Assembly (NCBI RefSeq): GCF_006517275.1
Contig: NZ_CP041191.1
Span: 3,653,001 to 3,717,000, forward strand
DNA length: 64,000 nt
Source: Labrenzia sp. PHM005
Lineage (GTDB): Bacteria > Pseudomonadota > Alphaproteobacteria > Rhizobiales > Stappiaceae
Direction: 5' to 3'
Below, in pieces: positions 1-64,000 of this stretch. A model generated the notes under the pieces. It saw only the letters and a program-made list of their open reading frames with translations. It searched no databases and was not told the origin of the DNA. The position numbers and the translations under genes were made by a program. Numbering within the stretch: the stretch's first letter is position 1; each line of letters begins with the position of its first letter.

Positions 1-555
1 GTGGCGGCAAAGATGGACAGTGACGGTAACGGCAAAGGCGAGATGTGGATCGGGGCTCCGGGGTGGGCATCGGCCAACGTCAATGAAGTTAAGGTTCGCG
101 ACTACGGCCTGATGGATTTCATCGAGCCAATCCGCGCTGAAGAAAGCGTTAAGACTGCCCGGGTGAAAGACAGTATCGCCAAGGGCGAAGGCTACGCATT
201 CTATTGCTACAAGCCACATGCGATCTGGTACATGTTTGACGTCAAGATGCTGACGGAACCAACCTTTGATCCAGAGAAATACATCATGGTTCAGCCGTCT
301 GACGATGCGGATTGGTTTGAAAAATCCTCAGTTGCAACCAAGGACGCGCTCAAGGAAGTTCAGATAGCCTGGTCCAACTCTTTGCCAGAGCGGTCACCGG
401 CAATTGCGGAATTCTTCTCCAATTTTTCTCTGACAGCGGATGATGTCAGCGGATTTGCCTTCGAAATCAGCGGAAATGGACGTGATCCGTCTGAGGTTGC
501 CCGTGAATGGGTTGAGGCGAATTCGGATCGGGTCGACTCCTGGCTGGGCCTCTAA
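1..555 (+). CDS. Glycine betaine/proline ABC transporter substrate-binding protein, partial (C-terminal part)
   Basis: C-terminal 184 residues of a periplasmic quaternary-ammonium binding protein (OpuAC/ProX type). The frame is open to the first base, so the GTG at position 1 is probably an internal codon and the true start lies outside the window. Aromatic residues that usually form the cage around the trimethylammonium group are frequent (W16, W22, and YKPHAIWYM at about 70-78). It delivers an osmoprotectant such as betaine, proline betaine or choline to the permease encoded downstream. A hairpin and about 95 bases separate it from the ATPase gene, as is common after binding-protein genes. 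The family assignment is strong because ProV- and ProW-type genes follow directly; the exact ligand cannot be read from the sequence. Confidence 0.85.
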   Translation: MAAKMDSDGNGKGEMWIGAPGWASANVNEVKVRDYGLMDFIEPIRAEESVKTARVKDSIAKGEGYAFYCYKPHAIWYMFDVKMLTEPTFDPEKYIMVQPSDDADWFEKSSVATKDALKEVQIAWSNSLPERSPAIAEFFSNFSLTADDVSGFAFEISGNGRDPSEVAREWVEANSDRVDSWLGL

Positions 556-581
556 AGACCAAATACCTATCAGCATAGAGT

Positions 582-602
582 GGCATCAGCATGGCTGGTG
601 CC
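582..602 (+). terminator. Intercistronic hairpin after the binding-protein gene
   Basis: GGCATCAGC, loop ATG, GCTGGTGCC: a 9-bp stem with one G-T pair, 27 bases after the binding-protein stop codon and 50 bases before the ATPase start. There is no T run, so it is more likely an mRNA-stabilising or partial-termination hairpin that raises binding-protein expression over the rest of the operon. Confidence 0.5.
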
Positions 603-651
603 GCATCAATTCTAAGCCGGCCGGCGGTTGGTAATCTCGGGGTGTCACACA

Positions 652-1707
652 ATGAATGATGACGAGGTCATTGAACTTTCCAACATTTGGAAAATATTCG
701 GGACTGACCCGGACGCTGCCTTAAAGGCTGTTCGAGAGGACGGTCTTTCGAAAGCTGAAGTTCTGGAAAAGTATAACGCTGTGGTGGGGGTCGCAGATGT
801 CAGCCTGTCCATCAACCGCGGAGAAATCTTCTGCATCATGGGGCTTTCGGGCAGCGGAAAGTCGACATTGGTGCGCCATTTCAACCGTCTTCTCGAGCCC
901 ACCTTTGGCCGGATTTCCATTGAAGGAACCGATGTCATGGCTCTTGGCCGCCACGAATTGCAGTCCTTCAGAAACCAGAAGATCGGCATGGTGTTTCAAA
1001 ACTTTGCGTTGATGCCGCACCGGTCTGTTCTAGACAATGTGGCCATGCCTCTGGAAATTCGGGAAGTCCCGAAAAATGAGCGTATGCGCCAGGCTGCGGC
1101 CTATCTGGACATCGTGGAGCTTGGTGCTTGGGGATCAAAATACGCCCATGAATTATCCGGCGGTATGCAACAACGAGTTGGTCTGGCCCGCGCCCTGGCA
1201 GCCGATCCAGACGTTCTGCTGATGGACGAGCCTTTCAGCGCTCTAGACCCGCTAATCAGGCGGCAATTGCAAGATGAGTTCATTCGTCTCAGCAAGATCT
1301 TGAAGAAGACAACGGTCTTCATCACACATGATCTGGATGAAGCTGTCCGGATTGGTGATCGCATTGCCATCATGCGGGATGGCCGGATTGTCCAGGTTGG
1401 AACGGCTGAAGACATCGTCATGCATCCGGCAGACGATTATGTTGCAGATTTTGTTGCCGGCATCTCGCGGCTGAAAGTCGTCCGCGCTCATGCCGTCATG
1501 CAGCCGCTTGGCGAGTATACCGCCAGTAACGGACCGCTGTCCGTCAATGCCCCGCGTGTTGATGAAAGCGAAACCCTCAGCAACCTCATCAATATGGCAA
1601 TCAATACCGATGATGCCATCATCGTTGAAGATGCCGGTACTGAAGTCGGAGTGATAACGCGTCCGAATATTCTGAGAACGGTCATCGAAGGCACTGAGGT
1701 ATCATGA
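652..1707 (+). CDS. proV: Glycine betaine/proline ABC transporter ATP-binding protein (ProV/OpuAA type)
   Basis: 351-residue ATPase of an osmoprotectant importer. Walker A GLSGSGKST is at 64-72, the signature LSGGMQQ at 168-174 and Walker B VLLMDEP at 188-194. The first 50 residues contain the usual ProV-type extension (NIWKIFG), and residues of about 275-351 form a CBS-like regulatory tail. ATG 652 is preferred over an in-frame ATG at 628 because MNDDEVIELSNIWKIFG aligns with the family N-terminus. The stop overlaps the permease start by ATGA, so the two are translationally coupled. Family assignment is firm. That the tail senses ionic strength is known for OpuA and only inferred here. Confidence 0.93.
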   Translation: MNDDEVIELSNIWKIFGTDPDAALKAVREDGLSKAEVLEKYNAVVGVADVSLSINRGEIFCIMGLSGSGKSTLVRHFNRLLEPTFGRISIEGTDVMALGRHELQSFRNQKIGMVFQNFALMPHRSVLDNVAMPLEIREVPKNERMRQAAAYLDIVELGAWGSKYAHELSGGMQQRVGLARALAADPDVLLMDEPFSALDPLIRRQLQDEFIRLSKILKKTTVFITHDLDEAVRIGDRIAIMRDGRIVQVGTAEDIVMHPADDYVADFVAGISRLKVVRAHAVMQPLGEYTASNGPLSVNAPRVDESETLSNLINMAINTDDAIIVEDAGTEVGVITRPNILRTVIEGTEVS

Positions 1708-3245
1708 TGGATCAGGTCAACATGTCACTTTCAGACGCTGAAGTAGAAGCCGCGCAAGCCTATTCCGACGAACGCAAAAAGAACATCAAAGCCTTCGTCC
1801 GCACGAACCCAGGCTATTACATCTCCAACTTCGATCACATCGGCGCCAGCTCTCGATTCACTGCGACCTTCAACATGATGGCTGGTCTTTTTGGTCCCAT
1901 CTGGTTCGGAGCGAGAGGGCTATGGTCATGGGCCCTACCTTTCCTGATCATTGAGACCTTCGCGATCGTCCAGATTGCCCGCGGTTTGTTTGGAGATCTG
2001 GCAGCCGATGCGATGGCACGGATTGCCTCCATAGAAGGAACTTTGGACCTTCGACGCCAACAGCTGGCCGCCGCAGTTGAAAGCGGTTCCGATAAAGCCG
2101 ACGTCTACCGGCGTACTGTGGAGTCGCTAGAGGCCAATATCGGCGGCATCCAGCTGGAAGCCCAGGCTTTAGCCGACCAGGGCATATGGATCGCACTGTC
2201 TGGTCTTGCCGTCCTTGTGCTGGCAAAGATAATCCAGGCTGTGACGGCCAATTGGGCTCTGGAACATCGCTTCACCGAGTGGCTTTCCGACAAAACCATC
2301 CGGTCCGGAATGCCGGTGTCCCAAATTGTTTTCAGTGCCGTTTTCATGGTTTTGATCGTACTTGCTTCTTTGCTGCACTACAGTTTTCCTGGCCGTTTTT
2401 CTTTGCTGACAGCCTTTCCGACTGATCCCGAGTTCCGGCTTTTCAGTATTGATGCAGTTGAAGCCTTCTTTGCGTATTGTGTTGCCAACGGGGAAGCTCT
2501 TTTTGATGCCATAACCTACGGTATCCGGCTTTTGCTCGATGCCCTAGAGCTGGTCTTCGTTAGCACCCCGTGGATCGTGGTTGCCAGCTTGATCATCTTA
2601 CTGACCTGGCTCACAGCTGGCGTGCGCACGGCAGTCTGGTCTGGAGCGTTTTTGGCCTACATGGGACTGCTTGGTTTCTGGGACAAAGCCATGACAACAT
2701 TGGCGCTTCTGGGCACGGCTGCTTGTCTATCGATTGTCATCGGCATCCCGCTCGGAATGTTCGCTGCAAGACGCCCACGCTTTTATGCGGTCATTCAGCC
2801 TATCATGGATTTCATGCAAACCATGCCGGCCTTTGTCTTCATGATCCCGGTTATTGCCTTCTTCGGCACCGGCAAGCCCGCAGCGGTGGTCACGACCATG
2901 ATCTTCGGCGGCACACCGGTTGTTCGCCTGACGGTTCTGGGTTTGCGCGGTGTTCCGGAAAGCGTGCGTGAGGCAGCAATCGCCTTTGGCGCGAACAAAT
3001 GGTACCTGTTGACTAAGGTCGATTTGCCGCTGGCCAGTCCCTCCATTCGGGCCGGCATCAACCAGACAATCATGCTCTCGCTTGCAATGGTCGTGGTTGC
3101 GTCCTTGATTGGAGCCAAGGGCCTTGGCGAAGACGTTCTGGAAGCCCTTCAGTATGCCAATGTTGGGCAGGGGATTCTCGCAGGATTTTCCATCCTGTTT
3201 TGCGCTATGATCCTGGACCGGATTGTTCAGGGCGGCCGCAGATGA
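1704..3245 (+). CDS. proW: Glycine betaine/proline ABC transporter permease (ProW/OpuAB type), with long N-terminal extension
   Basis: Inner-membrane permease of the osmoprotectant importer, 513 residues, clearly longer than the roughly 350 usual for E. coli ProW. The typical permease domain is in the C-terminal third, with the EAA loop (VREAAIAFGANKWYLL) that contacts the ATPase. The extra N-terminal half has a hydrophobic hairpin (about 50-90), a charged helical stretch likely to form a coiled coil (about 90-145), another membrane helix (about 155-180), then additional helices before the conserved core. Starts ATGATG at 1704, so ATG 1707 is equally possible. It overlaps the hydrolase gene downstream by ATGA. 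The extension could be sensory or structural; the sequence does not decide. Confidence 0.9.
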   Translation: MMDQVNMSLSDAEVEAAQAYSDERKKNIKAFVRTNPGYYISNFDHIGASSRFTATFNMMAGLFGPIWFGARGLWSWALPFLIIETFAIVQIARGLFGDLAADAMARIASIEGTLDLRRQQLAAAVESGSDKADVYRRTVESLEANIGGIQLEAQALADQGIWIALSGLAVLVLAKIIQAVTANWALEHRFTEWLSDKTIRSGMPVSQIVFSAVFMVLIVLASLLHYSFPGRFSLLTAFPTDPEFRLFSIDAVEAFFAYCVANGEALFDAITYGIRLLLDALELVFVSTPWIVVASLIILLTWLTAGVRTAVWSGAFLAYMGLLGFWDKAMTTLALLGTAACLSIVIGIPLGMFAARRPRFYAVIQPIMDFMQTMPAFVFMIPVIAFFGTGKPAAVVTTMIFGGTPVVRLTVLGLRGVPESVREAAIAFGANKWYLLTKVDLPLASPSIRAGINQTIMLSLAMVVVASLIGAKGLGEDVLEALQYANVGQGILAGFSILFCAMILDRIVQGGRR

Positions 3246-3964
3246 TCCCATTGGTACTGGTGCACGGTTTCATGGGAGGCAGCGGGCAATGGGAATTGCA
3301 ATCACCGCTTGCTGCCACTGCGCCGCTGATCCCAGTGGATCTTCCAGGTTTTGGTAACAATGCAGATCTTACTCCGATCAATTCGATCGGCGGGTTTGCG
3401 GATTGGGTCCTTAAGTACCTTACTGGGCAAGGCATTGAGGATTTCCACCTGCTCGGTCATTCCATGGGCGGTATGATTGTTCAGGAAATGGTCAAACGTG
3501 CGCCGGAACGTGTCAACCGGCTGGTGCTTTACGGCACCGGCCCCCTTGGGGTCATGCCCGGCCGGTTTGAGCCTATAGAAACCTCCATGAAGCGGGCAGT
3601 TGAAGATGGTCCGCAAGCCACGGCAAAGCGGATCTCAGCCACTTGGTTTTTAGACTGTGAAAGTGCGAGGGAATATCCGGCCTGTTCCGCGATCGCCGAA
3701 CAGAGCAGCCTTGAAGCGATCCTAGCCGGGCTGGAGGCTATGCGGGATTGGTCAGGACGGGACGCCCTTGATGCGATCCGAGCGGAAACGCTGATCTTGT
3801 GGGGGGACAAGGACCGGGCCTACCTTTGGCCACAAGTGGAAACCCTTTGGTCATCCATCCCCAATAGCCATCTGGCTGTTGTGCCGGGTTGTTCCCACGC
3901 TGTGCACATGGAAGAACCTGGGTTGTTTAACCAGTTTGTGGCTCGGTTTTTAGATACTCGCTGA
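3242..3964 (+). CDS. Alpha/beta-fold hydrolase
   Basis: 240-residue single-domain alpha/beta hydrolase. HGFMGGSGQW at 8-17 provides the oxyanion loop, GHSMGG carries the nucleophile S74, an acid is at D189 or D191 (WGDKDR), and H219 is the catalytic histidine (GCSHAVH). The start is set by the ATGA overlap with the permease; a longer frame from 3200 lies inside the permease gene. Being coupled to a betaine importer suggests it processes an imported ester or another substrate of the same pathway, but that is inference. Close relatives include MhpC-like C-C hydrolases, esterases and haloperoxidase-like proteins, so the reaction is not assigned. Confidence 0.88.
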   Translation: MIPLVLVHGFMGGSGQWELQSPLAATAPLIPVDLPGFGNNADLTPINSIGGFADWVLKYLTGQGIEDFHLLGHSMGGMIVQEMVKRAPERVNRLVLYGTGPLGVMPGRFEPIETSMKRAVEDGPQATAKRISATWFLDCESAREYPACSAIAEQSSLEAILAGLEAMRDWSGRDALDAIRAETLILWGDKDRAYLWPQVETLWSSIPNSHLAVVPGCSHAVHMEEPGLFNQFVARFLDTR

Positions 3965-4463
3965 AGCGACTTTATGAATAGATGCCATGCCTTCGATGCT
4001 TATTCGGATAACGGTTCAAACTGCAGCGTAAGTCTGCTCCCCGCCCTTTGGAACCATGGCCAATTCTTCCAACATCGGCACTTTCGGCCCCAAGCTGTCA
4101 TTTTAACCAGATGTGGCGGAGGTCTCGATGGCGTCCCATTTGCAAATTCGTCGGGGTGCAATTAGCGGCGGCTTTTCATGCTCTCGTTAAAAACGCAGTT
4201 CGGATAGCTTCTTTCACGGCATCAACAGCATGCGCAAAAGAACTGCTTTTTCAAAAAAAATTAATGCCAACAATTTGCTTGCCGATGCTCGTCCCATATA
4301 AATTGCCCTTGATTTGCGCATTTGATCAAAATATCATGGCGCATAATATGCAAGTTCCGGCAATAGTTTGGGCTGATTAGTCCTGGTTTTCCGGTGATTG
4401 ACAAATGATTGGTGGGGTGCCCCCGGAAAAGCTGGGGCATCTGCAGGGATCGGATCTGAAGAG
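3965..4463. other. Intergenic region before the catabolic island
   Basis: About 500 bases with no convincing gene. Short frames here (63 and 110 codons, plus strand) lack family resemblance and good ribosome binding sites. It should hold the promoter of the GntR-cupin-ABC operon. It contains an AT-rich stretch around 4245-4270 and, at 4342-4353, a 12-mer that recurs in reverse orientation in front of the oxidoreductase gene at 23588. Confidence 0.5.
4342..4353 (+). promoter_or_regulatory. Candidate operator half: CATAATATGCAA
   Basis: This 12-mer is the exact reverse complement of 23566-23577, which lies directly upstream of the indolepyruvate oxidoreductase-like operon. The match stops after 12 bases, so this site is weaker than the pair at 19980 and 23557. 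It sits about 110 bases upstream of the likely GntR start. Confidence 0.3.
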
Positions 4464-5216
4464 ATGGTGACGCCAGGCGAGCGCAAAACATTGGCCGAGG
4501 GTGCCCCTGACGGGACGCCTGTTCTCCGCCTTGCTGGTTCTCGCGTCACCCTGGCAGATCGTGTTTACTTACAAATCCGAAATGCGTTGATGTCTGGCCA
4601 GTTCATGCCTGGGCAAACGCTGACGATAGACCTTCTGTCGAAACAGTTCGGTGTCAGCCATATGCCTGTCCGCGAAGCGTTGCGGCGGCTGAGCGCAGTG
4701 GAGGCGCTGGAAGTAGCGCAAAATGGCTCCGCGCGGGTGCCTTTGGTCTCTATCGAACGGCTAAGCGATATCTGCACCAACCGTTTGCACATCGAGAGCC
4801 ATGCAGCGGCTTTGGCAGCTGGCAAAATCGACACGGCCTCGCTTTCAAGACTGACTGCCATTGCCGAGGCACATGAAGAGTGCCGCCAGAACAACGAAGT
4901 TTATCGGATGCTTGAGCTCAATCAGCAGCTGCATTTCGAAATTTACGCTTTGGCCGGATCACCGATCATGATGCAGATCATCGAGAACTTGTGGTTACGT
5001 CATGGGCCTTACATGCGGTTGTTGACAGACGATCTGGTGAAGCAGGTCGGGCCGAACTCCAATCTGGAAGTCGGGCCGGGACACAAGATGTTGATGACCG
5101 CGCTGAAAGCCGGGGATGAGAGTGCCGCAGCTGCTGCACTCAAAACCGACATTTTGGGTCCGTACGAAATGCTTCAGGAGCTCTGTCGTGAATATATAGA
5201 GGCAGAGCAGAGATGA
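4464..5216 (+). CDS. GntR family transcriptional regulator (FCD subfamily)
   Basis: 250-residue DNA-binding regulator. The N-terminal winged helix (about 30-100) carries the GntR pattern (PGQTLTIDLLSKQFGVSHMPVREALRRL). The C-terminal part is an alpha-helical FCD effector domain with conserved metal- or ligand-binding positions (NQQLHFEIY and a late GPGHKML). A TTG-initiated frame starts 22 codons earlier at 4398; ATG 4464 is preferred, with GTG 4467 adjacent. FCD regulators usually sense small organic acids and repress the catabolic operon next to them. Here that would be the cupin, ABC importer and PLP-cyclase genes on the same strand. The effector is unknown. Confidence 0.88.
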   Translation: MVTPGERKTLAEGAPDGTPVLRLAGSRVTLADRVYLQIRNALMSGQFMPGQTLTIDLLSKQFGVSHMPVREALRRLSAVEALEVAQNGSARVPLVSIERLSDICTNRLHIESHAAALAAGKIDTASLSRLTAIAEAHEECRQNNEVYRMLELNQQLHFEIYALAGSPIMMQIIENLWLRHGPYMRLLTDDLVKQVGPNSNLEVGPGHKMLMTALKAGDESAAAAALKTDILGPYEMLQELCREYIEAEQR

Positions 5217-5325
5217 CTATTGAGGTGGTAATAATCAGCATAAGCGCAGATGCATAACAAGAAAAACCAAAGTGAAATACCGGAAGAAAGTGGCTATCAA
5301 TCAATAACAGCAGCGGCGGGAGCAA

Positions 5326-6423
5326 ATGGCTGAAGAGATCAGGGCAGAAGTGAAATTGTCGAGCACAGATTTGCGTGCGGATCTACCGTTTATGACTCAG
5401 CGTCTGGGTCTAGATCTTGATACGATCTATCCTGCCGATAATCCGCAGGTCGCAGTTCTGTCCGGTCACGGTGTCCGCCTCAGGATACAGGAAGATGCTT
5501 CCGGGCCCTCCGGTGAAATTGGGCTGATGGCCAGCAATCCGGATGCGATTGCTGATGGTGTACGCGACCTCGTATCGCCGGGCGGCATCAAGGTCTGGAT
5601 TGACGAACTCAATCCCCCGCTTGTGCTGCCCCAAACCGAACACGCTTTTGTCGTGCGGCGGTTGGCAGACCAAGCGCCTTGGGTCATTGGCCGAGCTGGT
5701 ATGGAATATCGTGACCTGGTGCCGTCTCGCCTGGGCGGTGCGATGATTGCCTCTCATATAAGGGTTCCCGATGGCCCGGTGCCGGATATGGTTCATTTCC
5801 ATAAGGTCGGGTTTCAGCTCATTTTCTGTATCCGGGGCTGGGTAGACGTTCTTTATGAAGATCAAGGCGATGTTCGCCGTTTGCATGCCGGAGACTGTTT
5901 TATCCAGCCACCGGAAATCCGGCATAGGGTTCTTCATGCTGCGGACGGGATTGAAGTTGTCGAGATTGGGGTTCCTGCCGAACATGTCACCGAAATCGAC
6001 CACCTAATGAAATTGCCTACGCCGAACTTTCGGCCGGACCGGGAATGGAACGGGCAAAGATTTGTACATAGTGTTGCCAAGGAAGGTGTGTTCGCGCCGT
6101 TCCGAATTCCAGGTTTTGAAGCACGCGACACAACGATCAACGAAAACACTAAAGGCGTCGCTTCTGTTCTGGTGGCCCGGCCAGTTGGCGGGGATCCTAA
6201 ATGGACCCGGCACAATGGCGACATCGTCTTTAATTTTGTCATGTCCGGCAGCATGGTTTTGGAGGGTGAGGGCAAAGATCCGTTCCAACTGTCACCGGGC
6301 GACGCATTTGTCGTTCCTCCGAATATGGCAACAAGATACCGCGACATGACAGAAGACTTGCAGCTGATGGAGGTCAGTTTGCCAGGCACTTTCAAAACGG
6401 AAATTGAGGGAATTGATTATTGA
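5326..6423 (+). CDS. Tandem cupin-domain protein, possible ring-cleavage-type dioxygenase
   Basis: 365 residues with two cupin barrels. In the first, H157 and H159 (VHFHK), Q164 and H200 (PPEIRH) form a plausible metal site with Q in the usual Glu position. The second barrel (about 292-352) keeps the fold (HNGDIVFNFVMSG, PGDAFVVPP) but lacks a complete histidine set and is probably structural. The two-barrel layout and length are near those of gentisate-type dioxygenases, but I do not see the specific motifs of gentisate, homogentisate or 3-hydroxyanthranilate dioxygenase. It lies between a GntR regulator and an importer, 109 bases after the regulator. A catabolic oxygenase or isomerase acting on an aromatic intermediate is an inference. 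Confidence 0.8.
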   Translation: MAEEIRAEVKLSSTDLRADLPFMTQRLGLDLDTIYPADNPQVAVLSGHGVRLRIQEDASGPSGEIGLMASNPDAIADGVRDLVSPGGIKVWIDELNPPLVLPQTEHAFVVRRLADQAPWVIGRAGMEYRDLVPSRLGGAMIASHIRVPDGPVPDMVHFHKVGFQLIFCIRGWVDVLYEDQGDVRRLHAGDCFIQPPEIRHRVLHAADGIEVVEIGVPAEHVTEIDHLMKLPTPNFRPDREWNGQRFVHSVAKEGVFAPFRIPGFEARDTTINENTKGVASVLVARPVGGDPKWTRHNGDIVFNFVMSGSMVLEGEGKDPFQLSPGDAFVVPPNMATRYRDMTEDLQLMEVSLPGTFKTEIEGIDY

Positions 6424-6583
6424 ACGGAGACTTTGGGTTTTTGCTTCTGAGGAGGGGACAATAACCTGAAAACTAGATGCGCAGAGAAAAACAATACCGC
6501 GCATTTTAATGAGCATTTGCCGGTTGAACGCAGCAAGTCGCGCGCAAAACTGGATGGGTGTTGACCAAAAAGGGAGGAATGAA

Positions 6584-7786
6584 ATGAGCAAATCAACAAG
6601 CTTGTTGGCTGCGGTGGCGCTGGTCGTAACCGGAGGCGTTGCCTTAGCTGATGACACAAAAGTCGGTATCTTGATGGATATCACAGGGCCGATCGCAAGT
6701 TTCATTCCGCCATTGCAAAATGCGGCCAATCTGGCCGTCAATCAGGCGAACGAGCAAGGCGGATTGCTTGATGGCAAAGCCATTGCCGTATTTGGTGATA
6801 CCACCGGGTCAGCACAAGGCGCTGTCGATGCCGCGGGCAAGCTGGTCAATATTGAGAATGTTCCGATCATCATGGGGTCGCTTATGTCCGGCACGACGAT
6901 CGCAGCAGCTGAAGCGGTCGCAATTCCAGCCGGGGTTGTGCAGATTTCGCCAACGGCAACATCGCCAGCGATTACCGACATTGAGGACAATGACCTGATG
7001 TACCGGATCGTTCCATCCGACAATTATCAGGGGGAAGTACTTGCCAAAATGGTGCTGGAAGCCGGCAACAAGGAAGTTGCCGTCACCTATGTGAACAATG
7101 ATTATGGTGTTGGCATCGGACAGACGTTCATTGAAGCTTATAAGGCTGCAGGCGGCAAGATAACGTCCGCTGTCAAACATGAAGAAAAGAAAGACTCCTA
7201 TCGCTCCGAGCTGGCAACACTTTCGCAAGCTGGTGGCAGTGCGTTGGTCGTCATTGCCTATGCGGGCGATTCAGGCGGCAAGATTGTCAAACAATCGATT
7301 GAGGGCGGCTTGTTCACCAACTTCATCGGTACAGATGGTTTGCGCGATGAAGCGTTGATCAACGATATCGGCGCTGAAGCATTGGCAACATCGTTTTTTT
7401 CATCGCCAACATCGCCGGCTGACAATCCGAACCAGGGCACGTTGCATGAGTTGTACAACGCCGCTTATGGCGAAGGTGCGGACAAGGCGTTTGTCGATCA
7501 GACCTATGATGCAACATTCCTGACATTGCTGGCGATTCAGAAGGCCGGATCAACTGATCGCGCAGCCATGGCGGCAGCCCTTCGTTCGGTCGCTTCGGCC
7601 CCAGGTGAAAAGGTCGGGCCTGGTGAATGGGCAAAGGCCCGGAAGTTGTTGATGGACGGTAAGGACATTGATTACGACGGCGCTGGCGGGTCGTATGACT
7701 TCGACAAGAACGGCGATGTGTCCGGATACATCGGCAAATTCGTTGTTGACGGAAATTCCTACAAACAAACCGAAGTGATGCAATAA
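6584..7786 (+). CDS. Branched-chain-type ABC transporter substrate-binding protein
   Basis: 400-residue periplasmic binding protein of the Leu/Ile/Val-binding superfamily (Peripla_BP_6). It begins with a clear Sec signal peptide (basic MSKSTS, hydrophobic LLAAVALVVTGG, cleavage near VALA-DD), then KVGILMDITGPI at the start of the mature domain. ATG 6584 has a good purine-rich site (AGGGAGGAATGAA) just upstream; the in-frame start at 6509 would hide the signal peptide. It heads a complete importer. Family members bind branched-chain amino acids, but many carry aromatic acids, amides or urea. Context here suggests an aromatic substrate. Confidence 0.9.
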   Translation: MSKSTSLLAAVALVVTGGVALADDTKVGILMDITGPIASFIPPLQNAANLAVNQANEQGGLLDGKAIAVFGDTTGSAQGAVDAAGKLVNIENVPIIMGSLMSGTTIAAAEAVAIPAGVVQISPTATSPAITDIEDNDLMYRIVPSDNYQGEVLAKMVLEAGNKEVAVTYVNNDYGVGIGQTFIEAYKAAGGKITSAVKHEEKKDSYRSELATLSQAGGSALVVIAYAGDSGGKIVKQSIEGGLFTNFIGTDGLRDEALINDIGAEALATSFFSSPTSPADNPNQGTLHELYNAAYGEGADKAFVDQTYDATFLTLLAIQKAGSTDRAAMAAALRSVASAPGEKVGPGEWAKARKLLMDGKDIDYDGAGGSYDFDKNGDVSGYIGKFVVDGNSYKQTEVMQ

Positions 7787-7808
7787 CTCACGACGGGTTT
7801 GACGATAT

Positions 7809-7833
7809 GCATCACCCGGCTCCCGGGTGGTGC
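7809..7833 (+). terminator. Intercistronic hairpin after the binding-protein gene
   Basis: GCATCACCCGG, loop CTC, CCGGGTGGTGC: an 11-bp stem with one G-T pair, 22 bases after the stop codon and 18 bases before the ATPase start. No T run follows. It probably stabilises the binding-protein mRNA or partly terminates transcription, giving more binding protein than ATPase and permease. Confidence 0.55.
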
Positions 7834-7851
7834 AAGCGGGTAGGGGGGACA

Positions 7852-8625
7852 ATGATCCGTGTCGAACATGCCACCGTCAGCTTTGGCGGGCTAAAGGCAG
7901 TCAACAATCTGAGTTTTGATATCGAAGATGGTCAGATTACCGGTCTAATCGGCCCCAATGGGGCCGGCAAGACAACCATGTTCAATGCCATTGCCGGTCA
8001 TGTGCCACTGAGCACCGGCAGGATATTTCTGCAAGACACCGATATCACAGCGCTGGCACCCCATGCCCGATCAAAACTTGGTTTGGCGCGCACGTTTCAA
8101 TTGCCGCATGAATTCGCTCGTTTGACGGTTTTGGAAAATTTCATGGTTTCAGCGGCAATGCCCATCGGCGAAAACGTCTTCAACGTTGTGTTTAGGCGGG
8201 GGCGGTTTCGCGGCGAAGAGCGTGCGGCCTATCATGAGGCTCGCGAGATGATTGAGCTGCTGGAAATAGACCATGTTGCCGACGAGTTGGCAGGCAATCT
8301 TTCCGGGGGCCAAAAGAAATTGCTCGAGCTTGGCCGGGCATTGATGACCAAACCCTCCATCATTTTGCTTGATGAAATTGGTGCGGGTATCAACCGCACG
8401 CTTCTCGCCAAATTGTCGGAAAAGATCCTTTATCTGAACCGGGCAAAGGGATTGACCTTCTGCCTCATCGAACATGACCTCGATTACGTGTCCAAACTCT
8501 GTAACTCCGTTGTCGTCATGGCGCAGGGAGAATTGTTGATGTGCGGTACAGTCGACGAAGTGCGGCAAGATGAGCGTGTGATCGAAGCCTACTTTGGCGG
8601 CGGTAAATATGAGGCGACGGCATGA
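7852..8625 (+). CDS. Branched-chain-type ABC transporter ATP-binding protein (LivG type)
   Basis: 257-residue ATPase. Walker A GPNGAGKT is at 34-41, the signature is LSGGQKKLLELGRALM and Walker B is IILLDEIGAG. The internal region and C-terminal EAYFGGG are typical of LivG, which pairs with LivF. ATG 7852 follows a strong site (AGGGGGGACA); the frame beginning at 7807 reads through the preceding hairpin and is rejected. It overlaps the LivF-type gene by ATGA. It powers uptake of the ligand of the upstream binding protein. Confidence 0.93.
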   Translation: MIRVEHATVSFGGLKAVNNLSFDIEDGQITGLIGPNGAGKTTMFNAIAGHVPLSTGRIFLQDTDITALAPHARSKLGLARTFQLPHEFARLTVLENFMVSAAMPIGENVFNVVFRRGRFRGEERAAYHEAREMIELLEIDHVADELAGNLSGGQKKLLELGRALMTKPSIILLDEIGAGINRTLLAKLSEKILYLNRAKGLTFCLIEHDLDYVSKLCNSVVVMAQGELLMCGTVDEVRQDERVIEAYFGGGKYEATA

Positions 8626-9350
8626 CCTCTGTGCTCAATGTCTCGGGCATTACAGCTGGATATGGCGGCGCCTCCATAATCGAAGAGATCAATCTTGATT
8701 TGGCTCAACACGAAATTGCAGTTGTCATTGGCCCGAATGGAGCTGGAAAATCGACGCTGCTCAAGACGATATTTGCTCTGACAAAGATCAGCGATGGTTC
8801 CATTCGTTTCATGGGCAAGGACATTACCGGTGTTAAGACCAACGACCTGGTACCGCTTGGCATTTCCGCAGTTCCCCAGAACCGGAATGTGTTTCCAACG
8901 CTTACGATCGAAGAAAACCTTGATATTGGCACATATGCGTCACCGCCTAATGACAAAAAAGCGATACGTGACAAAGTTTTGGGGCTGTTTCCTGATCTAG
9001 TAGATAAGTTACACCAACCTGCGGGTGAGCTCTCAGGTGGACAACGGCAGATGGCTGCTATGGGGCGCGCATTGATGAGTGAACCTTCATTGCTGTTGCT
9101 CGATGAGCCGACAGCTGGGTTGTCACCAGCTTACCTGGAAAAGATCTTTGATCTGTTGCTTGATATTCGCAAAAACGGTGTCACCATTTTAATGGTTGAA
9201 CAAAATGCGAAACAGGCACTGCGAATTGCCGACATGGGGCATGTGTTGGTGAATGGTCGCAATTTTGTGTCCGACACAGGCGCAGCCCTATTGGCAGATG
9301 AGAGCGTACGCCGCTCCTTTTTGGGGGGGATGGACTCATCAACGATATAG
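8622..9350 (+). CDS. Branched-chain-type ABC transporter ATP-binding protein (LivF type)
   Basis: 242-residue second ATPase of the importer. Walker A GPNGAGKS is at 37-44, the signature is LSGGQRQMAAMGRALM and Walker B is LLLLDEPTAGLSP. It is coupled to the LivG-type gene by ATGA. Family members usually end shortly after the RRSFLGG-like sequence seen here; this protein has six further residues (MDSSTI) overlapping the place where a LivH start would be expected (see the permease entry). Function as an importer ATPase is firm; substrate unknown. Confidence 0.93.
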   Translation: MTSVLNVSGITAGYGGASIIEEINLDLAQHEIAVVIGPNGAGKSTLLKTIFALTKISDGSIRFMGKDITGVKTNDLVPLGISAVPQNRNVFPTLTIEENLDIGTYASPPNDKKAIRDKVLGLFPDLVDKLHQPAGELSGGQRQMAAMGRALMSEPSLLLLDEPTAGLSPAYLEKIFDLLLDIRKNGVTILMVEQNAKQALRIADMGHVLVNGRNFVSDTGAALLADESVRRSFLGGMDSSTI

Positions 9351-9373
9351 TCTTTTTCATAAACCTGTATCTG

Positions 9374-10237
9374 GTGCCTGGGCTGACCATTGGGTCGATT
9401 TATGCCTTGGGCGCAGTCGGAATCTCCATGATATTCGGTATTTTGAGGTTCGCTCATTTTGCCCATGGCGATCTGATGACCATCGGAGGCTACGGCGTTT
9501 TGACGGCAGTCTGGTTTATCCCGTTGCATCCTTTGTTGTTGCTGCCATTTGGCATTGCGCTGTCCATAGTTGCTGCGCTGGCCGTTGACCGGTTTTTTTA
9601 TCGGCCATTGCGCCAGTTGCCGACCATTTACACGGTGATATCCTCATTCGGTGTTGCGCTGATTTTCCGCTCTTTGGCTCAACTGTTCTGGAGTTCAGGC
9701 AATCAGGTTTTCATACCCGGTGTACGCCCGCCTTTAGTGCTGTTTGATACGTTCCGAATTTCCGTTCTCCATGCCCAAGTGATCGTCCTGACCATCTTGA
9801 TTGCCTTCGCGTTGCATTTGTTTCTCAGCCGCTCTCGAATGGGCCGGTCGATGCGGGCTGTCGCGGATGAGCCGGAGCTGGCGGAAGTTGCTGGTCTTGA
9901 TACCGAGCGTGTGGTCCGCTGGACATGGATCATAGGCGCGTCACTGGCGGCAACAGCAGGTGTTTTTGCCGGAATGGACACCAGTATGCACCCTAATCTC
10001 GGTTGGAACTTGTTGCTGCCAATGTTTGCCGCTGCGATCTTGGGCGGTATTGGCAGACCTATGGGCGCCATTGCAGGTGGCTTGATCATCGGTCTTGCTG
10101 AGGAATTGGTGACCTATCCCTGGATAGGGACAGATCCCTTTATTTCTCCCTCGTATAAAACCGCCATTGCCTTCTTCTTCATGGTTGGTCTGCTGATCTT
10201 CCGTCCGCAAGGGCTGTTCAAGGGGAGGCTGCTCTGA
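9374..10237 (+). CDS. Branched-chain-type ABC transporter permease (LivH type)
   Basis: 287-residue membrane permease with the LivH signature near the start (PGLTIGSIYALGAVG) and a LivH-type loop (GAIAGGLIIGLAEEL) near the end. GTG 9374 is the only usual start codon in the frame. The frame is open upstream to 9302 and encodes LINDIVFFINLYLV just before this GTG, exactly what the first membrane helix of a LivH should look like. The real protein may therefore begin further upstream, or a base may be missing between ATG 9330 and CTC 9335. It ends in TGATG with the next permease gene. Assignment is firm; only the start is uncertain. Confidence 0.88.
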   Translation: MPGLTIGSIYALGAVGISMIFGILRFAHFAHGDLMTIGGYGVLTAVWFIPLHPLLLLPFGIALSIVAALAVDRFFYRPLRQLPTIYTVISSFGVALIFRSLAQLFWSSGNQVFIPGVRPPLVLFDTFRISVLHAQVIVLTILIAFALHLFLSRSRMGRSMRAVADEPELAEVAGLDTERVVRWTWIIGASLAATAGVFAGMDTSMHPNLGWNLLLPMFAAAILGGIGRPMGAIAGGLIIGLAEELVTYPWIGTDPFISPSYKTAIAFFFMVGLLIFRPQGLFKGRLL

Positions 10238-11181
10238 TGGAACTGACCGGGCTGTTCTTCTATGTCGTAAGCTTGCTGATTGCCGGTGGTATCTATGCGA
10301 TCCTGTGTCTGGCGCTGAATATTCAGTGGGGCATGGGCGGTTTGTTCAACGCCGGAATTGCGGGTTTCTTCGCGGTGGGCGCATACAGTTCGGCCATCGT
10401 GACTGCGGCCTCCACTCACAAACATCTTGGCGGATTCGAATTGCCGATCCCGTTCGGCCTAGCAGCGGCCGCAATAATCGCCGGACTGGCAGGGTGGGCA
10501 GTGGCTCGGATCTGCGTTCGGTTGAAGAGCGATTATCTTGCAATGGCGTCGATTGGTATTGCAGAGATTCTGCGTCTTGTGATCGTCAACGAAGATTGGC
10601 TGACAAATGGCAGTCTCGGGATTTCGAGGATCCCACGCCCCTTTGGTGATTTGGTGCAAGGACGGGCCGGCGACTTTGTCTTCTTGTGTGTGGTTTGGAG
10701 CATCGTTGCGATCGTCTACGTGATCGCGCAACGTCTTTATCAAAGCCCTTGGGGCCGTGTTCTGCGCGCAATCCGTGACAACGAATATTCCGCAAAGGCC
10801 GTAGGCAAGGATGTCGAGAAATTCCGCCAACAGACCTTCATCATTGGTGCCGCGATTATGGGTGTCGCCGGGGCTTTGTCTGCGCATTATTTCAAGTTTT
10901 TGTCCCCAACTGCGACCGAGCCACTGCTGGTAACCTTCCTTGTCTGGGTCATGTTGATGGCCGGCGGATCAGGAAACAATCGCGGGGCGATCCTCGGCGC
11001 TATTGTCATCTGGTTCATCTGGTCAGCAACGGAAATCCTAACCAGCAGTTTGCCACCGGAATGGATCACCCGTTCGTCCTACATTCGGATGTTGCTTGTC
11101 GGTCTGTTGCTGCAATTCGTATTGCAGCGGTTCCGTGCGGGGTTGCTGCCGGAGAAACCTCCAAAGATCCACTATGACTAA
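10237..11181 (+). CDS. Branched-chain-type ABC transporter permease (LivM type)
   Basis: 314-residue second permease subunit. It shows the LivM pattern: ALNIQWGMGGLFNAGIAGF in the first third, SDYLAMASIGIAEI in the middle and VRLKSDYLA-type conserved loops. It overlaps LivH by one base (TGATG), and the following enzyme gene starts within 14 bases of its stop, so a single transcript probably carries importer and enzyme. With LivH it forms the channel in the inner membrane. Confidence 0.92.
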   Translation: MELTGLFFYVVSLLIAGGIYAILCLALNIQWGMGGLFNAGIAGFFAVGAYSSAIVTAASTHKHLGGFELPIPFGLAAAAIIAGLAGWAVARICVRLKSDYLAMASIGIAEILRLVIVNEDWLTNGSLGISRIPRPFGDLVQGRAGDFVFLCVVWSIVAIVYVIAQRLYQSPWGRVLRAIRDNEYSAKAVGKDVEKFRQQTFIIGAAIMGVAGALSAHYFKFLSPTATEPLLVTFLVWVMLMAGGSGNNRGAILGAIVIWFIWSATEILTSSLPPEWITRSSYIRMLLVGLLLQFVLQRFRAGLLPEKPPKIHYD

Positions 11182-11194
11182 AAAAGGCCGACAC

Positions 11195-13201
11195 ATGAGT
11201 GTTGCGACGAGAAACTCTATCCCAGAGGCTTATTTCCTCTACCATTCCATCGGAATGTATCCGGGCAAGGAAGACGATCTCGTAGCGGCCATGGGCGAAT
11301 ATGCACGGGTCTGGTCGGCGACCAATGATCAGCAGTGGGGCTATGTGCTGCGAAAACGTCAGGATTTCATTGATCACTGGCGCCAAATCATCAATGCGCC
11401 GAAAGGCTCTCTGACGACTTGTGACAGCGTGACCCAAGGGGTGCATTCCATCGTGACCGGCATGCAGCCAAGCCGGTTGAAGGGTAGGAAAGTGCTGGTC
11501 GCGGCAGATTGCTTTCCGTCGGTACACTTCCTGCTGTCCGGACTGGCGCAACGTTTTGATTACACACTTGTCACTGTTCCCAAACGGGTGGGCGAAACCT
11601 GGGTTGCTGATGAGGATTTCATCAATGCCTGGGACAGGGATGTTGCGCTGGCCCTGGTTACGTGGGTGACCTCAACCGGGTCGTTCCGATGTAATCTGGA
11701 AGCTGTCGTGGCTCATGGCCGCGAGATGGGCAGCTTGATTGGAGTGGATATTACTCAGGCAGCGGGATTGATCCCATTTGACGTCATGGCACCTAAAATC
11801 GACTTCGCAGTGTCCACCAGCCTTAAATGGATGTGCGGGACGTCGGGTGCCGGCATGATCTACATGGACAAGGATCTGATCCCTGATTTCGAGCCTGAGG
11901 TTCGTGGTTGGTTTTCTCAAAATAATCCATTTTCCTGGGATCTGGACCGGTTTTCATTCGCGCCCGACATGCGTCGCTTTGACAGCGGAACACCTGCCTC
12001 TGTTCCGGCCATCGCGTCTCTTCCGGCGCTGAAATGGCACGCAAAACAAGACAGGGCAGAGATGGTTCGCCACAATCGCGAACTAATCGACATGATCATT
12101 GGTCACGCTGACAATCTGAGCCTGCCGCTGCAAAGCCCCCGCGATGCAAGCAACCGCGGCGGTTCAATCATGCTGCAGATGCCAAACAAGGCCGAAGCTG
12201 GAGCTGTCGTCGGCGCTCTTGGTGTTGAAGGCATTTCTGTCGACTTTCGCGATCAATTGATGCGCCTGTCACCCGGAGTTCTGACGGAAGCAGATTCTGT
12301 TGAGAAAACCTTCGATATTGTTGGTCAGGTGATGAAACGCCGGTCCGTCCGGTTTGCCGGTAAACAACCGGAAAGTGATCAGAAGTCCACGCCCAAATTC
12401 AATCCCGATGAAGTGCTGGGCAGCCTTGGTACAAAACTCCTGAACGGTGAGATCAAAGTGATTGATTGCACGGCTGTTCTTGGACCGAACACACCGATCC
12501 TGCGCCTGCCGGAAGGATTTGCGAAAAACACGCCGAAAGTCGAGATCCACAAAATCAGTGAATATGACTTGGACGGACCATTCTTTGCCTGGAACTGGCT
12601 GAAACTGGGCGAACATTCTGGGACCCACTTCGACGCGCCACATCACTGGTTGTCTGGCAAGGATCATGCTGATGGTTACACCGATACTCTAGATGTTCAA
12701 CGGCTGATAGGGCCGGTCAATGTTATTGATTGTTCGACGGAATGCGCTGACGATCCTGATTTTCTGCTGACTGCGGAAGCGGTGAAGGACTGGGAAGCAG
12801 AGCACGGGGAAATCGGTGCTGGTGAGTGGGTCGTGATGCGCACAGACTGGGATAAGCGGGCGGATGATGAAGACGAGTTCCTGAACGAAGATCCCGATCC
12901 GCTGGAGGACGGGGCGCACAGTCCTGGACCGACAACTGGGTGCATCGATTATCTATTGTCCAAAGGCATCGTCGGCTGGGGCAGTCAGTGTATCGGCACG
13001 GATGCAGGAATGGCCGGCAAGTTTTCACCGCCATATCCGGCGCATAATCATTTGCACCGGGATAATTGTTTTGGCCTGGCAAGTCTGGCCAATCTCGATC
13101 AGCTGCCACCCAAGGGCGCAATCTTGATTGCAGCGCCTCTTAAATTGGAACGTGGTACCGGCAGTCCCATTCGGGCTCTGGCGCTGGTGCCAACCGGGTG
13201 A
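11195..13201 (+). CDS. Fusion enzyme: class V PLP-dependent (kynureninase-like) domain plus isatin hydrolase/kynurenine formamidase-like cyclase domain
   Basis: 668 residues, two enzymes in one chain. Residues 1 to about 390 form a fold-type I PLP domain: D185 (GVDITQAAG) to bind the pyridine nitrogen, K211 (TSLKWMCG) as the Schiff-base lysine, and RRFDSGTPA at 260-268. After a linker of about 20 residues, residues 403-668 are a metal-dependent cyclase-family domain (PF04199 type) with HSGTHFDAPHHW carrying H474, H478 and D480. This second half is very similar throughout to the stand-alone protein at 20062-20853. The PLP half most resembles kynureninase and other class V enzymes, so formamidase plus kynureninase (N-formylkynurenine to anthranilate and alanine) or an isatin/isatinate route are the leading ideas. 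ATG 11174 is an alternative start overlapping the permease gene. Confidence 0.85.
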   Translation: MSVATRNSIPEAYFLYHSIGMYPGKEDDLVAAMGEYARVWSATNDQQWGYVLRKRQDFIDHWRQIINAPKGSLTTCDSVTQGVHSIVTGMQPSRLKGRKVLVAADCFPSVHFLLSGLAQRFDYTLVTVPKRVGETWVADEDFINAWDRDVALALVTWVTSTGSFRCNLEAVVAHGREMGSLIGVDITQAAGLIPFDVMAPKIDFAVSTSLKWMCGTSGAGMIYMDKDLIPDFEPEVRGWFSQNNPFSWDLDRFSFAPDMRRFDSGTPASVPAIASLPALKWHAKQDRAEMVRHNRELIDMIIGHADNLSLPLQSPRDASNRGGSIMLQMPNKAEAGAVVGALGVEGISVDFRDQLMRLSPGVLTEADSVEKTFDIVGQVMKRRSVRFAGKQPESDQKSTPKFNPDEVLGSLGTKLLNGEIKVIDCTAVLGPNTPILRLPEGFAKNTPKVEIHKISEYDLDGPFFAWNWLKLGEHSGTHFDAPHHWLSGKDHADGYTDTLDVQRLIGPVNVIDCSTECADDPDFLLTAEAVKDWEAEHGEIGAGEWVVMRTDWDKRADDEDEFLNEDPDPLEDGAHSPGPTTGCIDYLLSKGIVGWGSQCIGTDAGMAGKFSPPYPAHNHLHRDNCFGLASLANLDQLPPKGAILIAAPLKLERGTGSPIRALALVPTG

Positions 13202-13227
13202 ACACTTGATGCCTCATGGATTTCGGT

Positions 13228-14031
13228 TCACTCCCAAACCTGGTTAGGATCGGGGAGTGGGATTGCTGCTAAGAGTTCTTTGGAGTACGCGCTGGCCGGG
13301 TGGTCAAACAGAGCTGCCGTTTCGGCGTTTTCAACGATTTCGCCATGCTGCATGACGATGATCCGGGTGCAGAGCCGACGGATAACAGACAGGTCGTGAC
13401 TGATGAAGGCAAGGGTCAGCCCAAGCTCGGTCACGAGATCTGCCAGGAGATTGAGAACCTGTGCCTGGCTGGAGACATCCAACCCGGACACAATTTCGTC
13501 AGCTAGAATAAACTCCGGTTTGAGCGCGATCGCGCGGGCGATGCCAACCCGTTGGCGTTGACCACCAGACAGTTCATGTGGGTAGCGGTGGCGGAAATCG
13601 CGGGGCAAACCAACATGATCCAAAGCTTCGTCGACGCGTTCACTGATCCGGTCCATATCGTGCAGACGGAGCGGCCCGGCAATAATACCACCAACCCTTC
13701 GACGGGGATTAAGGGAAGACATCGGGTCTTGGAAAATCATCTGAAATTTCTGGCGAATAGGGCGTAATTGGTCTTCATTCAAATGCGTTATGTCCTGGCC
13801 CGCAAAGTGGATGCTACCGCTTGTTGGCTCCAGCAATCGAAGCAGAGTGCGCCCTAAGGTTGATTTGCCCGACCCCGAGCCGCCCACAATTCCCAATATC
13901 TCGCCACGAGGTATGGTGAAACTCAAGCCTTTGAGAATTTCAATGCGTGGCGCTGCACCCACGAGTGGTTTTCGAGCCATATCGGGAAGCGACAATTTCA
14001 AGCCATTAATATCAAACAACAAATCACTCAT
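13228..14031 (-). CDS. Peptide-type ABC transporter ATP-binding protein (DppF/OppF type)
   Basis: 267-residue ATPase, last gene of the minus-strand importer operon. It contains Walker A GGSGSGKST, signature LSGGQRQRVGIARAI and Walker B FILADEIVSGLDV, with the oligopeptide-importer style N-terminus that places a short variable loop before the Walker A strand. It overlaps the upstream ATPase gene by ATGA. It is convergent with the PLP-cyclase fusion gene, with only 26 bases between the stops. It supplies energy for uptake of the ligand bound by the 16814-18343 protein. Substrate unknown; peptide/nickel family members also import glycosides and opines. Confidence 0.92.
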   Translation of the reverse strand: MSDLLFDINGLKLSLPDMARKPLVGAAPRIEILKGLSFTIPRGEILGIVGGSGSGKSTLGRTLLRLLEPTSGSIHFAGQDITHLNEDQLRPIRQKFQMIFQDPMSSLNPRRRVGGIIAGPLRLHDMDRISERVDEALDHVGLPRDFRHRYPHELSGGQRQRVGIARAIALKPEFILADEIVSGLDVSSQAQVLNLLADLVTELGLTLAFISHDLSVIRRLCTRIIVMQHGEIVENAETAALFDHPASAYSKELLAAIPLPDPNQVWE

Positions 14032-14894
14032 ACCTTACCTCGATCGAATGCGTCGACTTCAGCGCGTGTCGCGTCGGTTACGGACTGGGGCACGGGCATA
14101 AGACTGCTGTCGGGGTCGGTATATTTGGGTGTTGCTGCCAGAAGTGCAGCTGCATAGGGATGGGAAGGTCCGTTGAAGAAATCAGAAACGCGTGTGTCTT
14201 CAATAACCTTGCCCGCATATAGGACGGTCAGTGTTTGGCAAACTTTGGAAACCACACCCAGATCATGGGTGACAAAAACAAGCGCAGTGTTGTGGCGGCT
14301 TTGCATTTCCTTGATGAGTTTTAAAATCTGTTTTTGAACCACCACATCCAGAGCGGTCGTTGGTTCATCAGCGATAATAAGTTTTGGTTCTGCAGCAAAA
14401 GCTGAGGCAATCAAGATGCGTTGACGCATGCCGCCGGACAACTCATGCGGATAGGACTTCATGACCCGTTCAGGGTCCGGAATATGCACTTCGCTCAAGA
14501 GTTCCCGTGCCCTGAGCTCGGCATCGGCACGTTTCCAGTTCAGGATCTGCACCAAACGATCGGTGATTTGTGGACCGATACGGCGTGAGGGATTGAGCGC
14601 CGTTAACGGATCCTGTGGGATCAGCGCCGCCTTGGCTCCAATACGGTTACGCCGTTCGGAATTGGACAATTCAAGCAGGTTTTCGCTGTCCAGCCAGATT
14701 TCGCCACTGCTGATCTCGACGGATCGGGGCAGTGTTCCAAGAATTGCCTTGCCGATCATTGATTTACCTGCGCCGCTCTCGCCAACGAGGCCACGGACAT
14801 CACCCGCATTGACATCAAAACTGACCGAACGCAGGATTGTCGGCCCATGGCGCAAACGGGCAGTCAGATTGCGAACCTTTAAAAGTGCACTCAT
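14028..14894 (-). CDS. Peptide-type ABC transporter ATP-binding protein (DppD/OppD type)
   Basis: 288-residue ATPase with Walker A GESGAGKS, signature LSGGMRQRILIASAF and Walker B LIIADEPTTALDV. The C-terminal ADVLYAGKVIE-like stretch and following oligopeptide_HPY-type tail (HPYAAALLAATPKY) are typical of DppD. The start at 14894 (MSALLKVRN) is chosen because it overlaps the permease stop by ATGA; the longer frame to 14993 lies inside the permease. It forms a heterodimer with the DppF-type subunit. Confidence 0.92.
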   Translation of the reverse strand: MSALLKVRNLTARLRHGPTILRSVSFDVNAGDVRGLVGESGAGKSMIGKAILGTLPRSVEISSGEIWLDSENLLELSNSERRNRIGAKAALIPQDPLTALNPSRRIGPQITDRLVQILNWKRADAELRARELLSEVHIPDPERVMKSYPHELSGGMRQRILIASAFAAEPKLIIADEPTTALDVVVQKQILKLIKEMQSRHNTALVFVTHDLGVVSKVCQTLTVLYAGKVIEDTRVSDFFNGPSHPYAAALLAATPKYTDPDSSLMPVPQSVTDATRAEVDAFDRGKV

Positions 14895-15742
14895 CGCAAC
14901 ACCGGATCGAAACGGTCTTTCAGACCCTCGCCTAATTGACTGAAACTGAGCACTGTCAGGAACAGTGCCACAAGCGGAACAACCAAGACCCACCAGGCTT
15001 GATGAATGGAAATCCGGCCTTCGGAAATCATTCCGCCCCAGGTCGGTGCATCGGTCGAGATCGACAGGTTCACGAAACTCAGGATCGCTTCGACAATGAC
15101 AGCGATGCCCATTTCCAAGGTGAGCAAGGTGACTATTGTTGCCAGCACATTGGGCAGGATTTCGGCGAGCAATGTCCCCATCCGTGTGCGTCCTGCTACC
15201 TGTGCCGACGCGACATAATCCATCACCGACTGGTTCATGGTTTCAGCCCTTATGACACGGGCAAATCGTGTCCAGTCGATCACGACAATGGCGATAACGA
15301 TCGACCAAAGTCCTGTTCCTAAAACAGCAATCAGCAAGATCGCGAACAAAACTGGCGGGAATGCCATCCAGATTTCGATCAAACGAGAAACAACCAGATC
15401 CACCCAGCCGCGATAATAGCCTGCCAGCAGGCCCATTGCGGAGCCAATGAGGCATGTCAGCGTTCCGGCAGTGATTGCTACGATCAGTGCGGTCCGGGCG
15501 CCATAGATGACGCGGGATAGGACATCTCTTCCAAGACTGTCGGACCCGAGCGGAAAGCCCGGCTCTGATCCTGAAACCCAGAAGGGGGGGAGCCGAGAGG
15601 TGAACAAGTCTTGCGCCAAAGGATCTTGCGGGCTTACCCAAGGAGCAAAAATGGCCACAGCGGCGACCAGCAGCAACCAACCGCCTGAAAGCCAAAGACG
15701 TACACCCAACCCTCTATGAACAGTTCGATTTGCCTCAGCCAT
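14891..15742 (-). CDS. Peptide-type ABC transporter permease (DppC type)
   Basis: 283-residue inner-membrane permease. It has an N-terminal membrane helix (LWLSGGWLLLVAAVAIFAPW), the DppC hallmark PLGSDSLGRDVLSRVIYGAR, and an EAA-type loop (MDYVASAQVAGRTRMGTLLAEILPN). It overlaps the preceding permease gene by 8 bases and the following ATPase by ATGA. It pairs with the DppB-type subunit. Confidence 0.92.
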   Translation of the reverse strand: MAEANRTVHRGLGVRLWLSGGWLLLVAAVAIFAPWVSPQDPLAQDLFTSRLPPFWVSGSEPGFPLGSDSLGRDVLSRVIYGARTALIVAITAGTLTCLIGSAMGLLAGYYRGWVDLVVSRLIEIWMAFPPVLFAILLIAVLGTGLWSIVIAIVVIDWTRFARVIRAETMNQSVMDYVASAQVAGRTRMGTLLAEILPNVLATIVTLLTLEMGIAVIVEAILSFVNLSISTDAPTWGGMISEGRISIHQAWWVLVVPLVALFLTVLSFSQLGEGLKDRFDPVLR

Positions 15743-16745
15743 GTCGCAGCCTCGGATTCAAAACGGCATAAGCCAGATCTACGATCAGGTTCACACCTGT
15801 GAAAATGAGGGCGAACAGGATGACAATCCCCTGAATTAGCGGCAGATCCCGGTTGATCACGGCATCGATGGCCATGTTTCCAAGACCTTCATAGGAAAAC
15901 AATCGTTCGATGATCACCGTACCTCCGATTAGGAACGTGAATTGCACACCGACAAGCGTTAGGGTCGGCAGGATGGCATTGGGCAGCGCCTCGCGTGTGA
16001 TGACGTGGTTTTCGGCATACCCTTTGGTTCGCGCCAGCGTGACATAATCCAGGTGCATGGTTTCCTTCAGGGATTGCTTCAAAAGCTGAGCAATGATCGC
16101 CGCAAGCGGGATCGCAAGCGCAACTGCCGGCATGAACATGTGTGAGACAATGTCAGCCCATATGTCGAAACGAAGCCGCAGAACACTTTCAAACAAATAG
16201 AAAGACGTCAGGAAATCGAAATCCAATGACGGTGATATACGGCCGGAAATGTGGAAGATGGGTACTAAAACACCGAACAGTAGAACAAGCACCAGTCCCC
16301 AGAGAAAGTCTGGAATGGAGAGAGCTACGCCATTGGTGACATCAATGGCCGCTTCCACCTTGCTGTGGCGGAAACGCGTTCCTGTCAGGGCCAAGACACC
16401 GCCGATGAACACGGCAATTACTAGTGCCATGATCGAGAGTTCAAGCGTGGCGGGAAGGCGACCCAAGACCAGGTCGAGTACCGGTTGGCGCAAAGAAATG
16501 GAATTGCCAAAATCGCCTTGAACCACGCCGCCGATCCAGATCACGAACTGTTCTACGATGGATTTGTCGAGGCCATAAAGAGACTTCAAACGATCGATGT
16601 CTGCTTCGGAGGCTCCCGGCGGCAGCATCATCGCGATCGGATTGCCTGGGACCACCCGGATCACGAAAAAGACGATCACGGCGGCCCCGAGCAGGGTGAC
16701 AAATGTGGTCGCCAGGCGTTTTAAGGTACGTCTGAGAATGAGCAT
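15735..16745 (-). CDS. Peptide-type ABC transporter permease (DppB type)
   Basis: 336-residue inner-membrane permease: N-terminal helix after MLILRRTLKRLATTF, conserved VVPGNPIAMMLPPGAS, and the EAA-type loop (YVTLARTKGYAENHVITREALPN). ATG at 16745 is preferred over an in-frame start at 16787 because the latter lies within the intercistronic hairpin and removes a normal N-terminus. Separated by 68 bases and a strong hairpin from the binding-protein gene. Confidence 0.92.
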   Translation of the reverse strand: MLILRRTLKRLATTFVTLLGAAVIVFFVIRVVPGNPIAMMLPPGASEADIDRLKSLYGLDKSIVEQFVIWIGGVVQGDFGNSISLRQPVLDLVLGRLPATLELSIMALVIAVFIGGVLALTGTRFRHSKVEAAIDVTNGVALSIPDFLWGLVLVLLFGVLVPIFHISGRISPSLDFDFLTSFYLFESVLRLRFDIWADIVSHMFMPAVALAIPLAAIIAQLLKQSLKETMHLDYVTLARTKGYAENHVITREALPNAILPTLTLVGVQFTFLIGGTVIIERLFSYEGLGNMAIDAVINRDLPLIQGIVILFALIFTGVNLIVDLAYAVLNPRLRHG

Positions 16746-16767
16746 GAAACGTCTGTCGCTGTTGGAG

Positions 16768-16797
16768 GACAAGCCGTGTTTCCACACACGGCTTGTC
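16768..16797 (-). terminator. Intercistronic hairpin after the peptide-type binding-protein gene
   Basis: GACAAGCCGTGT and ACACGGCTTGTC form a perfect 12-bp inverted repeat around a 6-base loop. It lies between the binding-protein stop (16814) and the permease start (16745). There is no T run on the transcribed strand. It is the third binding-protein gene in this window followed by such a hairpin. Confidence 0.6.
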
Positions 16798-16813
16798 GCA
16801 CCATTTGGCTTCT

Positions 16814-18343
16814 TTATCCGCGGGTCATCAGATGGGGAAGCAGTGCTCCCGAGGCGTGCGGTGTTACTTTGACGCCGGAAGAATGCAGGATCGGCTGGAC
16901 ATACTGCAGGAGCGGTATGACTTCTGCGTTTTCAGCAATGTGCCGGTCGACTGCTTTCCAGCCTTCAATGCGCTTGGCCTCGTCCTTCTCTCCCCAGAGC
17001 GGAAGGATCATCTCCAAAGTTTCCTTTCCGTCCCAGACTGAATGCGGGGAGGGCCCAAACATTGCAAAACCGGTCGATGTGGTTGGATCGCCTACCGAAT
17101 TGCCCCAGTTGTAGAATGCTGCCGGAGCCAAAGTGTCCGCCGCACGCAGTTCGTAATGTTTGGCAATCTCGTAGACTTCGATTTCCGCCTCGATACCGAC
17201 CTTGCGCCACAAGCCGACAATGGCTTGAATGATTTCATAGTCTTTCGGTTTGAAACCCCGAGTAGACTGGATCGTGAACTTGACTGGATTGTCTGTCGAA
17301 TAGCCGGAAGCGGCGAGCAGTTCTTTCGATTTTTCCGGGTCATAGGGAACTTTGATCGACGCATCGAAGGCTTCGTAATCCGGTGTTTGCAACGTATCGA
17401 TGGCCACGCCATAACCTGACAACAAACGATCGATGATGAGTTGTTTATCGATGGCGTGAGCCGCAGCCATGCGCACATTCGGATCGGTCATGACTTCGAT
17501 ATCGTTGATGAATATCATGCCGATATCTGAAATGGGCTTGGCCACACCGGATATCCCGTTCCCAGACTTCAACCGGTCAAATTCCTCATACGGAACTTCC
17601 AGCGTGACATGTGAGTTGCCACTTTCAATTTCTGCGACACGGCTGGCCGCGTCGGTCACGAATTTGATGGTGACGGTTTCGAACTCGGGCTTGCCGCCCC
17701 AATAGTTTTCATTGGCTTTGAGACGGACAAAGGCGTTGCGCTCAAAGGAATCGACCATGTAGGGGCCTGTGCCGATCGGAGCGGCTTCAAAACCTTCCGC
17801 CCCGACTTTTTCGTAATAGGCTTTTGGTAGAACGTAGCCAGTCAGGAACGACATCCATTTGAAGATTGTCGGCTCATAGGAAATGACATCCGCCGTGATG
17901 CGGTTTCCGTCGATTGAAAAGTTTCCGATCTTGCTCCAGATGAACTGAATCGGATTGCCGGTGTCTTCTCTGCCTGCTCGTTCCAGGGACCAGACAACAT
18001 CTTCAGCCGAAAATGCTGATCCGTCGTGCCAGGTGACGCCTTCGCGCACATCCATGTAGATCTGGCTCGCGTCATCATTCCAGCCCCATTCGGTGATCAG
18101 GCCAGGACCAAAACTCAAGTCGGGATTTTGCGCGATAAACAGGTCAAAAACCGACTGATAAATGCCTTGGATGGTCGGATTGACTGCTGATGGACCAACT
18201 GTCGGGTCCCAGCTCGGCAAATTGACGTTGTAGGCAATCACCAATTCATCGATGTTCTGAGCCCAAACCGGCATTCCGGCCGTGCTCAATGCCATCGCCG
18301 CAACAGAAAGCTTCAGCAAGTTGCGCCTTGAAAGTGTTGTCAT
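16814..18343 (-). CDS. Peptide-type ABC transporter substrate-binding protein (SBP_bac_5 family)
   Basis: 509-residue periplasmic binding protein. The N-terminus is a twin-arginine type signal (LSRRNLLKLSVAAMALS, cleavage near VWA-Q), followed by the family pattern: LVIAYNVNLPSWDP, WHDGSAFSAEDVVWSLER and APIGTGPYMVDSF. ATG 18343 has a strong site (GGGAGGGAACA); an in-frame start at 18385 overlaps the upstream oxidoreductase by ATGA but lacks this support. The family binds peptides, nickel-chelates, glycosides and opine-like molecules; with an FAD oxidoreductase as the first gene of the operon, a nitrogen-containing organic substrate is plausible but unproven. Confidence 0.9.
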   Translation of the reverse strand: MTTLSRRNLLKLSVAAMALSTAGMPVWAQNIDELVIAYNVNLPSWDPTVGPSAVNPTIQGIYQSVFDLFIAQNPDLSFGPGLITEWGWNDDASQIYMDVREGVTWHDGSAFSAEDVVWSLERAGREDTGNPIQFIWSKIGNFSIDGNRITADVISYEPTIFKWMSFLTGYVLPKAYYEKVGAEGFEAAPIGTGPYMVDSFERNAFVRLKANENYWGGKPEFETVTIKFVTDAASRVAEIESGNSHVTLEVPYEEFDRLKSGNGISGVAKPISDIGMIFINDIEVMTDPNVRMAAAHAIDKQLIIDRLLSGYGVAIDTLQTPDYEAFDASIKVPYDPEKSKELLAASGYSTDNPVKFTIQSTRGFKPKDYEIIQAIVGLWRKVGIEAEIEVYEIAKHYELRAADTLAPAAFYNWGNSVGDPTTSTGFAMFGPSPHSVWDGKETLEMILPLWGEKDEAKRIEGWKAVDRHIAENAEVIPLLQYVQPILHSSGVKVTPHASGALLPHLMTRG

Positions 18344-18381
18344 TGTTCCCTCCCAGAATTGTTGTTTTTTAATTCCCTGAC

Positions 18382-19944
18382 TCATTTTCCAGCCAGTTTT
18401 TGCGCTAGCAAAAAACCCGGTCCAGCACCGGTTCCAGCTCCCGGCCAGACGGCTGCTCCCGTGTGATGCAGGTTGGCGATTGGCGTATTGCCGTCGGCGT
18501 GTCCGCGAAATGGCCGAAATAGAAAATGCTGATTTAGGTGGTGGCTGCCACAGACCTGGTCGCCGCCGACCAGGTTTGGATTGTCAGCCTCCAGATCCAT
18601 CGGGCTGACAATGTGCTTGCCAATGATCTTCGCGCGGGTACCCGGCGCATAGGTCTCTAAGATGTCCAAAGCGCGTTCGGCAAATGGCTCGGCGGCGTCT
18701 TGCCAGTTCATGGCTGCAATTTCGCCAGCTGCATCGCCGCGAATCTCGCCTGGCGCCATTCGAACTTGTAGCCACAGAACATGTTTGCCTTCCGGAGCCC
18801 GGCTGGGATCTACGGTCGTCGGCTGGCCGCAAACAATCACCGGTTCCTTTGGCAATAGGCCCGCTTGCGCTTCCTGATAGGTCCGCGCCATATAGTCCAT
18901 CGATGGTGCGATATGGACATAAGCGAAATCGCGGAGTTCCGGGCCCGCGGTCCAATCAGGCAAGTCTTCCATCGCCAGATGGATCATCATTGTCCCTGGC
19001 GCGTGCCTGAATTTTGAAAGACCCTTGTCGTAGACCTTGTTGCCCGTCTCACCAGTAAGCCGTGCGAGCGCGCGCGGGGCAACATTGGCGATTACAGCCT
19101 TTTTGGCCATAACTTGCCGCCCATCATCCAGTACAATGCCGCGTGCCCGCCCATTTTCATGCAATACGCGAGTAACGTTGGCGCCGCATTCTATGGTCCC
19201 GCCATTTGCATCAATCATGGCTTTCAGCGCGTTTGTGACGGTATTTGCACCACCTTTGCCAAGCACCATGCCAAAGGCTTGTCCGGCCATCGCCTCCAAA
19301 TAGGGGAATAGGGCACCTCCGGCGATATCGGGTGCAAAATCCAGATGCATGCCCCAAGCGGCTAGAGTGGCTTTGACATGATTTGATTCAAAGGTTTCAT
19401 CAAGCCAGCCGCGTGGCGACATCATCATAAACCTGGCCAGATCAAGCGTGCGGTTGATGCCAAGTTTCGGCAGTGTCTTTAAGGCCAACTTCGCGATAGA
19501 GCGCTTGTTCACCGGGCTGCCAAGAAGATCAAATATCGGCTCGGCATCCGAAAAGAAACTTGCGCTCATTTCTTTCCAGGCTCGGGCGTCTGCAGGTGAA
19601 AAATCGTCAACGCGTTCTGCGGTCGCCACCGGGTCAGCGCTCACACCAAACCATTTTCCGTCCGGAAAGACGCTTGCGAACGGATTCTGTGCCGGAACAT
19701 AGTCCAGCCCGTGACTGGAAAGAACGTCTCCATAGGTTTTGGAGAATTGAGAACCTGCAAACAGAGACAGGTTCATGGCAGCCCAGTCGTGCCTGAAGCC
19801 CGGCAGCGTCAATTCAGCGGTCTTGATCGCCCCTCCAGGTACTGCAGCTTGTTCATAGACAGCCACACTCCAGCCCTTTGTCGCCAGATGAGCTGCGCAG
19901 ACAAGTGAATTGTGTCCGGATCCGATGATGATTGCGTCTGTCAC
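18382..19944 (-). CDS. FAD-dependent oxidoreductase, phytoene desaturase (CrtI)-like
   Basis: 520-residue flavoprotein. The dinucleotide-binding motif is at the very N-terminus (IIIGSGHNSLVCAAHL), followed by the second FAD motif (YEQAAVPGGAIKTAEL), and the C-terminal FAD-binding end is LHHTGAAVWPGAGTGAGPGF. It is a paralogue of the protein at 20860-22425. GTG 19944 is chosen since its N-terminus then matches the paralogue; an ATG at 19992 would make a shared candidate operator (19980-19995) part of the coding sequence. CrtI-like proteins outside carotenoid loci act as amine or alcohol oxidases and dehydrogenases. It heads the peptide-type importer operon, so it probably oxidises the imported compound or an intermediate. 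It diverges from the cyclase gene. Confidence 0.85.
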   Translation of the reverse strand: MTDAIIIGSGHNSLVCAAHLATKGWSVAVYEQAAVPGGAIKTAELTLPGFRHDWAAMNLSLFAGSQFSKTYGDVLSSHGLDYVPAQNPFASVFPDGKWFGVSADPVATAERVDDFSPADARAWKEMSASFFSDAEPIFDLLGSPVNKRSIAKLALKTLPKLGINRTLDLARFMMMSPRGWLDETFESNHVKATLAAWGMHLDFAPDIAGGALFPYLEAMAGQAFGMVLGKGGANTVTNALKAMIDANGGTIECGANVTRVLHENGRARGIVLDDGRQVMAKKAVIANVAPRALARLTGETGNKVYDKGLSKFRHAPGTMMIHLAMEDLPDWTAGPELRDFAYVHIAPSMDYMARTYQEAQAGLLPKEPVIVCGQPTTVDPSRAPEGKHVLWLQVRMAPGEIRGDAAGEIAAMNWQDAAEPFAERALDILETYAPGTRAKIIGKHIVSPMDLEADNPNLVGGDQVCGSHHLNQHFLFRPFRGHADGNTPIANLHHTGAAVWPGAGTGAGPGFLLAQKLAGK

Positions 19945-19979
19945 GAGTGCCTGTTGATTTGCTTTATGCTTAAAGAATA

Positions 19980-19995
19980 TTTGCAAATGCATATA
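19980..19995 (+). promoter_or_regulatory. Candidate operator in the divergent promoter region
   Basis: TTTGCAAATGCATATA matches the reverse complement of 23557-23572 (TATGCAAATGAATATA) at 14 of 16 positions. It lies between the divergent FAD oxidoreductase and cyclase genes. An AT-rich, partly palindromic element shared by two promoters flanking a MarR gene suggests a MarR operator; the protein-site link is inferred. Confidence 0.45.
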
Positions 19996-20061
19996 ATTTT
20001 GTCTAGCAAGAAATATGAAAATGAATAAAGTTCTGTAGTCGAAGCCTAGGGAGGAAACCAT

Positions 20062-20853
20062 ATGAGCTCCGGAAAAACAGTAGAAAATCTCGGCGCTGCG
20101 CTGCTGTCTGGTGATGTTGAAGTTGTCGATTGCTCAGGTGTTTTGGGACCGGAAACACCGATTATTCAATTGCCGCCCGAGTTTGCCAAACCCACTCCCA
20201 AAGTGGAGATCAACAAAATCTCGGAATACGATTCCGACGGTCCGTTCTTTGCGTGGAACTGGATGGTGCTTGGTGAGCATTCCGGAACTCATTTTGACGC
20301 TCCTCATCACTGGATTACCGGAAAAGATTATCCGGACGGGTATACCGATACGCTCAATGTTCAGCGTCTGGTGGCTCCGGTAAACGTCATTGACTGCTCT
20401 GAACAGTCTAAAGCCAATCCCGACTTTCTACTGGATGCGGCCGGTGTGAAAGCCTGGGAGGCTGAACACGGTGAGATCAAGGCCGGTGAATGGGTGGTGA
20501 TGCGTACCGATTGGGACAGCCGTGTCGACGATGAAGCTCAGTTCCTCAATGCAGATGAGACGGGGCCTCATTCGCCTGGTCCAACTGTTGATTGCATTGA
20601 GTATCTGTTGTCAAAGAACATCGTTGGCTGGGGAACCCAGTGTATCGGCACTGATGCCGGTCAAGCTGGCGGGATGGAGCCTCCTTATCCAGCGCACAAT
20701 CTATTGCACAAAAACAACTGCTTCGGCCTGGCATCGTTGGCCAACCTCAAAAAGGTACCGGCCAAAGGCGCAATCCTGATTGCAGCCCCACTCAAAATTG
20801 AAAACGGCACAGGCAGCCCAATCCGGGCGCTGGCGCTTGTTCCCAAGGGGTAG
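20062..20853 (+). CDS. Cyclase-family metal hydrolase, isatin hydrolase-like
   Basis: 263-residue hydrolase of the kynurenine formamidase/isatin hydrolase family. The motif HSGTHFDAPHHW places H73, H77 and D79 as metal ligands. I recall the same numbering for the characterised Labrenzia aggregata isatin hydrolase b, which opens isatin to isatinate in an indole-3-acetate degradation route; this is memory, not a search. Aromatic residues FFAWNW at 62-67 would line the ring pocket. It has a good ribosome site (GGGAGGAAACCAT) and is followed within 6 bases by an FAD oxidoreductase. The same sequence type forms the C-terminal half of the fusion protein at 11195-13201. Kynurenine formamidase is the main alternative. 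Confidence 0.85.
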   Translation: MSSGKTVENLGAALLSGDVEVVDCSGVLGPETPIIQLPPEFAKPTPKVEINKISEYDSDGPFFAWNWMVLGEHSGTHFDAPHHWITGKDYPDGYTDTLNVQRLVAPVNVIDCSEQSKANPDFLLDAAGVKAWEAEHGEIKAGEWVVMRTDWDSRVDDEAQFLNADETGPHSPGPTVDCIEYLLSKNIVGWGTQCIGTDAGQAGGMEPPYPAHNLLHKNNCFGLASLANLKKVPAKGAILIAAPLKIENGTGSPIRALALVPKG

Positions 20854-20859
20854 CAGCAT

Positions 20860-22425
20860 ATGGCGCAGCCAGATCACATCATTGTCGGCTCGGGTATCAA
20901 CGCTCTTGTCGCTGCGGCGATGCTGACAGCTTCCGGAAAAAAAGTTCTTGTGCTTGAACAATCGGACAGGCCGGGCGGGTGTATGCGAACGGATGAAATC
21001 ACAATTCCGGGATTTCATCATGATGTAATGGCTGCGACATTTGTTTTGTTTCTGACCTCTCCGGCTTATGCAGCGCTTGCAGAAGATTTGACGCGGCATG
21101 GTTTTGAACTCTGCCACTCGAGTTATCCAACCGCTGTTGTACGTCCCAATGGCAACGCCGTTCGCCTCACGATGGACCGTGAATTGAACAGAGCCGCCTT
21201 CAACGCGCTTCATCCCGGAGATGGTGATGTTCATGTTGCCGATGTAAATTCCATCGAACAAGAAGCGCCGTTTCTATTCACAATTCTGGGCGGGTCTTTG
21301 TGGTCCTGGCCAACGGCACGCTTGATGGCCGGACAAGCGTGGAAACGGGGAGTTCGTGGACTTGTCGCCTGGATTGGTGAAGCTTTACGTCCTGCACGCG
21401 CATGGTTGGAGAGCGGCTACCAAAGCCCGGACGTTCAAGCCCTTTGGTCACCGTGGGTTCTGCATACTGGCCTGACACCGGAAAGCACGTATTCAGCACA
21501 GATGGGCAAGGTGATTGCCTTTGCCCTTGAGGCCGCAGGTGCGCCAATCGTCAAGGGAGGTGCTGGCAAAGCTGCTGAGGCATTTCAGGCTTTGATTGAA
21601 GAGAAGGGCGGAGAGATCCGCTGCAATACTGAAGTTGACCGCATTCTCGTTGAAAATGGCCGTGCTGTAGGCGTCCTTACAGCCAGCGGTGAAAAACTCC
21701 TGGCAGGCGATGTGATTGCATCTGTTGCGCCCGGTCAGCTCTATCAGCGGTTTTTACGCGAAGACGTGCCGGCAGATCAAAATGCGACTCAGGAATTCCG
21801 GCATGGCCGGGGCAATTTTCAAATGCATTTTGCGCTCAATAAAGTTCCCAATTGGAAATCTCCCGATCTTGGGGAAGTTGCCCTGATCCATCTAGCGGAT
21901 AGTATTGATTCCGTTTCAAAATCGGCAAACGAAGCCGAACGGGGAATGCTGCCCCAAACGCCGACAATTTGTGTCGGCCAACCACATCAGCTAGACCCGA
22001 CACGCTGTCCTGATGGCAAGGCGATCCTCTGGATACAGGTCCCTGATGCTCCGCGCTTCATCAAAGGTGATGCGGCTGGTGTGATCGAGACCGATGGCTC
22101 TTGGAATGAGGCAACGCGGGAGGCTTTTGCGGACCGGATCGAGGCCATCCTTGCACAGCATATTGAGGATTTCGCCGCAATTAAGTTGGCAAGGCGGGCT
22201 TATTCGCCAGCGGATCTCGCCGAAATCAATCCCAACCTGGTCGGCGGTGATCCGTATGGCGGGGCTTGCACGATCGATCAGTTCTTTGTCTGGCGCCCCT
22301 TTTCCGGGTCCGTCAACAACGCAACGAAAATATCGAACCTCTATCACATTGGAGCTTCCACACATCCTGGGCCCGGGCTTGGTGGAGGGTCAGGTTACAA
22401 TCTGGCACGGAAGCTGGGGGCCTAA
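20860..22425 (+). CDS. FAD-dependent oxidoreductase, phytoene desaturase (CrtI)-like, second copy
   Basis: 521-residue flavoprotein with GSGINALVAAAML after the first strand, the FAD motif LEQSDRPGGCMRTDEI, and the C-terminal GASTHPGPGLGGGSGYNLA. Layout and conserved blocks (CVGQPHQLDPTRCPDGKAILW and LVGGDPYGG) parallel the minus-strand protein at 18382-19944, so the two are diverged paralogues on either side of the cyclase gene. Six bases separate it from the cyclase stop. Likely a dehydrogenase or oxidase of the same catabolic pathway; substrate unknown. Confidence 0.87.
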   Translation: MAQPDHIIVGSGINALVAAAMLTASGKKVLVLEQSDRPGGCMRTDEITIPGFHHDVMAATFVLFLTSPAYAALAEDLTRHGFELCHSSYPTAVVRPNGNAVRLTMDRELNRAAFNALHPGDGDVHVADVNSIEQEAPFLFTILGGSLWSWPTARLMAGQAWKRGVRGLVAWIGEALRPARAWLESGYQSPDVQALWSPWVLHTGLTPESTYSAQMGKVIAFALEAAGAPIVKGGAGKAAEAFQALIEEKGGEIRCNTEVDRILVENGRAVGVLTASGEKLLAGDVIASVAPGQLYQRFLREDVPADQNATQEFRHGRGNFQMHFALNKVPNWKSPDLGEVALIHLADSIDSVSKSANEAERGMLPQTPTICVGQPHQLDPTRCPDGKAILWIQVPDAPRFIKGDAAGVIETDGSWNEATREAFADRIEAILAQHIEDFAAIKLARRAYSPADLAEINPNLVGGDPYGGACTIDQFFVWRPFSGSVNNATKISNLYHIGASTHPGPGLGGGSGYNLARKLGA

Positions 22426-22496
22426 TCAACAACTGATAGATCATGCAAACGATCTATGAATAAGCGAAACGACTGACACACCGAAGGAGAAATTGA

Positions 22497-22901
22497 ATGG
22501 AACGCAAGGCAGTCAATCCAGCAATTTTGTACGACTCGGTGTAGTTCGGCTTTTCTCATGCTGTTGAGAGCACAGGAGAACGCCTTCTTCATTTATCTGG
22601 TCAGGTGGCATGGGATGCGAACGGCGATCTCGTTGGTCCCGGTGATCTGGCGGCACAAGCTGCCCAGTGTTTTGCAAATTTGACCGAGGTTTTAGCACAG
22701 AGCGGTGCTACGGCAGCGAATGTTGTTCGCTTGCGGACATATGTGGTCGGGTATTCGCCTGATAAACTAGAAATACTGGGGCCTGCAATTGCTGCGTTTT
22801 ATGGCGATGTTGTACCTGCGGCCAATACTTTGATAGGGGTTCAGGCACTTGCAATGCCGGAGTTTTTGATCGAAATCGAGGCCACCGCAATTCTCGGGTA
22901 G
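22497..22901 (+). pseudogene. RidA/YjgF-family protein interrupted by an in-frame amber codon
   Basis: A complete RidA-type reading frame of 134 codons is visible from ATG 22497 (preceded by GAAGGAGAAATTGA) to the stop at 22899-22901, except that codon 16 (22542-22544) is TAG. Before it: MERKAVNPAILYDSV. After it, in the same frame: FGFSHAVESTGERLLHLSGQ and the rest of the family (VVRLRTYVVGY and a C-terminal EIEATAIL). No base is gained or lost, so a single C-to-T change of a CAG glutamine codon would explain it. RidA proteins hydrolyse reactive imine/enamine intermediates. Options are a recent null mutation, a sequencing error, amber suppression, or internal initiation at GTG/ATG codons near 22605-22614. 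Confidence 0.8.
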
Positions 22902-23028
22902 CGGGCTGGAATGTGTCGAATTATCTGCAAATCCGCCGTTGGGTTTAGATAATAATTCCAATTGGTTTTCGGTAAGAACTTGTTAGACACTGGCTTCAGT
23001 AAGTCCGGCGGAAGACGAAAAGACATCC

Positions 23029-23493
23029 ATGACAAAAACCGATAGTGATGAGCTGACTGCCACCCAATTAACTGAATTTGCGCCCTACCTCATGAACAGA
23101 ATTGTTCACCGCTACAACCAAACTGCTCAGGTAGCGATGAGCGAGCGCGGCATCACCACACCAAAAATGCGCGTGCTGGCGGCTTTGGCATCTCAAGGTG
23201 ATCTCACAGTCAATGAGCTCACTGTCTTTGCGGTATCCGAGCAGTCCACTATGAGCCGCACGCTTGACCAGATGGAAAAGTCTGGCCTTGTGGTCCGGAA
23301 AACCGGCGATCAGGACAGCCGTGTCCGGCACGTCTCGATAACGGAAAGCGGTTTGGCGCTTTACCGGAGTATTTGGCCTGACATGTTGAAAGCGGAGGCG
23401 GAGTTGTTTGCCGGGCTGGATAAAAAGAAGAAAACAGCATTTCTCAACACTCTGAACCAGATTTTGCTCAATATCAGGGTGAATAAATTTTAG
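23029..23493 (+). CDS. MarR family transcriptional regulator
   Basis: 154-residue winged-helix regulator. The recognition region runs LTVNELTVFAVSEQSTMSRTLDQMEKSGLV, and the wing has the MarR hallmark DQDSRVRHVSITESG. It sits between the cyclase/oxidoreductase genes and the indolepyruvate oxidoreductase-like operon on the same strand. Similar AT-rich elements precede both flanking units (19980-19995 and 23557-23572), so it is the likely repressor of both, released by an aromatic ligand. The ligand is not predictable. Confidence 0.9.
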   Translation: MTKTDSDELTATQLTEFAPYLMNRIVHRYNQTAQVAMSERGITTPKMRVLAALASQGDLTVNELTVFAVSEQSTMSRTLDQMEKSGLVVRKTGDQDSRVRHVSITESGLALYRSIWPDMLKAEAELFAGLDKKKKTAFLNTLNQILLNIRVNKF

Positions 23494-23556
23494 GTGGTCA
23501 GGACTTGGATCGAGTTGGAAATGACCAGGCCAAATTGACTTCGCTTTGCCATAATA

Positions 23557-23572
23557 TATATTCATTTGCATA
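23557..23572 (-). promoter_or_regulatory. Candidate operator upstream of the indolepyruvate oxidoreductase-like operon
   Basis: On the minus strand this reads TATGCAAATGAATATA, 14 of 16 identical to 19980-19995. It lies 15 bases before the ATG at 23588, where a bound protein would block transcription or translation initiation. The region between 23494 and 23587 is otherwise short and AT-rich. Confidence 0.45.
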
Positions 23573-23587
23573 TTATGTGAGGGCGGT

Positions 23588-25744
23588 ATGGCAGAGCGGT
23601 CTTTTGCGAAAGAAGTAGAACATCTCAGGATCGGTGCTGGCCAAACCTTTCGCGGTGAGGGCATTCTGGCGATAACAAAAGCCCTGTTAGAAAATGGCGT
23701 TGGGTATGTTGCCGGATACCAAGGATCCCCGATCAGTCATCTGATGGACGTGCTTGCTGATGCCCAGGATATTCTGGGTGAGCTCGGCGTGCATTTTGAG
23801 GCGAGTGCCTCCGAAGCGACCGCTGCGGCCACCTTGGCGGCCTCGGTTCACTATCCAATTCGCGGCGCCGTCACCTTCAAATCGACAGTTGGAACCAATG
23901 TGGCGTCTGACGCCTTAGCAAATCTGTCGTCAGGCGGAGTTACCGGTGGTGCGCTGGTGATTGTCGGGGAAGACTACGGCGAAGGGTCTTCAATCATGCA
24001 GGAGCGCAGTCATGCTTTTGCAATGAAAAGTCAAATTTGGCTGCTTGACCCTCGTCCAAATTTGCCATCCATCGTCAAAGCAGTCGGTGATGGCTTCCGG
24101 TTGTCGGAAGCGTGCCAAAGCCCCGTGATGCTTCAAGTCAGAATTCGCTCGTGCCATATGTTGGGTGAATTTGAAGCAAAGGACAATATTGCGCCGGCGA
24201 TGACAGTCAAGGATGCTTTGGAAGCGCCGAAACGCGACATAGACCGGATAGTGTTGCCGCCCGCATCTTTCCTGCATGAACAGGAAAAGGTCACCAAACG
24301 GCTACCTGCGGCCCTACAGTTTATCAAGGACAACAAACTCAACGAGATGTTCGGTCCCACCGATCGCAAAGTTGGCATAGTTTGCCAGGGTGGCATGTAC
24401 AATGCTGTCGTCCGGGCCTTGCAGCGCCTCGGGCTCTGCAATCTTTACGGCGATACCGATATTCCACTTTATGTCCTCAATGTCACCTATCCATTGCTGG
24501 AGGACGAGTTTCTGGAATTTGCCAAAGGCAAGGACAACGTTCTGGTCGTTGAGGAGGGATATCCGGAATACATCGAACAGGCGCTAAGATCTGCGTTGAA
24601 CAAAGCAGGCTCGCAAACGAAATTGCACGGCAAAGGAGTGTTTCCTCAGGCCGGTGAATTAACCGCTACAGTAATGCTCGACAGCATATCGACATTTTTG
24701 CGGGATACCGCATCCAGCCTCATGCCGTCGGTTGCGCGAGCCCCCAACGCGCCCGTATTGGCGCCATCTTCTGAGCTTGCAAAAACCGTCCCGGTGCGAC
24801 CGCCGAGCTTTTGTGTTGGCTGTCCCGAGCGGCCGATATTTGCGGCAACGAAACTGGTTGAAGAGGAACTGGGAGAACATCACATTGCCAGCGACATTGG
24901 CTGCCATTTGTTTTCCATCAATGCGCCGTTCAACTTAGGCGCAACGACAATGGGGTATGGACTTGGACCTGCCTCAGCGTCCGCTTTTAACGACAAGGCC
25001 GCAGACAGGCGGTCTATCTCCTTTTTGGGGGACGGGGGCTTCTGGCATAACGGGTTAACGTCATCCATCGGCAATGCCGTATTCAATGACAATGATGGCG
25101 TGATCGTCATTGTCGACAACTTTTATTCTGCGGCAACTGGTGGTCAGGACATTCTGTCATCTCGTGCGAACAACAAGACGAAGTCGACCAAACATCCCAT
25201 CAAGGATGCAGTCGAAGGCATGGGTGTGAAGTGGGTTCGACAGATTGATCGCACCTACGATGTCGGCACCATGCAAGCGACATTAAAAGAAGCCCTGACC
25301 ACTGAAGAAACCGGCCCCAAAGTCATCATCGCGTCTTCGGAATGTATGCTCAACCGGCAGCGCCGCGAGAAACCGCTGCGTCTGAAAGCTGTTGCGGACG
25401 GAAAACGCCTCAAACGCACCCGGTTTGGCGTTGATGAAGATGTCTGTACGGGGGATCACGCCTGTATCCGGCTCTCCGGCTGTCCATCACTTTCGTTGAA
25501 AGAGTTGGATGACCCGCTGCGGGATGATCCGGTTGCCAGCATTGATCAGAACTGTGTTGGATGTGGAAACTGCGGCGAAGTTGCAGATGCCGCGATCTTG
25601 TGCCCCTCGTTTTATCAGGCCGATGTCATAGAAAATCCGACTTGGCTGGACCATTTTTCAAAGTCGGTCCGGTCTTCTGTGATTGGCTGGCTGCAGCGTC
25701 GGCGCGATGCCAAACGCCTTGTGTCTGTCAACGGTTCAGCGTGA
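23588..25744 (+). CDS. iorA: Indolepyruvate:ferredoxin oxidoreductase-like, alpha subunit
   Basis: 718-residue TPP- and Fe-S-dependent 2-oxoacid oxidoreductase subunit. The N-terminal pyrimidine-binding domain begins with GEGILAITKALLENGVGYVAGYQGSP. The TPP site GDGGFWHNG (about 481) is followed about 25 residues later by DNFYSAATGG. The C-terminus has a ferredoxin-like domain with CTGDHACIRLSGCP and CVGCGNCG...CP cysteine sets. Known IorA enzymes convert aryl pyruvates to aryl-acetyl-CoA with ferredoxin. In this island, next to an isatin hydrolase-like gene and a CoA thioesterase, an indole-type aryl pyruvate is a reasonable guess. Ends in TGATG with the beta-type gene. Confidence 0.9.
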   Translation: MAERSFAKEVEHLRIGAGQTFRGEGILAITKALLENGVGYVAGYQGSPISHLMDVLADAQDILGELGVHFEASASEATAAATLAASVHYPIRGAVTFKSTVGTNVASDALANLSSGGVTGGALVIVGEDYGEGSSIMQERSHAFAMKSQIWLLDPRPNLPSIVKAVGDGFRLSEACQSPVMLQVRIRSCHMLGEFEAKDNIAPAMTVKDALEAPKRDIDRIVLPPASFLHEQEKVTKRLPAALQFIKDNKLNEMFGPTDRKVGIVCQGGMYNAVVRALQRLGLCNLYGDTDIPLYVLNVTYPLLEDEFLEFAKGKDNVLVVEEGYPEYIEQALRSALNKAGSQTKLHGKGVFPQAGELTATVMLDSISTFLRDTASSLMPSVARAPNAPVLAPSSELAKTVPVRPPSFCVGCPERPIFAATKLVEEELGEHHIASDIGCHLFSINAPFNLGATTMGYGLGPASASAFNDKAADRRSISFLGDGGFWHNGLTSSIGNAVFNDNDGVIVIVDNFYSAATGGQDILSSRANNKTKSTKHPIKDAVEGMGVKWVRQIDRTYDVGTMQATLKEALTTEETGPKVIIASSECMLNRQRREKPLRLKAVADGKRLKRTRFGVDEDVCTGDHACIRLSGCPSLSLKELDDPLRDDPVASIDQNCVGCGNCGEVADAAILCPSFYQADVIENPTWLDHFSKSVRSSVIGWLQRRRDAKRLVSVNGSA

Positions 25745-27282
25745 TGGTGCAGGCATTGAAAGAGGACATGGCGGACCGCGGGCAGACGTCTGCTGATGTT
25801 ATCAAAATCGCAGTTCTGGCTGTTGGTGGGCAGGGCGGCGGTGTCTTGACCAATTGGATCTCTGATCTTGCCACGCGCGGCGGGTATGCTGTGCAGATGA
25901 CTTCCGTCGCCGGTGTTGCTCAGCGCACCGGAGCGACCATCTATTACGTTGAAATGGCGCCCAAAACCGAGCGCGATCCTGTGTTTGCTCTGAGCCCCTC
26001 TCCGGGGGATGTGGATGTCTTGGTCGCTGCCGAGTTGATGGAAGCCGGAAGAGCTGTGATGCGCGGCTTTGTTACACCTGATCGAACAACATTGGTGGCC
26101 TCGACGCACCGGATTCTCTCTGTTGCTGAAAAACAGGTTCCAGGGGACGGACGATCCGACAGCACATTGGTGGAAGAGGAAATCATCAAGGCATCGTTGT
26201 TGAGCGTGTGCTTCGACATGGAGGCAATTGCGACCAATGCCGGCAGTATGATATCGGCCAGCTTGTTCGGCGGATTGGCACGTAGTGGCGCATTGCCTTT
26301 CGATAATGTTCTCTTTGAAGAGGTGATTATGGCGTCCGGGCGCGGGGTGGATCAAAGCCTTGCAGCTTTCCGCGGTGCTTTGACGTTCGACGAAAACGCA
26401 GGACGAACTGACGATATAATTGAAGTTAAGAGGGTGGCAGGACCTGCTAAGCTACTGGAGGAATGGAATGCGCTGCTGAACACAGCTGAGCAGGTTGCAC
26501 CCGAAAGTCGTGACATGGCGATTGCCGGATTGCGCAAGGTCGTTGATTTTCAAGACACGGCCTACGGCGCTGCGTATCTGCAGCACGTTTTGGATCTGCA
26601 AGGATTGGATAGCTCTGACCAAGGTTTCAGGCTCACAACAACCGGCGCCAAATATATCGCAAACGCAATGTGTTATGACGACATTGTGCGTGTGGCGGAT
26701 TTGAAAACGCGCGCCAGCAGGCAAGACCGCTTGTTAAAGGATCAGGAGGCAAGCCGGGATGAGATCGTCCATGTGACCGAGTATTTTCATCCTCGGGCGC
26801 AAGAAATTTGCGGCACTTTGCCGGCCGGTCTGGGTGGCTGGATTGAACGCTCGCCCAAGGTCTTCAGGATGCTCGATGGCTTGGTGAACAAGGGCCGACG
26901 GATCAGAACCGATGGTTTGATCGGTTTCGGACTGTTGTGGTTCGTCAGTTCATTGAAACCTTACCGTCGGCGTTTTTTGCGCCATTGCTATGAACAGGCG
27001 CATCTTGATCGGCTGTTGAAGGCAGCACATGACGCCAGAGCGTTGGACTATGATCTTGCCGTTGAGGTCTTGTCCGCGCAGCGTCTGGTGAAAGGGTATT
27101 CCGACACCCATGAGCGGGGACAGTCAAAGTTTGCCAAGGTACTAGGTGCTCTACCCTTATTGCAGGGCAGAGACGATGCGGCAGAATGGTTGCGGCGCCT
27201 GCGGGACGTGGCCTTAAAAGACGAAGATGGCGCCGCTCTTGATGGTGCCTTGGCGACAATTGCCTCGTTCGTACAGGAATGA
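25744..27282 (+). CDS. iorB: Indolepyruvate:ferredoxin oxidoreductase-like, beta subunit with long C-terminal domain
   Basis: 512 residues. The N-terminal gamma/beta-type domain (VLAVGGQGGGVLTNWISDLA, VAQRTGATIYYVE, about 20-210) is the conserved IorB part. The remaining roughly 290 residues are a mostly helical extension (DUF6537-like) seen in the long proteobacterial version; its role is unknown. The start at 25744 is fixed by the one-base TGATG overlap with the alpha gene; a longer frame from 25561 is inside the alpha gene. It works as a complex with the alpha subunit in the cytoplasm. It is convergent with a thioesterase gene 70 bases away. Confidence 0.87.
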   Translation: MVQALKEDMADRGQTSADVIKIAVLAVGGQGGGVLTNWISDLATRGGYAVQMTSVAGVAQRTGATIYYVEMAPKTERDPVFALSPSPGDVDVLVAAELMEAGRAVMRGFVTPDRTTLVASTHRILSVAEKQVPGDGRSDSTLVEEEIIKASLLSVCFDMEAIATNAGSMISASLFGGLARSGALPFDNVLFEEVIMASGRGVDQSLAAFRGALTFDENAGRTDDIIEVKRVAGPAKLLEEWNALLNTAEQVAPESRDMAIAGLRKVVDFQDTAYGAAYLQHVLDLQGLDSSDQGFRLTTTGAKYIANAMCYDDIVRVADLKTRASRQDRLLKDQEASRDEIVHVTEYFHPRAQEICGTLPAGLGGWIERSPKVFRMLDGLVNKGRRIRTDGLIGFGLLWFVSSLKPYRRRFLRHCYEQAHLDRLLKAAHDARALDYDLAVEVLSAQRLVKGYSDTHERGQSKFAKVLGALPLLQGRDDAAEWLRRLRDVALKDEDGAALDGALATIASFVQE

Positions 27283-27352
27283 CCTACGCAGCCAATCAAC
27301 TAACAGAAGAATATCGGTGCGATGGCAAAGCGTTCGCGAACCTGCCGGCGAA

Positions 27353-27760
27353 CTAAAGATACGAGAGCAATGTGTTCCGGACGTCTTCGGGCCAGGTGAC
27401 GGACGTATGTTTGTCCAAGTCGCTGGCGGCCAGTACCTGTTTGCTACTCCAGCGCTTTTCTTCGCCGCAACTGATCACATGTTCAAAGGTCACTGACGAG
27501 CGGCCGACCCTTGTCACCCGCAATTCAAAGGTTAGCAACTCACCAAATAGCGAGGGTTTTGAAAAGTCACAGCTCAGGTGAACGGTAGGCGTGCCCCACC
27601 GTTCTTTCCAGATGATCTCGTGCCACGGGTAGCCAATTACCGTCCAGAATTCTTCATTCACGCCATTAAGAATATTAAGATAGGCGGGGAAATAGGCTGT
27701 TCCGGAGATGTCGCAATCGCCGAAGCGCAACTCTCTGGTGGTTGTAAATACTTTGGACAT
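27353..27760 (-). CDS. Hotdog-fold acyl-CoA thioesterase (4-hydroxybenzoyl-CoA thioesterase type)
   Basis: 135-residue single hotdog domain. RFGDCDISGTAYFPAYLNIL near the start corresponds to the 4-HBT signature with its catalytic aspartate, and WKERWGTPTVHLSCDFSKPS and RVGRSSVTFEHVISC follow the usual strand order. The start at 27760 (MSKVFTT) is chosen over 27772. It lies at the end of the island, convergent with the IorB-type gene. It may release free aryl acid from aryl-CoA made by the oxidoreductase; that link is inference. Confidence 0.85.
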   Translation of the reverse strand: MSKVFTTTRELRFGDCDISGTAYFPAYLNILNGVNEEFWTVIGYPWHEIIWKERWGTPTVHLSCDFSKPSLFGELLTFELRVTRVGRSSVTFEHVISCGEEKRWSSKQVLAASDLDKHTSVTWPEDVRNTLLSYL

Positions 27761-28366
27761 TATGACTTCCAAAATCCCTAAGATCGTTGCATTGTTTGCG
27801 TTGCCGCGAGTGTTCTCAAAAACTATTGAACCGGTAGACAGGACACAAGTACGAACTCGCGCCTGAATGACGATACTGTCTTGGTGGAGATTAAATTTGG
27901 CTATTCCTGCGGCCGTCGAAATGAGTTTATGAGCAACAAAGCCTGCGCGACGTGAAGATTTTTCGAAGTAAATCCGGAAATTTCGCGGTAGAAATAATTG
28001 CAGACTTGCCCCGTGGAGCGCTTTTTCGGTTAGTTAATACCGCCAAATCTCACGTAGCCCCGCATATTCCCGGCAAATAATATCTGGTTTTAAATAATTC
28101 CGGCCAGGGTCATTTAATTCTGACACGTACATATCTTCAGAAGCTGATTTTGGTTTGGCCTGATCGAACTTGGAAAGGTATCTTGCGCTTGCTGGATTTG
28201 GGAAACGATCAAATAGGAAACCCGTTCATTTGTAGACGGATCAAACGAACCCAAATTCGGGACTATGAATACCGGGCGGATAGGCACTGCGTCCGGATGC
28301 AACTGGTGTCCGCTCCTGCATAATGTCGATGGGGCGCAGTAGCAGGAGCGGACTGGAGTGCTTCTC
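27761..28366. other. Intergenic region between the catabolic island and the polysaccharide locus
   Basis: About 600 bases without a credible gene. It should contain the thioesterase promoter (reading leftward) and the 3' end of the algD transcript. An 88-codon frame at 28114-28380 on the minus strand has no family resemblance. The only clear structure is the inverted repeat at 28308-28353. Confidence 0.5.
28308..28353. repeat. 12-bp perfect inverted repeat downstream of algD
   Basis: GTCCGCTCCTGC at 28308-28319 and GCAGGAGCGGAC at 28342-28353, separated by 22 bases. It starts 14 bases after the algD stop on the minus strand. It could form a transcript-end hairpin, but the loop is long and no T run follows, so a protein-binding palindrome is equally possible. 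Confidence 0.45.
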
Positions 28367-29779
28367 TTATGACCAGCCAATGCCGGTGTAGCAGGACGAC
28401 ACAGGAGCGGTTGACGTGATACGGACCAAGTCCACTATCACTGCGTCTTTCTGCCTGGATTTTAGGGCACTCCTTATCTTTGGTTGGTTTTGAGCGATTA
28501 CGATCGTATCTGCCGTTTCTAAAGCCGTTTCCGGTGTTTCCGCCAAATAGGTGGGCAGTGCATCTACAACGGCTTTCAAATGCGGGGCCGCATGGCGCAT
28601 GTAATCGAATTGTTTTTCGATATGCGGTCCAGGTTTGATTGCCGGGTCATAGGCGGTGACTTCAATGCCGTCCTTTTGAAGTGCGGAAATCAGTTCCAGG
28701 ACCGGACTTTCGCGCAGGTCGTCGGTTCCAGGTTTGAAGGCAACACCTAAGATTGCGACCTTCTTTGGCTTCGTGCGCTGGATGAGATCTACCGCCTGAT
28801 CGATCTGTTCGTCATTCGAAGGCAGCAGGGCATCCATCAAAGGAAGATCGACGTCCAGCTCTTTGGCGAGATGGGTCACCGCACGAACTTCCTTTGGGAG
28901 GCAAGACCCGCCAAAGGCAAAGCCTGGCTTCAGGTAGTAAGGGGACAGGTTGAGTTTGGTATCCTGGACGAAGATGTCCATAACTGCATGACTGTCGATT
29001 CCCATCGGCTTGCAAAGACGGCCAACTTCATTGGCAAAACAGACCTTGGTGGCGTGCCAGACGTTGTCGACATACTTCACCAGTTCAGCCACTTCGATGG
29101 AAGTAACAATCGGGTTGGTGTCAACAGGCGCATAGATCTTTGACATAATGTCGGATGTTTTGACATCAGTGACGCCGATGACCGTTTTGGGCGGCGTATG
29201 GAAATCTGAGACCGCTGTACCTTCGCGCAAGAATTCCGGATTGAAGCAGATGCCAAAGTCCTCTCCAGCCAGTTTGCCGGACCATTTCTCGATAACCGGC
29301 TTCATGATGTTCAGTGTTGTGCCGGGTGGGACCGAACACCGAAGAACAACCACATGAAAATCGGCCTTGAAACGCAGCGATTTGCCGATGCTTTTTGCGA
29401 CCGCTTCAATCGCCCTTGTATCGCATCCACCATCTTCATTTGTCGGAGTACCGACAGAGACAAAAGTAACGTCGGTCTCCCGGATGGCTCTGTCCAGATC
29501 TGTCGTCGTTGACAGTGATTTGTCTGCAACGCCTTGCGTCAGCAGATCAGAAAGACCTTTTTCAACGATTGGACTGTGGCCCCATGCGATGGATTCGACC
29601 TTGGATTTATCAACATCCACGCCAACGACTTTGTGACCCAACTTGCTCAGGCAGGCGAGGGAAACGGCACCGACATATCCGAGGCCGATAACGCTGATTG
29701 CTTCTTTGGTTTCGATCGCTTTGAACTGAAACGGTTCGAATTTTTGAGCCCGTTCGACGTTTCCGACATAGACATTCAT
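28367..29779 (-). CDS. algD: GDP-mannose 6-dehydrogenase (AlgD-like)
   Basis: 470-residue NAD-dependent nucleotide-sugar dehydrogenase. The Rossmann motif IGLGYVG is at 31-37, the AlgD-type SPIVEKGLSDLL at about 69-80, and GGSCLPKE with catalytic C293. NVWHATKVCFANEVGRLCKPMG and QDTKLNLSPYYLKPGFAFGGS are much closer to Pseudomonas AlgD (as I recall it) than to UDP-glucose dehydrogenases. It would oxidise GDP-mannose to GDP-mannuronate, the committed step to alginate. It has about 27 extra residues before the Rossmann strand. A sigma-54-type promoter lies upstream (29818-29833). Dehydrogenases for other uronates are the alternative, but the nearby alg8, alg44 and algI homologues favour mannuronate. 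Confidence 0.85.
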   Translation of the reverse strand: MNVYVGNVERAQKFEPFQFKAIETKEAISVIGLGYVGAVSLACLSKLGHKVVGVDVDKSKVESIAWGHSPIVEKGLSDLLTQGVADKSLSTTTDLDRAIRETDVTFVSVGTPTNEDGGCDTRAIEAVAKSIGKSLRFKADFHVVVLRCSVPPGTTLNIMKPVIEKWSGKLAGEDFGICFNPEFLREGTAVSDFHTPPKTVIGVTDVKTSDIMSKIYAPVDTNPIVTSIEVAELVKYVDNVWHATKVCFANEVGRLCKPMGIDSHAVMDIFVQDTKLNLSPYYLKPGFAFGGSCLPKEVRAVTHLAKELDVDLPLMDALLPSNDEQIDQAVDLIQRTKPKKVAILGVAFKPGTDDLRESPVLELISALQKDGIEVTAYDPAIKPGPHIEKQFDYMRHAAPHLKAVVDALPTYLAETPETALETADTIVIAQNQPKIRSALKSRQKDAVIVDLVRITSTAPVSSCYTGIGWS

Positions 29780-29817
29780 TTGACTGCTCCCGTTTGAATG
29801 GACTTGCAGAACAAAGG

Positions 29818-29833
29818 AACAAGGACTGTGCCA
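29818..29833 (-). promoter_or_regulatory. Sigma-54 (-24/-12) promoter of algD
   Basis: Minus strand reads TGGCACAGTCCTTGTT, matching the consensus TGGCAC-N5-TTGC(A/T) with correct spacing; only the C of the -12 GC is changed to T. It lies 39 bases before the algD start. The same core TGGCA-N2-GTCCTTG occurs before alg44 (46637-46652). Confidence 0.65.
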
Positions 29834-30199
29834 TTAGGCTCAGATTTGAAAAATAATATATAAATCAAATTGTTATTGGGAGGTTGGTGTTGTGGCTGCT
29901 TGTTCCGCCATTGCCAATTTTGAAAACTGTATTCCCAAAACAGAAACAAACTTTGATTGACGGCATGGATCGCAAGAGGAGGGGCAGCATTACCAAGAAA
30001 TTCCGGTCCGCAGCAGGATCTATTTATAAAGCAATATCCAACTGCGTTTCCGGCATCAGGTTGGTTGCGAATTCAGAAATCGGATTTTGGAATTGCGAAG
30101 AGTAATACGCTTGGAAGACGCGTCTTAGATGCGCTCGATGCTCATTAACTAATTGAACAAAAACAATTATTACTTCCTTGTATGGGCGGTGTGGCTGAA

Positions 30200-30215
30200 T
30201 GGCCAGGGCCTTGCA
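30200..30215 (+). promoter_or_regulatory. Sigma-54 (-24/-12) promoter of the HAD-like/Nudix pair
   Basis: TGGCCAGGGCCTTGCA: GG and GC elements with the right 10-base interval and a perfect TTGCA at -12; the -24 box deviates at its last two positions. It lies 37 bases before ATG 30253, leaving room for a short leader and the site AAGGAG. Confidence 0.6.
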
Positions 30216-30252
30216 GTGCTTTCTTCAAGATTTCATTCCGAAGGAGAAAGCG

Positions 30253-31095
30253 ATGTTTCCGCAAGCTGTATTCGCACCAATCGGTCAGGTTTCCGGTCCA
30301 GTCATCACACAAGCTATGCCGCGAGGAGAGGACGCCTTTCTCTTTGATTTGGAGGCGCTCCTGTCCAATACGTTGAGTCACATGGACTACTCGTTTGCAG
30401 ACTATCTGCGCGAATTCCTGGATGAGAGGAAATGTTATCTTCTGTCGCGCAACAGCTTCAATGATGCTTGCAGCCGTCTACCATCGAGCGTCTTGAGGAG
30501 ATTTGCAGGCGTATTTGCTTCCTGTGGAACAGAACTTTGGGTCGATCAGCAGCTGGTAGACTGTCATGATCACGCGTTCTCCGATGACCTTTACGAGTTC
30601 GTCGTCAATGTTGTTCGCAAGAGCGCATTTTATGAGCGAACCCCGCCACTCATCGACCAGGGTGCAGCTTGTCTCCGCATATGTTTAGCTGGTGTCCGTG
30701 CGTCTGCTGCAGAGCGCCGGAAATATGAACTTTGGGAAAAGAAGGCCCAGGAATTGCCGGAGATCGTGCGTGAATTTCAGTTCCGCTTTCCAAAGTACGC
30801 AATTTATCAGGATACGGCGACGAGCCTGCTTATTTTGCCTGACAGTTTTTCACTCGTCAGCATTCGCAAGCAAATTGAAACACACCAAAAACCGGCGCGC
30901 TTGATCAGCTATCTGCACGTGAATACAGCGAAAGGGTTTGCCAAGCCTTTGTGCGATGCCTTGCCCCGCACGGATGTTCTTTCAAAGATCGCCGGGCCAA
31001 GCGATGTCAGTCAGCTTTTGAGTTACGAAGTCCGGCGCATGTCGGGACGAGACCCTCTCATACGGTTGCCGGAAAACGCGCGAGAGGAGGCTTGA
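30253..31095 (+). CDS. HAD-like protein, degenerate phosphomannomutase/sugar-phosphatase type
   Basis: 280-residue protein that I can place only by pattern. FLFDLEALL at about 29-37 corresponds to the HAD motif I (FDVDGTL) with the first Asp (D32) kept but the second replaced by Glu. FAGVFASCGTELWVDQQLV and the central stretch ending ATSLLILPDSF line up with the cap and core of eukaryotic-type phosphomannomutase (PMM2) as I remember it. Near the end, TAKGFAKPL (motif III lysine) and AGPSDVSQLL stand where GD..ND..M is expected, so the metal-binding Asp appears lost. ATG 30253 has an excellent site (AAGGAGAAAGCG); the longer frame to 30199 overlaps the sigma-54 promoter. Two bases before the Nudix gene. 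Either a changed enzyme making mannose-1-phosphate or a regulatory relic. Confidence 0.6.
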   Translation: MFPQAVFAPIGQVSGPVITQAMPRGEDAFLFDLEALLSNTLSHMDYSFADYLREFLDERKCYLLSRNSFNDACSRLPSSVLRRFAGVFASCGTELWVDQQLVDCHDHAFSDDLYEFVVNVVRKSAFYERTPPLIDQGAACLRICLAGVRASAAERRKYELWEKKAQELPEIVREFQFRFPKYAIYQDTATSLLILPDSFSLVSIRKQIETHQKPARLISYLHVNTAKGFAKPLCDALPRTDVLSKIAGPSDVSQLLSYEVRRMSGRDPLIRLPENAREEA

Positions 31096-31097
31096 GA

Positions 31098-31670
31098 ATG
31101 GGCTCTCTTTTGTCCAAGGGTTTACCCCTGGATCACTGGGCTGTCCTAAACACCGAAAGGGTGTTTGACGCTGGCAAACGCATTCAAGTCAGCAGACAAA
31201 AGGTCCGCTTGCCGGACAGCCGGGTGGTCGATGACTATTATCAGGTGGAATTGCCGTCATTTGCCACAATCTATGCCGTCAACGAAGCCAATCAGGTGCT
31301 TCTGCTCAAACAGTATAAACACGGCGTAGGCGATGTTTGTCTGACCCTTCCCGGTGGCCAGATAGAAAAGGGAGAGGATCCAGAATTCTCGGCGCGCCGT
31401 GAGATGCTGGAAGAAACAGGTTACGGCGGCGGCCGGTGGTACACTGGGCCGACGCTGGTTCTTCATGGAAACCAGAGAATTGCCCGTGCGCATGTTTTTG
31501 TCGCGCGTCACGTCATCAAACTTAATGAGCCTTCTTCAGGTGACCTTGAAGACACGACGTTGACGACGATGTCGCCATCTGAGGTTCGAACCGCAATCCA
31601 GACCGGAATGATGCCGGTCACATCACATGTTGCGACAGCCGGGATCGCGGACATAATCCTCAATCAGTGA
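31098..31670 (+). CDS. Nudix hydrolase (ADP-sugar/GDP-mannose pyrophosphatase type)
   Basis: 190 residues with a complete Nudix box, GGQIEKGEDPEFSARREMLE then ETGY, at 86-109, and the preceding substrate-side strand (YYQVELPSFATIYAV) typical of nucleotide-sugar pyrophosphatases. ATG 31098 lies two bases after the HAD-like stop and follows GAGGAGG; a longer frame to 30951 is inside the upstream gene. It would split nucleotide sugars such as ADP-ribose or GDP-mannose. Being co-transcribed with a sugar-phosphate-type HAD protein and divergent from algD, a role in adjusting the GDP-mannose pool is possible. Confidence 0.88.
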   Translation: MGSLLSKGLPLDHWAVLNTERVFDAGKRIQVSRQKVRLPDSRVVDDYYQVELPSFATIYAVNEANQVLLLKQYKHGVGDVCLTLPGGQIEKGEDPEFSARREMLEETGYGGGRWYTGPTLVLHGNQRIARAHVFVARHVIKLNEPSSGDLEDTTLTTMSPSEVRTAIQTGMMPVTSHVATAGIADIILNQ

Positions 31671-31975
31671 AGCGGTTTCATAGGTCTAAGGCTGTGTGGA
31701 TGAATTGGAGATGTCTTTCGCTGGGAATGGCGGCGTTCAAGATCAAGAAAATCTGCCGTGGGTGATGCTGGTGCATCATCAAGGCGGATTTTCGTCGAGG
31801 ATTGGGCGCTGTAGGCCCAGCCCTTCGGGTGAGGCAAAGGGCAGCAATCTGACGCGGACAAGCCCCTTGACCGTATCACCGATACGCTCTGCAGGTCTTT
31901 TCACGCCATCTTTCGCCCTTTGTCTCACGAAAGGCGTCTCCAATTCGTCCACCCGGCCTAGGGCGTTCCATCCAC
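31671..31975. other. Convergent intergenic region
   Basis: About 305 bases between the Nudix gene and the response-regulator gene, which converge here. Short frames on both strands have no family resemblance; a 66-codon TTG-initiated frame on the minus strand touches the regulator stop. Small GC-rich hairpins around 31803-31832 may serve as terminators, but none has a clear T run. Confidence 0.4.
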
Positions 31976-33523
31976 TCAAGATGGAGCGTTCTCTTCCATC
32001 TGATCGATTGCAAAATCCGCGTTAGCCGCTCCCTGATCATCAGGCAGATCTGTTGCCGTTTCGTCTTGAGCGGCCCAAATCTCCTTCTTTCGATAAAGAG
32101 TGGACGGGCTGACCTGCAGAACTCTTGCGGTTTTTGGAAGACTGCCGCCACAGGCGGTGATCGTTGCTTCGATGAGTTGACGCTCCAGAGTTTCGAAGGA
32201 TTGTCCAAGTGCAACCGTGATGGTCGGCCATCCGGCCGGCGCTGGATTATCCGCTATTGCTGAAACAGCGGGTGAAGGCGATACATTTAGGGGAATTGCA
32301 GACGGTGGAGGCGGAGCGGTTGGGGCCCTGGTTTGCATCGCGGAGAGCATTTCCGCCTCGACGATCGGTCCCTCGTTCAGAACCACAAGATTGCGGATCG
32401 TGTTTTGCATTTCACGAACATTTCCGGCCCACCCATGCGCCATCAGTGCTTCTTCTGCTTCTACGGAGAACCCTTCGAACTGCTTTCCTTCTTCTGCCGC
32501 AAACTGGGTTAGAAAGTGCTGGGCCAGCTCGATGACGTCTGCGCCGCGCGCGCGCAGTGGAGGCAGGCTGATCGGCAGAACATGCAGTCGGTAATAAAGG
32601 TCTTCCCGGAACCGGCCAGCTTCAACTTCTTTAAGCGGGTCGCGGTTGGTTGCGCAAACAATCCGGGCGTCCACTTTGCTGAGGGTGTCGCTGCCAACTT
32701 TTTGCACAGTGCCGCTTTGTAGAAAGCGCAAGAGTTTTGCTTGAAGCGACAGTTCCAGTTCGCAAATTTCATCCAGGAACAAGGTTCCGCCATCGGCCCG
32801 TGCCGCGGCGCCTTCACGGTCTGACGTTGCGCCGGTAAATGCGCCTTTCACATGACCAAATATTTCGGACTCGATCAGATCCTTCGGAATTGCAGCACAA
32901 TTGAGCGGGATGAAGGGCTTTTTGGCCCGCGGGCTCGATCTATGGATTGCCTCCGCACAGACTTCTTTGCCGGTGCCGCTTTCCCCAGTGATGAAGACTG
33001 AGGCGTTGGAGCGCGCAACGCTTTCAATCATTTTGTAGACGGCTGTCATGGGCAAAGAAGAGCCAATGAAACCGTGGTTGGCTTTGGAACGGGCCGGCTT
33101 GCGGACTTCTGCCACCACTTCGGTGAGCGTCTCGCGCTCCATCGCGTTTCGTGTAGTGGTCACAAGCCGTTCTTCAGCAACCGGCTTCACAACAAAATCG
33201 TAAGCGCCAGCTTGCATGGCTTCGACGGCTGTTTTGATGGAGCCGGAACTGGTAACGACCACAACCGTTACTGGGAGTTGTTCTTCCCGGATTGTGATCA
33301 GGACCTCAAAGCCATTCATGTCCGGCAGTTGTAGATCCAGAAGGACGACGCTAATGCCGCCTTTACGCAATCTTGAGAGGGCTTCTGCACCGGTTTCGAC
33401 ATGCAGTGTATCCATGCCCGCCCGGGAGAGCTGGTGCTCATAAATGGTTGCCAATGAAAGAGCATCTTCAACAATCAGAACTTTCAACTCAGACGTTCCT
33501 CCCTGATTGATCTGGGAAATCAT
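31976..33523 (-). CDS. NtrC-family sigma-54-dependent response regulator
   Basis: 515 residues in the classic order: receiver domain (phosphoacceptor D63 in LLDLQLPDMNG, K113 in VVKP), AAA+ domain with Walker A GESGTGKE at 180-187, the sigma-54-contacting GAFTGA loop at 227-232 and Walker B GGTLFLDE at 245-252, and a Fis-type helix-turn-helix at the C-terminus (LPKTARVLQVSPSTLYRK). It activates RpoN promoters. It is coupled to the hybrid kinase gene by ATGA, so the two form a two-component pair. Three nearby -24/-12 matches in the polysaccharide locus are obvious candidate targets, similar in logic to AlgB control in Pseudomonas. Confidence 0.93.
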   Translation of the reverse strand: MISQINQGGTSELKVLIVEDALSLATIYEHQLSRAGMDTLHVETGAEALSRLRKGGISVVLLDLQLPDMNGFEVLITIREEQLPVTVVVVTSSGSIKTAVEAMQAGAYDFVVKPVAEERLVTTTRNAMERETLTEVVAEVRKPARSKANHGFIGSSLPMTAVYKMIESVARSNASVFITGESGTGKEVCAEAIHRSSPRAKKPFIPLNCAAIPKDLIESEIFGHVKGAFTGATSDREGAAARADGGTLFLDEICELELSLQAKLLRFLQSGTVQKVGSDTLSKVDARIVCATNRDPLKEVEAGRFREDLYYRLHVLPISLPPLRARGADVIELAQHFLTQFAAEEGKQFEGFSVEAEEALMAHGWAGNVREMQNTIRNLVVLNEGPIVEAEMLSAMQTRAPTAPPPPSAIPLNVSPSPAVSAIADNPAPAGWPTITVALGQSFETLERQLIEATITACGGSLPKTARVLQVSPSTLYRKKEIWAAQDETATDLPDDQGAANADFAIDQMEENAPS

Positions 33524-36500
33524 GTGTTAAAATTTATGTCGATCCCAATCTTGTCGGCCAGTGCTTTGACTTCCGTTAATGTACGCTCACATGTTTCCTG
33601 AAGTTCATCAACTTTCGCCATGGCGGCAACGGAATTGTTGTTTTGCGCGAGCAAATTGATCTCAGACGCAATCGTGGTGAGTTCACCGGCGCCAAACGTA
33701 CCGGCAACGCTTTTCAAAGCGTGTGTCGCCCGCTCCAACATCTCGAGATCATTGTTTTCGACGGCGTCACGTGCAGCCGATTGCCGTTTCAAAGTGTCCT
33801 CCACAAATTGACGAAGCAGTTTTGACTGCAGGTCCGTCGGCATCGTTTTCAATATGTCCTGCGCGGCTTGCAGCGTCTGAGTGGAGTGGTTTTCAGCTGT
33901 GCTGCGTGAAATCTGGTCCGTCGATTGAATGTTTTTTGAAATGCATGCCAGAAGATCTTCTTTTTCCACGGGCTTGGCCAGGAAATCCGTCATTCCGGCC
34001 TCAATGAACCGTTCCCGGTCGCCGCGCAAGGAATAGGCCGTCAAGGCGATGATTGGTGTTTTGGAATTTCGATCGCCTTCCTGGATCTTTTGGGTCGCTT
34101 CAATGCCGTCCATTTCAGGCATTGAGATATCCATCAAAATGCAATGGTAGTCCCGGTTCTGTGCGGCAGCCACGGCTTCGCGGCCGTTGTTGGCGATGTC
34201 GATGTCACAGCCAGCTTGGGCGAGGGCATGGCTAACGACGATCTGGTTGGTGGCATTGTCTTCCGCCAAGAGAACCACCAGTCCCTCCGGAAGTGAGGCT
34301 TCTCCCATGTCTTGTGGAGCGAGTTTTTCGGGAATTTGTTTTTCAGACAACTGGATGGGCACTGTGAAGTGGAACGTGCTGCCCGCACCCGGCAGGCTCT
34401 CCAGCGTGACTTCGCCCTGCATAAGGGCCGCGATTTGCCGGCAAATCGCCAGTCCAAGACCTGTTCCGCCATGTTTCTTGGTGTAGCTGCTATCGACTGT
34501 GACGAAATCGCCGAACATCTCGTTCTGCCGGTTTTCCGGGATCCCGACCCCCGTATCTTTTACGGAAAAACGGAACGTTGGCTTGTAAGGATGATCCTGT
34601 TCCACACTGACCGAAATCTCGACGGATCCGAGCTCCGTAAACTTGATTGCATTGGATACGAGGTTGAGGATGACCTGTCGTAGCCGGCCCGCGTCACCGA
34701 CAACATTTACCGGAATGCTTTCGGGATAATGCAGGCTCAGATTCAAACCTTTTTCTTGGGCGGTTGGCTGGAACAAATCGACGACACTGCGGACAACCGA
34801 TTTCAGGCGGAAGGGAGTCCTCTCCAGTTCCATGCGGCCCGCCTCCAGTTTGGAGAAGTCCAGGATGTCGTTGATCAATTCCAAAAGCGACCGGCCAGAT
34901 TCCCTAGCCGTTTTCACATAGGCCGATTGTGCGGGATCGAGGTCGGTGTCCCGCAAGAGACTTAGAATTCCGAGGACTCCATTCATGGGGGTGCGGATTT
35001 CGTGACTCATCATGGCAAGGAACTTGGCTTTCGCCTCGTTGGCCGCTTCTGCCTTTTCCTTGGCTTCCCTTAAGGCCGCATCTGCTGCCTTTCTCTCGGT
35101 CACATCGCGGACGTAACCCAAAAACAGCGGACCGTCCGAACCTTGCGTATGCCGGATTGCCAATTCAACGATGATTTCGTGGCCATCCTTGTGCAGGCCT
35201 TCAATTTCAAATCGTTTCCCAAGAACCGGGCCGTCACCGGTTTCCATGAATTTCTTCAAACCCGTGTCATGCGCATCGCGGTATTTTTCGGGAATAATCA
35301 TGCTGGACATTTTCTGGCCCACAACCTCTTGAGACGTCCAGCCAAAGACGTCTTCAGCTGCGGGGCTGAAGTCCAGCACGGTGCCGTTGCCATCCATGAC
35401 GATGACACCGTCAAACGAAGCATCGACGACGTTCCTGAGGAGATCTTCACTGCGGCGCAGGTCTTCTTCGCGGTGTTTTAACTCCGTGATGTCGACCCTG
35501 AATCCGACCAGGCCACCTTCGCTGGTCCTGGATTCAATGACCCGCAACCACCGGCCGTCATCCAAGTGCTGTTCCATCGGCGTGCCCGGATTTACGTGAT
35601 GATCCATTCTGGCGGCAATCCAGTCTTCCAGATCCTCTTTGGGAACCTGATATTGCCCTCTATTGGCACCTTCTCTGATGATGGATTCAAACGTCCTGCC
35701 TGGTTCAATGAGATCTGCACTGCTGGCGTAGAATTCGCGGTACTTCTTATTGCAAATGACCATCCGGTCGTCCTTGTCATAAAGGACAAAGCCGTCGGGT
35801 AGGGATTCGATGGCATCGATCAGGCGTGTTTCGGCCTGCCGGAGTTTTTGTTCCGCGAGTTTTTGATTGCTCAAGTCCCGAAAGATGGCCGTGTAGTTGT
35901 CGGTCTCTTCTGTTGGAGCTTCTGAGAGGGACATTTCAACCGGGTAGGTATCACCCCCGATCCGCTTTCCAAGCGTTTCAAACCGGCCATCTTTGGAAAC
36001 TGCGGCAGCTTGGTCTCCGTTGCAGCAAGCAAAGGGGAGGTTGGTGTCTGCGATATCCGGCAGGATCTCAGTGATCAATTTGCCTTTCAGCTGACCCGGT
36101 GTTTGCGCTCCGAACATGGCAAGTGCTGATTTGTTAACGTTGCGGATTTCGCCGTCCGCATTGATTGTCAGGAGACCATCCCGCATGGTGTCGAGGATGG
36201 CGCCGACCTGCGCTTCTCCGACTTCTGCCCGGTGGATGGCTGATTGAAGTTCTGCGTTCTTTTCCCGCTCAGCGTCTGCCAGGTCGGCAACGCGTTGCAC
36301 GGCTCTTTTGCGTTGTTTGGACAGGACATAGGTCAGAGAAAGCGCGGCACCGAACGCAACGATCAGAAGAAAAACGAGATTGTTTGTCTCCCCAAGTCCT
36401 GATCCATAAAACGAAGACGCGGGTATTGAAACGGCCTGAATGCCCCGAATATCCCCGACTTCCCAATCGGTCTTGGGCGAGGATTCATGTGTGTTGTGGC

Positions 36501-37092
36501 AGGCAACACAGCTGCCTTCCATTTTGACCGCGGTCGCACTTCTGTAGACAGATCCGTCGCCCGTGTCTTCGAGCCGTTCAAATGGTCTGTCGGGGTTTTG
36601 TTGAATGGCGGACAGCGCTTCGATCTCGAAATCATCCAGCTGCCGGTCAGTGCGCCACGGCCAGGGATAATCCGATAGCATCCGGATGCCGCTTTCTGCG
36701 CCGGTATCCTTCAGTTCTTCTTCAAGTGCCAGCGTCATTGTAACGGGCGCTGGAATGGTCAAATCCCGGCCGTGAAAATCATGACTGACCTTCACATCGT
36801 CTGATGAATAGAGCTTGTCGACAACTTCGCGCGAATAAAACGAGCGGGTTGCAGACAGGAGTTCGGACTGCGCTCTTGCTGCCGCTGAAAGATCTGCAGT
36901 CCGGACCTTCTGGCCAAGATCGACGGCCAGCACATAGGCTGCGATTGCCGATGCGGATATGAAAATCAAAACAAGCCAGAAGGTGGCGTCATGGCTTAAT
37001 TCCCGAACAATTTTCTGCATGGTTCGATTTTCTCGCCTGTGGTCTTCTGGGCCGTCGCTTAAGCCGAGGTCAGTTTGCATATGCTTGCTCAC
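33520..37092 (-). CDS. Hybrid histidine kinase with heme c-type sensor domain, several PAS domains, receiver and Hpt
   Basis: 1190-residue membrane sensor. After the first membrane helix (about 37-57) comes a periplasmic DUF3365/Tll0287-like domain with a c-type heme motif CVACH at 195-199, then a second helix (about 238-256), a coiled coil (about 262-295) and four PAS-type domains (about 295-690). The HisKA box is FLAMMSHEIRTPMNG (about 690), then HATPase (NLVSNAIKFT, DTGVGIP, GGTGLGLAIC), a receiver domain (about 940-1055, MDISMPEMDG) and a C-terminal Hpt domain (ATHALKSVAGTFGA). GTG 37092 and ATG 37080 are both possible starts. It probably senses redox, NO, CO or oxygen via heme and passes phosphate to the coupled NtrC-type regulator. 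Confidence 0.9.
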   Translation of the reverse strand: MSKHMQTDLGLSDGPEDHRRENRTMQKIVRELSHDATFWLVLIFISASAIAAYVLAVDLGQKVRTADLSAAARAQSELLSATRSFYSREVVDKLYSSDDVKVSHDFHGRDLTIPAPVTMTLALEEELKDTGAESGIRMLSDYPWPWRTDRQLDDFEIEALSAIQQNPDRPFERLEDTGDGSVYRSATAVKMEGSCVACHNTHESSPKTDWEVGDIRGIQAVSIPASSFYGSGLGETNNLVFLLIVAFGAALSLTYVLSKQRKRAVQRVADLADAEREKNAELQSAIHRAEVGEAQVGAILDTMRDGLLTINADGEIRNVNKSALAMFGAQTPGQLKGKLITEILPDIADTNLPFACCNGDQAAAVSKDGRFETLGKRIGGDTYPVEMSLSEAPTEETDNYTAIFRDLSNQKLAEQKLRQAETRLIDAIESLPDGFVLYDKDDRMVICNKKYREFYASSADLIEPGRTFESIIREGANRGQYQVPKEDLEDWIAARMDHHVNPGTPMEQHLDDGRWLRVIESRTSEGGLVGFRVDITELKHREEDLRRSEDLLRNVVDASFDGVIVMDGNGTVLDFSPAAEDVFGWTSQEVVGQKMSSMIIPEKYRDAHDTGLKKFMETGDGPVLGKRFEIEGLHKDGHEIIVELAIRHTQGSDGPLFLGYVRDVTERKAADAALREAKEKAEAANEAKAKFLAMMSHEIRTPMNGVLGILSLLRDTDLDPAQSAYVKTARESGRSLLELINDILDFSKLEAGRMELERTPFRLKSVVRSVVDLFQPTAQEKGLNLSLHYPESIPVNVVGDAGRLRQVILNLVSNAIKFTELGSVEISVSVEQDHPYKPTFRFSVKDTGVGIPENRQNEMFGDFVTVDSSYTKKHGGTGLGLAICRQIAALMQGEVTLESLPGAGSTFHFTVPIQLSEKQIPEKLAPQDMGEASLPEGLVVLLAEDNATNQIVVSHALAQAGCDIDIANNGREAVAAAQNRDYHCILMDISMPEMDGIEATQKIQEGDRNSKTPIIALTAYSLRGDRERFIEAGMTDFLAKPVEKEDLLACISKNIQSTDQISRSTAENHSTQTLQAAQDILKTMPTDLQSKLLRQFVEDTLKRQSAARDAVENNDLEMLERATHALKSVAGTFGAGELTTIASEINLLAQNNNSVAAMAKVDELQETCERTLTEVKALADKIGIDINFNT

Positions 37093-37150
37093 CGGATATG
37101 AATTTTCAATTGAAGACAGATTGCTGGCACCATCTGAGTTGTGCCGGCTG

Positions 37151-39037
37151 TCACTCGGATAGGCTCAACTTGAAGAACGGATTTCGGTCCAGAAACATCA
37201 TCCAGCTGCTGAAATTGAACCTGTCTTCGATACGGCAGGTGTCGGTGCAGCGATGGATCTCGATGTTGAGCGAGAAATCGTCCATCGGGTCAAACAGTTG
37301 AGCATAGGCATAGATGGAATCTGCCGCGCTTCTATTTGGAATAGGTGTTGCGTAACGCTCCCGGAACGCATCCGTTGCGAAATTCGCCCATCCGCCGGCG
37401 GGAAACCATTTTGGTGACATGGGACCGGCACCGTCTAAGTCCCTCGGCGTTCGTAAGCCGGAAGCCAGCAGCATATTCAGCCGGGAATGAATGTCTCGAA
37501 CCGGCAGGGATGAACCAGCGCCGAGAAGCTGAGCGAGCGACAGCAGACTGATCCCGGCGTGCCCAGTGTCTTCGTATCGTTGGCCAGCGATTTGCGCAAC
37601 TGTCCGGCCCTTTTCCAGGTGATAAGCGTCGGGCCAATACCGCCAGAGACTGCCATCTTGATTGTCCGACCATGAGGCAAGGAATTTTTCTGTTATGGTC
37701 TTCGCGCGGGTTCTATACCGAGGTTCATCGAGATCGCTGAGCAATCTTGCGAAGGATGTTTGCCAGTTCCAGGGCGCGGCGGCTCCCGCAAACCTGAATT
37801 CGGCATCTGCTGCAATCCTGTAAAGTCCCAGATCGTTGTCAAAGTCGGGTTCAAAGGTTTCGGCAAGACAGGATTGGGTCTTGGCGATTTGGGACCGAAG
37901 GGCAGTCGGACATGCTTTCGCCAGATCGTTACACCCGTCAGAGAGACCATTAGCAATCATGGCCTGATTGATCATCAGGTTGAGCCTGTCATCTTCGCCC
38001 TTTGAATAGATGGTCGAGCTCCAGGCACATGCGGGGCCTGAGCGTTTTGTTGTGCCGTTTTGGGCAGATAATGTCAGGCGAATGGATTTTTGCGCGAGTG
38101 CTGCAAAGGCCGGATGTTTTGTTTTCCGGTAGAGATTCGCAAGTGCGCGGGTGCGATAGCTTTGGTTCCAGCTTTGCAGCCCTTCTGCATCAGAAGAACA
38201 GGCGCGAACCTCACCGGTTTGGCCCAAAAGAAGTCCTGTTACCGCGTAATAAAACTGCATTGCCGACTGAGAGCCTGAGAGGGTCGCGACCGCAAGGCCC
38301 TTTTGGCCCTTTCGTTTCGGTAAGCTGACAAACTCGGCCGTAGGATCGGCAAGCACCGGTGTGCCGATTTCACCTGTCTTCAGGGAGATCTTGTAAAGTC
38401 CGGAACCGCGTTCAGAACAAGACATGCGTGCCCACAAGTTCTTGCCGGAAAGCCGTAATCGCTCTGGCTGGCAAGACCCGAATTCTACCAGCGTGGTTGT
38501 ACTCTGATCATCTGAACCGGTGCGATCAATCCGCTGGGTGATGAGACGGGGGGCTTCAGTTGAGCTGTCCAGGAGCAAAGTCACCTGATCTTGGTGTCCA
38601 CGGATCAGCTTGACGGTTGTACCACGCTTCCAGGTGAGCAAGATTTCGCCGTCCTTTAGAAGTTCGGTTTGCTTGTCACCTGTTTTCCAGGTTCGCAAAG
38701 AGATCAGAGATCCATCGCGCAACAGCCGGAGTGTTCCCAGGCGCGCCTTGGCCGTCTCTTTGGTCTGGAGCCGTCTTATCTCTCCATTGACCGTGATGGT
38801 AGGATGATCATCTCCGGGCATTTTCTTGGCGATGAGTTGGTGGCTTCCCGCATTGGATACGGTTTCGATGCACTGACCCGTGACACCCTTTTTCAGCAGC
38901 AAGCCGGTCTTCAGATCGACGGTGATGTCCTGAGCGGGCAACTCCAGAAGAAATTCATTGGGCTGATCAGCGGACGCAGGTGCGGTCCATAAACCGGCTA
39001 GAGAGCTGACCAGAAACGGATAAATCGATTTTCTCAT
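37151..39037 (-). CDS. Periplasmic toroid-type protein, possible polysaccharide lyase or epimerase
   Basis: 628 residues with a Sec signal peptide (MRKSIYPFLVSSLAGLW, cleavage near ASA-DQ). The first half is mostly beta-strand-like; the second half has repeated helical pairs with aromatic- and tryptophan-rich loops (GAAAPWNWQTSFARLL, DNQDGSLWRYWPDAYHLEKG, YEDTGHAGISLLSLAQLL), the look of an alpha/alpha toroid used by polysaccharide lyases, glycoside hydrolases and glucuronyl C5-epimerases. It lies 10 bases after the MBOAT gene, where Pseudomonas loci have lyase or acetylation genes. I cannot name the family. A periplasmic enzyme that trims or epimerises the nascent polymer is the working idea. 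Confidence 0.65.
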   Translation of the reverse strand: MRKSIYPFLVSSLAGLWTAPASADQPNEFLLELPAQDITVDLKTGLLLKKGVTGQCIETVSNAGSHQLIAKKMPGDDHPTITVNGEIRRLQTKETAKARLGTLRLLRDGSLISLRTWKTGDKQTELLKDGEILLTWKRGTTVKLIRGHQDQVTLLLDSSTEAPRLITQRIDRTGSDDQSTTTLVEFGSCQPERLRLSGKNLWARMSCSERGSGLYKISLKTGEIGTPVLADPTAEFVSLPKRKGQKGLAVATLSGSQSAMQFYYAVTGLLLGQTGEVRACSSDAEGLQSWNQSYRTRALANLYRKTKHPAFAALAQKSIRLTLSAQNGTTKRSGPACAWSSTIYSKGEDDRLNLMINQAMIANGLSDGCNDLAKACPTALRSQIAKTQSCLAETFEPDFDNDLGLYRIAADAEFRFAGAAAPWNWQTSFARLLSDLDEPRYRTRAKTITEKFLASWSDNQDGSLWRYWPDAYHLEKGRTVAQIAGQRYEDTGHAGISLLSLAQLLGAGSSLPVRDIHSRLNMLLASGLRTPRDLDGAGPMSPKWFPAGGWANFATDAFRERYATPIPNRSAADSIYAYAQLFDPMDDFSLNIEIHRCTDTCRIEDRFNFSSWMMFLDRNPFFKLSLSE

Positions 39038-39047
39038 GACTGTGCCC

Positions 39048-40556
39048 TCAGAAATTGAAGTAGATGAACTCGGTCATTTCTGCGAGCCGATACGTTTGGA
39101 TCAGAGCGATGCCAAATAGGATCGAGACGCCCAAGGCCCATTGTGGTGACGGCTTCCAGCGGATCGGCAGGAAGTTTTCCGATTTCCGTTGAGACAGCAG
39201 TTTTTTAAGACCCAAAACGGGGTTGTAGTTCTCTGTCAGTTCGATGGAGTTCGGCAGCAGGAAAACAATCGCAGCAAGTGCAGTCATGGCGGCCCAGACC
39301 GGCATGGTTCCTGTTGCGAAAGCTTCCCAAAGCTTGGGTTCGTAGACGGTGGAGTAGCCTGTCATTCCGGCCAGGATGTTGCTGGCCCCGTCGAAACTTT
39401 CCGCACGGAAAAACACCCAAGCAACGATCACGGCCAAAAGTGTGAGGCCACGGCTAACGAGAAGCGCTGCAGGCCGCGGAAGTATGTTTGGCACATACCC
39501 TTTTTCAGAAAGAGCAGACCAGCCGTGATTGATGGCCAAATAAGCACCGTGAAGACCACCCCAGAAGACGAAGGTCCAGCTCGCTCCATGCCACAGGCCG
39601 CCGAGCAGCATGGTCACCATCAGATTGGCATACCGGCGAACCGGCCCCGAGCGGTTGCCACCGAGCGGGATGTAGAGGTAGTCGCGCAGGAAATGCGACA
39701 GGGTGATGTGCCAACGGCGCCAGAAGTCGGAGATGTTGGTCGCTTTGTAAGGTGAGTTGAAGTTGACCGGCAGGCGGATGCCGAAGAGGCGCGCCAGGCC
39801 AAGGGCCATATCGCAATAACCGGAGAAGTCGAAGTAAAGCTGGAAGGTGTAGGCGAGGGCGCCAATCCAGGCCGCCTCCAAAGGTACGCCATTTGTGGTC
39901 TCGGCCAGCGCAAAGACACTGTTGGCGTAGGGAGCAATTCCGTCCGCCAAAACGATCTTCTTGAACAGCCCAATCGCAAAGAGCGTGCTGCCAACCGCGA
40001 GGTTCAAGACCAGTTTGTTCTGGAAGACAGGCAGCCGGAATTGCGGGATTGTCTCCTTCTGCATAACGATCGGGCCGGCGATCAATTGCGGAAAGAACAC
40101 CACAAAGAGCATGTATCGCGGAAAGTCGCAGTGTGTGATGTTGCCCTTGTAGGTGTCGATCAGGAACGAAATCTGCTGGAAGGTGAAGAACGAGATCGCA
40201 AGCGGCAGCACCAGGTGCAGCATTGGGAAGTCGGTTCCGGCAAGAAAGTTGGCGTTACCAATAAAGAAATCGGCGTATTTGAAGATCGCGATCAAGCAGA
40301 GGTTAAAGACTATCCCGACCGTGAGGAGGTAGCGGTCCGGATATTTCCGCAAAGTGCGGTGGAAGCCAAAATTGACGGCAACAGAGCCGAGCAGAAGCGG
40401 CAGATAAATGGGCGTCCACCAAGCATAGAAAACCAGGGACGCGATGGTTAGCCACCAGATGATGCCGTTTTCCCATCCCCAATGACGCAGCAGCAGATAG
40501 CCGAGCAGAACCGGCGGCATAAAGAGATACATGAATTCGAGGGAACTAAAGACCAT
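39048..40556 (-). CDS. algI: MBOAT membrane O-acyltransferase (AlgI-like)
   Basis: 502-residue polytopic membrane protein with about ten helices. Family blocks: FDFSGYCDMALGLARLFGI, NISDFWRRWHITLSHFLRDY, YIPLGGNRSG and GGLWHGASWTFVFWGGLHG, the last with the catalytic histidine. AlgI passes acetyl groups across the inner membrane for O-acetylation of mannuronate residues. It lies three bases after the AlgK-like gene. MBOAT proteins of this type also occur in acetylated cellulose and other loci, but the neighbouring Alg8/Alg44/AlgK set favours an alginate-like product. Confidence 0.9.
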   Translation of the reverse strand: MVFSSLEFMYLFMPPVLLGYLLLRHWGWENGIIWWLTIASLVFYAWWTPIYLPLLLGSVAVNFGFHRTLRKYPDRYLLTVGIVFNLCLIAIFKYADFFIGNANFLAGTDFPMLHLVLPLAISFFTFQQISFLIDTYKGNITHCDFPRYMLFVVFFPQLIAGPIVMQKETIPQFRLPVFQNKLVLNLAVGSTLFAIGLFKKIVLADGIAPYANSVFALAETTNGVPLEAAWIGALAYTFQLYFDFSGYCDMALGLARLFGIRLPVNFNSPYKATNISDFWRRWHITLSHFLRDYLYIPLGGNRSGPVRRYANLMVTMLLGGLWHGASWTFVFWGGLHGAYLAINHGWSALSEKGYVPNILPRPAALLVSRGLTLLAVIVAWVFFRAESFDGASNILAGMTGYSTVYEPKLWEAFATGTMPVWAAMTALAAIVFLLPNSIELTENYNPVLGLKKLLSQRKSENFLPIRWKPSPQWALGVSILFGIALIQTYRLAEMTEFIYFNF

Positions 40557-40559
40557 GAC

Positions 40560-41783
40560 TTACCCCTCCTTCTGATCATCGGGGTTTAAGGGAGACCGCT
40601 CGATTGCCGTCACATTTGGCTGATCGGCTTGCATCAAATCTTTGAGGAGGTTTTTGCAGCCGACGTGACCTCGATCCGCCCCTTTTTGGGCAAGTTCGAT
40701 CGCCTTGGAACGGTCCTGACTAAGAAATGTGCCGGTGGCATAAAGCCGGGCGAGTTCTTCCATCGCGCCGGGATGACCGACAGCGACACTGCGCTCCAGC
40801 AGATCAACAGCCTCCACCGGATCGAGGCCGTACTCTGATTTTAAATGCAGACGTGCAAGGGAAGTCAGGGCACCGCCGTGTTTTGCCTTGGCGCCGAGGC
40901 GCAGCCATTTCAAACCTTCAGTAGCTTCGCTGGTCTTGCCGCCGCTGAGCAGCAGATGCCCCAAATCATGCATGGCCCCGGCATCTCCGAGCTCCGCGGA
41001 CCGCAAAAACCAGGTCTTTGCCTGGGTATGATCTGCATGCAGAAATTCGCCGTCGCGATAGATGCGGCCAAGGGTTTTGGCTGAGCTTGCAGACCCGTCA
41101 CGGGCTTTTCTTTCCAAGCCTTCGATCGCTTTTGCAGCCCAGAAACGGGCTTTGTCTAGATCCGGCGTTGACCCGTAGCGGCCTGTCAGGAGAATGCGGG
41201 CGTAATTAATCGTCGAGGACGGATAGCCGGCAATCGCGGCCTTTTCATAATGATGAAATGCCAAATCCAGATCACGTTCGACGCCAATGCCGCGTTCAAA
41301 ATGTTTGGCGAGTTGCACATGGGCTTTTGGGTAATCCCATCCAAGGGCTTTTTGAAACCACTGCAAAGCGATTTCCGCGCAGTGTTCTCCGGTTGACCGC
41401 TGAAACAGGCGGCCAAGTTCGTAAGCAGTTTCACCGCGATAGGCGAAAGCGTATTTGACCGCTTCCAGAAAGATCAGACGGGCTTGATCGAGGTCTGCCT
41501 CCACACCCCAGCCATTCTTGTAAGCTCTGCCTAGATGATAGAGTGCGGTCGGGTGCCCATCGTTTGCGATTTGGGTTAAAAGATCGGCTGCGGCTTCCCA
41601 GCGGCCGACTTTTTGGAGGCCCCGCGCTTGCTTGAGCATTTCTTCAATGGATGGATCGATTCGGGCTGATTGGGACTTGCGTTGAGCCGGTGTGTCGATC
41701 AATGCCACCGTGCCTGATACACCCAGGATCGTACCAAGAAGCAGTAGCTTCCAAAGCATTGGTTTTGTCGGTGCTTTTTTCAT
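40560..41783 (-). CDS. algK: Sel1/TPR-repeat protein (AlgK-like)
   Basis: 407 residues: an N-terminal membrane anchor (LWKLLLLGTILGVSGTVAL) and a chain of Sel1-like repeats, for example TALYHLGRAYKNGWGVEADL, ALTSLARLHLKSEYGLDP and AMEELARLYATGTFLSQD. AlgK is the periplasmic scaffold of the alginate secretion complex. Unlike Pseudomonas AlgK, which is an outer-membrane lipoprotein, no lipobox cysteine follows the hydrophobic segment, so this version is probably anchored in the inner membrane or cleaved. Start overlaps the small upstream gene by ATGA. Confidence 0.78.
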   Translation of the reverse strand: MKKAPTKPMLWKLLLLGTILGVSGTVALIDTPAQRKSQSARIDPSIEEMLKQARGLQKVGRWEAAADLLTQIANDGHPTALYHLGRAYKNGWGVEADLDQARLIFLEAVKYAFAYRGETAYELGRLFQRSTGEHCAEIALQWFQKALGWDYPKAHVQLAKHFERGIGVERDLDLAFHHYEKAAIAGYPSSTINYARILLTGRYGSTPDLDKARFWAAKAIEGLERKARDGSASSAKTLGRIYRDGEFLHADHTQAKTWFLRSAELGDAGAMHDLGHLLLSGGKTSEATEGLKWLRLGAKAKHGGALTSLARLHLKSEYGLDPVEAVDLLERSVAVGHPGAMEELARLYATGTFLSQDRSKAIELAQKGADRGHVGCKNLLKDLMQADQPNVTAIERSPLNPDDQKEG

Positions 41784-41989
41784 TGTGGTGGCTCCACGAA
41801 ATCAAAGGTTGCGTAGCGAATCTCAATCATTTGCTCCTCATGAACGTGGCCGCGATCCAATAACCAATCGATCATCTTCAGATCATGGTTGAGTGAGTCT
41901 TCTGGCCCCATGAGGCTTGCGCCGATGACCATGCCAATGGCGAATCCGATTAGGCCGAGCAAAGTGTCTTCGACAATCCGTCTAACCAT
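41780..41989 (-). CDS. Small membrane protein of the polysaccharide operon
   Basis: 69 residues: MVRRIVEDTLLGLIGFAIGM, a glycine-rich membrane helix (about 9-29), then a charged soluble tail ending FDFVEPPQ. It overlaps the SGNH gene by 8 bases and the AlgK-like gene by ATGA, a placement that strongly supports translation. Preceded by GGAGGCAAGTCA, a good ribosome site. I do not recognise the family. Its position suggests a small subunit or stabiliser of the synthase/secretion complex. Confidence 0.75.
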   Translation of the reverse strand: MVRRIVEDTLLGLIGFAIGMVIGASLMGPEDSLNHDLKMIDWLLDRGHVHEEQMIEIRYATFDFVEPPQ

Positions 41990-43289
41990 TGACTTGCCTC
42001 CATATCCGGCAGTTCTGGCCTTCAATGAGCTGAAGGGTTCCGTGTGTTCGGGTTTCAGAAATGTCTTCTTGGCGAACCGGGCATGCGAGGCCGGATCGGC
42101 GTTTCAATGCCAAGGCTGTAGAGGCACTGTCAGAGGTGATGATCTGCAGAAGTTCGCCCACAATCCGGCGGGCCGGTGTCGATCCGAAATGATAAGCGTC
42201 TGTGAAGTTGTTGAGGTCCCGGGTGAAGGGCGTGTCGAAATCTAGGTCGACGACAGGTGCCAGGGTCGATAGGCGGTCCCGGAATTGGTGATTGGCACCA
42301 TTCAGTCCGAAGTCCGCGATCCGGCGCTGCATTTCTGAGATCGTTGGCGGGATCAGAAATATCAATTGAACGCCATTTTCATCAGTCCAGTCTGCGATTT
42401 CTTCAATCTTCGCCCAAAGGTCATCGGATTCCTTAAAACGGCGCCAATCGGCCGCTCCGTTGGTTCCGACCTGCTTGGCAAAAAGCTGAGGTAGATCGCG
42501 GTCGAGGTCGATGCGCGGCCAATAGGCTCCCCATAAGCCGAGGCCGATACCGTAGCCGCGATGGAGGACCGGGAGGATAAGTTTGCCAGGAGGAGTCTTG
42601 AGAGCACATTCGTCGCAAAGTGCTGGGTCGAGCAGGGCGTCAAGAGACAACTGAGAGGGCGCGGTGAAATCGGCAGCTTCTGCTCTTGCGACACTCAGCA
42701 AAGAGATTCGGTCGAACGCAGCAAATGCTTCTGGAAATTGGTCCTCCAGAAGACGCCATCCGGTCTTTGCAACAAACCAGTTTGAATAATAGCTGAATGG
42801 ATTTTCAGCAAGCGAGATCGCTTCTGGGACGCGGTTCATACCGCCCTTGAACCTGGCATCCATACTGCGCAGCGGCAGGCTGATGATCAGGGTTTCAAGG
42901 TCCGCGTTTTCCTTCAAGTATTGGAAGGTGTCGTAGATCTCGTAAACTGTCGCTCCGCCATACGCGAAATTGTAGACATCGTTCCGGCCAAGCTCTTGCC
43001 AGTATTTGTCCTGCAGCGCACGCGCCCGGCTGTCCCCAAGAATGACTGTCGGTGCCTTGATCCTGGGATATTCGATCATCTTGTAAAGCGGGTAGTGCGC
43101 CTTGACGCTGATCTCTTTTTTGTTGAGGCCAAGATCGACAAGTTTGTTGTGATCAAATGAGTCCACGATTGCATTAAAAGCGATCGGAGCCAAAGCGGCC
43201 AAACCCGTCAGAGCCATTGCTGCCGTATAAAGTTTTGGTTTGAACCTCATTTGAAACACCCCGATCAATTGCTTTTCAGGGAGTGACAT
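41982..43289 (-). CDS. SGNH-hydrolase-like membrane-anchored protein, possible polysaccharide O-acetylation factor
   Basis: 435 residues (or 422 from ATG 43250) with one N-terminal membrane helix (about 18-42) and a periplasmic SGNH-type domain: ILGDSRARAL with nucleophile S87 and DAYHFGS near residue 366 providing Asp and His. In AlgJ and AlgX, as I recall them, the Asp-His pair comes before the serine; here the serine is first, so this is not a straightforward AlgJ or AlgX but a protein in their position. It may acetylate the polymer together with AlgI. Operon neighbours are Alg8 upstream (144 bases) and the small membrane protein downstream (overlap). Confidence 0.75.
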   Translation of the reverse strand: MSLPEKQLIGVFQMRFKPKLYTAAMALTGLAALAPIAFNAIVDSFDHNKLVDLGLNKKEISVKAHYPLYKMIEYPRIKAPTVILGDSRARALQDKYWQELGRNDVYNFAYGGATVYEIYDTFQYLKENADLETLIISLPLRSMDARFKGGMNRVPEAISLAENPFSYYSNWFVAKTGWRLLEDQFPEAFAAFDRISLLSVARAEAADFTAPSQLSLDALLDPALCDECALKTPPGKLILPVLHRGYGIGLGLWGAYWPRIDLDRDLPQLFAKQVGTNGAADWRRFKESDDLWAKIEEIADWTDENGVQLIFLIPPTISEMQRRIADFGLNGANHQFRDRLSTLAPVVDLDFDTPFTRDLNNFTDAYHFGSTPARRIVGELLQIITSDSASTALALKRRSGLACPVRQEDISETRTHGTLQLIEGQNCRIWRQVNG

Positions 43290-43433
43290 TCAAAAAGAAG
43301 GCCAGCTGTTTCATATGTTGAAATGATTTAAGAATCAGAGGGTTATAGTAATGTTGCGAATTTGCGAACCGGCCCGTTTTCCGATGTTAGAAAATTGCCT
43401 TTGCAAAACGGGAAAACTGAGATGTGCATGGGT

Positions 43434-45026
43434 CTATGCCGATACGCCAAGCACATGGAATATCATCCGGCTGCTTGGCGGTTCGATGAGCCCGGCCATC
43501 AGGCAGACACCGACAAAAAGTATGGTGACGTAAAGCAGAGTCAGATATCCGGCCATCAAGTTTTGCAATGTTGCGATCAATCCATCGCCTTCGCCTGCGC
43601 GTTGATCTCCCCGGTTCGACCAGCGTTGTTTGGAGAGACGGAAAATACAGTACACCTTCACTGAAGCATTGATCAGCTGGTTGAAATAGAGAATGAACGG
43701 ATAGCTGAGATCCACCTTGCGGGCATATCGATACAAAAACAGCGACAGCAGCATGCGGGTGATGCAGATGAAGACAACATAACCAAAGATATAGAAGGGA
43801 TCGAACAGCACGGTTGTGCAGACAGCCAGAACCGGGCTGACCAGCATCGTCCACATGGAGACCCGCTGGTCCAACAGGCACCACCAGATGAAAAACGGCA
43901 TCCGGCCGGGCCCGAGCGCCAAAGCGCGGCTTCCGTTACGCAGCATGTTGCCGGACCAACGGCGGAAATTCTGCACCATCCGATCCATGCCGGAGCCTTC
44001 GATCACCTCGACCGTGTAGCCCATGGCATCGGGCACGTAGAGCATGCGGCAACCGGACTGCAACATGAAGTACCAGGTGCTTTTGTCATCGCCGGACAGG
44101 AATCTGAATTTGCCCCAAAGCCAATGTTCCAAGTGATCGGCTTCCAGCAGGCGGATGAATTTCAGTTTGGTGAGATGATTGGCGCGAAAGACCGACATCC
44201 GACCCGTCAACGTAAGAACGCGACCGGACAATGAGTGTGATTGCATCGCCAGGCGGCGCTGGGCGAACCGCATCGTCAGCCAGTTTGCTATCCAGCGCGG
44301 GCCGATACACAAGACTTCTTCATCCGTCGTACAGGCTTGTAGGTCTGGGTAGAGCTTGAACAGCGGCAAGCAGGCGCCGACTGCATTCTTGGCAAGGATG
44401 AAATCTCCGTCCATGAAGATAATCAGATCGTCGTCTTCAACGTCGCCGCGGCTCATTGCCCTGAGGACAAGGCCAATTGCGAGCCGTTTGCCAGGCTGAT
44501 TTTGACGAACAACATGCAGTGTAACGGCTAGGTCAGGCCATTCCCGGATCAGGAGATTTTCAATCAAATCTTCATCATATCTGTCGCCAGAGCCGAGCCA
44601 GATGGTTCCTGGAACGCCTGCATCACGTATTTCCCGGCAAATCGAGCGGATGACTTTTTCCGTGATGTCCCGGTGTTCTTTGTAGGTGGTCATCATGAAA
44701 TGCAGATGCCGTGGCCGCCAGCCGTCCGCCCATACTTTCTTGCCGGCATCGCGCATGGACGGATAGACAAACCGGCCATAGATCCAAGCCCGGACAGCAT
44801 GGGTAAACCACCAGCCGTAGCGCCAAATTCCAAGAAGGCCGATCACAAGGGTAATTTCCTTGGTCGACGGACTGAAAAACACGTTTTCAAAGGTCGTCAG
44901 GCCGACAAAACACAGACCGAAATACAAGGTGATCTGAAACAGGGCGAACGGTGTCCACTTGTTCAATCCCTTCGGCTGGTCGGTGATTTCGTCGACGATA
45001 AAACTCTGATGCTGGCGCTGAGTCAT
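43434..45026 (-). CDS. alg8: Mannuronan synthase-like glycosyltransferase family 2 (Alg8-like)
   Basis: 530-residue processive GT2 enzyme. N-terminal helices, then the cytoplasmic catalytic core: MMTTYKEHRDITEKV, donor-binding FMDGDFIL, GDD at SGDDKSTWY, and the product-binding NFRRWSGNMLRNGSRALALG which closely recalls the Alg8 sequence. C-terminal membrane helices form the export channel. It would polymerise GDP-mannuronate into beta-1,4-mannuronan. It overlaps the Alg44-like gene by ATGA. A different uronan or hexose polymer cannot be excluded, but AlgD and Alg44 homologues in the same locus fit alginate. Confidence 0.88.
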   Translation of the reverse strand: MTQRQHQSFIVDEITDQPKGLNKWTPFALFQITLYFGLCFVGLTTFENVFFSPSTKEITLVIGLLGIWRYGWWFTHAVRAWIYGRFVYPSMRDAGKKVWADGWRPRHLHFMMTTYKEHRDITEKVIRSICREIRDAGVPGTIWLGSGDRYDEDLIENLLIREWPDLAVTLHVVRQNQPGKRLAIGLVLRAMSRGDVEDDDLIIFMDGDFILAKNAVGACLPLFKLYPDLQACTTDEEVLCIGPRWIANWLTMRFAQRRLAMQSHSLSGRVLTLTGRMSVFRANHLTKLKFIRLLEADHLEHWLWGKFRFLSGDDKSTWYFMLQSGCRMLYVPDAMGYTVEVIEGSGMDRMVQNFRRWSGNMLRNGSRALALGPGRMPFFIWWCLLDQRVSMWTMLVSPVLAVCTTVLFDPFYIFGYVVFICITRMLLSLFLYRYARKVDLSYPFILYFNQLINASVKVYCIFRLSKQRWSNRGDQRAGEGDGLIATLQNLMAGYLTLLYVTILFVGVCLMAGLIEPPSSRMIFHVLGVSA

Positions 45027-46600
45027 TCCGTGCCTCCAAAGTAGCGGGACACCAATCGCAGCACCTTGTTGGACCGATGACGTTCGAAATAGACGATCAC
45101 TGGTGTTCCGGAGGCCGGCAGCTCGCCTTCACTTGTATTGAGTTGGACTTTCGCAGACCGTGAATCAGGGGCTCTGAACCGGTGCATTTGAGTGATTTCA
45201 TCGACAAAACCATCTGTCCGGTTGATCTGGCTGACGGTCGCCTCAATCCATCTGTCTTCCGCGGAAACATAGATCCGCGCTGGGCTACCTTTGCGGATTT
45301 GAGGTACTTCTTCTTGGGTGAGGAACGCAGTGATCGTCCTGTGAACATCCTCTTCGAGAACAGCGATGGGAGCACCCGCCTTCAATGTCTGGCCTTCGGC
45401 GGCAATGACATCGACAACCGTTGCGTTCGAACCGGCTGAAATCGGAATGGTGATCTGCTGATCCTTCAGTTGCTTCAAATCCGCAATCCGAAAGTCGACT
45501 TCCTTTTGCCAGCGAGCAACTTCAGCGATACGTTCTGGCTTCAGGCCATTGAACTTTTCACCATTCAAAACGCCAGTGTCTTGTGCGGTCGCGCCAAGCT
45601 GCTCTAGTTCAGCGACATGAATGAGATGTTTCTCAAGTCCACTTTCCGCAGCAGCCAGCTCCAGCTGCGCTGTCGCCAGGACATCGCGTTTCAAATATCC
45701 TTGGTCAAACAAGTTTTTGTAACGTTCTAGCCGGTCGCGTGCAGTTTCAACTGCTAGGTTGAGGGACACCGTTTCGGCGCGAGCCTGACGGAGATTGTTT
45801 TTGGCGACCAAACTGTAACCGGTTTCCCGGTCCGCCTCGGCCTTCAGGTAGAGCTCGTGTTCAGCAAGCTCGACTTGAGCCTGCATCAAGGCTGTTTCAG
45901 CTTTGCGGATGTCAGTAACCAGCTGGACATTTTCGATAAAGGCGAGGGGAAGGTGTGCGGCGGCAATGTTACCGGTGCGGACGTTCAAAGACGTCAGGCG
46001 ACCGCTTACCGGTGCCGTCACCTCGTAGCGGTCCGCACTGACGACCGCCGTTGACACCTCGAGACGGAAAAGGGTCGCGAAGATGTAAACGCCGACGTAC
46101 CCGAAAACAGCGAGACCGAGGATCAGATAAAACAGCGTCATCATGATCTGTCTGACAGGCCATCTGCGCACCGGGATGCTTTGTGCTGGATTGGGGTCTG
46201 GTTTGGTCGGAACCGGTGTCACCGGTGTGTCGATCCGGACGATGGTATCCGTCACTTCAGTCATCTTGCCGCGGACAAGATCTTCAATGAAGTGTTGCAT
46301 CAAGGCAGTTTCGCGCTCGCCAAGTTCGACAAATTTAAAAGCTGTTTCACCGGTCTCTTGCTGCGTGCGGACGACCTCTGCTTCCGCTTTCAAGGTGATA
46401 TTGAAGCCTTGGAAGGGGAGTGTGCAGAACAGCGTGTGGCGCGAACCGATTTCCGGAAGCGGTTCTGAAAGGCCGGAGATCCGGCAGCCACCGAGCCCCC
46501 AATCCACAGCATCGACGGTCTGCGCATCAAGGGTGACACGCATCGGTGCTGTTACCCTGTAGTGCAGCCTTTGGCTGGGCCTTTCGTGAATAATGTTCAC
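45023..46600 (-). CDS. alg44: PilZ-HlyD-type copolymerase (Alg44-like c-di-GMP receptor)
   Basis: 525 residues. The N-terminal cytoplasmic PilZ domain (1 to about 115) has R11-x3-R15 and D33-W-G-L-G-G38, the c-di-GMP binding pattern with Gly at the usual Ser position. A single membrane helix (about 150-175) leads to a periplasmic HlyD-like part with a long coiled coil (about 230-370) and a barrel-sandwich segment (VTAPVSGRLTSLNVRTGN). This layout is that of Alg44, which activates Alg8 on c-di-GMP binding. Starts with GTG 46600 after GGGAAGC and lies 36 bases after a sigma-54-type promoter. Confidence 0.88.
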   Translation of the reverse strand: MNIIHERPSQRLHYRVTAPMRVTLDAQTVDAVDWGLGGCRISGLSEPLPEIGSRHTLFCTLPFQGFNITLKAEAEVVRTQQETGETAFKFVELGERETALMQHFIEDLVRGKMTEVTDTIVRIDTPVTPVPTKPDPNPAQSIPVRRWPVRQIMMTLFYLILGLAVFGYVGVYIFATLFRLEVSTAVVSADRYEVTAPVSGRLTSLNVRTGNIAAAHLPLAFIENVQLVTDIRKAETALMQAQVELAEHELYLKAEADRETGYSLVAKNNLRQARAETVSLNLAVETARDRLERYKNLFDQGYLKRDVLATAQLELAAAESGLEKHLIHVAELEQLGATAQDTGVLNGEKFNGLKPERIAEVARWQKEVDFRIADLKQLKDQQITIPISAGSNATVVDVIAAEGQTLKAGAPIAVLEEDVHRTITAFLTQEEVPQIRKGSPARIYVSAEDRWIEATVSQINRTDGFVDEITQMHRFRAPDSRSAKVQLNTSEGELPASGTPVIVYFERHRSNKVLRLVSRYFGGTE

Positions 46601-46636
46601 TGGTGCTTCCCTTGATGTCGCCGGTATCCGGAGAGA

Positions 46637-46652
46637 CGCAAGGACAATGCCA
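46637..46652 (-). promoter_or_regulatory. Sigma-54 (-24/-12) promoter of the alg44 operon
   Basis: Minus strand reads TGGCATTGTCCTTGCG: five of six bases of the -24 box and TTGC at -12 with exact spacing. It shares TGGCA-N2-GTCCTTG with the algD promoter. It lies 36 bases before the GTG start of alg44. Confidence 0.7.
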
Positions 46653-46842
46653 GTTGTTTTTGCTTAGGAAATCCAAAGCCGCCAGTTTTTGATATCAGTC
46701 CAAGTAGCTGAAATAATAGATTATATTCAAATTGGCGTTCGCGGAAATAATTTGGGATTTGCAAAATTGGAAACCGGACTGCCGGCAGGCAGGAGGTCCA
46801 AGTTTCCCATTTTGCAAAGACGTAAGCGTCGCATCTGATAAT

Positions 46843-46871
46843 CCGGCCGCGACTTTGAAGGTCACGGCCGG
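46843..46871 (-). terminator. Hairpin after the RTX gene
   Basis: CCGGCCGTGAC and GTCGCGGCCGG (minus strand) form an 11-bp stem with one G-T pair around a 7-base loop, starting 12 bases after the RTX stop. No long T run follows, so termination may be partial, but the next operon has its own promoter. Confidence 0.55.
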
Positions 46872-46883
46872 GCTATTTCTTGA

Positions 46884-49022
46884 CTAAAAAATGAAGCAGT
46901 CATTTTCGAACAAGGTGGTCACTGTTTCGTTGTCCGCATTGTTGAGAATACAGACATCCGTATAGGCACCGCCTCCCGACAAGTCCGCAGACAGTGTCAG
47001 GTTCCCGCTCTCAGACGAGGACTGAAGGCGGGACAAAAACGTCTGATCGTCTGTGCTGCCAGCCAAGTGGCTGAAGTCCAGAAGGTCGATGCCGATCTCA
47101 AAGTCGGTAATGACATCAGCTTCATCCAGATCGTAGGTTCGGAACACGAAGGTGTCGCTTCCGGCTCCGCCGGTCAGGGTGTCCGCACCCTGCAACGACC
47201 GGATGGAATCGTCGCCGGCGCCGGCCTCGATCACATTGACTCCTCTCGATCCCTTCAACGTATCATCACCGCCTCCCGAGACGATGTTGTCGATGAACCT
47301 GATGGTGTCGGTTCCAATCTCCAGCCCGTGGGCCCGTGCGTTGTGAAGCGATACAGACAGGTCAACGTCAAAGGCGGAGTAATCGACCGTGTCATTGCCA
47401 CGGCCGCCGTGCATCATGTCATCGCCAGCATCGCCGAAGAAGACATCATCGTCATGGCCGCCATAGAGGCTGTCGGCGTTGTTGCCGCCACGGAGCTCGT
47501 CATTGCCAGCCCCGCCTCGGATGGTGTCTTCACCATATCCGCCGGTCAGGACATCATCGCCTGATCCGCCAATGAGGCTGTCATCGCCATCGCCACCATC
47601 AAGCTGGTCGTTGCCAGCTCCGCCTGTCAGGTCATCTTCTCCATTCCCTCCAGTTAGAATGTCGTTGCCGGCGCCGCCCACGAGTTCGTCGTTGTCGTTT
47701 CCGCCGTCGAGCTGATCATTCCCAGCACCGCCGCGGAGTGTATCGTTGCCATATCCACCCAGTTGGACATCGTCGCCGGACCCGCCGATCAGAGTGTCAT
47801 CCCCATTCCCGCCTTCAAGATAGTCGTTGCCGGTGCCTCCGATCAGGGTGTCATTGCCAGCTTCACCGTAAAGAGCGTCGTCGCCATTGTTGCCGTTCAG
47901 ATTGTCATCATGGTTGCCGCCGTAGAGGTGATCATTGCCGGAGTTGCCATAAAGGTTGTCCTGGCCCGCGTTGCCGTTGAGTTCGTCATTGCCTGATCCG
48001 CCGTGAAGGTCATCGTGACCATTGTTGCCGGATAGGTCGTCGTCACCGGAGCGTCCGTGCAATTCATCAGCGCCGTCGCCGCCGATCAGAACATCATTGT
48101 CGGAGCGTTCGATTTCGTCGACATTATTGCCGTTTCCCGGCTCAGGTTCTGGATCGCTGCCGTCCGTTTCCTGCTGATAGTGTGCGTTGAGAACGAGGGC
48201 GTTCGCCAAACCGATATCGACCGTAAATACGCTGTCGTCGAAATCTCGGTCGCCGCCATTGTAGAGGTCCTCGAAACCAAGGGTAATTGTACCGGCGTCG
48301 GCTTTCAGAACGCCCGTAGTGTGCAGGATCCCATCCGGGTTGAGGTCGGCGGTCTCCTCAAAGGCTGCCGTGTGGTAGGCATGTGTGCGGATCCAGGTTT
48401 CCGAGCCATCGGCCGCAATATGATAGAGCTTTGGTCCGTCGCTGTGGATCGTTGCCTGGTTGCCGTCATCGTCGCGGAATACCAGTTCTGGAGCATTTTC
48501 CGTATCTTGTGTGACATCGAGGTCCAGGCCCTGGTAGCCGTTGTTTAGGCTGTAGCCGTTGGAGATGATGAAAAAGCCGATCCGGTCGCCGGCCTCAACA
48601 TCCAAAAACTCCCGGCTCTCGCCTTGAACCAAATCTCCGCCGCTGCCTTGCAGGGAGGCATTGGGCCAAAGGATCTCGACATCGGTGATCAATCCGTCGT
48701 CCTGGACCTTGTAGTCGCCGAATGTGTTGCGGTAACCGGCAGTTTCTCCTTCAAACACCACTGACACTGGGTGGTCATCAACAATCTCAATGCCGGTGAC
48801 ATCTATGAGATCCGGTCCGCCGGATCCGTAAAGGATGTCGTTTCCGTTGTTGCCATAGAGTGTGTCATCCCCGGTGCCGCCCCAGACTTCGTCATTGCCG
48901 TTCTGGCCTGTCATGATGTCGTCTCCGAACCGGCCGGACATGACGTCAGAGTGCCGTGTGCCGGTGAGAACGTCGTCTTCGTTTGTGCCGATCATGGGGC
49001 GTGTTGCAGGCAAGCTTGCCAT
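46884..49022 (-). CDS. Secreted RTX (hemolysin-type calcium-binding repeat) protein with DUF4114-like domain
   Basis: 712 residues, no Sec signal. RTX nonapeptides (GGxGxDxLx) occur in a short N-terminal block (about 20-70) and a long block (about 310-560), e.g. [20 protein letters not shown]. Between them is a DUF4114-like domain with [20 protein letters not shown]. The extreme C-terminus ([16 protein letters not shown]) could be a type I secretion signal. There is no mannuronan epimerase catalytic domain although RTX modules occur in AlgE-type epimerases. It lies at the upstream end of the polysaccharide operons; a calcium-binding matrix protein that binds an acidic polymer is plausible. 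ATG 49022 is chosen (AAGAAGGAG eight bases before); GTG 49031 is also in frame. Confidence 0.82.
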
Positions 49023-49334
49023 CTGTACCACTCCTTCTTTTGATGCGTTGAGTCGCAGATCAGAAGGAGTGGTGCAGGTTGAAGGCCAGTTTTGACGGCC
49101 GGTGATTGTTTCATTTTCTGCTTAAAAAACAACACATAGAGCTGGGTTGCCGACAAAAGAAATCGACCCCGGTTTGCAAAATCGAATTTTGAAAATCCGA
49201 ATTGGGAACTTCCATTTGGGCGGTACATTAATGTGGAACAGGTTTTCCGGCTGCTGATCCGGCTCGCCAAATGGGTCTGAGACACGGTCACTTGCTCATC
49301 CGTTTTTCCGAACCCGCGTTGCCATAACTTGGGT
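49023..49334. other. Intergenic region upstream of the RTX gene
   Basis: About 310 bases between the RTX start and the HmuV stop. It contains a 12-bp inverted repeat that includes the RTX ribosome binding site (49027-49073), a weaker -24/-12-like sequence (49073-49088, minus strand TGGCCTTCAACCTGCA), and AT-rich DNA (49120-49200). No gene is seen. Confidence 0.45.
49027..49073 (-). promoter_or_regulatory. Inverted repeat covering the RTX ribosome binding site
   Basis: ACCACTCCTTCT and AGAAGGAGTGGT (12 bp, perfect) with 23 bases between. The second arm on the minus strand contains the AGAAGGAG ribosome binding site of the RTX gene, so folding would hide it. If the weak sigma-54-like site at 49073-49088 were the real promoter, transcription would start near the end of the first arm and the hairpin could not form; a promoter further upstream is needed for it to act in RNA. 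Confidence 0.45.
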
Positions 49335-50174
49335 TCAACGAGAGAAGGTCGGCATGACCCGGATGAGACCTTGGCCCGTGTTGCTGATTTCCAGGGGCAT
49401 CTCAAATGCGGGGCTCAGGATGTCGCTTGAAAAGACTTCCTTTAAGACGCCGTGCCGAACTTTAATCCCGGACTTCATAACCAGAACCTTGTCGGCAAAA
49501 GCGCTTGTCAGATTAAGGTCATGCATGACCGCAACAACACCGCCGCCGCTCTTGGCGTAGTCCCTGGCTAGCTGCATGATCTGATACTGGTGTTTGATGT
49601 CCAGGCTGGAGACCGGTTCATCCAAAAACAGCCAACGCGGGGTGCCATCTGGCGCAACCGGGTCCCAGACCTGGCACAGAACCCGGGCCAGCTGAACGCG
49701 CTGCTGTTCCCCGCCGGAAAGGTCCTGATAGGTCCGGCCGTCAAATCCGGGTAAACCAACTTTGGTCAATGCCTCTTTGATCCGCTGTGCCCGGTCTGCG
49801 CGGCCTGCGCTCCGATCGAGGATACCAAGCCCGATGACTTCTGACACGGTCAGTGGAAACGACAGATGACTGGCCTGAGGCAATACTCCGCGCACGAGTG
49901 CTTGTGCTTCCGGCGTGGTCGAAGAGATTTCGGTGCCGTCCAGGCTCAAGCTGCCAGTGTATCCGCGCTCGCCGGTTATCGCCTTCAAGAGCGTTGTTTT
50001 GCCCGAGCCGCTTGGGCCGATAATGGCAAGGAGTTCGCCGGCGCACGCTGTCAACGACATATCATTGACGATCTGTGTCCGGCCAAGACTAACGCTGACA
50101 TTTGAAACGTCCAATATCCCACGGGGCCGGTGGTCGATGTTTCCGCTGGCAATGTGTGATGCTGCTGAAGTCAT
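49335..50174 (-). CDS. hmuV: Hemin ABC transporter ATP-binding protein (HmuV)
   Basis: 279-residue ATPase with Walker A GPSGSGKTT, signature LSGGEQQRVQLARVL and Walker B WLFLDEPVSSLD. The stretch GTPRWLFLDEPVSSLDIKHQ is typical of HmuV. ATG 50174 overlaps the permease stop by ATGA; a start at 50210 lies in the permease. It drives heme uptake across the inner membrane. Confidence 0.92.
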   Translation of the reverse strand: MTSAASHIASGNIDHRPRGILDVSNVSVSLGRTQIVNDMSLTACAGELLAIIGPSGSGKTTLLKAITGERGYTGSLSLDGTEISSTTPEAQALVRGVLPQASHLSFPLTVSEVIGLGILDRSAGRADRAQRIKEALTKVGLPGFDGRTYQDLSGGEQQRVQLARVLCQVWDPVAPDGTPRWLFLDEPVSSLDIKHQYQIMQLARDYAKSGGGVVAVMHDLNLTSAFADKVLVMKSGIKVRHGVLKEVFSSDILSPAFEMPLEISNTGQGLIRVMPTFSR

Positions 50175-51310
50175 AGCCCCATTTGCCCCCGGTTTCTCAA
50201 GAGGATCCACAGGAAGAACGGTGCACCAACGAAGGCGGTGATGATGCCGATCGGCAGCTCTGCTGGCGCAACGATGGTTCGTGCGAGCGTATCAGCTGCA
50301 ATCAAAAGACAGGCACCCAAAAGCGCGGAAGCAGGTAGCAGGTAGCGGTGGTCTGGCCCAATGGTCAGGCGCAGAAGGTGCGGCACGACAATACCGACAA
50401 AGCCGATACCGCCACTGACCGCAACAGACGCGCCGGTGGCGGCTGCAACCAGCAGAATGCTGATATTTTTAAGCCGCTGGACACGAATGCCGATATGCGC
50501 TGCTGCTGCTTCGCCAAGGGTCAAACCGTTCAGTCCACGTGCCAGAAAGGGCGTTGCAAACAACATGAGAAGGATGATCGGCGCGACCGATGCCATCTTT
50601 TCCCAGTTCGCGCCTGCCAGCGAGCCTAGTCCCCAGAACTGCAAATCCCGCATCTGCTGGTCATTGGAGATGTAGACAAGAACGCCGGTAACTGCACCGG
50701 CTAGAGCGCCGAGAGCAATGCCGGCCAAGAGCAGGGTGGCAACGGAGGTAAACCCTCCGCGTGTCCCGATCCGGTAAAGCAAAAGGGTGGTGATCAAGCC
50801 GCCCGTGAAGGCCGCAAAGGGGACCGCATAAATCCCCAGGACGGTCATGACCGGGGCCAGGGTGGTGCTGCCTAAAACGATGAAGAATGCAGCGCCGAGC
50901 CCGGCTCCGGCCGATACGCCGACGATGCCGGGATCGGCAAGCGGGTTCCGGAAGAGCCCCTGCATCACCGCACCTGAGACAGCCAGCGCCGCTCCGATCA
51001 AGGCGCCAAGTAGGATGCGAGGAAGCCGAATTTCCATGACAACGATCCAATCGCGCAAGGAAATACCCTCCGGCAGCGGGCTACCCGGATCAAAAATCTG
51101 ACCTGGAATGTGCGGCAGGATCGATAGAACCGGGATTGGAATTGGCCCAATCGCAACACTGGCGAGCATTGTTGCCGCTAGTGCCATCCCCAAAAGCCCG
51201 ATCACCCAGAGCGCCAGACCGGCCCGGTCACCGTTTTTCAGGTCGGTCAGGCCAAGGACATGGGCAAACCCGCGACCCGGCCGCGTTGAAAGAACGTCAC
51301 TCATAGCCAT
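50171..51310 (-). CDS. hmuU: Hemin ABC transporter permease (HmuU)
   Basis: 379-residue FecCD-type permease with about ten helices. Conserved blocks: EIRLPRILLGALIGAALAVSG, MQGLFRNPLADPGIVGVSAG, and the late GGIGFVGIVVPHLLRL. Start at 51310 or in-frame ATG 51304; one base separates it from the HmuT stop. Partner of HmuT and HmuV. Confidence 0.92.
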   Translation of the reverse strand: MAMSDVLSTRPGRGFAHVLGLTDLKNGDRAGLALWVIGLLGMALAATMLASVAIGPIPIPVLSILPHIPGQIFDPGSPLPEGISLRDWIVVMEIRLPRILLGALIGAALAVSGAVMQGLFRNPLADPGIVGVSAGAGLGAAFFIVLGSTTLAPVMTVLGIYAVPFAAFTGGLITTLLLYRIGTRGGFTSVATLLLAGIALGALAGAVTGVLVYISNDQQMRDLQFWGLGSLAGANWEKMASVAPIILLMLFATPFLARGLNGLTLGEAAAAHIGIRVQRLKNISILLVAAATGASVAVSGGIGFVGIVVPHLLRLTIGPDHRYLLPASALLGACLLIAADTLARTIVAPAELPIGIITAFVGAPFFLWILLRNRGQMGL

Positions 51311-51311
51311 G

Positions 51312-52196
51312 TCAGCTTTGCATCCCGCTCAGCTCCTGTGCCAGATCCCGGATGGCATCGGCCGTGCGCGGACCAAAACCCAAGAGGTAATCCGGCGGCA
51401 TTTTGATAAGACGGCGCGCTTTGCCGGCCGCCGTTTGGGCAAGGGCAGGGTGGCTGAAAAGTTCATCTGCGGAAGCGCCAAAACGGCCGTGGCGGTCCAT
51501 CATCAGCACAACATCGGGCATTGCGCTCAAGATGGCTTCATCACTGAGTTGTTTGTATCCGGGAAAATCTTGAACCGCGTTCGTGGCTCCAGCCAATTCC
51601 AAGATGCCGTGGGCGGCCGTGTCCCGGCCCGCAGCCATAATGCGTCCGCCCCGCGTCGATAGCACAAACAGAACCCGTAAATCCGTGTCCCTGTCCTCAG
51701 CTTCTTTCTGCGCGGCTGCAAGATCAGCTTCCAGCGCCTGAGCCAGCGTTTCCGCTTTTTCCGGAACCCCAAGCGCCTTTCCGATGACCCGGACTTTTTC
51801 CGTAATGCCTTCGGCTGTAAAGTGATTGGGAATATGCGCGATACCAACGCCGGATTTTTTAAGAACATCAACGGCTTCCAGTGGACCGCTGCCATCCAGC
51901 ATTAACAGAAGGTCCGGATCTACCGAGAGGACACCTTCCGGTGACAGCGCGCGGATATAGCCGATGTCGGGCAGGTCGTGGACTTCACGTGGATGCACGC
52001 TGGTTGAGTCTCTTGCAATCAGCCGGTCTTGTTCTTCTAACGCATAAACGACTTCGGTCACGGATCCGCCGACGGCAACGATCCGCTTGGCGATCTCTTG
52101 GGCCGAAATCGGATTTATTGTCAGGATCAGCGCAAGGAGTGCGAGTAGCAATCCAGCTGTCACGTCCAGATAAGGGAAACGTAGAACGGACTTCAT
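51312..52196 (-). CDS. hmuT: Periplasmic heme-binding protein (HmuT)
   Basis: 294 residues with an N-terminal hydrophobic signal (about 13-31, cleavage near ISA-QE) and a class III binding-protein fold. The motif RIVAVGGSVTEVVYALEEQD is the HmuT hallmark, and the ligand tyrosine expected in the family is probably in RALSPEGV/GYIRAL. It overlaps the HmuS gene by four bases. It carries heme from the outer-membrane receptor to HmuUV. Confidence 0.9.
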   Translation of the reverse strand: MKSVLRFPYLDVTAGLLLALLALILTINPISAQEIAKRIVAVGGSVTEVVYALEEQDRLIARDSTSVHPREVHDLPDIGYIRALSPEGVLSVDPDLLLMLDGSGPLEAVDVLKKSGVGIAHIPNHFTAEGITEKVRVIGKALGVPEKAETLAQALEADLAAAQKEAEDRDTDLRVLFVLSTRGGRIMAAGRDTAAHGILELAGATNAVQDFPGYKQLSDEAILSAMPDVVLMMDRHGRFGASADELFSHPALAQTAAGKARRLIKMPPDYLLGFGPRTADAIRDLAQELSGMQS

Positions 52197-53281
52197 TCTG
52201 CTGCTCCGAGGCTGATGGCACGATCAAGTTTGGGGAGGTTTTCGGCCAGAGTGCGCCAGTCATCACGTTCGGCGTTGCCTTCTCCGCGTGCGCCAAAGAA
52301 TTGGATGATCTGTTTGCCGTCGCTGTCGTAGGCTTCAATCGACGTTACATGCCCGGTATCGGCTTTCTTTCGAACCGCCCAAACGTCATGGATGTGATCG
52401 GTTCTCAAGTGAAGATGGAACGTTGGGTCCATGATGTTGATCCAAGGTCCCTTTGCCATCACGGTTTTGATTTTTCCGGTGTGAATCTGGATGCAGCCTT
52501 TGTTGCCTACAAAACACATGATCGGGATTTCCTCGGCTGCCGCGAGGCGCAGAAGCGCTGGAACCGAGCCGTTGTCGAGCCGCCAGGCCCAATCGTCCCC
52601 GATAAGTTCAAACGCGCTTACTCGGTCAAGGTCCAAATCTCTTAGGAGTCCATGGAATTGATGGATATCGGTCAAGGATTTCCAGCGATCGCGGAGCTGT
52701 AACTCCACACCATCAGCCGGAGTTTTACGGGTGAAAACTGGTGCAGGCGTGATATTCGGCAATACGCCGGGTTCCTGATCGTCTAACGCCAATTCGTCGA
52801 TCAGGCGGTCCCAGGCCTTCATATCCGTTTCCGGGCGGGCATAGATCTTCTGAACTGCATCGCCATGGGCATCGAAAAACTGCAATGACCGGCGCACATC
52901 CTTGCCATCTTGTTTTTCAACGGCAAATCCATTGACCCAGTTGGAGGGGAACATTCGTGTGTCGATCTGTTCACCGAGAATCAAGGCTGCCCGTTCGCCG
53001 TTGATGAATTTTTCGAACGGGCCGATTTTCTCGTGAACAGCACTTTCGTTGCGGGTGAGCGCCATCACTTTTCCGACTTGCTGAAGACCGGAAAAAAGGT
53101 TGTCGAACCGTGGCTCAATCCGCCGGGTTCCATAGCCAACAAAAGCTGCGGCAAGCTCCGCTTCCGAGATGTCCAGAGATTGCGCAAAGTCACGTTCCCG
53201 CATCTTCGGATTTTTTGCGCGTGCTTTTCGGATTTGCGCTGCGTCCAGCCCGCAAACGGTTTGAACTTGGTCAGTGGTCAT
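52193..53281 (-). CDS. hmuS: Heme-degrading/heme-trafficking protein (HmuS/HemS type)
   Basis: 362-residue cytoplasmic protein with two related halves, as in HemS/ChuS/HmuS. The N-terminal half has VMALTRNESAVHEKIGPFEK, where a histidine in this region ligates heme; the second half repeats the pattern with PIMCFVGNKGCIQIHTGKIK. ATG 53281 is preferred because GAGAAGGAG stands just upstream; the longer frame to 53413 runs through the promoter region. First gene of the hmuSTUV operon, divergent from the receptor gene. Confidence 0.9.
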   Translation of the reverse strand: MTTDQVQTVCGLDAAQIRKARAKNPKMRERDFAQSLDISEAELAAAFVGYGTRRIEPRFDNLFSGLQQVGKVMALTRNESAVHEKIGPFEKFINGERAALILGEQIDTRMFPSNWVNGFAVEKQDGKDVRRSLQFFDAHGDAVQKIYARPETDMKAWDRLIDELALDDQEPGVLPNITPAPVFTRKTPADGVELQLRDRWKSLTDIHQFHGLLRDLDLDRVSAFELIGDDWAWRLDNGSVPALLRLAAAEEIPIMCFVGNKGCIQIHTGKIKTVMAKGPWINIMDPTFHLHLRTDHIHDVWAVRKKADTGHVTSIEAYDSDGKQIIQFFGARGEGNAERDDWRTLAENLPKLDRAISLGAAE

Positions 53282-53375
53282 TAATAGATTCTCCTTCTCA
53301 CTTACCAACACGGACGCCGTTACTGAAACGGGGCGGTTTCCTGCAAGACTGTAAGTCCCTGCGTTAACTTGGTAA

Positions 53376-53392
53376 TTTGGAACATTTCTAAA
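53376..53392. promoter_or_regulatory. Candidate Irr (ICE) box in the heme-uptake divergent promoter region
   Basis: TTTGGAACATTTCTAAA: arms TTTgGAA and TTCTAAA around CAT, a one-mismatch version of the palindrome TTTAGAA/TTCTAAA used by Irr in alphaproteobacteria. It lies between hmuS (start 53281) and the receptor gene (start 53545), where iron control of both would be expected. Confidence 0.5.
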
Positions 53393-53544
53393 GAGTGTGT
53401 CTCTTGGTTCCACTACTAATCCAATACTTGACTCTCATATTCATGTTTTATATTTGACGCAATACCTGAGTTGAAGACTCAAGATAAAAGTGCTGCGAGG
53501 CAGGCAGCAAAACGGACGCTGAACGCGCACTCTTGGAGAATTAA

Positions 53545-55617
53545 ATGGGGCACAAGAATTCCCGTCATGCTCAGCTTTTTGGCGGCGTAGCTCTCTGGAC
53601 TTTTGCAATATCGGGGACAGCTCATGCGCAAGACGAGGTTGCGACCCCGCTGCAGCGGATCGTCCTTGGCAGCGGAGTGGAAAAGGTTGCGATCGACACG
53701 CCGCAGGCCGTTACAGTTCTCGACCAGGACGCGATCGACAATGAGCAAGCCCAAACAATAGGGGAGCTGTTTCGCGACATTCCCGGTGTGACGGTGACTG
53801 GCAGCGACCGGGCCATCGGCCAATCCTTTAATATCCGCGGTATCGGCGCCCTGAGTTCATCAGATGAATCAAAAATCATCGTCACAGTCGATGGAGCAAC
53901 CAAATTCTATGAGCAATACAGGGTCGGTTCGTTCTTCTCCGATCCGGAGCTTTACAAACAGGTCGAGGTTCTGCGTGGGCCTGCGTCTTCGACGCTCTAT
54001 GGATCAGGTGCTATCGGTGGTGTGATCAATTTCACCACGAAAGATCCGAGCGACTTTTTGAAACCGGACGACACCTTCGCAGTTCGCCTGAAGGGAATGT
54101 TCGATTCCAACAAATATGGTTTCATGACATCTGCGGTTGCAACTGCCCGTTTGTCGGAGCAGACGGAAGTTCTCTTGAACGGAAACTTCCGCAAATCCAA
54201 GGATTACGAAGATGGCCAGGGGATTGAAATTCCGGGCTCTGCGTTCAAATCCTTCTCCGGACTGGCCAAGGTCGTTCATCGCTTTGGAGACAACAACGAG
54301 CAGGCCGTTCGCTTGTCCTATCAACGCTGGCAGAGTGATGCAGATGGGACGGAGTATTCCCAAACCAACACCTCGGGCTTCGGCACAATCGACCGGGAAG
54401 TGACAGACCAGACCGTAGTTCTGAACTATGAGAATCCGGCCAGTGACAATCCGTACTTGGATTTGGCGGTGAACCTGTCGTTTTCCGATACCGCGGTTGA
54501 TCAGGAAAATGCGTCCTTGGGCGCTTTCTCTTCCTCCCAGCTGTTTGAAGATGCCGAATATGGCTACCGAACCTGGCAAGGGAAGGTGGAAAACACCTTT
54601 GAGCAGTCCGGCTCGAGTTTTGAGAACTTCCTGACGGTCGGCACTCAAGTCTCCTATCAAGAGAGGATTGCAGAAACGACCAGCGGGGGAGTTGGTTTTC
54701 ACCCGGAAGGAACCGACACAAAGTTTGGTTTTTATGTTCAAGACGAATTCATCTGGCAGGATCGTCTGACCCTTATTCCAGGGGTTAGGGTGGATATGAT
54801 CGAGTTGTCGCCGGACAGTTCAATCGCTGGAGCCTCCGATCAGTCAGAGGTCGCGTTTTCTCCCAAATTGGCAGCACTCTACAAATTCAATGACACATTC
54901 TCGATTTTTGGGTCTGTCGCACATACAGAGCGTGCAGCGACGCTGGACGAGATGTTCTCAACGTCCGGGCCGGCGAGAGGGTATCCGGGAGGCCGGACGG
55001 CTAGCCTTAACTTGGACAAGGAGAAATCCAACGCCGTGGAAGCCGGGTTCTCTGTTTCCGCCTGGGATTTACTCCAAGATGGTGACGGGCTTCAGCTGAA
55101 AACAACCGCCTTCTACAACGACCTGAAGGATCTGATCTCGACCAATCCGGACCAGGGGCAGATCACGCCGGTTCGCTATTACGTCAACATCGACGAAGCC
55201 GAGATCTACGGTGTTGAACTGGAAGCGGCCTATAACTCCGAATATGTCTACAGCACCGTTGCGCTGAGCCTTGTGCGCGGTGAGGACAAGGCAACCGGCG
55301 AGACCTTGACCTCAATTCCGGCTGATACGCTGGCGGTCACGCTGGGCGGGCGGGTTCCCGATTACGACATCGATTTCGGCTGGCGCGGTCTGTTTGCGGC
55401 AAGCATCGATTCAGGGGCAACGACCGGACCGTTCGCCGGGTATGCCGTGCACGATGTGTTTGCCAGCTGGACGCCGGACGAAGGCCGTTTCGCCGGTATG
55501 GAGCTGCGGGCAGCAGTCGAGAACATCTTTGACAAGTCCTATCAGAACAATCTGGCCGGCGATAAGGGGCGCGGCCGGACATTCAAACTCACCCTAAACA
55601 AACAAATCAGCTGGTGA
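53545..55617 (+). CDS. hmuR: TonB-dependent outer-membrane heme receptor (HmuR type)
   Basis: 690 residues: signal peptide (FGGVALWTFAISGTAHA-QD), a TonB-box-like region after cleavage, plug domain (PQAVTVLDQDAIDNEQAQTI, FNIRGIG, LRGPASSTLYGSGAIGGVI) and a 22-strand-type barrel ending GRTFKLTLNKQISW with the C-terminal aromatic. In heme receptors the FRAP and NPNL boxes flank a loop; here the corresponding place reads ERAATLDEMF and LNLDKEKS, so the boxes are modified. Assignment to heme rests on the neighbouring hmu operon. Divergent from hmuS and followed by exbB, exbD and tonB. Confidence 0.88.
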   Translation: MGHKNSRHAQLFGGVALWTFAISGTAHAQDEVATPLQRIVLGSGVEKVAIDTPQAVTVLDQDAIDNEQAQTIGELFRDIPGVTVTGSDRAIGQSFNIRGIGALSSSDESKIIVTVDGATKFYEQYRVGSFFSDPELYKQVEVLRGPASSTLYGSGAIGGVINFTTKDPSDFLKPDDTFAVRLKGMFDSNKYGFMTSAVATARLSEQTEVLLNGNFRKSKDYEDGQGIEIPGSAFKSFSGLAKVVHRFGDNNEQAVRLSYQRWQSDADGTEYSQTNTSGFGTIDREVTDQTVVLNYENPASDNPYLDLAVNLSFSDTAVDQENASLGAFSSSQLFEDAEYGYRTWQGKVENTFEQSGSSFENFLTVGTQVSYQERIAETTSGGVGFHPEGTDTKFGFYVQDEFIWQDRLTLIPGVRVDMIELSPDSSIAGASDQSEVAFSPKLAALYKFNDTFSIFGSVAHTERAATLDEMFSTSGPARGYPGGRTASLNLDKEKSNAVEAGFSVSAWDLLQDGDGLQLKTTAFYNDLKDLISTNPDQGQITPVRYYVNIDEAEIYGVELEAAYNSEYVYSTVALSLVRGEDKATGETLTSIPADTLAVTLGGRVPDYDIDFGWRGLFAASIDSGATTGPFAGYAVHDVFASWTPDEGRFAGMELRAAVENIFDKSYQNNLAGDKGRGRTFKLTLNKQISW

Positions 55618-55703
55618 GTTGAATGAGGCGCCGTCCGGCACTGGAAAATGGCTTTTCGTTTTCCCATACCGGGCGGCCTTAATTCCAAGGTTTGGAGTGT
55701 GTG

Positions 55704-56393
55704 ATGATCACAAAAATCTTAGAGCAAGTTGTGTCGTTTCTTCAGCTGGGCGGACCCGTTGTCACGGTTATCGCCGGTTTGTCCGTGATCGCATTGGCTT
55801 TGATCCTGGTGAAGGTCTTTGAATTTCTGTTCTGCGGCATCGGCAATACCCGGCGGGAGAAAGCAGGAGTCCAGGCCTGGCTCTCTAATCAGCAAAGAGA
55901 TGCCATTACGCATATTCAGCGGTCCAAGAGCGCCGCCGGTAAAGCTGTCCTGACCACCTGCCAACTCTTGGAAAAACGGGCCCAAAAGCCCGAAATTGAA
56001 GAGCGGGTCTCGGTCCAGGCAGCCAGCGACCTTCATCATTTTTCCAAAGGCATCCGGGCGCTGGAAGCAATAGCCCAAGTCGCACCGTTGATCGGTTTGT
56101 TCGGGACGGTATTGGGGATGATCGAAGCCTTTCAGGCGCTGCAGTCTGCGGGCAGCAATGTCGACCCATCGGCGCTGGCAGGTGGCATCTGGGTCGCCCT
56201 TATGACGACTGCAGCTGGGCTCGCGGTTGCCATGCCGGTCTCATTGATCGTGACCTGGCTGGAAGGGCGCCTCGAAGCGGAACGCATTGCCATTCAAACC
56301 CTGACATCGCGTCTGCTGCTGCCAGAAAGCGGCATTCTGGACTATCAGCCGGATGGGCCGGTAACCGAACCGGCCTTTGCCTATGCACATTGA
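55704..56393 (+). CDS. exbB: Proton channel protein ExbB (MotA/TolQ/ExbB family)
   Basis: 229-residue inner-membrane protein with three helices: one near the N-terminus, and two in the conserved C-terminal block (LEAIAQVAPLIGLFGTVLGM and GGIWVALMTTAAGLAVAMPV). ATG 55704 follows TTGGAG; an earlier TTG at 55692 is in frame. Together with ExbD and TonB it energises the receptor. It overlaps the first exbD gene by 11 bases. Confidence 0.9.
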   Translation: MITKILEQVVSFLQLGGPVVTVIAGLSVIALALILVKVFEFLFCGIGNTRREKAGVQAWLSNQQRDAITHIQRSKSAAGKAVLTTCQLLEKRAQKPEIEERVSVQAASDLHHFSKGIRALEAIAQVAPLIGLFGTVLGMIEAFQALQSAGSNVDPSALAGGIWVALMTTAAGLAVAMPVSLIVTWLEGRLEAERIAIQTLTSRLLLPESGILDYQPDGPVTEPAFAYAH

Positions 56394-56769
56394 ACCGCTG
56401 CCCAAGAAACACAAGCCGATCTCTCTGACACCACTGGTCGATGTGATTTTCCTGCTGTTGCTGTTTTTTATGCTGTCTTCAACGTTCAGCCGGTTTGGTC
56501 AGGTGGAAATCGGCGCACCGGCGGCAGGGGGCGGCAGTGGGGCCATGCCCAAAGCAATCCTTTCCATTAAGCCGGGCCTGATGCGCTTGAACGGGGAACC
56601 TGTGTCGGAAGACCAGCTCCAGGAGCAGGCCCGAGATCTTTTGGATCGAGATATCGACAGCCTGCTGGTGTTTATGAAAAGCGGCAGCACGACGCAGCAG
56701 CTTGTCATAGTGATGGGCGTTTTGAAGTCGGTTGACGGTCTGAATGTGTCTGTGGCCGGATCCCAATGA
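56383..56769 (+). CDS. exbD: Biopolymer transport protein ExbD, first copy
   Basis: 128 residues, one N-terminal membrane helix carrying the essential Asp (PLVDVIFLLLLFFML) and a periplasmic domain. ATG 56383 is two codons after a TTG at 56377. It overlaps exbB by 11 bases and the second exbD gene by ATGA. It acts with ExbB in proton-motive coupling to TonB. Confidence 0.9.
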   Translation: MHIEPLPKKHKPISLTPLVDVIFLLLLFFMLSSTFSRFGQVEIGAPAAGGGSGAMPKAILSIKPGLMRLNGEPVSEDQLQEQARDLLDRDIDSLLVFMKSGSTTQQLVIVMGVLKSVDGLNVSVAGSQ

Positions 56770-57167
56770 TCAATCTTCCGCAAAAGGTAGAAAAACGGCC
56801 GTTGGAAACGACGATATCGCTCATCAATATCGTGTTTTTGATGCTGATCTTCTTTTTGGTGGCGGGTCAGCTGGCACCGCCACAGGACCCAGATGTTGTG
56901 CTTTCAAAATCTGAAGATGCGCCGCCCTTGCCACCTCCCGATGCGCTCTATGTGCGGAAAGACGGCAGTTTGGTTTACCGGGACGAGACAACAACGGCCG
57001 CAGACTATTTTCTTGTGCACCGCGAGACCGCTGAGGGTGAGCGTGAGCCGGTTCAGCTTGGTGCAGATGCAGATCTCCCGGCGAAGAAGCTGCTGGAACA
57101 TGTGGCCGCGCTTTATTCGGCTGGAGCGTCAAACGTTGTGATCGTTACCCGGATGAGCGCTGAATGA
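56766..57167 (+). CDS. Biopolymer transport protein ExbD-like, second copy
   Basis: 133 residues, similar layout (LINIVFLMLIFFLVAGQL) but the membrane helix has Asn (N22) where the first copy has the proton-carrying Asp (PLVDVIF versus SLINIVF). It would therefore be proton-inactive by itself and probably works as a partner of the first copy. It overlaps both neighbours by ATGA. Confidence 0.85.
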   Translation: MINLPQKVEKRPLETTISLINIVFLMLIFFLVAGQLAPPQDPDVVLSKSEDAPPLPPPDALYVRKDGSLVYRDETTTAADYFLVHRETAEGEREPVQLGADADLPAKKLLEHVAALYSAGASNVVIVTRMSAE

Positions 57168-58285
57168 GCGGGCTGCGCAAGGCGTTTTTAGCAGCGTTGT
57201 GCCTGTCCTTGGCAATCCACGTCGGCGCTGTCGCACTCACCATCAAATCTAAACCGGACCTTGAGATTGCCGGGGCAGGGGAGGTTCAGAGTATTGTTCT
57301 GGGCAGTTCCCCTTTCAGCACGATTTCCGCAGGCGCTGTACCCCAAGCTGAAACCGTCCCGCCAGCAGAAAATCCTGTTGCCGAACAGCCGGTCGTGCGA
57401 CCTCAAACGGATGCCGCCGAAATTGCGCCAACGCAGCTGGTCTCGCCGGTTCAGCCACCATTGGCGGTGCCGACCGTCGCTGTTGCTGAAGTGCAGCAGA
57501 TGGAGGCAATACCACTCGCTCAGACAGGCGGAGAACTACTGGTTACGCCAAAGCAAGAGAACAAGGCCGTTGTAAAATCCCCGCCTTTGGCACCAGCTCA
57601 TTCTGAGGTTATGCCAGCACCAGAGGCTGTGGCCGCGCGCCAGGTGGAGGTCCTGGAGCGTAAGCAAGCCGAACCGGCCAAAGAAGTCTTAGCCGACGCC
57701 GCTCGTCAGCCACAAAAATTTCCGGAACACGGGCTTCAAACCAGGGTCAATGAACAAGTAGACCCCTTGAAAGAGGTTCAGACCTCTGTCCCGGCACCAA
57801 AACTGAAACCTGCTCCGCCCAAACGCGAGATTGTCAAAAAACTTCAGAAGACCAAGAATAAGAAAACTGCAACTCGGTTGAAGAAAAATCAGAAAGACGT
57901 TCCAAAGGCACAAACGGCCAGACGGGCCGGAGCTGGAGGAAAATCAAACCGGACTGCGCAAAAGGGGGGCTCCGAACGCAAGGGCAAAGGCAAGACCGCC
58001 GGCAATTCAGATGTGACCAGCTATCCGGCTAGGGTGCATCGCAAAGTCTTGAGGTCGGTTCGCTCACCTCGGAGCATTGGCCGGCTTAAGACCGATGCTC
58101 ATGTCCGTTTCACTGTTCAGGCAAGTGGTGCTGTGGCGGGTGTTCGCCTCGTGAGATCTTCAGGGAATGAGGCCTTTGATCAGGTGGCGCTGAAGTCGGT
58201 CCGCCGGGCTGCGCCTTTTCCAGCGATACCAGCCAGCGCCAAACGCAAGTCCTGGACCTTTACATTGCCGATCGGAGCAAGGTGA
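57164..58285 (+). CDS. tonB: Energy transducer TonB
   Basis: 373 residues: N-terminal membrane helix (AFLAALCLSLAIHVGAVAL with the conserved His), a long proline- and lysine-rich spacer (about 45-285, with a strongly basic stretch around 215-285), and a C-terminal TonB domain (YPARVHRKVLRSV, VRFTVQASGAVAGVRLVRSSG, FDQVALKSVRRAAPFP). It links ExbB/ExbD to the outer-membrane receptor. Coupled to the second exbD gene by ATGA. Confidence 0.92.
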   Translation: MSGLRKAFLAALCLSLAIHVGAVALTIKSKPDLEIAGAGEVQSIVLGSSPFSTISAGAVPQAETVPPAENPVAEQPVVRPQTDAAEIAPTQLVSPVQPPLAVPTVAVAEVQQMEAIPLAQTGGELLVTPKQENKAVVKSPPLAPAHSEVMPAPEAVAARQVEVLERKQAEPAKEVLADAARQPQKFPEHGLQTRVNEQVDPLKEVQTSVPAPKLKPAPPKREIVKKLQKTKNKKTATRLKKNQKDVPKAQTARRAGAGGKSNRTAQKGGSERKGKGKTAGNSDVTSYPARVHRKVLRSVRSPRSIGRLKTDAHVRFTVQASGAVAGVRLVRSSGNEAFDQVALKSVRRAAPFPAIPASAKRKSWTFTLPIGAR

Positions 58286-58351
58286 CAAACGTTGGCTGCC
58301 AATGCCATCATGTTTCGACAAGCCCATCTGCAACGCGTTTGTCAAAGTGGA

Positions 58352-58555
58352 TTAGCTGACTGCAAGCTGCGCAGTTTCATATCCGGCCTCCCGGAGTGTC
58401 TTTTCCATGACTTCTGAGTTCTTCGGTCCATCAACCGTGACGGTCCGGTTTTCCAGGTCGCAGATGACAATTGCTGCAGGTTCGAATGTGGTGATGGCTT
58501 TCTCGATGGCCGCAACGCAATGGCCGCAGCTCATATCCGGAACGCTGAATTTCAT
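58352..58555 (-). CDS. copZ: Copper chaperone (CopZ-type HMA domain)
   Basis: 67-residue single heavy-metal-associated domain with MSCGHC (C10, C13) binding Cu(I). Good ribosome site (ACAGGAGAGTCATC). Divergent from the copper ATPase gene, sharing the promoter region. It would hand Cu(I) to the two HMA domains of the ATPase. Confidence 0.92.
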   Translation of the reverse strand: MKFSVPDMSCGHCVAAIEKAITTFEPAAIVICDLENRTVTVDGPKNSEVMEKTLREAGYETAQLAVS

Positions 58556-58651
58556 GATGACTCTCCTGTCGATTGTGTCCTGGTTATCAAGGTTCTTGTC
58601 ATGGGATGGTCAACAGGTGGAACTACGTATGGAGAAATTTGCGCTTTCGTG

Positions 58652-58682
58652 TTGACCTTCCAGTGACTGGAATCCTTATGTG
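58652..58682 (+). promoter_or_regulatory. CueR-type promoter of the copper ATPase gene
   Basis: TTGACC at 58652-58657, perfect inverted repeat TTCCAGTGACTGGAA at 58658-58672, and a -10-like TATGTG at 58677-58682, giving a 19-base spacer typical of MerR-family promoters. It lies 36 bases before ATG 58718. The cueR gene downstream supplies the regulator. Confidence 0.65.
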
Positions 58683-58717
58683 AAGGAACAACAATCAACA
58701 TCCCATTGGACTCATCC

Positions 58718-61228
58718 ATGTCCCCAAAACAAAAATTGTCGTTTTCCATTGAAGGAATGTCCTGCGCGTCCTGTGTTGGACGCGTGGAGCGCGGTCTCTC
58801 CGGGCTCGAGGGCGTGACAGATGTCACTGTGAACCTTGCTACAGAAAGCGCGCAGCTGACCGTGGACGGTGCCGAACACGCGGCCACTGCAATCAATACG
58901 CTTGAGCAACTGGGGTATCCGGCGCGGATAGAAACACTCACGCTCAGTATTGGGTCGATGTCTTGCGCTTCATGTGTCGGTAGAGTGGATCGTGCTCTCA
59001 AAGCCGTGCCCGGCGTCGTGGAGGTGAATGTTAATCTCGCCGCTGAAACCGCCAGCATTTCTTATGCGGCGGGAACCGTGACACCCCAGGTGCTCATGAA
59101 TACATCTGCTGCAGCAGGGTATCCGGCAACGCTTGTTGAAGCCGGGGCAACCTTGGACCGCAGCGAACGCAAGGAAGAAGAAGCGCTGGCCCTTTTCAAA
59201 AACATGATTGTCGCGGCTGTTTTTGCGCTTCCGGTGTTCGTCATTGAAATGGGCAGCCATGTCATTCCCGGAATGCACCATTGGGTCAATATGACGGTCG
59301 GACAGCAAAACAGCTGGATCCTGCAATTCATCTTGACCACCATTGTCCTGGTTGGCCCGGGACGAAGCTTTTACATCAAAGGGTTTCCAGCGCTGCTGAA
59401 GGGTGCGCCGGATATGAACAGTCTGGTCGCAGTGGGGACAGGTGCTGCTTACGCCTCTTCCGTTGTTGCAACCTTTCTACCGGGATTGATTCCGGATGAT
59501 GTTAGAGCGGTGTATTTTGAAGCTGCGGCCGTGATTGTGGTCTTGATCCTTCTGGGGCGGTTCCTGGAAGCAAGGGCCAAGGGACGGACCGGTGCTGCAA
59601 TCCAAAAACTTCTCGGCCTTCAAGCAAAGACGGCGCGGGTCTTGCGCGGTGGTGAGCAGACCGATGTCGCGATCGATGCCCTTGCAATCGGCGATACGAT
59701 CGTTGTGCGCCCCGGTGAGCGGATTGCGGTTGATGGCGAGGTGATCGAAGGGATTTCACATGTCGATGAGAGCATGATCACCGGAGAACCTGTGCCAGTG
59801 GAAAAAGCCGCTGGTGCATCAGTTACAGGCGGCACGGTCAACGGTTCGGGCAGTTTGCAGTTTAAGGCGACCCGGGTTGGGGCGGACACGACGCTTTCGC
59901 AGATCATCCGTATGGTCGAGGAAGCACAAGGGGCGAAACTCCCAATCCAGGGACTGGTCGACAAGATCACCCTCTGGTTTGTGCCTGCTGTCATGGTGAC
60001 AGCTGTGTTGACAAGCCTTGTGTGGCTGATTTTCGGCCCAGATCCGGCGCTCACCTTTGCACTTGTCGCCGGTGTGTCGGTTCTGATCATTGCTTGTCCG
60101 TGTGCCATGGGATTGGCAACACCGACCTCGATCATGGTTGGCACCGGCCGTGCCGCCGAAATGGGGGTGTTGTTCCGGAAAGGCGATGCGCTTCAGCAAT
60201 TGGCAGATGTCGATATCGTCGCGCTCGACAAAACCGGAACTGTCACAGAAGGGCGCCCGGAACTGACCGATCTCGTCCTGGCTGACGGATTTGACAGGCA
60301 AACCGTTCTGGAGAGGATTGCCGCTGTCGAAAGCCGGTCCGAACACCCCGTCGCAGAGGCGATTGTGCGGGCAGCTGCCATAAATGGTGGGAAACAGCTG
60401 GCGGCAGAAGACTTTGTGTCGATCACCGGCCATGGCGTCAGTGCCTTCGTTTCCGGCCAGAAGGTTTTGGTCGGCGCCGACCGCCTGATGATCCGGGAAG
60501 GCGTTGAGATTGAGAGCTTGCGCGGTCAAGAAGAAGATCTTGCCCGGCGTGGCCGGACGGCCCTGTTTGCGGCCATCAACGGTCAGGTTGCGGCAGTGAT
60601 CGGCGTTTCCGACCCGGTCAAAACCTCAAGCCGGGAGGCCATTGCAGCCCTTCATGCGCAGGGGCTCAAGGTGGCGATGATTACCGGAGATAAGTTGGAA
60701 ACCGCCGAGGCGATTGCTGCAGAGACTGGCATCGACACCGTCATCGCCGGGGTGCTGCCGGACGGCAAGGTCGCTGCTTTGAACGGACTGCGCAAAGCTG
60801 ACATGAAAATCGCGTTTGTCGGCGATGGGATCAATGATGCGCCGGCCTTGGCGCATGCGGATATCGGCATCGCGATCGGAACTGGAACCGATGTCGCGAT
60901 TGAATCTGCAGATGTTGTCCTGATGTCGGGTGATCTGCGCGGTGTTGTGAATGCCCTTGAGGTGTCCAAACGCACGATGCGTAACATTAAGGAAAACCTC
61001 TTCTGGGCGTTCGCCTACAACACTGCTTTGATTCCGGTGGCAGCAGGCGTTTTGTATCCGGCGCTGGGTGTGCTGTTGTCGCCGGTTCTGGCGGCGGGTG
61101 CGATGGCCTTGTCGTCTGTGTTTGTCCTCACCAATGCCTTGCGATTGCGCGGCATAAAGCCCTTGATGGACGAAAGGGCAGCACCAAAACCACAGCTGAC
61201 AGCGCCGGTCCCGGCGGCAGCGGAGTAG
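58718..61228 (+). CDS. copA: Copper-exporting P1B-type ATPase (CopA)
   Basis: 836 residues. Two N-terminal HMA domains with GMSCASC (C16, C19) and SMSCASC (about 84-87), then eight membrane helices. P-type motifs in order: TGEPVPV (actuator), CPC in [13 protein letters not shown] (about 457), phosphorylated DKTGT (about 505), HP in [18 protein letters not shown] and the last helix [15 protein letters not shown]. The CPC and MxxSS patterns mark the Cu(I) group. ATG 58718 is preferred over TTG 58706. Confidence 0.95.
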
Positions 61229-61238
61229 GGAGGCAAAA

Positions 61239-61631
61239 ATGAATATAGGTGATGTTGCCCGCAAGTCCGGGCTGCCTGCAAAGACCATCCGGTATTACGA
61301 AGATATCGGCCTTGTGACCCTGCCGCGCAGCGAGAACGGCTATCGGACGTTTCGCGATATCGAACTGCACAAATTGACATTCCTGGGCCGGGCCCGGGAA
61401 CTCGGATTTACCATCGAGGACTGCCGGACCCTTTTGGCCCTTTATGAAGACGATGGCCGGGAAAGCGCACAGGTGAAGCGGGTGGCTGAAGACCATTTGC
61501 AGAAGATCGATGAAAAGATCGCGCAGCTGCAGTCCATGCGTGGAACTCTGGCTCACCTCGTCCACGAATGTGCCGGGGACCACCGCCCGGATTGTCCGAT
61601 CCTGGAAGATCTTGCAGGAGAGCAGGGGTAA
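61239..61631 (+). CDS. cueR: MerR-family copper-responsive regulator (CueR)
   Basis: 130 residues: winged helix MNIGDVARKSGLPAKTIRYYE, coiled coil, and metal loop with C111 and C119 (CAGDHRPDC), the CX7C spacing of CueR. It senses Cu(I) and activates the promoter at 58652-58682. Ten bases after copA, so it is autoregulated in the same operon. Confidence 0.93.
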   Translation: MNIGDVARKSGLPAKTIRYYEDIGLVTLPRSENGYRTFRDIELHKLTFLGRARELGFTIEDCRTLLALYEDDGRESAQVKRVAEDHLQKIDEKIAQLQSMRGTLAHLVHECAGDHRPDCPILEDLAGEQG

Positions 61632-61661
61632 GTCAGCGGCAGTTTCGCTGCTTGCCCCTTT
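61625..61661 (+). terminator. Terminator of the copper operon
   Basis: GGGGTAAG with CTTGCCCC and inner CAGCG with CGCTG form an 8 + 5 bp stem with one bulged T and a 7-base loop, followed by TTT. It overlaps the cueR stop codon and faces the convergent operon ending at 61676. Confidence 0.65.
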
Positions 61662-61675
61662 ACCCGGAAGGCTGG

Positions 61676-61933
61676 CTAATCAGTGTTTTTGAGCTTGCCG
61701 GCGGCATAGCTGAAGATCCGGTCGGCGAAGGTCAGCACCACGAACACGGCCAAAAGACCTGCAAAAAACCGCAGGTCTTTCAAAAGCGCAAAAAATCCGG
61801 ATCCCCTCGGCAATTGCCGGACACCGATGTTGGTGTAGATCCAGGCGTAATATGCCAGCGCGGCCAAAGCACCGGTCAGCACAAGCGACAGGAGGAGGGC
61901 TTGCCACTGCGGACGTTTGTTGTCTGCGCTCAT
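61676..61933 (-). CDS. Small membrane protein of the Rieske-redox operon
   Basis: 85 residues with two predicted helices (about 11-32 and 53-72), positive N-terminus, and a connecting loop RQLPRGSGFFALLKDLR. I do not recognise the family. It overlaps the upstream 253-residue gene by ATGA and is the last gene of the operon. Confidence 0.75.
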   Translation of the reverse strand: MSADNKRPQWQALLLSLVLTGALAALAYYAWIYTNIGVRQLPRGSGFFALLKDLRFFAGLLAVFVVLTFADRIFSYAAGKLKNTD

Positions 61934-62691
61934 TTCAAGATCCTCGCCGTTGCCAGATCCGCCTTGAAGACCATCAGATCGTCCAGACGCTCCACGTCGC
62001 CTTCCACCTCGATATAAAGCGCCAGCAAATCCTTGATCTCATCGCCGAGCAGATTGCCGTTCTTGTCCGCCATCAAAAAGAAGGTTCGGCCGTCAACCGG
62101 GCCGGTGGAGACAAACACCGGCGGGATGCCGCCCGTGAGGCAGAGGTCCGCACAGGCTTTATGTGCCAGCCCGCGGCCCGGGCGCATGGCCCCGGCGTAA
62201 CACTTGCCGTCACAGATCTCGCCAGAGAGTTTCCAACGGCCGAGCGGAACTGGATCCGATGGTTGAAAGCCCGTAGGTCCGTCTTCCGTGGCTTCGACCT
62301 TGCCGACCTGGATCATGGTGAGATCGCCGCGGTTGACCGGCACGCCCCGCAGATTGACGGGTGTTTCCTTGTTGGCCTTTGCTGGCCCAAACACACCGCG
62401 TTTGCCCTGGCCCGACAGCATGTAGGTTCGGGCAGGGGTGGTGCCATCAGCTGGTACCCGGAATACCGGATACGGCCGGAGTTCTAGAAGTCCGGCCTGT
62501 TCAAACCGGTTGCCCCACTGAAAACCGCCGCTGCCGGGGTCGTTTTGCGTTGAAGACAGTGCCAGGGCCGCCAGGCCCATGCCACCGGCGAAACACACAG
62601 CAAATATGCTCAGAAAAACCAGGAGTGGTTTCGGAACCGCATTCAGATAGCCAACATAAAACGGTGCGTCCTTGGTTTGCCGCCAACTCAT
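61930..62691 (-). CDS. Membrane-anchored protein of unknown function in the Rieske-redox operon
   Basis: 253 residues: N-terminal helix (about 21-46), then a probably periplasmic domain with a beta-rich pattern and two cysteine pairs (GEICDGKCYAGAM and HKACADLCLTGG), each Cx3C. Such cysteines could bind metal or form disulfides. The text PPVFVSTGPVDGRTFFLMAD suggests a small beta domain. It overlaps both neighbours by ATGA, so it almost certainly works with the ferric-reductase/Rieske protein. Family not recognised. Confidence 0.75.
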   Translation of the reverse strand: MSWRQTKDAPFYVGYLNAVPKPLLVFLSIFAVCFAGGMGLAALALSSTQNDPGSGGFQWGNRFEQAGLLELRPYPVFRVPADGTTPARTYMLSGQGKRGVFGPAKANKETPVNLRGVPVNRGDLTMIQVGKVEATEDGPTGFQPSDPVPLGRWKLSGEICDGKCYAGAMRPGRGLAHKACADLCLTGGIPPVFVSTGPVDGRTFFLMADKNGNLLGDEIKDLLALYIEVEGDVERLDDLMVFKADLATARILK

Positions 62692-63755
62692 GCCGCACCT
62701 CCAATTTCCACCGGATCCACATGGGTCCCAGGTGGCAGAGCATTGGGATCGAGCAAGACTGTCGACCCAATCAGTTTCAGCCGGTAGGTCGAGATTTTCT
62801 CGGTGAATGGAGCCGGTGCCCGGCCGTCAGCCAGATTGTACTGGTAGCCGTGCCAGGGGCAGGTGATACAGCCCCACAGCACCTTGCCTTCTCCCAAAGG
62901 GCCATTCTGATGCGCGCAGGCGTTGGTGATGGCAGAAAGTTTGCCATCGTATTTGAAGATTGCGACACGCTCATCCTCATTCAGTGTTACGACCTTTGCG
63001 CAGTCTTCATCAATGTCGTCCAAGTCGCCGGCGACAACCCAGCCGTTTTCTTGAAGCGAGGCTTTAGCCGTTTCCTCACCGCGTTCGCGCGCAGCTTCCA
63101 TCCGTCCGGTCATAAAATGCAGCCCGCAGACAAGAACAACGCTGGCCGCCACGACACCGGTGAAGATCGGGTCGGCGGGGCCTTGCAATGCTCCAAACGC
63201 TACATGCAGCACGACAAAGGCGTAGGCGGCATAAATCGACATATGTAGCGCCTTCCAGATCGGCGCTCCGAGAAAACTCAGCCAAAAATCGTGACTGGTA
63301 GCCGCCAGAACAAACAGGATTAGAAGAGCCGCGATGCCAAGGCTTTCAAAGGGAAACCCAAGGACTTGGCCGTAACTTGTGTTGGACGACAGCAGGGCTG
63401 CATATTTGTCTGTTGGCGAAAAATTGAAATACCAGCCGAGAACGTAGTTGGCATGGACCGCGGCAATGCCGGCCGTCAAAACGCCGAAGTGGCGGCGGTT
63501 ATAGAGCAAAGGCAAAAAGCGCCGGTCGAGCCGGGCGAGGGGGCCAATACACAAGATGATCGTCAGCATCAGGAAGGCACAGCTGCCAAAGGCCCGCATC
63601 CTGAGAATTGCGCCGTCGATGGGTTTGCTGACATCTTCAAAGGCGGGGGCGACCCGGATGAACACGAAGAGATAGAGCCCAACGGCAATCAACAGAACAG
63701 CGTCGTAAAAAATCTTGTTCCGGTTCCACAAGACCGGCATGTATTGAACGCTCAT
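62688..63755 (-). CDS. Ferric reductase-like transmembrane protein fused to a Rieske [2Fe-2S] domain
   Basis: 355 residues. The N-terminal part (about 15-215) has six or seven helices with histidines H101, H155, H171 and H184 suited to bind two b-type hemes, as in ferric reductase-like (MsrQ/FRE) proteins. The C-terminal part (about 236-340) is a Rieske ferredoxin with C280-A-H282 and C299-P-W-H302. Such a fusion would move electrons between hemes and a cytoplasmic or periplasmic partner. The acceptor is unknown. Coupled on both sides by ATGA overlaps. Confidence 0.88.
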   Translation of the reverse strand: MSVQYMPVLWNRNKIFYDAVLLIAVGLYLFVFIRVAPAFEDVSKPIDGAILRMRAFGSCAFLMLTIILCIGPLARLDRRFLPLLYNRRHFGVLTAGIAAVHANYVLGWYFNFSPTDKYAALLSSNTSYGQVLGFPFESLGIAALLILFVLAATSHDFWLSFLGAPIWKALHMSIYAAYAFVVLHVAFGALQGPADPIFTGVVAASVVLVCGLHFMTGRMEAARERGEETAKASLQENGWVVAGDLDDIDEDCAKVVTLNEDERVAIFKYDGKLSAITNACAHQNGPLGEGKVLWGCITCPWHGYQYNLADGRAPAPFTEKISTYRLKLIGSTVLLDPNALPPGTHVDPVEIGGAA

Positions 63756-63925
63756 TGGGAAGCCTCCCCAGAGGTTTCGCCGTTGGATGGTTTTTCGAGA
63801 AGGACGGCTGGCCGGTCCGCAGGCGGGGATTGGCGAAGCGCCAGGATGGTGAAGAAAGCCAGTGGCAGCGCGATGCCAAGCACTGTCCAGATGCGGGCGT
63901 GCGCGGTCCGGTGAGCCCGTTTCAT
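63752..63925 (-). CDS. Small membrane protein (57 residues) of the Rieske-redox operon
   Basis: Start MKRAHRTAHARIW, one hydrophobic helix (about 13-29: TVLGIALPLAFFTILAL), then a hydrophilic tail ending EASQ. Preceded by AGGAGG. It overlaps the downstream reductase gene by ATGA and the upstream partial gene likewise, which supports it as a real small gene. Function unknown. Confidence 0.7.
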   Translation of the reverse strand: MKRAHRTAHARIWTVLGIALPLAFFTILALRQSPPADRPAVLLEKPSNGETSGEASQ

Positions 63926-64000
63926 TCTTCAGCCTCCTTTTCCCGTTCCAAATGGAACCAGCGATAGAGTACCAAGGGCCAGATCAGGCAAATGCCGGGG
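63922..64000 (-). CDS. Partial membrane protein, C-terminal 25 residues only
   Basis: Frame open to the right edge; it ends with LIWPLVLYRWFHLEREKEAE then E, a membrane helix end followed by an acidic tail. Its stop overlaps the start of the 57-residue gene by ATGA. Too little is present to assign a family. Confidence 0.5.
   Translation of the reverse strand, partial: PGICLIWPLVLYRWFHLEREKEAEE

Follow-up and report, generated by a model that had tools for sequence, protein, structure and literature searches.

The canonical alginate operon of Pseudomonas and Azotobacter has the gene order algD-8-44-K-E-G-X-L-I-J-F-A. Canonical-type loci also occur in alphaproteobacteria, for instance on a Loktanella plasmid (L031), in the same-genus genome G005 (L022) and, in partial form, on a Jannaschia plasmid (L032). 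Like the locus studied here these combine AlgD, Alg8 and Alg44, but they differ in having AlgA and β-helix AlgG-like genes, and the fuller L031 and L022 loci additionally contain AlgI-, AlgJ- and AlgF-like genes. An alginate locus in an alphaproteobacterium, which the original prediction had presented as unexpected, is thus no surprise in itself. "Atypical" alginate operons of environmental bacteria, reported in Bundalovic-Torma et al. 2020 (PMC7112194), share with the present locus the lack of outer-membrane transport (algKE) or modification genes; the main text of that study does not contain the word RTX, and its passages on these operons name no adaptor insert or sigma-54 regulon. In the rhizobial mixed-linkage β-glucan system BgsA/BgsB, according to PMC9495663, the synthase adjoins an HlyD-domain protein that likely helps form a channel. 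The system resembles our locus in this pairing and in its activation by c-di-GMP, but its product is a glucan and the c-di-GMP is bound by a C-terminal domain of the synthase. Among the titles and abstract openings of open PMC papers that were searched, no description of the operon type analyzed below was found.

The window is a stretch of 64,000 nucleotides from Labrenzia sp. PHM005, a Roseibium-type genome, and carries an alginate-like gene cluster encoded on the minus strand (Table 1). The observation of an alginate-type locus is confirmed: AlgD-, Alg8-, Alg44- and AlgI-like genes occur together with those for an SGNH protein, a toroid protein, an RTX protein and a kinase/regulator pair, and the same gene order recurs in 17 Roseibium loci (L034-L048, L051, L052), which rules out a chance association. 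Where a contig or the fetched stretch stops within a locus, its end genes are missing, and one locus (L037) has no match to the 628-residue protein. The RTX gene starts with a GTG, the ATG three codons further in being the start at 49022 that was initially proposed; algD lies 2.2 kb past the last operon gene, with two opposite-strand ORFs between them. The cluster has in common with the canonical operon a GDP-mannose dehydrogenase, an Alg8-type synthase, a PilZ-membrane-fusion Alg44 and an MBOAT acyltransferase. It differs in its separate synthase lineage, the long insert of its Alg44-like protein, the lack of AlgE and AlgL matches, Sel1 and SGNH proteins distinct from AlgK and AlgJ/X, an RTX partner, and sigma-54-like sites at three units. 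The label "alginate pathway" is therefore only partly right.

Table 1. Features of the alginate-like locus (positions are those of the window)
Feature	Position	Strand	Basis or remark
AlgD-type GDP-mannose 6-dehydrogenase	28367..29779	-	Pfam/NCBIfam, PDB comparison, tree
Sigma-54-like -24/-12 site upstream of algD, TGGCACAGTCCTTGT	29819..29833	-	sole 1-mismatch match in the window
Sigma-54 activator of the NtrC family, containing a receiver domain and a GAFTGA motif	31976..33523	-	Pfam/NCBIfam
Hybrid histidine kinase (Tll0287-like, PAS, HisKA, HATPase, receiver, Hpt)	33520..37092	-	Pfam/NCBIfam
628-aa predicted exported protein, β-rich N-terminal part, (α/α)6 toroid C-terminal part	37151..39037	-	
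MBOAT O-acyltransferase, AlgI/DltB-like	39048..40556	-	Pfam/NCBIfam, identity to canonical-type MBOAT
Sel1-repeat protein, hydrophobic N-terminal stretch, no lipobox	40560..41783	-	Pfam/NCBIfam, alignment
SGNH-like protein, GDS (85-87) and DAYH (364-367) motifs	41982..43289	-	alignment, profile comparison
Alg8-like family 2 (GT2) polysaccharide synthase	43434..45026	-	outside canonical clade
Alg44-like PilZ-TM-membrane-fusion protein, ~147-residue periplasmic insert	45023..46600	-	
Sigma-54-like -24/-12 site upstream of alg44, TGGCATTGTCCTTGCG	46637..46652	-	2 mismatches
Calcium-binding RTX protein carrying a DUF4114 domain; predicted to be exported by type I secretion	46884..49031	-	
Sigma-54-like -24/-12 site upstream of the RTX gene, TGGCCTTCAACCTGC	49074..49088	-	3 mismatches to consensus, hence not among the window-scan sites

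The AlgD protein gives an indication of the sugar precursor. Its closest solved structure is the P. aeruginosa GDP-mannose dehydrogenase (GMD; 1mfz) with 399 bits in a PDB search, the next structure scoring 259 bits. The two proteins share a QD.KLNLS.YY stretch and the catalytic FGGSCLPK motif; the role of Cys268 is described in the literature. In a tree from which 18 of 70 rows had been removed by hand for thinning, the window protein falls on the GMD side, apart from UDP-sugar dehydrogenases, and a UDP-glucose dehydrogenase identity was rejected on this ground. By these comparisons it is of the GDP-mannose 6-dehydrogenase type, and the grouping with non-mannuronate enzymes that would have counted against the original prediction was not found. 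Of the rows from window-type loci, five (L069, L070, L085, L090, L092) group separately from the remaining 30. An algD ortholog (E cut-off 1e-80) is present in 16 of 17 operon-bearing relatives versus none of the eight examined relatives (of 19 such genomes) that lack the operon. The S. meliloti arabinose-polysaccharide route was considered and rejected: it would require UDP-sugar enzymes, none of which was seen in the operon.

The synthase is less canonical. Of the sequences compared, those of canonical Alg8 proteins are the closest to it, yet it lies outside their clade: in a tree of 59 rows, among them 38 of the 87 window-type rows and the full set of 18 from other alginate-type loci, these 18 form one side of a branch with support 96. 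The window-type rows form one side with support of only 43, and the outgroups are too long for firm rooting. Identity to canonical Alg8 rows is 31–35%, and 33–35% over the alignment to the Alg8 proteins of L031, L032 and L022, which fall on the canonical side. Given this position and divergence, its sugar could differ. PDB searches gave no match with the sequence alone and two chance-level matches with the profile; NCBIfam yielded no Alg8 model match even for canonical Alg8, which leaves family models uninformative about the synthase.

The Alg44-like protein combines a PilZ domain, one TM segment and a periplasmic fusion domain as does canonical Alg44, to which it aligns with an hhalign probability of 99.9% over 339 columns. 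The window PilZ motif reads DWGLGG instead of DxSxxG, and a pattern search across the Alg44 cluster recovers RxxxR in 65/79 and the second PilZ motif in 56/79 members. Its distinguishing feature is a periplasmic insert with a median of 147 residues (range 61–154, n=35, two rows having just 61), versus 0 (0–21, n=12) in canonical Alg44. The Alg44 profile matches EmrA (4.6e-21), LipC (2.4e-17) and HlyD (2.1e-7), as well as MacA, AcrA and biotinyl/lipoyl domains, and the insert is located where EmrA/HlyD-type adaptors have their hairpin. On account of these matches and the insert length, a comparable hairpin may be present here. Whole-genome profile searches found no match to the AlgE porin (PF13372) or the PL5 lyase AlgL (PF05426), the same models scoring 3.5e-95 and 7.6e-61 on the canonical operon L170; for AlgG a single-sequence query of the genome, a weak test run without positive control, also gave no match. 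Thus, the earlier list of absent components is largely right, with AlgE unmatched genome-wide, but an AlgA homolog is encoded elsewhere in the genome (C2:4559028). The operon itself contains no TolC gene; three TolC-type ORFs occur in the genome, and a channel of this type is perhaps the export route of the polymer.

The AlgI-like designation of the MBOAT protein (PF03062, 3.5e-35) is fair: it is 38–43% identical to the MBOAT proteins of the canonical-type loci L021, L022 and L031, and its H323 and H336 are conserved over 34 rows. The AlgK-like label of the Sel1 protein has to be abandoned, as it scores 27 bits against a model cut-off of 700 (L170 AlgK scores 730), its family lacks the lipobox pattern in 28/28 members, and the best match to the model across the genome reaches 45 bits. 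Likewise, the SGNH protein was rejected as AlgJ/AlgX: the AlgJ-like profile comparison gives a probability of 9.7 (E 0.0033), and in the operon protein GDS precedes DAYH, whereas in AlgJ rows a D-T-H block precedes the conserved Ser. The 628-residue protein has a signal peptide, judged by eye, and belongs to no sequence family; a PDB search gave two chance-level matches with the sequence alone and none with the profile, and Pfam searches with 14 aligned members returned stray weak matches only. The top fold matches of its predicted toroid model include unsaturated glucuronyl hydrolases and α-mannanases alike, and as the Z scores of GH105/GH88-type, GH76 and 2-epimerase rows differ by no more than about 1, no enzyme class is claimed.

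Putative sigma-54 promoters before RTX, alg44 and algD across Roseibium are a new observation. The sites are in place upstream of alg44 in 18/18, of algD in 16/16 and, with a looser pattern, of RTX in 16/17 relatives. Outside Roseibium, sites with at most one mismatch occur upstream of alg44 in 13/19 loci with an NtrC gene versus 1/48 without, and upstream of algD in 8/17 versus 0/32; MBOAT upstream regions give 3/14 matches in NtrC-bearing loci. Pattern matches across the window are not above chance (49 vs 44), and the pattern used to find the sites in itself accounts for part of the box identity seen in their sigma-54 footprint. Repeats resembling TTTTGCAAA, seen upstream by eye, are candidate activator-binding sites only. 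At the sequence level the GAFTGA activator adjoins genes bearing -24/-12 sites, and the conservation of the three putative promoters suggests that the NtrC regulator of the operon controls all three units as a single regulon. AlgB of the canonical alginate system offers a parallel to such regulation.

Contextual information is also provided by the neighborhoods of 80 related synthases (L053-L132), the best 80 of at least 570 confirmed. Nine are from Roseibium/Labrenzia, some are near-copies or from one record, and many are truncated where a contig stops, which makes the counts lower bounds. RTX genes lie near 51/80 of these synthases versus 1/18 other alginate-type loci, where the clustering of RTX sequences rests partly on their repeats; AlgD is near 48/80 and AlgA near 32/80. 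The window RTX protein has 15 repeat stretches of the glycine-rich calcium-binding type and is predicted from its sequence to be secreted; four of the loci have a gene for an ABC transporter after the RTX genes. The BgsA/BgsB system is not known to include AlgD, genes for acylation or an RTX protein.

Taken together, a second-lineage mannuronate-type polymer system of Alphaproteobacteria is the best reading of the locus. We give a probability of roughly 60% to a synthase-dependent system, gated by c-di-GMP, for the production and export of an exopolysaccharide that derives from GDP-mannuronate and is mannuronan-like and probably O-acylated; GDP-mannuronate is indicated by the grouping of AlgD with GMD and the AlgA genes beside related synthases. 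The proposal that a mannuronan pathway has been rewired here, or that a related uronate polymer is made, thereby stands as a reading, with the proviso that Alg8 falls outside the canonical clade. In such a system the AlgA enzyme encoded elsewhere would lead to GDP-mannose, which AlgD, going by its family, would oxidise to GDP-mannuronate. The Alg8-like synthase, switched on via the PilZ domain of its Alg44-like partner, would polymerise this across the inner membrane. The chain might be acylated by the MBOAT and SGNH proteins and trimmed or modified by the toroid protein in the periplasm, while the long insert of the Alg44-like protein may dock on a TolC-type channel in place of AlgK/AlgX/AlgE. 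The RTX protein would be co-produced as a probable matrix partner, the operon kinase and NtrC-type regulator co-activating RTX, the alg44 operon and algD from sigma-54 promoters. A more tentative extension, which we regard as possible, is that the c-di-GMP-sensing co-polymerase is a type I-secretion-like adaptor opening straight into a TolC-type channel, with polymer and RTX partner leaving by related routes and co-induced through a sigma-54 regulon that has a dedicated phosphorelay, making this a second alginate-type secretion lineage.

An ordinary alginate locus, with epimerase, porin and lyase genes lost or scattered and polymer exit by an unrecognised AlgE-like porin, would also explain the AlgD, Alg8 and Alg44 homology, and the operons reported in PMC7112194 as lacking algKE or modification genes offer precedent. 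We consider this unlikely, as the separate synthase lineage retains its own partners across many taxa, the AlgE and PL5 models are unmatched in the genome, the large extra Alg44 segment is present in 35/35 rows, and the Sel1 and SGNH proteins differ from canonical AlgK and AlgJ/X. The distinctness of the synthase, together with toroid folds pointing to glucuronyl hydrolases and α-mannanases alike, might instead reflect a different acidic polymer, the synthase taking another nucleotide sugar with or instead of GDP-mannuronate; AlgD and AlgA being the recurrent sugar-nucleotide genes among the labelled neighbor families makes this somewhat less plausible still, although a second glycosyltransferase is conceivable among neighbors outside those families. 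That RTX and algD are unrelated neighbors of a core consisting of the synthase pair only could be argued from the distance and opposite-strand ORFs separating algD from the operon and from RTX N-terminal domains that differ from group to group. This appears highly improbable given that algD tracks the operon (16/17 vs 0/8), that sigma-54-like sites occur at all three units in Roseibium, and that alg44-alg8-(algA)-algD-RTX runs recur in Rhodobacteraceae and Hyphomicrobiaceae.

If the polymer of this second-lineage system is mannuronan, alginate-type synthesis has two branches, the second of which would export its product more simply than the Pseudomonas machine; members of this lineage include marine roseobacters, Hyphomicrobiaceae and Defluviicoccus as well as some gammaproteobacterial MAGs. 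It would then offer a tractable system for learning how a synthase moves polymer through both membranes when AlgE is absent, and the question of why a calcium-binding RTX protein accompanies the polymer would become approachable. The three conserved sigma-54-like promoters make its regulation open to direct testing.

The alginate-type synthase of the 6.19 Mb, two-contig host genome lies in an operon that reads, in order of transcription on the - strand, RTX, Alg44-like, Alg8-like, SGNH, Sel1 and MBOAT proteins, a 628-aa protein predicted to be an exported toroid-type protein, a hybrid histidine kinase and an NtrC-type regulator; algD lies 2.2 kb past the regulator gene, with two opposite-strand ORFs in between. 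Among the matches listed, nine Roseibium/Labrenzia records have synthases that are 89–93% identical to the window's, and matches of at least 86% identity are found in 18 of the 37 genomes of the genus, the window's own counted. Culturable strains with the operon include R. album CECT 5095 and R. denhamense JCM 10543. Gene order is kept across the 17 fetched Roseibium loci, save for genes missing at locus ends, and in one of these (L037) the 628-aa protein had no match. Both the content of this operon and its conservation are shown by sequence. Relatives of the 298-aa protein encoded between the operon and algD, with 21–27% identity, occur beside related synthase loci (L060, L061, L067, L074, L078 and L129), and hence this protein may be part of the system. 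The haem uptake genes that adjoin the RTX gene, which encode an ABC ATPase, a FecCD permease, a binding protein and HemS, are ordinary.

Features adjoining or within the operon (window positions)
Feature	Position	Strand	Remark
298-aa protein	30199-31095	+	no Pfam match; divergent from algD
NUDIX protein	30951-31670	+	overlaps 298-aa ORF; divergent from algD
TTTTGCAAA-like repeats	46700-46830		5' of alg44 sigma-54-like site; by eye
TTTTGCAAA-like repeats	49170-49210		5' of RTX sigma-54-like site; by eye
Haem uptake genes	49335-53413	-	adjoin RTX gene

The best 80 of at least 570 confirmed synthase loci, all 80 with at least 53% identity to the window synthase, come for the most part from Alphaproteobacteria, with some gammaproteobacterial MAGs. 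Many are cut by contig ends, and the counts obtained by clustering their neighbours are therefore lower bounds: Alg44 (76/80), RTX (51/80, any protein with RTX repeats), AlgD (48/80), hybrid kinase (39/80), AlgA (32/80), MBOAT (31/80), Sel1 and SGNH (25/80 each), NtrC (20/80) and the 628-aa protein (13/80). Within this set an alg44-alg8-algA-algD-RTX run recurs in many Rhodobacteraceae loci and alg44-alg8-algD-RTX in several from Hyphomicrobiaceae. In many of the Rhodobacteraceae loci L098-L127, genes for a sensor kinase of ~830 aa and a protein of ~180 aa come after the former run, replacing the NtrC pair. In the Alg8 tree, 18 other alginate-type loci (L021-L024, L031-L033, L170-L178, L182 and L183) form one side of a branch with support of 96, and 38 window-type rows fall on the opposite side, for which support is 43. 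The tree places the synthase in a separate lineage but does not show the sugar used. An RTX match was found in one of these 18 loci (L177); seven checked RTX neighbours of window-type synthases all contain the repeats, and five contain DUF4114. The RTX protein probably has a role in the matrix.

Among solved structures, the window AlgD is closest to the GDP-mannose dehydrogenase of P. aeruginosa (399 bits), with a UDP-glucose dehydrogenase second (259 bits). The alignment retains the former enzyme's catalytic segment, FGGSCLPK, together with the stretch next to it; a role of Cys268 in that enzyme is described (PMC10740432, accessible part). In a tree of 55 rows, whose root is unsure because the outgroup branches are long, the window AlgD falls inside a set whose 18 AlgD rows belong to related loci. 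This set groups with canonical (Pseudomonas/Azotobacter-type) AlgD and the GDP-mannose dehydrogenase structure 1mfz, apart from the UDP-sugar enzymes. Five further rows of related loci form a separate set, and that of L175, a locus labelled canonical, sits on the UDP-sugar side. Sequence and tree together assign the window AlgD to the GDP-mannose dehydrogenase class. With matches cut at E 1e-80, 16 of the 17 Roseibium genomes that carry the operon have an ortholog (70–75% identity), and the one exception is a draft of 90% completeness; none of eight tested Roseibium genomes without the operon has one.

The window and canonical Alg44 proteins match with an hhalign probability of 99.9%, and both contain a PilZ domain, a membrane-spanning segment and a domain of lipoyl/barrel type. 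Alignment reveals an extra segment in the window type, with a median of 147 residues (range 61–154; 35 rows), where canonical Alg44 has 0–21 residues (12 rows), and the host genome yielded no match to the porin AlgE or the AlgL lyase family PL5. The PilZ domain contains the c-di-GMP motif RxxxR; the second such motif is DWGLGG in the window protein, and the consensus of the family has DWSLGG at this place. The system is probably under c-di-GMP control. The Alg44 profile has its top solved matches in three proteins of TolC-linked adaptor classes (EmrA, an RND fusion protein and LipC), and the host genome has three TolC-type ORFs. The Alg44-like protein may dock on TolC, which would provide the export route. 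A comparable idea has already been published for rhizobial BgsB (PMC9495663, accessible part).

Within the window the sole sigma-54 site with one mismatch lies upstream of algD, and sites with two and three mismatches precede alg44 and RTX, respectively. As the window-wide matches (49 vs a chance mean of 44) show no excess, the case for these sites comes from position and conservation. In Roseibium, under a pattern looser than the strict consensus, they are in place in 18/18 loci for alg44, 16/16 for algD and 16/17 for RTX, with boxes 97–100% identical, in part by construction, and spacer and flanks 49–64% identical. Under the strict consensus the best site is in place in 14/16 algD regions and 200 bases upstream in the other two; for RTX, 21/25 loci, near-copies counted, have a site with two mismatches. 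Outside Roseibium, sites with at most one mismatch occur in loci with vs without an NtrC gene upstream of alg44 in 13/19 vs 1/48, algD in 8/17 vs 0/32, algA in 6/15 vs 0/17, MBOAT in 3/14 vs 0/9, alg8 in 0/20 vs 1/51 and RTX in 1/12 vs 3/38. Hence the site tracks the regulator for alg44, algD and algA, and that at RTX is seen in Roseibium only. The predicted sites are accordingly conserved at the sequence level, and transcription of the units is probably controlled through them. The TTTTGCAAA-like repeats are possible activator-binding sites.

The nearest published case is a description of atypical alginate operons that lack algKE (PMC7112194, accessible part). Canonical-type alginate loci were also observed on plasmids of the marine Rhodobacterales Loktanella salsilacus (L031) and Jannaschia (L032). 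Two genomes of the window's genus, G005 and G028, each carry a canonical-clade Alg8 locus (L022 and L024, respectively) in addition to the window-type operon, and the two types can therefore coexist. The product of the window-type system is likely to be mannuronan, and the polymer would probably be acylated.
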